Shown here: positions 1 through 13,769 of the stretch, in pieces
Position numbering within the stretch: position 1 is the stretch's first letter
Layout: every line of letters starts with the position of its first letter
From: Candidatus Desantisiibacteriota bacterium
GTDB lineage: Bacteria > JACRDZ01
Length of the DNA stretch: 13,769 nucleotides
Direction: 5' to 3'
Assembly (NCBI GenBank): GCA_016209155.1
Contig: JACQWU010000206.1
Coordinates: forward strand, 1 to 13,769
The notes under the pieces: generated by a model
Databases searched by the model: none
Seen by the model: the letters and a program-made list of their open reading frames with translations, nothing else
Told to the model about the DNA's origin: nothing
Translations under genes and position numbers: made by a program

Positions 1-152
1 TGTAACCAATGGTTTTGTTGAAGGTATCAATAGAGCGATTCGGAATATTCTTCACCGAGCATGTGGTTATCAAGTATTTGATAATTTCCGTCTTCAGGTT
101 TTGGTTGAACATGGAGGTTCAACATAATTTTCCCACTAATCTGAGGAGAGCC
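1..152 (+). mobile_element. 3' end of an ISL3-family insertion sequence, with right inverted repeat
   Basis: The segment holds the last 41 codons of a transposase. About 25 bases follow (128-152), whose reverse complement starts GGCTCTCCTCAGATTAG, and GGCTCT is the usual terminal motif of ISL3-family elements. The IS boundary is therefore placed after base 152. ISL3 elements usually make an 8-bp target duplication, so TAAATACT (153-160) is the predicted right copy; the left copy is outside the window. The reading frame to the right is open straight from this boundary, so the IS has landed in a gene. Confidence 0.8.
2..127 (+). CDS. ISL3-family transposase, C-terminal 41 residues (partial)
   Basis: The gene enters the window already in frame and stops at 125-127. 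The translated end contains TNGFVEGINRAIRN, then RACGYQVFDNFRLQVL. This matches the conserved C-terminal block of ISL3-type DDE transposases, which typically read NG-VEG-N-KI followed by YGYRNF-HFR-RVL. That block carries the last catalytic acidic residue region (the E of VEG). The rest of the gene lies left of the window, so completeness and activity cannot be judged. Only the inverted repeat of the element follows it. Confidence 0.8.
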   Translation, partial: VTNGFVEGINRAIRNILHRACGYQVFDNFRLQVLVEHGGST

Positions 153-154
153 TA

Positions 155-559
155 AATACTTTTGGATTTTATGTTGTTCCAGGTTTAGTAAGCATTGGAA
201 CAATCTTTAGTTACATATCTGGTTATGGTATCTACCTGATCAGTTTAATTATTATTGGATTTATCCTAACTGGATGGCAGGGGTTGATGGCCTTATTTGC
301 TGCAAAAAGTTTAGGTTGGGTTATAACATTTTTTATTGAATTATTACAAACCAAAAGGATTTACAACTTAGGTGGGCATGCCTTTACAGCTTCAGAAAGA
401 AATTTTTTCAATGCTTATCGGCTTCATGCTTCAAGAATGGGAGTAACAACAAATATTGATGTGGCAGATGAAGAACTAAAGGAAGAATACTATATGAAAT
501 CTCTCGAAGAACTTTCATATAAATGGCCAGAAGTAGTAAATAGGTTTACTACAGATTGA
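155..559 (+). pseudogene. Membrane protein gene, 5' end removed by the ISL3 insertion
   Basis: The frame is open from the IS boundary to the stop at 557-559, giving about 134 residues without a usable native start; a TTG at 284 would only start a shortened product. The first part is hydrophobic, with two likely membrane helices (roughly VVPGLVSIGTIFSYI and YLISLIIIGFILTGW) and a third around ALFAAKSLGWVITFFIELL. A soluble, acidic tail of about 70 residues follows. I recognise no family. The unit ends in the attC at 637-690. Bases 560-636 hold no gene that I can see. The gene was probably a cassette ORF encoding an integral membrane protein, now interrupted unless translation restarts inside it. 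Confidence 0.65.
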
Positions 560-636
560 TAGATTTCTTATAAGAATCGGAGTTAGAATATTAGAATAAA
601 CTAACTTCAAAAGCATAAAAATAAAACAATAAAACC

Positions 637-690
637 GTCTAACAAATCACTGCACCTGATTTTGCCTGCGGCAAAACAGGTGAGTTCAAA
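637..690 (+). repeat. attC site of the first cassette
   Basis: R'' is GTCTAAC (637-643) and the R'-like end is GTTCAAA (684-690), a weak match to GTTRRRY. Between them is a strong stem, CACCTG then TTTTGCC, loop TGC, then GGCAAAA and CAGGTG, with one unpaired A. This 54-bp site belongs to neither of the two main attC families of the array. Its right arm contains AGGTGAG five bases before the ATG of the next gene, so the site also appears to supply the ribosome binding site. Confidence 0.65.
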
Positions 691-1529
691 TGTTCGATCA
701 AGAAATAATAAAAAAAATGATAAAGCTTATTGATCTGATAAGTTTAGCTGGTATAACGATGGGAAAATTCAAAATCCATTGTGCTACGGGGTCAAATCCC
801 GCTCCACTTGAGGCGTTTTATGACGACAAATTTAAAAAGTGGCAAGAATATCAAAATAACCGCAACTTCAAATGCGACCATATCATATCCTTGATCCACC
901 TTGGCGGTTCTGATTGGCTCTTTGCTGGGATTTACAAAGTCAACGGTATTCGGCCAAAATCAAACAATGAAAAATCATGGTTCGAGTATTCGACATCCGA
1001 ACTCCCCGGTTTAGATCATCTCACCGGACGTGCCATAATAGTATTCAACAAGAATTTTAGAGCCTCTTATCTGATAGGTGACCGATATGCTTCCCTATTG
1101 TTGGTAAAAGAGATCAAACCGGAACGGCAGTCAATCGGGGACTTTCCAGGGTACAACAAAGTCTGTTTGCCGCTTCGAGGACTCAAGACAGTTGTCCGTC
1201 AGCAACTTCAAAGCTGGAAAACGGCATTGAGCAACATCGCTGGTGTTTATCTAATCTCTGATACAATGACCGGAAAACAATACGTTGGTAGCGCATACGG
1301 CGACATTGGAATCTGGCAAAGGTGGTGTGCCTATGCTACCACCGGCCACGGAGGCAACAAGGAGCTAAGAGATTTACTGAGAGAAAAAGGCGATGATTAC
1401 GCGCTTAATTTTCTGTTTACAATTCTTGAGGTTATTGACCTTAATGCAAGCAAAGAATATATCACCGCTCGCGAATGCCATTGGAAGGATGCTTTACTGA
1501 CAAGGCAATATGGATATAACAGCAACTAA
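690..1529 (+). CDS. GIY-YIG nuclease-family protein with an unknown N-terminal domain
   Basis: The 279-residue product has two parts. Residues about 1-175 form a domain I do not recognise, with features such as FKCDHIISLIHLGGSDWLFAG. Residues about 183-279 look like a GIY-YIG nuclease domain: GVY at 185-187, YVG at 198-200, an arginine at 211 (IWQRW), a candidate metal-binding glutamate at 262 (ARECHW) and the family-typical YGYN near the end (N277). GIY-YIG domains cut DNA with one divalent metal ion, so the expected role is endonuclease, perhaps targeted by the N-terminal part. The start at 690 is supported by AGGTGAG at 678-684 inside the preceding attC. It is a single-gene cassette. A homing, restriction or anti-phage role is possible but unproven. 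Confidence 0.75.
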   Translation: MFDQEIIKKMIKLIDLISLAGITMGKFKIHCATGSNPAPLEAFYDDKFKKWQEYQNNRNFKCDHIISLIHLGGSDWLFAGIYKVNGIRPKSNNEKSWFEYSTSELPGLDHLTGRAIIVFNKNFRASYLIGDRYASLLLVKEIKPERQSIGDFPGYNKVCLPLRGLKTVVRQQLQSWKTALSNIAGVYLISDTMTGKQYVGSAYGDIGIWQRWCAYATTGHGGNKELRDLLREKGDDYALNFLFTILEVIDLNASKEYITARECHWKDALLTRQYGYNSN

Positions 1530-1544
1530 GAATAAAACTAAATG

Positions 1545-1619
1545 ATCGAACAAGGCAATCCAGGTAATTTTATTCCGCGGCAAAGCCGCTCCATAAAATA
1601 CCTGATTTTCGTGTTATAG
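1545..1619 (+). repeat. attC site, CAGGTAATTTTAT family
   Basis: R'' is ATCGAAC (1545-1551) and R' is GTTATAG (1613-1619). The arms CAGGTA-A-TTTTAT and ATAAAA-TACCTG pair with one extra A on the left arm. The inner part GCGGCAAAGCCGC forms a tight GC hairpin. Related copies occur at 2675, 11194 and 12834, and a half copy at 7459. The AGGT overlapping the right edge (1618-1621) lies eight bases before the next start codon and can act as its ribosome binding site. Confidence 0.85.
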
Positions 1620-1629
1620 GTAAAAAATT

Positions 1630-2457
1630 ATGACTAAAAAAAATGTTTTAATATTTTGTGTTTTGTTTTTATTATTCTGCATTACAGCACAGGCTGGAAC
1701 ATTTACCATCCCTGACTGGTTGATAAACTCATGTGTTTTTATTATGCGTGGTGAAGAAGTTAACGGGACAGGTTTTCTTATTTGGATTAAAGAATATGAT
1801 TCCAACTTTTGTTATCTTGTTACAGCAAAACATGTGGCTCAATCTGTTTTGAGTAATACTCAAGACCCTTTAAAAATACGTTTTAATCTAAAGGAAGGTA
1901 ATAATGCAAAAATCTTTGATTTTCCAACCTTCAACTTTAAAGGAAAAAGGTGGATAGAACATGAAAATCCCACAATAGATATTGCGGTCATTCCACTTAC
2001 TATCTTTGACAAAGTGTCGAAACTTGAAGTAGGAGTTCGTATAATAGAAAGCCCCGAAGACGAATTTTTAGCGACAACTCAATGGATTAACAAATACAAG
2101 GTAGCTCCTGGAGACCAGGCATTTAGCCTTGGTCTTGTTCCGTATCTTTATGCAAAAGATCAAAAGAATCTTGTCTTATCAAGGTTTGGCACTATTTCTC
2201 TTCTCCTTGACCAGGAAATCAACTTGCCTGGTGGTAAACAAAAAGCATATTTTCTTGACTGTCAAGCTTTTCCAGGCAATAGTGGAGGGCCCGCATTTGT
2301 TCTTATTGAGCGTTCAGAAGAAGGCCCGCTTCTTTCTGGCTGGCGCTTCGGATTATTAGGTGTCGTTGCGGAATTTGTACCAAGCGCTCTTCGAACTAAT
2401 ATAGTTGATATTCAAGATACACAACACCAGACAACAATTCAATTAATTGAACATTAA
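1630..2457 (+). CDS. Secreted trypsin-like serine protease
   Basis: The 275-residue product begins with a signal peptide: K3-K4, a hydrophobic stretch, and a probable cleavage after AQA at about residue 22. A chymotrypsin-type triad is readable: His68 in LVTAKHVA, Asp117 in TIDIAVIPL and Ser218 in FPGNSGGPAF. This predicts a periplasmic or secreted peptidase. No PDZ domain follows. The chain ends about 55 residues after the active serine and may be slightly shorter than relatives. The start is close to attC (AGGT at 1618-1621). A 49-residue ORF with its own strong ribosome binding site follows 41 bases later in the same cassette, so the two may act as a pair. The substrate is unknown. Confidence 0.85.
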   Translation: MTKKNVLIFCVLFLLFCITAQAGTFTIPDWLINSCVFIMRGEEVNGTGFLIWIKEYDSNFCYLVTAKHVAQSVLSNTQDPLKIRFNLKEGNNAKIFDFPTFNFKGKRWIEHENPTIDIAVIPLTIFDKVSKLEVGVRIIESPEDEFLATTQWINKYKVAPGDQAFSLGLVPYLYAKDQKNLVLSRFGTISLLLDQEINLPGGKQKAYFLDCQAFPGNSGGPAFVLIERSEEGPLLSGWRFGLLGVVAEFVPSALRTNIVDIQDTQHQTTIQLIEH

Positions 2458-2498
2458 GGAACCTCTAATAATGCTTCCCTATACAAAAAGGAGAAATA

Positions 2499-2648
2499 AT
2501 GAGCGAACGATTAATTATTAAAACATTTAGAAAACAAGATTTTTCCGCTAGTTTTCCGTGGATGCAATTTTGCGAGGAAATAGGGGTAGATCATGTAGCC
2601 CCATCTATAAACATCGCAATTCTTAAAGATGAATGTAGTAGTAATTGA
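2499..2648 (+). CDS. Small hypothetical protein, 49 residues, paired with the protease gene
   Basis: This short ORF starts MSERLIIKTFRKQDFS and ends DECSSN. It is preceded by AAAAAGGAG, well placed before the ATG at 2499, and it ends 26 bases before the attC at 2675. It lacks a signal peptide and membrane helix, so it should be cytoplasmic. I recognise no family. The good ribosome binding site and its place as the only ORF between the protease stop and the attC argue that it is a real second gene of the cassette. It could also be a remnant of a longer gene, since bases 2649-2674 hold nothing else. Confidence 0.55.
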   Translation: MSERLIIKTFRKQDFSASFPWMQFCEEIGVDHVAPSINIAILKDECSSN

Positions 2649-2674
2649 AAAAGAAATTGAATATTAACTAAACC

Positions 2675-2748
2675 CTATAACAAAGCAATCCAGGTAATTT
2701 TATTACGCGGCAAGCCGCTCCATAAAATACCTGATTTTTGTGTTATCT
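2675..2748 (+). repeat. attC site, CAGGTAATTTTAT family
   Basis: R'' is CTATAAC (2675-2681) and R' is GTTATCT (2742-2748). The arms match the family copy at 1545, again with the extra A on the left arm. The apex differs slightly (ACGCGGCAAGCCGC, one A fewer in the loop). An in-frame GTG within the site (2740) could extend the next gene upstream, but a better start exists at 2782. Confidence 0.85.
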
Positions 2749-2781
2749 GAAAATAATAAAACCATTATTAGGAGGTTACAA

Positions 2782-4389
2782 ATGGGATCCTTATACTTGA
2801 ATAGATTATCACAAAAAGAAAGAGAAGCTTTAATCGAAAAATTATTCCAATCTCAAAAAGAAATTTGCTTCATTTGCGAAAAAACAATTGACCTTAAACT
2901 TCACAAAGATGCTCTTGATATTGACCATATTGTTCCTACAAAATTAAACGGGAAGGATGACCCCGTTAATTTTGCGTTAACACATTCAAGTTGTAACAGA
3001 TCAAAACAAGCGTCCGACCTTAATATAGCAAGGATACTTAATCACTTTGATGAGCTTAAAAATAATATTTCCTCTGAAAACCGCGGTCCCAATTTAGACG
3101 ATATTTTGAAATCAAAGAGCGGCTCACAATACGAAATAATATTTAACAAACAAAATGGGAAGATTAAATATTCTCTCCCCGAAATTGGCAATAATCAAAT
3201 CTTTGATTTGCCTGTTTATATAGATGCACTCAGTGGGTTTGAATACTTTTTTACAAATCTTCCAATAGAGTATCTTTATCATGATGACAAAATTAATCCG
3301 AGGTCAATTGGAGAGAACATATCTAAGTTAATTCACGAGTTTTATTTAAAAAGGCCACAATTACACATTTCTCTGGCTTGGATCGACCTTAACTGTCCGA
3401 AAACCAAAGTAAAAGTTTTTGACGGGCAACATAAAGCGTCGGCTCAAATATTGCTCGGAGTAAAACAATTGCCAGTTAGAATTTTTATTAATCCCAATCC
3501 TGATATTTTATTAACGACCAATACAAACGCTGGAACGACTTTAAGACAGGTAGCATTTGATAAATCTGTTCAACGTCACTTAGGTAGCGCTTTGTATCTT
3601 GATAGAATTGACAGATATAAAACTGACTGCAATTTGTCTAATGATAATTATAACTTTTCAGAAAGGGATTTATTGAAGTACTTTAAAGGTGAGTCAAGAG
3701 AAATGAAACGATATATTTTGGATGCAGTTAGAGATTCAATTACCCACAATCCCGAAAACAAATTAAAAGATTATATTGATTTTGGCGGGAGAGGTAAAGA
3801 TAGACCCCTATCATACAGCACCATAGAGAAAACATTTTACTCTTTCTTTATCTTTCAGGATGTTTTAGAAACACCTATCAATTACCGGTTAGAAGAAGGT
3901 GGAAATCCGAGAGAATTAGAGAAAGAACAAATCCTTGAGTTAATGAACTTAATTGCAGAAGAAATATTTATTGGTAAATTTGACGGCGATATTGGCACAA
4001 GTCAGATTGAAAGTAAGATTCAAAAAGGAGAGAACTTGCCGCTACCTCATATACGGGCGTTTAGAATGAGCAAAGAAGAAATTCTCTACAACTGGCTCAG
4101 ATATATTGAACAAATAATAAAAAACTATTTCATTATGCAGGGCAAACCAATTCAAGAAAGCAAATTATTCCAATATAAATTTCCAGAGCCTTTATGGGAG
4201 AGGATCAAAATATTCATAAAAAATATTGCTAATCTGCCAGTCTGGATAAATAAAGAACTATCCTCAACTGTTTTCGGTGGTAAACAGGTTAATGATTATT
4301 GGCAAACAATTTTTGAAACGGGAAAATCATCGCAAGGATTACAAGTATTAGCGGAACCAATTGATTTAATGAAAATGATTAAAGATTAA
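2782..4389 (+). CDS. HNH endonuclease fused to a DGQHR/DndB-like domain
   Basis: From the ATG at 2782, preceded by AGGAGG at 2770-2775, the product has 535 residues; the GTG at 2740 inside attC is less likely. Residues about 27-80 form an HNH nuclease: CFIC (29-32), DIDHIVP with D48-H49, and HSSCNRSK (68-75), giving paired cysteines for zinc plus the His and Asn of the motif. Around 214-218 is DGQHK, followed by QILLGVKQLPVRIFI and an NTNAGTTL stretch. This resembles the DGQHR motif of DndB-like and ParB-related proteins. The C-terminal half (about 290-535) is mostly helical and unrecognised. It is the largest gene here and is alone in its cassette. A nuclease that senses modified or foreign DNA is a reasonable but untested inference. 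Confidence 0.75.
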   Translation: MGSLYLNRLSQKEREALIEKLFQSQKEICFICEKTIDLKLHKDALDIDHIVPTKLNGKDDPVNFALTHSSCNRSKQASDLNIARILNHFDELKNNISSENRGPNLDDILKSKSGSQYEIIFNKQNGKIKYSLPEIGNNQIFDLPVYIDALSGFEYFFTNLPIEYLYHDDKINPRSIGENISKLIHEFYLKRPQLHISLAWIDLNCPKTKVKVFDGQHKASAQILLGVKQLPVRIFINPNPDILLTTNTNAGTTLRQVAFDKSVQRHLGSALYLDRIDRYKTDCNLSNDNYNFSERDLLKYFKGESREMKRYILDAVRDSITHNPENKLKDYIDFGGRGKDRPLSYSTIEKTFYSFFIFQDVLETPINYRLEEGGNPRELEKEQILELMNLIAEEIFIGKFDGDIGTSQIESKIQKGENLPLPHIRAFRMSKEEILYNWLRYIEQIIKNYFIMQGKPIQESKLFQYKFPEPLWERIKIFIKNIANLPVWINKELSSTVFGGKQVNDYWQTIFETGKSSQGLQVLAEPIDLMKMIKD

Positions 4390-4395
4390 AAAAAC

Positions 4396-4454
4396 AGATA
4401 ACTTGTTAATATAGCCGACGGCAAAAAGCGCCGCGGCTGATTATAATGTTATCT
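4396..4454 (+). repeat. attC site, 59 bp, unique type
   Basis: R'' AGATAAC (4396-4402) and R' GTTATCT (4448-4454) are exact reverse complements. Inside, AGCCG-A-CGGC pairs with GCCG-C-GGCT around an AAAAAGC loop. The site resembles neither main family, so this cassette probably came from a different source than its neighbours. Confidence 0.8.
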
Positions 4455-4480
4455 ATAAAAAACAAATTGGGGGAAAATCG

Positions 4481-4858
4481 ATGAAATGCTACTACCATGT
4501 TGAAAAGGATGCTATTGGGATCTGTAAAAACTGCAACAAAGGTCTTTGTAAAGAATGCGCTGTTGATGTTACCAATGGGTTAGCTTGTAATAATTCATGC
4601 GAAGAAGAAGTCAAAAAAATAAATGAAATAATTTCGCGAGGAAAAACGGCATACAGAAAAACTGGAAAAGCATATTTACATAATGCGATAATATATGGAT
4701 TATTAGGTTTATTTTTCGTTTTAATAGGATTTTATTCTTTATTTACGGACGGACATTCCTCATCAGTGTTGTTTATTCTTCCAGCAGGAATAATATTATT
4801 ACTAGGAGGGTTTTTCTCCTATACAAATAGTAAAAAAATATCTAAAATAGAAGGATAA
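4481..4858 (+). CDS. B-box-type zinc-binding protein with two membrane helices
   Basis: The 125-residue product starts with a compact cysteine/histidine cluster: C3, H6, C15-x2-C18, C23-x2-C26, C36 and C40. The pattern resembles bacterial B-box-like zinc fingers, which read CYYH...GICKNCNKGLCKECA. A basic linker and two hydrophobic segments follow (about 69-88 and 95-114), then a short lysine-rich tail. This suggests a cytoplasmic zinc module anchored to the inner membrane, probably for protein contacts. A GGGGG run 7-11 bases before the ATG can serve as the ribosome binding site. It is a single-gene cassette. The family is known in bacteria but without a clear function. Confidence 0.7.
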   Translation: MKCYYHVEKDAIGICKNCNKGLCKECAVDVTNGLACNNSCEEEVKKINEIISRGKTAYRKTGKAYLHNAIIYGLLGLFFVLIGFYSLFTDGHSSSVLFILPAGIILLLGGFFSYTNSKKISKIEG

Positions 4859-4862
4859 AACT

Positions 4863-4939
4863 AGATAACAAATCGCTTCAGCTAACTGGTGAGCACGTTC
4901 TATGAAGCTCACCCCAGTAGCTGAGCTCTGGTGTTAGAT
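4863..4939 (+). repeat. attC site, CAGCTAACTGG family
   Basis: R'' is AGATAAC (4863-4869) and R' is GTTAGAT (4933-4939). CAGCTA-A-CTGG pairs with CCAG-TAGCTG with one extra A, and GGTGAGC pairs with GCTCACC around a short loop. Close copies are at 8576, 9358 and 11788. The sites at 5562 and 10076 share only the outer parts. Confidence 0.9.
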
Positions 4940-4961
4940 GAAAAAATAAAAAGGAAATAAA

Positions 4962-5567
4962 ATGATTGCAATCGCATTCGCCATCGTATTAATTCTTATA
5001 ATTCTTATCGTAGTTTCAATAAAATCAACAGGAAATATTAAACTAGTATTTTTGTCAATATCAACGCTTGCCATCATTGTTCCTATAGCCCTTATTCTCT
5101 CGATCAAACCTGCACAACAAGGGAAAATATTGCCTCAATGGGGAAAGATATCTTTATTATTCTTTGAACCAAAAGATTTATGGGAACCGCTCGCACAAGC
5201 ATCGCTCGAACAAAATAAAAAAGAATATAATTTTGTCTTTTCCCATAAATACGTGGGGAATCATGACATCGAGATTGTTCTCTCCAGGCCAGAAATAGAC
5301 ATTTGGAAAATTGAAAAAAACGGCTTAAGCCTAACTGTTTCAATCTATAATGAAACGAATAAAATATTTTCAAAAACAACGTCCTACGTTGGCGCCTTTA
5401 AGGGATTACGCGGTAGCGGGCTCACATACCTAAGCTACTCATTGCCTGAAGATTTACCCATAAATAAAGAATTAAAAGTAAAAATTGAAATAACCGGAAA
5501 TATTGAAAATTTTATAAATCAATACGGTAGTGCTAAATTAATAATTAAAAAAAGCTCTGACATCTAA
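4962..5567 (+). CDS. Membrane-anchored protein of unknown function
   Basis: The 201-residue product has two hydrophobic segments near its N-terminus (about 2-20 and 28-47), then a soluble domain of about 150 residues rich in beta-type patterns (VLSRPEIDIWKIE, LSLTVSIYNETN, LKVKIEITG). I do not recognise the family. By topology the soluble part could face either side of the membrane. AAGGA lies 6-10 bases before the ATG. The last residues are DI, and the stop TAA (5565-5567) lies inside the R'' heptamer of the next attC, so the gene uses the recombination site to end translation. It is a single-gene cassette. Confidence 0.65.
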   Translation: MIAIAFAIVLILIILIVVSIKSTGNIKLVFLSISTLAIIVPIALILSIKPAQQGKILPQWGKISLLFFEPKDLWEPLAQASLEQNKKEYNFVFSHKYVGNHDIEIVLSRPEIDIWKIEKNGLSLTVSIYNETNKIFSKTTSYVGAFKGLRGSGLTYLSYSLPEDLPINKELKVKIEITGNIENFINQYGSAKLIIKKSSDI

Positions 5568-5629
5568 CAACTCGCTTCAGGCAATCGGAACCGCTGCGCG
5601 TTTCCTCTGCCTGAGCTCCGGCGTTAGAA
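5562..5629 (+). repeat. attC site, 68 bp, outer parts shared with the CAGCTAACTGG family
   Basis: R'' is ATCTAAC (5562-5568) and R' is GTTAGAA (5623-5629). The site keeps the outer CGCTTCAG and CTGAGCTCCGGCGTTAG parts of the family, but the inner stem differs (GGCAATCGGAACCGC against GCGTTTCCTCTGCC). It shares its length and outer parts with the site at 10076. R'' carries the stop codon of the upstream gene. Confidence 0.8.
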
Positions 5630-5680
5630 AAATAATTTTAAATGAATAAAAAAAATATTCTAATTAGAACAGTTTAACAA

Positions 5681-6091
5681 ATGACTATTAATTATAAAAT
5701 TAAACAAATTGAAATTTTATTGACTAAGGTTAAATACGAAAATAGTTTTCTTACAAAAGAAGAAAAGGATGAATTATTGGAACGCTGGATAAGTTCAACG
5801 GATAGTAATCGTAAAAGAATACATGATTTCATGGATCCTGATTTGTCTGGTTTTGTAATAGGTGTGCAATATTCAGCTATTTGTGATGATCGTTCATGTG
5901 ATTTTTGTCAAAGCCACAACGGTGAGTCTCTAAAAATTGACGATCCCCTGATAAAAGAAAATACACCGCCGATTCATTTAGGCTGTAGATGCATATGGTC
6001 ACCTATAACTAAAATCGAATTTGAACGAGGAAAGATTAATTTTACTTGGAGTACTATTAAAAAGCCAAACTTAGATCTCATCACATTTTAA
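5681..6091 (+). CDS. Protein with phage minor-head (Mu F / SPP1 gp7)-like cysteine motif
   Basis: The 136-residue product has a helical, charged N-terminal half. Its C-terminal half carries the cluster CDDRSCDFCQSHNGE (C68, C73, C76) and PPIHLGCRCIWSPI (H99, C102, C104). This layout resembles the conserved end of phage Mu gpF / SPP1 gp7-type minor head proteins, usually C-x2-C-x4-DG followed by PP-H-xx-CRC. Those proteins are longer and act in capsid assembly; here only the short putative metal-binding end is present. No clear ribosome binding site precedes the ATG, so the start is less certain. The region 5630-5680 holds nothing else. It could be a domesticated phage fragment or a small protein using the same fold. 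Confidence 0.55.
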   Translation: MTINYKIKQIEILLTKVKYENSFLTKEEKDELLERWISSTDSNRKRIHDFMDPDLSGFVIGVQYSAICDDRSCDFCQSHNGESLKIDDPLIKENTPPIHLGCRCIWSPITKIEFERGKINFTWSTIKKPNLDLITF

Positions 6092-6128
6092 AAAATAAAT
6101 AAAATTTTTGAATTTAAATAGAAAACAT

Positions 6129-6166
6129 TTCTAACAAATCATTTTTGCTTTCACACGGTGTTAGGT
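6129..6166 (+). repeat. Short degenerate attC-like site, 38 bp
   Basis: TTCTAAC (6129-6135) and GTTAGGT (6160-6166) have the form of R'' and R' (CTAACA pairs with TGTTAG). The 24 bases between them show no convincing internal stem. The site probably lost its palindromic centre by deletion and may no longer recombine well. Confidence 0.45.
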
Positions 6167-6186
6167 TAAAAAAGGAGAGAAAAATA

Positions 6187-6747
6187 ATGAAAAGAGGTTT
6201 AATTTTTATATTGTTTATATTTATACTTTTTTTAAACAGCAACGCCTATGCAATTATTTTCACAGTAGATGCTGACCTTAATTCAATCACTTCTACTTAT
6301 TATCAAAATATTATTCCCCCGTATTCCGTTACTCATCTAGATACAAACTTATTTTTGAATAACGGCGATTTCCTTGAGATTTCTGCTTCTGGCACTTGGA
6401 GTAATGCTCCCACATCATATAATCTCATATTTGGCCCCAATGGAAATCCTAATGAAAATATTGCCCTTTCATATCCTGGCGCGGGTTATCCCGTCGCAGC
6501 TTTAATGGGAAAAATCGGCGATGGAGATTATTTTTTTATCGGCAGTAGTTATTCAAACTACGTGACTGAAAATGGCATCCTATATTTAGGATTCAATGCT
6601 ACTGATTATGGAAATAACTGGGGGACTGTTAATGCGGATGTAAACATTACAGAAACAAACAGTCCCGTCCCTGAACCAGCGACAATGCTGTTATTCGGAC
6701 CAGCTCTATTGAGCTTAATCTGTTATAAACGAAAAAACAATAGATAA
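6187..6747 (+). CDS. PEP-CTERM sorted extracytoplasmic protein
   Basis: The 186-residue product has a signal peptide (KR, hydrophobic core, probable cleavage after AYA at residue 22), a central beta-rich domain with many Asn, Tyr and Gly, and a C-terminal sorting signal. That signal is VPEPATM (PEP at 162-164), then a hydrophobic stretch and a basic end, KRKNNR. Such tails are known to be recognised by exosortases, so the genome should encode one. AAAGGAGAG before the ATG at 6187 supports this start over an in-frame upstream start at 6145 that lies inside the attC-like region. No attC follows; the next gene starts 28 bases after the stop behind its own promoter. The function of the central domain is unknown. 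Confidence 0.85.
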   Translation: MKRGLIFILFIFILFLNSNAYAIIFTVDADLNSITSTYYQNIIPPYSVTHLDTNLFLNNGDFLEISASGTWSNAPTSYNLIFGPNGNPNENIALSYPGAGYPVAALMGKIGDGDYFFIGSSYSNYVTENGILYLGFNATDYGNNWGTVNADVNITETNSPVPEPATMLLFGPALLSLICYKRKNNR

Positions 6748-6760
6748 AAAGTATAAAAAA

Positions 6761-6769
6761 TGGTATAAT
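6761..6769 (+). promoter_or_regulatory. Extended -10 promoter of MNT/HEPN module 1
   Basis: TGGTATAAT is a perfect extended -10 element. No good -35 is seen 17 bases upstream. The -10 ends only six bases before the ATG at 6776, so the transcript should begin at or next to the start codon (leaderless). The same TGGTATAATT string stands before the modules at 10569 and 12313. Confidence 0.7.
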
Positions 6770-6775
6770 TTTTTC

Positions 6776-7042
6776 ATGATTACTCAAGAAGATAAAAATA
6801 AAATTAGCGAGTTGGCAAAAAAATATCATATTTCTCAAGTGCTTTTATTTGGATCTGCGCTCAAAAATGACAGCTTCAATGATATTGACCTAGGTATTAA
6901 GGGAATAAACCCAGAATTGTTTTTTAAATTCTATGGCGAACTGCTTTTTGCCCTTTCTAAATCTGTGGATTTGGTGGACCTGGATATAGACAATCCCTTT
7001 ATCACCTTTGTACAGCAGGAAGGGATAAAAATTTATGGCTGA
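6776..7042 (+). CDS. MNT-type nucleotidyltransferase antitoxin, module 1
   Basis: The 88-residue product has the minimal nucleotidyltransferase fold. G26-S27 (LLFGSALK) is followed after eight residues by D36-I-D38, and a third acidic strand (VDLVDLD) comes later. In characterised MntA-type antitoxins the motif is usually GSx10DxD, so this copy has a spacer two residues shorter. Known family members transfer AMP to a tyrosine of the partner HEPN toxin and so silence it. The gene overlaps the HEPN gene by eight bases. No ribosome binding site is visible and the -10 box is six bases upstream, so leaderless translation is likely. Confidence 0.8.
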   Translation: MITQEDKNKISELAKKYHISQVLLFGSALKNDSFNDIDLGIKGINPELFFKFYGELLFALSKSVDLVDLDIDNPFITFVQQEGIKIYG

Positions 7043-7457
7043 TTTGCAGCAGCGAATAAAAATCGAAATTTATAATATTACCGAAGCCTTAGAAGAAATC
7101 AATAATATAAAAGACAAAAAGAATAAAACAAAAATAGAACTGGCCGGTATTGCTACTTATCTGCATAATTTTTACAGCGGTATCGAAAATATACTTAAGC
7201 AAATATTGGCAGAAAAAGGCATTAAGATTGCAAAAACTGAATTCTGGCATAAAACCCTGCTAAATATTTCCGTAGAAAATAAAATCATATCCTTGGAATT
7301 CAAGGACGCCCTATCAGATTATTTAGCCTTCCGTCATTTTTTTGTTCACTCCTACGGTTTCATGCTGGACGAACGCCGATTGTTGTCTCTCACAAAAAAT
7401 GCTGAAAATATATTTCACGAATTTAAAGAAAATATTAAACAATATTTAACAATTTAA
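7035..7457 (+). CDS. HEPN-domain (HepT-like) toxin, module 1
   Basis: The 140-residue helical product contains RHFFVHSYGF, an exact R-x4-H-x-Y motif (R100, H105, Y107). In HepT-type toxins the Arg and His form the ribonuclease site and the Tyr is the residue modified by the MntA antitoxin. The gene overlaps the preceding antitoxin gene by eight bases, so translation is probably coupled. The cassette's attC follows at once (7459) but is cut by a REP-like element. Module 1 is the only TA pair here whose attC is broken. Confidence 0.82.
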   Translation: MADLQQRIKIEIYNITEALEEINNIKDKKNKTKIELAGIATYLHNFYSGIENILKQILAEKGIKIAKTEFWHKTLLNISVENKIISLEFKDALSDYLAFRHFFVHSYGFMLDERRLLSLTKNAENIFHEFKENIKQYLTI

Positions 7458-7458
7458 T

Positions 7459-7512
7459 TTCTAACAAATCAATCCAGGTAATTTTATTCCGCGGCAAAGC
7501 CGCTCCATAAAA
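7459..7512 (+). repeat. Left part of an attC site (CAGGTAATTTTAT family), right end lost
   Basis: R'' TTCTAAC (7459-7465), the left arm, the GCGGCAAAGCCGC apex and CCATAAAAT are present. The expected ACCTG end and R' are missing. A REP-like sequence begins at about 7513. Without R' the site cannot be a normal attC, so the two units on either side are now joined as one. Confidence 0.8.
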
Positions 7513-7576
7513 TGAGGGCGCTGAGGGACGTAGATAAAAGTATAAAAGAGTAACCTGGGTCAAGTCTCGCCTTGAC
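7513..7576 (+). repeat. REP-like element, copy 1
   Basis: GGACGTAGATAAAAGTATAA and the following AAGAG recur at 13040-13062. Here they are followed by CCTGGGTCAAGTCTCGCCTTGAC, where GTCAAG (7559-7564) pairs with CTTGAC (7571-7576). Such short hairpins near GGGTCAAG are seen around REP-associated transposases in environmental bacteria; the assignment is tentative. The element sits exactly where an attC was cut and a gene lost its 5' end. Confidence 0.6.
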
Positions 7577-7586
7577 TACATGTTAA

Positions 7587-7811
7587 TTTGAACCAGCATA
7601 TTTAATCAACAAAATATCTAGAAGAACGCCTTTATCAAACTTTTCATCTAATAATGCACCTGATGCTGCGGTTTTTATATCAGAAGACTTTGCCGAAGAT
7701 ATTAAAAAGGTTGTTGATTATATTTTTACGCAGTCTCCATCATGTCCTGCTTTACAAAGAAATATTGAAACTTGGTACAATCAACAACCACCAATAATTG
7801 GGGATATCTAA
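7587..7811 (+). pseudogene. 5'-truncated cassette gene of unknown function
   Basis: The frame opens after a stop at 7584-7586 and runs 74 codons to a TAA at 7809-7811 that lies inside the next R''. It has no ATG, GTG or TTG in frame. The product contains DAAVFISEDFAEDIKKVVDY and a cysteine/proline stretch (QSPSCPAL), and ends IIGDI. The intact end at an attC and the missing start show that it is the C-terminal remnant of a cassette gene whose front was deleted when the REP-like element arrived. I recognise no family. Confidence 0.6.
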
Positions 7812-7892
7812 CGTAATTCTATTGAGCGGGCAGAGCGAATAAACTAAACGCTGTTTGAACAACCCTGCTTCGCCCCATGCATTTAGTTAAAT
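7806..7892 (+). repeat. attC site, 87 bp, unique type
   Basis: R'' is ATCTAAC (7806-7812) and R' is GTTAAAT (7886-7892). Inner arms GAGCGGGCAGAG and CCCTGCTTCGCCC pair imperfectly with bulges. R'' carries the stop codon of the truncated gene before it. The site does not belong to either main family. Confidence 0.65.
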
Positions 7893-7904
7893 ATATACTA
7901 TCTA

Positions 7905-7933
7905 TTGAAAACCACAATATAAATAGTTATAAT
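7905..7933 (+). promoter_or_regulatory. Near-consensus promoter of MNT/HEPN module 2
   Basis: TTGAAA (7905-7910), a 17-base spacer and TATAAT (7928-7933) make a strong sigma-70-type promoter. The ATG at 7941 is seven bases after the -10, so the mRNA should start at the first codon. Confidence 0.8.
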
Positions 7934-7940
7934 AAATACT

Positions 7941-8249
7941 ATGATTAAAGATAAAAAGGAAATTTTAAATCTCATAAAAAATAACCAAAATGACATTGTG
8001 TCTTTCGGCGTAAAACAACTTGGTCTTTTTGGCTCGTTCGTTAAGGGAAAACAAAACCCTGAAAGCGATATTGATTTACTTGTTGAATTCTACCCTGATA
8101 AAAAAAACTTTGCTAATTTCATTCACTTTTCCTTTTTACTTGAAACATTATTAAAACATCGCATAGAATTAGTAACTTCCGAATCATTAAGCCCTTATAT
8201 TAAACCTAATATATTACGAGAGGTCGAATATGTCATTTCCCGGGCATGA
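7941..8249 (+). CDS. MNT-type nucleotidyltransferase antitoxin, module 2
   Basis: The 102-residue product has LGLFGSFVKG with G31-S32, then ten residues and D43-I-D45, an exact GSx10DxD motif. The third acidic position is a glutamate (HRIELVT), which the nucleotidyltransferase fold tolerates. In this family the enzyme adds AMP to the HEPN toxin. Its gene overlaps the toxin gene by 20 bases, which suggests coupled translation. A strong promoter sits directly upstream with no room for a leader or ribosome binding site. The cassette begins after the attC at 7806 and ends with the one at 8576. Confidence 0.87.
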   Translation: MIKDKKEILNLIKNNQNDIVSFGVKQLGLFGSFVKGKQNPESDIDLLVEFYPDKKNFANFIHFSFLLETLLKHRIELVTSESLSPYIKPNILREVEYVISRA

Positions 8250-8574
8250 ATATCTTCTCCATATATTGGATGAAACAAAATATATTTTAAGTCAAACAAA
8301 AGTATTGACTAAAGAAGATTTTATGCAGAACGAAACACTCCAAAGAGCGTTTGTCCGTAGTATAGAAATTATCGGAGAGGCTACAAAAAATACCCCTGAC
8401 AATTTAAAACAAAAACATCCTTATATAGAATGGCGAGCTATGGCTGGCATGCGGGATATATTAATACATGATTACTTCGGCATAGATTATGATATTGTAT
8501 GGGATGTAGTTATTAACAAAATCCCCTCTCTCCATAAAGAAATCGAAAAAATTATTCAGGAAGAAAATAAATAA
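8230..8574 (+). CDS. HEPN-domain (DUF86/HepT-like) toxin, module 2
   Basis: The 114-residue product is a DUF86-type HEPN protein with an FVRSIEIIGEATK helix and MRDILIHDYFG, an exact R-x4-H-x-Y motif (R75, H80, Y82). The family is a ribonuclease toxin controlled by the adjacent nucleotidyltransferase. The ATG at 8230 is preceded by GAGGT (8220-8224) within the antitoxin gene. An attC starts two bases after the stop codon. It is closer in type to module 3 than to module 1. Confidence 0.87.
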   Translation: MSFPGHEYLLHILDETKYILSQTKVLTKEDFMQNETLQRAFVRSIEIIGEATKNTPDNLKQKHPYIEWRAMAGMRDILIHDYFGIDYDIVWDVVINKIPSLHKEIEKIIQEENK

Positions 8575-8575
8575 C

Positions 8576-8652
8576 TTCTAACAAATCGCTTCAGCTAACT
8601 GGTGGGCACGCTCAATGAAGCACATCCCAGTAGCTGAGCTCCGGCGTTAGGA
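8576..8652 (+). repeat. attC site, CAGCTAACTGG family
   Basis: R'' is TTCTAAC (8576-8582) and R' is GTTAGGA (8646-8652). The outer arms are as in the site at 4863; the inner arm is altered (GGTGGGC against GCACATCCC). R' plus the next base gives AGGAG, eight bases before the ATG at 8662, so the site supplies the ribosome binding site of the next gene. Confidence 0.9.
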
Positions 8653-8661
8653 GCTAAATAA

Positions 8662-8871
8662 ATGAACTGGATATTAATAATCGTTGGAGTTGTAGCAAGA
8701 TTTCTCATAATACAACGATGGTTTTGGATAATAGTATTATTTTTTGGCGGACTCGCATCTCTATTCGCCATGATAGCCAGCATTATTCATTTTCAGATTC
8801 TTGGTGCATTATGTTTTTTTGTTTTAATGGCAATTTGCTGGGGCATACTTAGCTTAATCACTGAAGAATAG
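8662..8871 (+). CDS. Small membrane protein, 69 residues
   Basis: The product is almost wholly hydrophobic, with likely helices at about 3-18, 20-43 and 46-66, ending LITEE. No family is recognised. The ribosome binding site AGGAG (8649-8653) overlaps R' of the preceding attC. The gene has no attC of its own: the HicBA module starts 58 bases after its stop. Either an attC was lost between them or the two travel as one cassette. Small membrane proteins beside toxin modules are sometimes passengers, so no link in function is claimed. Confidence 0.6.
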   Translation: MNWILIIVGVVARFLIIQRWFWIIVLFFGGLASLFAMIASIIHFQILGALCFFVLMAICWGILSLITEE

Positions 8872-8909
8872 ACAAATTAGTTGTCTGAATGCGGGTCATA
8901 TGCTATAAT
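8870..8909 (+). promoter_or_regulatory. HicBA promoter with overlapping inverted repeat
   Basis: TTGTCT (8881-8886), a 17-base spacer and TATAAT (8904-8909, with upstream TGC giving an extended -10) form a promoter. AGACAA (8870-8875) and TTGTCT (8881-8886) are a perfect inverted repeat with a five-base spacer that covers the -35. It could be an operator or a weak hairpin after the preceding gene. Confidence 0.6.
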
Positions 8910-8929
8910 TTTGTTGGGAGGTAACAAAG

Positions 8930-9133
8930 ATGATTCTTAAAATTATTTTAGAACCTAGCGATGAAGGCGGTTATACTGTAGTTGTCCCTGCTTTGCCGGG
9001 TTGCATTAGCGAAGGGAACACGAAAGAAGAAGCATTAAAGAATATTCGCGAAGCAATTGAACTTTATCTGGAGCCCGTAGAAGACGATGCCACCTTCTCC
9101 GTCAATGCCGAACAAGTAGAAATAACGGTATGA
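8930..9133 (+). CDS. hicB: HicB-family antitoxin
   Basis: The 67-residue product has the HicB fold signature: GGYTVVVPALPGCISEG, then TKEEALKNIREAIELYLE. It is the short type, with no C-terminal helix-turn-helix, so direct repressor activity is uncertain. It should bind and neutralise HicA. GGGAGG lies 7-12 bases before the ATG. Its stop overlaps the hicA start by four bases (ATGA), which indicates coupled translation. The antitoxin-first order is found in many environmental HicBA loci. Confidence 0.9.
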   Translation: MILKIILEPSDEGGYTVVVPALPGCISEGNTKEEALKNIREAIELYLEPVEDDATFSVNAEQVEITV

Positions 9134-9354
9134 AAGTTCCAAGCGTAAATTATCAGCAAGCCATAAACGTTCTTCACCGTGACGGCTGGGTTGTTGTCCG
9201 TCAAAAAGGAAGCCACATTCGCTTACAAAAACACGTTAACAATGAAACACTCAAAATTATCGTTCCCGCTCATCGGCCAATTAAACGGTCAACGCTATCT
9301 CATATTTTAAAACAAGCGCAAATCTCTATAGATAAATTCATTGAATTACTATAA
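9130..9354 (+). CDS. hicA: HicA-family mRNA interferase toxin
   Basis: The 74-residue product has the HicA pattern: DGWVVVRQKGSHIRLQ, with the catalytic His at 29, and IIVPAHRPIKRSTLSHILKQA near the end. HicA is a double-stranded-RNA-binding-fold ribonuclease that cleaves mRNA and is blocked by HicB. All expected residues are present, so it should be active. The attC begins three bases after the stop codon. Confidence 0.92.
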   Translation: MKVPSVNYQQAINVLHRDGWVVVRQKGSHIRLQKHVNNETLKIIVPAHRPIKRSTLSHILKQAQISIDKFIELL

Positions 9355-9357
9355 AAT

Positions 9358-9430
9358 TCCTAACCGCTTCAGCTAACTGGTGGGCACGTTCTATGAAGCT
9401 CACCCCAGTAGCTGAGCTCCGGCGTTAGAT
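9358..9430 (+). repeat. attC site, CAGCTAACTGG family
   Basis: R'' is TCCTAAC (9358-9364) and R' is GTTAGAT (9424-9430). The core is nearly the same as the site at 4863, but the ACAAATC segment after R'' is mostly missing, which makes it about four bases shorter. The extra A in the stem is kept. Confidence 0.88.
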
Positions 9431-9446
9431 TAAAAAAATAGAATAT

Positions 9447-9475
9447 TTGCAAAAAGATAGTAAATATATTATAAT
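9447..9475 (+). promoter_or_regulatory. Promoter of the DUF5678-like/retropepsin pair
   Basis: TTGCAA (9447-9452), exactly 17 bases, then TATAAT (9470-9475) is a strong promoter. TGGAG (9481-9485) follows as a ribosome binding site eight bases before the ATG at 9494. Confidence 0.75.
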
Positions 9476-9493
9476 TACTCTGGAGAAATAAAT

Positions 9494-9691
9494 ATGGAAA
9501 AAGTATTGGTTAATTCAGATAAATATAATGGGCAATATGTTGCGATAAAAAGTGCCACTGATAATACCATTATAGGATCGGGCAATACGCCAGAAGAGGC
9601 TTTAAACAAGGCACTAAGAAAAGGCATTAAAAACCCCTTTCTTCTGTACGTTCCAGATGAAGGAATAGTACACATTTATTATGTTAGTTGA
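9494..9691 (+). CDS. DUF5678-like small protein
   Basis: The 65-residue product has YVAIKSATDNTIIGSG, then TPEEALNKALRKGIKNP and FLLYVPDEG. It matches from memory the small DUF5678-type proteins often encoded just before retropepsin-like genes. No catalytic motif is visible. Its last 11 bases overlap the protease gene. With its own promoter and overlapping partner, the pair has the layout of a TA module, but I know of no demonstrated toxicity. Confidence 0.7.
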   Translation: MEKVLVNSDKYNGQYVAIKSATDNTIIGSGNTPEEALNKALRKGIKNPFLLYVPDEGIVHIYYVS

Positions 9692-10076
9692 AAATTATCC
9701 TTTTACAATCACCAGGCCAGGAGATATTGCAAGGCCGTATATTCCAATCACAATCATTAACCCCGAAAATAAAAAAGAACTGAATGTATTTGCCTTAATT
9801 GATACTGGTGCCGATGAATGCGCACTACCAGCCTCGTTTGCCCCGCCATTAGGCCATAATTTACAATCAGGATATCAGAAAAAAATAAGCACGGGCAATG
9901 GCATAACTGTGGCATACAGCCATACAGTTTATATTAAAGCTTTTGATTTTCTAACGGAAAATGTGTTGATAGATTTTATGCCAAATCTACAAATACCATT
10001 GCTTGGAGTTAAAAGCTTCTTGAGTAATTTTACTTTAAAAATTGATTATACGGATAAAAATTTTTCAATTCTATAA
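9681..10076 (+). CDS. Retropepsin-like aspartic protease
   Basis: The 131-residue product has the single-domain aspartic protease motif ALIDTGADECALP (D41-T42-G43-A44) and a later IPLLGVKSFLSNFTLKIDY segment typical of this bacterial family. Such enzymes act as homodimers, each chain giving one catalytic Asp, and are cytoplasmic when no signal peptide is present, as here. The gene overlaps the DUF5678-like gene by 11 bases, so the two products are likely to be made together and may interact. The last base of the stop codon is the first base of the attC. Confidence 0.8.
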   Translation: MLVENYPFTITRPGDIARPYIPITIINPENKKELNVFALIDTGADECALPASFAPPLGHNLQSGYQKKISTGNGITVAYSHTVYIKAFDFLTENVLIDFMPNLQIPLLGVKSFLSNFTLKIDYTDKNFSIL

Positions 10077-10143
10077 TCTAACAATGCGCTTCAGCGAATT
10101 TGTACCGCTGCGCGGCCCAAATCGCTGAGCTCCGGCGTTATGT
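10076..10143 (+). repeat. attC site, 68 bp
   Basis: R'' is ATCTAAC (10076-10082) and R' is GTTATGT (10137-10143). It keeps the GCTTCAG and CTGAGCTCCGGCGTTA outer parts of the CAGCTAACTGG family with a different centre (CGAATTTGTACCGCTG against CGCGGCCCAAATCG). It is similar in length and outline to the site at 5562. Confidence 0.8.
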
Positions 10144-10396
10144 GAAGATAAAAAAAGAAAGTAATAATAAAAATTATTCAGGATGGAAATGGAACAAAAA
10201 AATTCCATTTACTCCTTTACACTACTTAATTTTTATAATCGCTATTGTGTTAATTTTAATTATTTTGGAGCACTTTGTAGTAAACACAAATTTACTGGAT
10301 AACTCAAAACTAATAATATGTATAATAGCACTAATTCTTATATTTGCATTTCACATAAGTCATCATTTTGTAGATGAAAATGAAGATAAAAAATAA
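10142..10396 (+). CDS. Small two-helix membrane protein
   Basis: A GTG at 10142, overlapping the last bases of R', gives an 84-residue product. Longer readings would start inside the attC stem, and the only nearby ATG (10140) is followed directly by a stop. The protein has a basic N-terminal tail (KIKKESNNKNYSGWKWNKK), two hydrophobic helices (about 27-46 and 57-74) and an acidic/basic end (HHFVDENEDKK). No family is recognised. Neither a ribosome binding site nor a promoter is seen, so the start is the least certain part. It is a single-gene cassette that would rely on transcription from upstream. Confidence 0.5.
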   Translation: MKIKKESNNKNYSGWKWNKKIPFTPLHYLIFIIAIVLILIILEHFVVNTNLLDNSKLIICIIALILIFAFHISHHFVDENEDKK

Positions 10397-10404
10397 AATA
10401 AAGC

Positions 10405-10512
10405 ATATAACCACTTCATACACCTGACCGTTACCCGCGCCGAAAACGGCGCGTGCACTGGCAACTAATTTTTATGTGGGTTGAAAAATTATAAAAATCC
10501 ATCACGTTAGAA
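10405..10512 (+). repeat. Probable long attC site, 108 bp
   Basis: ATATAAC (10405-10411) and GTTAGAA (10506-10512) fit R'' and R'. A seven-pair hairpin, CGCGCCG loop AAAA CGGCGCG (10436-10453), lies off-centre within it. The outer arms pair poorly, so the exact limits are uncertain. Confidence 0.5.
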
Positions 10513-10540
10513 AACTTGTATTTTAAATATTAGGACAATA

Positions 10541-10549
10541 TGGTATAAT
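10541..10549 (+). promoter_or_regulatory. Extended -10 promoter of MNT/HEPN module 3
   Basis: TGGTATAAT is a perfect extended -10 with no clear -35. Unlike module 1 it is followed by a short leader with AAAGGAG (10556-10562) six bases before the ATG at 10569. Confidence 0.7.
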
Positions 10550-10568
10550 TTCTTTAAAGGAGTTAATT

Positions 10569-10871
10569 ATGCTGGATATAAAACCTTATGAGGAACAAAT
10601 AAAAAAAATTTGCATTGAATTACAACTTAAACGATTGGATTTGTTCGGCTCTGCAACAACTGAAAATTTTGGGTCAAATAGTGATGTTGATATAATAGTT
10701 GAATTCAAGAAGGATGTTGATCTCAACCGATTTGACAGCTATTTTCTATTAAAAACCCATTTGCAAAACATTTTTCATCGTCCAATTGATATAATAATTG
10801 ATGGAACAATTAAAAACCCTTATCTCAAAGAAAATATTTCCCAGACAAGGAAGAATATATATGCCTCATGA
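10569..10871 (+). CDS. MNT-type nucleotidyltransferase antitoxin, module 3
   Basis: The 100-residue product has LDLFGSATTENFG with G27-S28, ten residues, then D39-V-D41, an exact GSx10DxD motif, and a third acidic strand, RPIDIIIDG. It should transfer AMP to the HEPN partner, as described for the family. A good ribosome binding site and its own promoter precede it. It overlaps the toxin gene by 11 bases, counting the toxin from the ATG at 10861. Confidence 0.87.
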   Translation: MLDIKPYEEQIKKICIELQLKRLDLFGSATTENFGSNSDVDIIVEFKKDVDLNRFDSYFLLKTHLQNIFHRPIDIIIDGTIKNPYLKENISQTRKNIYAS

Positions 10872-11199
10872 AATCAAGAAATATCTTTTTGATATTCAGC
10901 AAGCTATTGAACAAATAGAAACATTCCTCAAGGATAAAACCTATGAACACTTTATCGTTGAATCCATCCTGCAATCTGCAGTAGAAAGGCAATTTGAAAT
11001 AATTGGAGAAGCCTTATATAGAATCAGGAAAATTGATGAAACTTATTTATCTAAAATTGCTGATGCGCACAAAATAATTGGCTTTAGAAACGTAATTAGC
11101 CATGGCTATGATATTATTGATTCTAATATAATTTGGGACGCCGTAAAATTAAACCTGCCAAAACTAAAAAATGAAATTAATAATTTAATGAGAATCTAA
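10861..11199 (+). CDS. HEPN-domain (DUF86/HepT-like) toxin, module 3
   Basis: From the ATG at 10861 the product has 112 residues and begins MPHEIKKYLFDIQQ. An in-frame ATG at 10798 would add 21 residues that overlap the antitoxin gene by a further 63 bases, which is unlikely; AAGGAAG (10847-10853) fits the later start. The motif FRNVISHGYD is an exact R-x4-H-x-Y (R76, H81, Y83), giving the ribonuclease residues and the tyrosine target of the antitoxin. The stop codon lies inside R'' of the next attC. Confidence 0.87.
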   Translation: MPHEIKKYLFDIQQAIEQIETFLKDKTYEHFIVESILQSAVERQFEIIGEALYRIRKIDETYLSKIADAHKIIGFRNVISHGYDIIDSNIIWDAVKLNLPKLKNEINNLMRI

Positions 11200-11268
11200 C
11201 AAGACAATCCAGGTAATTTTATTCCGCGGCAAAGCCGTTCCATAAAATACCTGATTTTTATGTTATAT
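11194..11268 (+). repeat. attC site, CAGGTAATTTTAT family
   Basis: R'' is ATCTAAC (11194-11200) and R' is GTTATAT (11262-11268). It is almost the same as the site at 1545, with one C-to-T change in the inner stem (GCCGTTCC) that weakens a pair. R'' supplies the stop codon of the HEPN gene. Confidence 0.88.
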
Positions 11269-11322
11269 ACAATTAAAAGCTAAACATTATTAATAAGAAA
11301 AACATAACTTGGGAGGAGACAT

Positions 11323-11769
11323 ATGAAACTTAAGAAATATATAGCCCATTTTGCTTTAGTATGTTGCTTATTATGTATAATAACATCCTCTGGATGCACA
11401 AGCTTAATTTGGAGCGGTAAACCATTTCAACCTTTTCAACCGAAAATAGCAGAAGATGAAATTTGCATATTAACATATAATATAATTCAACTATGTATAA
11501 CTATTGATGGTAAAAAAGGAATTAGCGGAAATAAAATAGGCCTGCCCTCTGGAAAGCACACAATTGGAGTTTTTTATAGAGATCGAAACTTAAATTATCA
11601 ATCTGAACAAGCTGTCACTTTAGACTTCTACGGAGTAGCAAAACATGTATACGCTCTTTCACATAGTGTAGATTATAACAGTAAAAAAATTTATTATTCC
11701 ATTAAGGATATCACAGGCAACAAATTTAGCACTGCATATATTGAACCAAAATCATGGAAAAAGCAGTAA
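11323..11769 (+). CDS. Putative lipoprotein of unknown function
   Basis: The 148-residue product starts with a lipoprotein signal: MKLKK, a hydrophobic stretch, then SSGC with the candidate lipidated cysteine at 25. The serine at -3 is unusual but acceptable. Residue 26 is not aspartate, so transport to the outer membrane is likely. The mature part is beta-rich, with LPSGKHTIGVFYRD resembling domains that bind or decorate surface structures, but I assign no family. GGGAGGAG (11311-11318) is an excellent ribosome binding site. It is a single-gene cassette with no promoter seen. Confidence 0.75.
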   Translation: MKLKKYIAHFALVCCLLCIITSSGCTSLIWSGKPFQPFQPKIAEDEICILTYNIIQLCITIDGKKGISGNKIGLPSGKHTIGVFYRDRNLNYQSEQAVTLDFYGVAKHVYALSHSVDYNSKKIYYSIKDITGNKFSTAYIEPKSWKKQ

Positions 11770-11787
11770 AAATTATTTAAGCATTAA

Positions 11788-11868
11788 ATTTAACATAATC
11801 AATTCACTTCAGCTAACTGGTGAGCACGCCAGGGAGCTCACCCCAGTAGCTGGGCTCAAGCGTTATGA
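11788..11868 (+). repeat. attC site, CAGCTAACTGG family
   Basis: R'' is ATTTAAC (11788-11794) and R' is GTTATGA (11862-11868). CAGCTA-A-CTGG and GGTGAGC pair with GCTCACC and CCAG-TAGCTG as in the copy at 4863. The terminal loop is shorter (ACGCCAGGGA), and about four extra bases follow R''. Confidence 0.88.
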
Positions 11869-11875
11869 TCAAAAA

Positions 11876-12261
11876 ATGAGAAAACATAATACAACTATTA
11901 AAAAAAAGGCCATCTATCTCACGGCAATAACTCCTGCGCTCGCTTTGACGATTATGACATGGTATCCGTTTTGGCTATTACTTCATACTCCTACAATCTG
12001 GTATGGGCTTTTAATTAAAATATCTGCTGGCTTATGGCTTATAATTTTTTTATAAATCTTATCTATGCCGCAGGAACAATAAAAATAATTGGTGAATCTG
12101 GCCCCGGGTTTCTTTTTAACGCGTTATTATTTTTAATCCGTAATCATTTTGTGTTACCATTTTGGATTGAATTATCTCTTGATTTCTTAATTTTGTTGAT
12201 TGTAACAGTAAATTATAGAATGATTAAGGAAGCTTTATTAATTCAGTCAAACAAATTATAA
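11876..12261 (+). pseudogene. Membrane protein gene split by a one-base frameshift
   Basis: Two overlapping frames read as one protein if a single T is added to the run of seven T at 12045-12051. The first part (11876-12055) ends GLWLIIFL. The second (12034-12261) goes on through INLIYAAGTIKIIGESGPGF. Joined, they give about 128 residues with four likely membrane helices, which is a sensible whole. As read, the gene is broken. A sequencing error in the T run or slippage at the run could also explain it. No family is recognised. The final stop lies in TTATAAC, an R''-like remnant, but no full attC follows before the next promoter. Confidence 0.6.
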
Positions 12262-12280
12262 CGGAAAATAAATAGAAATA

Positions 12281-12289
12281 TGGTATAAT
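12281..12289 (+). promoter_or_regulatory. Extended -10 promoter of the DUF4160/DUF2442 pair
   Basis: TGGTATAAT, in the same ATATGGTATAATTT context as at 10538, is followed by AAGGAG (12298-12303) nine bases before the ATG at 12313. No good -35 is seen. Confidence 0.7.
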
Positions 12290-12312
12290 TTAGAACTAAG
12301 GAGAAAAATGGC

Positions 12313-12573
12313 ATGCCGGAAATATGCAGATTTTTAGGAATAATAATATCAATGTATTATAACGAACATGCTCCTCCACATTTTCATGCTAAATATGGTG
12401 AAAGCCGGGCATCTTTTTCAATTGATGAATTAAAAATTATTGAAGGCGCAATGCCAAAACGTATTATTTCTCTTATATTGGAATGGGCATTTGAACACAG
12501 AACCGAATTGTTAGAAGACTGGTCATTAGCACAAAAGCATGAAGAGTTAAAAAAAATTAATCCACTCGTATAA
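12313..12573 (+). CDS. DUF4160-family protein (probable TA partner)
   Basis: The 86-residue product has the DUF4160 pattern: MPEICRFLGIIISMYYNEHAPPHFHAKYG, a central FSIDELKIIEG and an EWAFEHRTELLEDW helix. The His cluster APPHFHA is the hallmark of the family. It is almost always encoded directly before a DUF2442 gene, and the pair is commonly treated as a TA-like module, though the biochemistry is not well established. An ATG five bases earlier (12308) is in another frame and closes quickly. Confidence 0.85.
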   Translation: MPEICRFLGIIISMYYNEHAPPHFHAKYGESRASFSIDELKIIEGAMPKRIISLILEWAFEHRTELLEDWSLAQKHEELKKINPLV

Positions 12574-12585
12574 CAAGGAGTCAAA

Positions 12586-12831
12586 ATGCATTGGATAAAA
12601 GATGTAAACTATATTGAAAAATATAGGCTAAAATTAAAATTTGAAAATAATGAGGTTAAAGAAGTTGATTTAGAAAAACATTTAAATGGCACTGTTTTTG
12701 AACCGCTTAAAGATATTAACTTTTTCAAAAAAGTATCCCTCAATTCTGACATCGATACCATTGTCTGGCCTAACAATGCGGATTATTCTCCGGATTTTTT
12801 ATATAAAATTGGAAAACCAGTAAATAATTAA
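12586..12831 (+). CDS. DUF2442-family protein
   Basis: The 81-residue product matches DUF2442: a KDVNYIEKYRLKLKFENN start, VDLEKHLNGTVFEPLKD, and FFKKVSLNSDIDTIVWPNNAD with the typical DTIVWPN-AD-SPDFLY end. The family is the usual partner of DUF4160, probably the antitoxin side by analogy with related pairs (inference). AAGGAG (12575-12580) lies five bases before the ATG. The gene is 12 bases after the DUF4160 stop, so the two form an operon. The attC starts three bases after its stop. Confidence 0.85.
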   Translation: MHWIKDVNYIEKYRLKLKFENNEVKEVDLEKHLNGTVFEPLKDINFFKKVSLNSDIDTIVWPNNADYSPDFLYKIGKPVNN

Positions 12832-12833
12832 AA

Positions 12834-12914
12834 TTATAACAAAGCAATCCAAGTAATTTTATTCCGCCCCGACTTTTTCGGGGCTCCATAAAATACCTGA
12901 TTTTTGTGTTAGGA
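12834..12914 (+). repeat. attC site, CAGGTAATTTTAT family with a replaced apex
   Basis: R'' is TTATAAC (12834-12840) and R' is GTTAGGA (12908-12914). The outer arms are as in the family, with CAAGTA instead of CAGGTA. The usual GCGGCAAAGCCGC tip is replaced by GCCCCGA loop CTTTT TCGGGGC, a perfect seven-pair hairpin. Folding is thus kept although the sequence changed. Confidence 0.85.
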
Positions 12915-12924
12915 ATATAAAAAA

Positions 12925-13020
12925 ATGGATACAAGAATAAATGAATGGGCGAAATTAAAATTTATTGATCCTATAAGCACTCTTTCTCAATTAAGACGGA
13001 GCGTTGGTGGACGTAGATAA
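12925..13020 (+). pseudogene. 3'-truncated cassette gene
   Basis: An ATG at 12925, ten bases after AGGA of R', opens a frame whose first 23 codons (MDTRINEWAKLKFIDPISTL and following) look like a normal gene start. From codon 24 the frame runs into the tandem REP-like repeat and stops at 13018-13020. The rest of the gene is gone. I recognise no family. Confidence 0.55.
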
Positions 13021-13074
13021 AAGAGACGGAGCGTTGGTGGACGTAGATAAAAGTATAAAAGAGGGGACTGACCC
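12994..13074 (+). repeat. REP-like element, copy 2, with a 30-bp tandem duplication
   Basis: Two exact 30-base units starting AGACGGAGCGTTGGTGGACG lie at 12994-13023 and 13024-13053. They are followed by TATAAAAGAGGGGACTGACCC. The part from GGACGTAGATAAAAG onward matches copy 1 at about 7526-7550. Like copy 1, it joins a gene cut at its 3' side to a gene cut at its 5' side. Confidence 0.7.
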
Positions 13075-13079
13075 TATAA

Positions 13080-13247
13080 ACTATTGACAAAATTAACGCC
13101 CCCCCTGCCTTATTATCCAGGATAATACGCGATAACACGCAATATAGGAAAGATATTTCGGTATGGCCTTGTGTTGGCGGTTTGGAAGCAAAACCAGCGC
13201 TAATAACAAGCAAAAAAATGATTGCCGCGGTAAAAGATAAGGATTAA
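13080..13247 (+). pseudogene. 5'-truncated gene fragment right of REP-like copy 2
   Basis: The frame is open for 55 residues from just after the stop at 13077-13079 and ends KKMIAAVKDKD. It includes DISVWPCVGGLEAKPALITS. There is no good start codon near its beginning. It is probably the C-terminal end of a gene whose front was lost at the REP-like junction, but it could also be part of the inserted element itself. I recognise no family. Confidence 0.35.
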
Positions 13248-13280
13248 AATAGAAACACGTATAAAAATCACAAAAACAAA

Positions 13281-13323
13281 AGAAAAAGTCTGTTGGTTGG
13301 CTTTTTCTACAGGCTCGTTAGGT
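13281..13323 (+). repeat. Possible degenerate attC right part with hairpin
   Basis: AGAAAAAG (13281-13288) and CTTTTTCT (13301-13308) pair around a 12-base loop. GTTAGGT (13317-13323) matches R'. No clear R'' (ending AAC) is found upstream. It may be a decayed attC between the fragment and the last gene, or simply a weak hairpin. Confidence 0.35.
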
Positions 13324-13352
13324 GAAACCACTAACTGAATTCTGAAAAATTT

Positions 13353-13769
13353 ATGGGCAATCAAGATTATAAAAGACCAGATATCCCCAAGAAGGCCAAA
13401 CCTTATGCGTTGTTGTCTGTTTTCTTATTTGTTGTTTCCTCTTCCTTGACCTTTTTTGCTTTGGTATTTAAATCAATTCCTATTTTTATGTTTGCTCTCC
13501 CTTCCTGGGGATTATTAACTATCATAAAGGTTTTATACAATAAAATGGTTCCTCTGCCACTACGGAAAGAAATTAACGAAAAAATTCTTTCGCCTTTACC
13601 TGTGGACGAAAATAACCAAGAAAGCGTTTTAATTCCCGTTCGTAAACACTCCCGGAAAATTTACTACGGTATAGTTGTCCCCGTGATTGCAATCATCTTT
13701 CTTTTAGCGGTGTTATTCTTTGCAAATAATCATACTAATTTTACACTCTGGACTAACTTAATTTTTTTG
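13353..13769 (+). CDS. Membrane protein, 5' part (runs off the window)
   Basis: From the ATG at 13353 the frame stays open for 139 codons to the last base. The product starts MGNQDYKRPDIPKKAKPYAL. It has hydrophobic helices at about 19-38 and 42-60, a charged region of about 45 residues (with LPLRKEINEKIL), and another helix near 106-124. No family is recognised. No ribosome binding site is obvious. A GTG at 13323 is in the same frame but meets a stop before the ATG. It fits the array's pattern of one small gene per cassette. Confidence 0.6.
   Translation, partial: MGNQDYKRPDIPKKAKPYALLSVFLFVVSSSLTFFALVFKSIPIFMFALPSWGLLTIIKVLYNKMVPLPLRKEINEKILSPLPVDENNQESVLIPVRKHSRKIYYGIVVPVIAIIFLLAVLFFANNHTNFTLWTNLIFL

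Follow-up and report, generated by a model that had tools for sequence, protein, structure and literature searches.

A mixed-family attC cassette array that very likely belongs to a sedentary chromosomal integron of Candidatus Omnitrophota

We analysed a stretch of 13,769 nucleotides (the window), which is one whole contig of a MAG sized 3.08 Mb and 78.8% complete (the host bin), and found that it is a genuine integron cassette array of about 15 cassettes. The array is very likely the middle part of a sedentary chromosomal integron from a groundwater Candidatus Omnitrophota bacterium, on a contig that was probably assigned to the wrong MAG. This type of integron is already known, and the Omnitrophota array is a further example of it. 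A first-pass annotation of the window had described an array of one orientation with roughly 17 cassettes; the reading as an array and the single orientation hold, with 12 attC sites recognised by a covariance model, all on the bottom strand, and the number of cassettes is somewhat lower than first counted.

A complete integron on a near-identical contig

A search of 84,980 species genomes with the pattern of one of the attC families (family 2, below) led to JACQZH010000043.1, a contig of a Candidatus Omnitrophota MAG (G098) that is 99.8-100% identical to bases 153-13769 of the window. Along the ~13.6 kb that they share, the cassettes follow one another in identical order on both contigs. On this contig an intI gene with the IntI-specific region lies at 4861-6183 on the minus strand, diverging from the array, and its product scores 417 bits against TIGR02249 (cut-off 265). 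There are about 20 attC sites, located from 7140 to 28656. An attI junction lies beside intI: GTTATGAG, in front of the first cassette, pairs with the R'' of that cassette, CTCATAAC. The location is chromosomal and without a mobile platform, as a recJ-like gene precedes intI and rlmN-like and YraN-like genes follow the array (all three named by reading of their translations). Neither an intI nor any recognised chromosomal gene is present on the window contig itself; the intI that the first-pass annotation had proposed to look for to the left of the array is found on the Omnitrophota contig. An intact IntI of the host bin, encoded on its contig C206, was considered as the integrase of the array and rejected, given that no attC was seen there and that the intI belonging to the array lies on JACQZH010000043.1. 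The host bin also has an internally deleted integrase on C158 (158-592) and an integrase fragment on C240 (2746-3036).

The window and the Omnitrophota contig differ by an IS insertion, by indels of 111 bp and 288 bp, and by a few substitutions. Therefore, the window is not the same assembled contig as JACQZH010000043.1. Judging from the alignment, the IS end at 1-152 and the indels are a strain difference between the two copies.

The RpoB proteins of the host bin and of the Omnitrophota MAG are only 57.6% identical, compared with 62-63% between the host bin and its own phylum. Because the window is nearly identical to the Omnitrophota contig despite this distance, the window contig, which holds cassettes only and ends at an IS, was probably mis-binned. 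It is improbable that the binning is correct and that the array instead passed very recently from an Omnitrophota cell into the phylum of the host bin. Such a transfer would fit a host bin that has a full-length integron integrase, likewise of the extended type, and a few scattered attC sites of its own, as well as the IS insertion and indels that have no counterpart in the Omnitrophota copy. However, it would have to have moved the whole run of consecutive cassettes with order and sequence preserved, onto a contig that shows no host chromosomal gene and bears a repeat element that the host bin otherwise lacks, and a parallel pair of contigs (G100:C129 and G099:C44) suggests that wrong assignment of such contigs is possible. 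GC content did not clearly separate the candidate hosts.

In this parallel pair, G100:C129 and the integron contig G099:C44 are 99.98% identical over 11.4 kb, while the RpoB proteins of their two Omnitrophota bins are 82% identical; either mis-binning or a very recent transfer would explain this.

attC sites and the distribution of their families

We built a covariance model (R1) from the bottom strands of 10 of the window's sites, with a stem in which one side carries two bulged bases. R1 matched 11 sites at 52.9-79.2 bits and a half site at 33.3 bits, every one of them on the bottom strand; the highest score on the top strand was 23 bits, and very few matches were found elsewhere in the host bin genome. 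Sites outside the training set scored too: those at 9357 (60.2 bits, E 1.6e-14) and 7458 (E 4.7e-7) were recovered, and the one at 4395 gave a weak match (17.4 bits, E 0.011). The stem covaries: 96% of cells are paired, two-sided changes number 20 where shuffling gives a mean of 7.4, and all slid controls were far lower. Both bulged bases are on one strand, the common arrangement in attC, and the sites form an array of canonical structure in a single orientation. An Rfam search of the window gave no match, and the plain attC consensus RYYYAAC...RTTRRRY matched the window less often than its own control.

All sites are on the minus strand. Family 1 comprises the sites at 4862..4940 (78.9 bits), 8575..8653 (79.2 bits), 9357..9431 (with a shortened spacer) and 11792..11869 (68.6 bits, with a mutated R''). 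Family 2 comprises those at 1544..1620 (73.9 bits; its R'' pairs 5/5 with the R' at 692), 2674..2749 (75.9 bits), 11193..11269 (76.6 bits) and 12833..12915 (68.2 bits), together with the half site, the left part of a site interrupted by a repeat element (7458..7513). The two families have one structural design in common and differ in inner stem and sequence. Both had been noticed in the first pass, and R1 finds them at the same positions. Two sites described there as relatives of family 1, at 5561..5630 (64.5 bits) and 10075..10144 (69.8 bits), do have family 1 outer arms, but their inner stem is a different one.

Four further sites had been listed as fitting neither family. The first is a minor type with R' GTTCGATC at 636..699, which R1 recognises at 52.9 bits. 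The second, at 4395..4455, is divergent with perfect ends: its R1 score is weak, its fold z is -4.95, and its ends pair 5/5 on both sides. The other two are doubtful, as R1 found no match near 7806 or 10405 and the fold z values are -1.1 and -2.1; at the latter, a possible attC with a degenerate R' (10404..10487, fold z -2.07) has an R'' that pairs 4/5 with the R' at 10137. A degenerate site that the first pass had not listed, at 6128..6167, has lost its stem (R1 13.4 bits, E 0.15) and retains matching ends, with R'' TTTCTAAC against upstream GTTAGAAA, pairing 5/5 with the R' at 5623. The array lacks the uniformity typical of sedentary chromosomal integrons, in which most attC sites are near-identical, and has two main and several minor families.

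Both main families occur, with several further attC types, in four Omnitrophota genomes (G098, G099, G100 and G101) whose RpoB proteins are 82-86% identical. Among the 84,980 species genomes, the family 2 pattern gave attC matches only in Omnitrophota; five matches outside this phylum were discarded, as they were without attC ends and had no R1 match. The family 1 pattern did not occur in any of 385 other genomes, and neither family was found in the contigs examined from the remainder of the host bin and from three relatives in its phylum, or in the viral contigs searched; the patterns are narrow, and these absences are only as good as exact matching. Clustering at 75% identity, which served as a guide only, merges the sites at 5561 and 10075 with family 2.

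The co-occurrence of both families in four Omnitrophota genomes means that the mix is no sign of unrelated hosts. The first-pass annotation had taken it to suggest capture from more than one host lineage and had looked to hits in different phyla for support; in the genomes searched, the families were found in Omnitrophota only. Its premise, that a sedentary integron holds mostly one attC type, describes a general tendency of chromosomal integrons (PMC5371416), to which exceptions are known, since attC sites are very variable in some phyla (PMC9668308). Capture of the cassettes from two different host phyla is quite improbable. In its favour, neither the inner stem nor the sequence is the same in the two families, taxa that share an environment exchange attC types (PMC8352920), and one other attC type is near-identical across several phyla; nevertheless, finding both families together in four Omnitrophota genomes, and in neither pattern search a true site outside that phylum, argues against it. 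On these genome comparisons, the mixture characterises Omnitrophota integrons and does not argue that cassettes were taken up from several phyla. A set of two main attC families and several minor ones, all of one structural design, probably circulates in Omnitrophota, where mixed arrays are normal, and exchange among Omnitrophota lineages is possible.

The attC type shared between phyla starts with GCGCTCCACCTGACCGCTATTCCGCTG and ends with GGCAGGTGAGCTTGG, and is near-identical in G030, G002, G058 and G004. It is a better candidate for cross-phylum exchange of cassettes.

Cassette ends and cassette contents

Integron integrases cut at G|TT, so that each cassette starts with an R' remnant and ends with an R'' that both derive from one site. 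For every site, we compared the five bases beyond GTT in its R' with the R'' of the site that follows. The match was perfect in 7 of the 14 cassettes, and the summed score of 55 (permuted mean 34.6) was reached in none of 200,000 permutations; within single sites, R' and R'' matched at a mean of 2.5 of five bases. The test gave 3/100,000 on the near-identical Omnitrophota array (G098:C18), which is mostly the same array as the window's, and 21/100,000 on the independent array G099:C44. Cassette boundaries thus lie at G|TT, with matching R' and R'' belonging to one cassette, and this complementarity within cassettes demonstrates that they were placed by site-specific recombination. Reading the palindromes as ordinary repeats or as terminators is almost certainly wrong: the inverted repeats do sit between genes, but the complementary cassette ends of neighbouring sites, the covarying stem with two bulges and the homologous contig with a full integron refute this reading. 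The integrase encoded beside the array would cut each attC at G|TT after folding its bottom strand into a hairpin, and circular cassettes would be inserted at attI or excised from the array. We infer from the sequences that this integrase is active and uses both attC families.

All cassette genes of the window are on the plus strand. The first is interrupted by the 3' end of an ISL3-family transposase (1..152, plus strand; NCBIfam NF033550, E 4.5e-7 over the last 35 residues), which is not a cassette and was found elsewhere neither in the host bin nor in the Omnitrophota genome; the rest of the truncated ORF occupies 153..559, and the Omnitrophota copy has an intact ORF of 214 aa. The next cassettes encode a candidate phage defence protein (690..1529; PADLOC UzuA, PDLC03973, E 1.4e-66), a trypsin-like protease that lacks 111 bp of the Omnitrophota copy (1630..2457; PF13365, E 2.9e-5, below the cut-off), a protein with an HNH endonuclease domain (2761..4389; PF01844, E 2e-8), a small membrane protein (4481..4858), a protein without a Pfam match (4962..5567), a Phage Mu F-like or SPP1 gp7-like protein (5681..6091; PF04233, E 1.8e-9; TIGR01641) and a PEP-CTERM protein (6187..6747; PF07589, over the cut-off).

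Three MNT/HEPN toxin-antitoxin pairs are present, at 6776..7457 (PF18765, E 2.6e-10; PF20797, E 5.5e-20), 7941..8574 (PF01909, E 8.7e-14; PF01934, E 9.3e-29) and 10569..11199 (PF18765, E 3.8e-12; PF01934, E 1.3e-19). A HicB/HicA toxin-antitoxin pair lies at 8930..9354 (PF15919, E 1.4e-13; PF07927, E 2.8e-15). Domain matches identify a DUF5678 protein with a clan AA aspartic protease at 9494..10076, and a DUF4160 and DUF2442 pair lies at 12313..12831 (PF13711, E 9.6e-23; PF10387, E 3.3e-13). An ORF at 11323..11769 has no Pfam match, and the last one (13353..13769) runs off the contig and has 266 aa in the Omnitrophota copy. The element that interrupts the family 2 half site, GGACGTAGATAAAAGTATAAAAGAG (7515..7590, plus strand), has a related copy near 13001-13063 and a 94.7% identical copy on another contig (G098:C79) of the Omnitrophota MAG, and no further copy was found in the rest of the host bin.

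On JACQZH010000043.1, the first two cassettes behind attI (6320-8775) hold genes for a TIR protein (PDC-S35, E 5e-70) and for a reverse transcriptase of the AbiP2-like kind (E 2e-203), which by these matches are candidate phage-defence genes. Large integrons commonly carry cassettes with toxin-antitoxin and defence genes.

The integrase and relation to known integrons

The closest solved integrase is IntI4 (VchIntIA) of Vibrio cholerae (PDB 2a3v), whose whole catalytic and core-binding region is matched by residues 114-434 of the Omnitrophota integrase (E 3.3e-75). Unlike IntI4, the Omnitrophota integrase has ~100 further N-terminal residues; the extension measures 98-110 residues among integrases from Omnitrophota and from the phylum of the host bin (e.g. 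L027:3227-4516). It weakly resembles a core-binding domain (hhalign probability 80%, E 1.4e-5), and two stretches of the host bin integrase match a SAM-like domain. In a tree of a small sample, calculated without the extension, these integrases are still set apart from the others by a branch that has 100/100 support. A literature search for an N-terminal integrase extension of this kind found none. These proteins might form a distinct branch, shared by Omnitrophota and the host bin's phylum, in which the N-terminal extension is a second core-binding-like domain that enables a single integrase to act on several attC families; attC types common to a whole phylum would then serve cassette exchange among its members. 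We regard this idea as doubtful.

Like the superintegron of Vibrio cholerae, a sedentary chromosomal integron, the Omnitrophota integron has an intI diverging from the array, an attI junction, many cassettes in one orientation and toxin-antitoxin cassettes. It differs in having several attC families per array in place of one dominant type, in its attC length of ~62-118 bp and in its Omnitrophota host. With the integrons reported from archaeal MAGs (Ghaly et al. 2022, PMC9668308) it shares its MAG origin, the many arrays without intI on the contig, attC sites that are very variable in some phyla and the concern over mis-binned contigs; in contrast to these, the phylum is bacterial and a complete integron with chromosomal flanks is at hand. 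Our literature search for Omnitrophota integrons found no mention of them.

For cassette contigs and attC mixtures in MAGs, binning should be checked before cross-phylum transfer is read from them. A complete integron with chromosomal flanks is now available for Omnitrophota, and the comparison of genomes shows that arrays across a whole phylum can hold several attC types together.

Follow-up and report, generated by a model that had tools for sequence, protein, structure and literature searches.

GmrSD, BrxU, and SspE (DUF262 plus DUF1524) each combine, in one protein encoded at defense loci, a ParB/sulfiredoxin (ParB/Srx)-type domain bearing a DGQ(Q/H)(R/K) motif with an HNH-type nuclease. 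In SspE, the DGQQR NTPase licenses the HNH nuclease (PMC13251355), and GmrSD/BrxU provides a second analogy for a nuclease that is gated by NTP and responds to DNA modification (PMC10952713). In the work of Machnicka and colleagues, GmrS (DUF262) is given a ParB/Srx fold and found to resemble the DGQHR domain, for which three motif positions are named, QR, DGQHR, and FxxxN (PMC4619093). Two other kinds of described loci are relevant. ARMADA systems are built from a YprA helicase, a BrxHII-like helicase, and a PglX-like methyltransferase; neither an HNH nor a ParB component is mentioned in the text of the preprint (PMC12458937). Integron cassettes are a known reservoir of anti-phage genes, which account for 16 of 179 in V. 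cholerae (PMC12409362).

The gene discussed here comes from a 13,769-nucleotide stretch, which we call the window in its entirety, of the genome of a groundwater bacterium (Candidatus Desantisiibacteriota, contig JACQWU010000206.1). It is a cassette gene whose product is probably a mobile nuclease that acts against phages and belongs to no described family, a reading that draws on the placement of some of its relatives inside phage defense operons adjoining DNA methyltransferases. Its product has the two kinds of domain seen in GmrSD, BrxU, and SspE, but in reversed order, with the HNH domain N-terminal and of the PF01844/Cas9 type, and its motif is DGQHK. The motif thus ends in K, whereas the R is essential in SspE; in contrast to GmrSD and SspE, neither DUF262 nor DUF1524 is recognized in it by sequence. 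With the DndB/DGQHR family (PF14072, TIGR03187) it shares DGQH(R/K), a probable ParB/Srx fold, and alignment of the motif by profile comparison, whereas DndB is without an HNH domain and the window protein is without a family-model match and without dnd genes nearby. The link to ARMADA is through two distant homologs found inside ARMADA-like operons. As in the defense cassettes of chromosomal integrons, a single gene with a ribosome-binding site and attC sits in an array with other defense-like genes; unlike the known examples, this one has no match to a PADLOC family outside its generic HNH part.

Results

The HNH–ParB/Srx (DGQHK) fusion gene is an open frame on the forward strand (2782..4389) that encodes 535 amino acids from an ATG codon. 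An AGGAGG ribosome site stands just 5′ of this ATG (2770..2777, forward strand) and is also kept in the copy from a Nitrospirae genome. An alternative GTG start at 2740 would give a protein of 549 amino acids; we favor the ATG at 2782, given the good ribosome site and homologs that start at the same residues.

The original prediction had described the gene as a stand-alone cassette, and this holds in a stronger sense than was intended, since the gene proves to be bounded by integron attC sites, which were no part of that description. The cassette is 1706 bp long (2743..4448, forward strand) and consists of one gene and its own attC between two G^TT recombination points, which were deduced from the positions of the GTTATC R′ boxes (2742 and 4448). 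The attC of the HNH cassette (AGATAAC ... GTTATCT; 4396..4454, forward strand) starts 7 bases past the stop codon, and folding of its bottom strand gives -15 kcal/mol, with a z of -5.16 (0 of 200 shuffles). The attC of the preceding cassette lies at 2675..2748 and that of the following cassette at 4863..4939, both on the forward strand. Families of intergenic repeats of 60 to 80 bases throughout the window show the attC structure, in which complementary arms accompany boxes of the AAC type (R″) and of the GTTA type (R′). A pattern covering part of these repeats occurs six times in the window and not once in 200 shuffles, and the genome's other contigs all lack it. Among the proteins of the genome is an integron integrase, IntI (TIGR02249, 405.7 bits against a cutoff of 265). 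By its sequence context, that is, its own attC, the flanking attC sites, and an IntI in the genome, though on another contig, the HNH gene is an integron gene cassette.

The attC of this cassette belongs to a sequence family distinct from those of the rest of the array, which suggests an origin in another integron. At least three attC sequence families are present in the one array (compare 4396-4454, 2675-2748, and 4863-4939), suggesting that its cassettes were collected from several integrons. The similarity to the Nitrospirae copy, 88.6% at the nucleotide level, is confined to the ribosome site and the gene. A near-identical array is found in a public Omnitrophota assembly (L005), with 99.8 to 100% identity over most of the window, which makes Omnitrophota the probable phylum of the host. 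Positions 8501-8788, including an attC site, are missing from that array, possibly because a cassette was deleted or because the assemblies differ. Our literature search returned no integron study on Omnitrophota.

Several neighbors in the array also resemble defense genes. A homolog of UzuA (Uzume) is encoded at 690..1529 on the forward strand (PADLOC PDLC03973, E = 1.4e-66), and a gene for a trypsin-like protease at 1630-2457 matches PADLOC PDC-S45 (E = 2.5e-17); in L005 the protease gene is longer by about 110 bases, which lie toward its 3′ end (at window 2451/2452), and its open reading frame is longer. Three adjacent nucleotidyltransferase (MNT)/HEPN-like pairs, at 6776-7457, 7941-8574, and 10569-11199, are probably toxin–antitoxin cassettes; their MNT members match PADLOC PDC-S09. 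No Rfam family was found in the window.

Cassettes distant from the integron promoter often go unexpressed, and no promoter-like signal above chance was found around the HNH gene. The gene might therefore be a silent passenger with no function in its host. We consider this very improbable. A second assembly of the species has the HNH cassette without any change, and, judged by substitution rates, the gene is under strong purifying selection relative to its nearest relative, the 93% identical Nitrospirae copy (dN 0.037, dS 0.647, dN/dS about 0.06).

At the N terminus, residues 29-76 (2866..3009, forward strand) form an HNH domain, which matches PF01844 with E = 1.9e-8 and 34.7 bits, above the curated cutoff of 21.4. 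Its core residues, D48-H49, N63, and N72, are invariant across nine homologs, and C29/C32 and H68/C71 may be zinc ligands. In an AlphaFold model built from seven homologs (pLDDT 66.8 on average, and 70 to 92 for most of residues 1-245), residues 10-92 superpose on Cas9 HNH domains with Z scores of up to 7.7; Cas9, IscB, and PtuB models match more weakly and are centered on the same N-terminal stretch. The intact HNH motif claimed from the letters alone is thus borne out by Pfam, and structure prediction, named beforehand as the check for a nuclease fold, returned one of the Cas9 HNH type.

The original prediction had placed DGQHK at residue 214 and likened the region to the DGQHR domain of DndB-type proteins. 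The motif is where it was said to be, at residues 214-218 (3421-3435), followed by LxxxN at 243-247. DGQHK is invariant in all nine homologs, at identities down to 23%, and so it is no chance pentapeptide. The likeness to a DGQHR domain stands at the level of fold. Residues 149-250 of the model (3226..3531, forward strand) match the ParB-like protein PadC (Z 8.4 over 96 residues, root mean square deviation 2.5 Å), the pNOB8-like ParB (Z 7.8), sulfiredoxin with ATP (3cyi, Z 7.3), and ParB with a CTP analog (7bnr, Z 7.3). These are middling matches (Z 7 to 8.4; Foldseek E about 0.01), yet ParB and sulfiredoxin occupy the best rows, and we accept, on the strength of the model, that the approximate region 149-250 adopts a ParB/Srx fold. 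DGQHK should lie near the sulfiredoxin signature motif, with the register inferred from the end points of the superposition of model residues 149-250 on sulfiredoxin 35-132. DndB, SspE, and BrxU structures are absent among the fold matches listed, which excludes nothing.

At the level of sequence models, the likeness did not hold. Pfam, NCBIfam, and PADLOC models recognize nothing after the HNH domain; the DndB/DGQHR models PF14072 and TIGR03187 gave no match at E values up to 10 (Pfam, NCBIfam), and neither the DUF262 nor the DUF1524 model matches the protein. Kinship with DndB is for this reason not established, and membership in DUF262 is likewise unproven. In hhalign comparisons with five DndB-family proteins, DGQHK does fall on DGQHR, with a pairwise E of 0.0026 and a probability of only 11.6. 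The comparison with seven DUF262 proteins is weak (E 0.024) and covers only the segment after the motif, placing NTNAGTTL on INSxGVxL. In our own reading of the alignment, the counterparts of QR, DGQHR, and FxxxN are NPR (172-174), DGQHK (214-218), and LLTTN (243-247), each one residue off.

The remaining C-terminal region, residues 262-535 (3565..4386, forward strand), is all helical in a separate AlphaFold model; these 274 residues folded alone give a helical domain with a pLDDT of 75.4 and a pTM of 0.78. No clear structural counterpart was found in the PDB, where the helical matches were weak (best Z 4.4).

The full-length relatives number eight and come from a range of bacteria and one phage. 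They come from metagenome-assembled genomes of Nitrospirae (93% identity to the window protein), Chloracidobacterium (75%), Chloroflexi (67%), and Betaproteobacteria (50%), from genomes G102 (68%) and G274 (distant, 23%), from the 102-kb IMG/VR contig 3300048599_000897 (49%), and from a phage contig that also carries genes for terminase and portal (L020:4274-5893, 61%). The distribution is sparse, with 3 of 386 sampled genomes positive, the window's own among them; plasmid and phage record collections gave no match by tblastn, and no further member appeared when the groups around G274 and G102 were searched. Weak matches L003 and L004, from the first genome sample, are not relatives, the latter being antisense to a UvrB-like helicase gene, and viral match L011 was set aside as a short HNH only.

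On the phage contig, the homolog is directly upstream of the terminase genes, and a resolvase-like gene lies upstream of the homolog. Together with several copies that resemble lone insertions, this position would fit a phage-derived endonuclease of the homing or packaging type that spreads selfishly, its ParB/Srx domain serving in DNA binding or regulation. We give that explanation little credence. Typical homing HNH enzymes do not resemble a 535-amino-acid protein whose second and third domains are conserved; homologs are also found inside multigene defense operons, and the copy in the window comes with an attC of its own.

The original prediction had noted that no dnd or modification gene adjoins the window gene, and this is correct within the window; dnd genes are likewise lacking among the relatives' neighbors examined. 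It had likened the domain to that of DndB-type proteins, which are linked to phosphorothioate modification; the association seen among the relatives is a different one. Four relatives adjoin DNA methyltransferases, and two of these four are inside ARMADA-like operons. In G274, the order is DRT genes, a DruE/YprA-like helicase (1751 amino acids, E 1e-88), a DpdE/DrmD helicase (E 2e-226), a DrmMI-like methyltransferase (E 3e-68), the HNH–DGQH gene, and a gene for 294 amino acids, an order that agrees with ARMADA type I as the preprint presents it (PMC12458937). On the IMG/VR contig, it is DrmD (helicase, E 3e-183), a DrmMI/type IIG methyltransferase, a gene for 186 amino acids, DUF932, HNH–DGQH, Mrr_N, a DruE-like helicase (E 2e-103), and PDC-M41A. 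The other two cases are the acidobacterial copy, divergently oriented from a type IIG enzyme (E 1e-298), and the Chloroflexi copy, which begins 64 bp past a type II methyltransferase. That Chloroflexi methyltransferase (L007:6545-7936) has one in-frame TAA, the mark of an inactivated gene or a sequence error. The betaproteobacterial copy, 73% identical to the IMG/VR copy, is likewise followed by a similar Mrr_N gene, and no recognizable methyltransferase precedes it. A remnant of an L010-type methyltransferase ahead of the L008 copy was considered; tblastn found none, and a short C-terminal resemblance was not counted.

With four relatives adjoining methyltransferases and two of them in ARMADA-like operons, a restriction effector tied to methyltransferases is a more likely role for the family than one tied to phosphorothioate modification. 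Since methyltransferases are common in defense islands, the adjacency may be partly chance. No methyltransferase stands beside the window, Nitrospirae, G102, or phage copies, and no ARMADA genes are beside the window copy. It could then be that the protein is a stand-alone type IV (modification-dependent) enzyme, like GmrSD, that works without a partner on modified phage DNA, and that its methyltransferase neighbors elsewhere reflect only the clustering of defense genes. The lone copies in the window, Nitrospirae, and G102 are consistent with this, as is the presence of the same two kinds of domain in GmrSD/BrxU. However, the G274 and IMG/VR homologs, only 23% identical to each other, are both in ARMADA-like operons, and an association by chance would rarely be kept over such divergence; we regard the partnerless type IV reading as unlikely. 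Judged from gene order at these two loci, the ARMADA-like operons around such distant members are the strongest functional clue.

As to the rest of the host genome, which was covered by single-family searches, the DndB profile found nothing. Three GmrSD_N (DUF262) proteins are encoded on contigs C305, C350, and C71, and contigs C305 and C89 have weak matches to the DrmMI methyltransferase model.

Discussion

We lean toward the view, held with measured confidence and by analogy with SspE and GmrSD, that the window gene encodes an NTP-gated, modification-aware HNH restriction effector, with the domain order reversed from GmrSD/SspE, mobilized as a stand-alone cassette. We imagine that the ParB/Srx domain, its pocket built around DGQHK, would bind and probably hydrolyze an NTP, and that this step would license nicking or cleavage of DNA by the N-terminal HNH domain, which is of the Cas9 type. 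Whether the HNH domain cuts would depend on how the DNA is modified. In the relatives, self DNA may be marked by the adjoining methyltransferase (DrmMI/PglX-like, type IIG, or type II). In the window, the gene would have become detached and been captured as a one-gene integron cassette, so that its product might act in a type IV-like manner on modified invader DNA or in partnership with a methyltransferase elsewhere in the host.

More tentatively, and as a proposal that we hold with appreciably less assurance, the undescribed HNH–ParB/Srx family may provide an interchangeable nuclease for ARMADA-like and other methyltransferase-based defenses, and may also travel as a lone integron cassette that gives one-gene, NTP-gated, modification-sensing immunity. 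If so, the family would be a reversed-order counterpart to the NTP-gated HNH effectors of the GmrSD/SspE type, and it would tie such effectors to ARMADA, where the preprint text reports no HNH component. It would also offer, from a phylum that has received little study, a clear case of a defense effector that left its operon and now moves as a single cassette.
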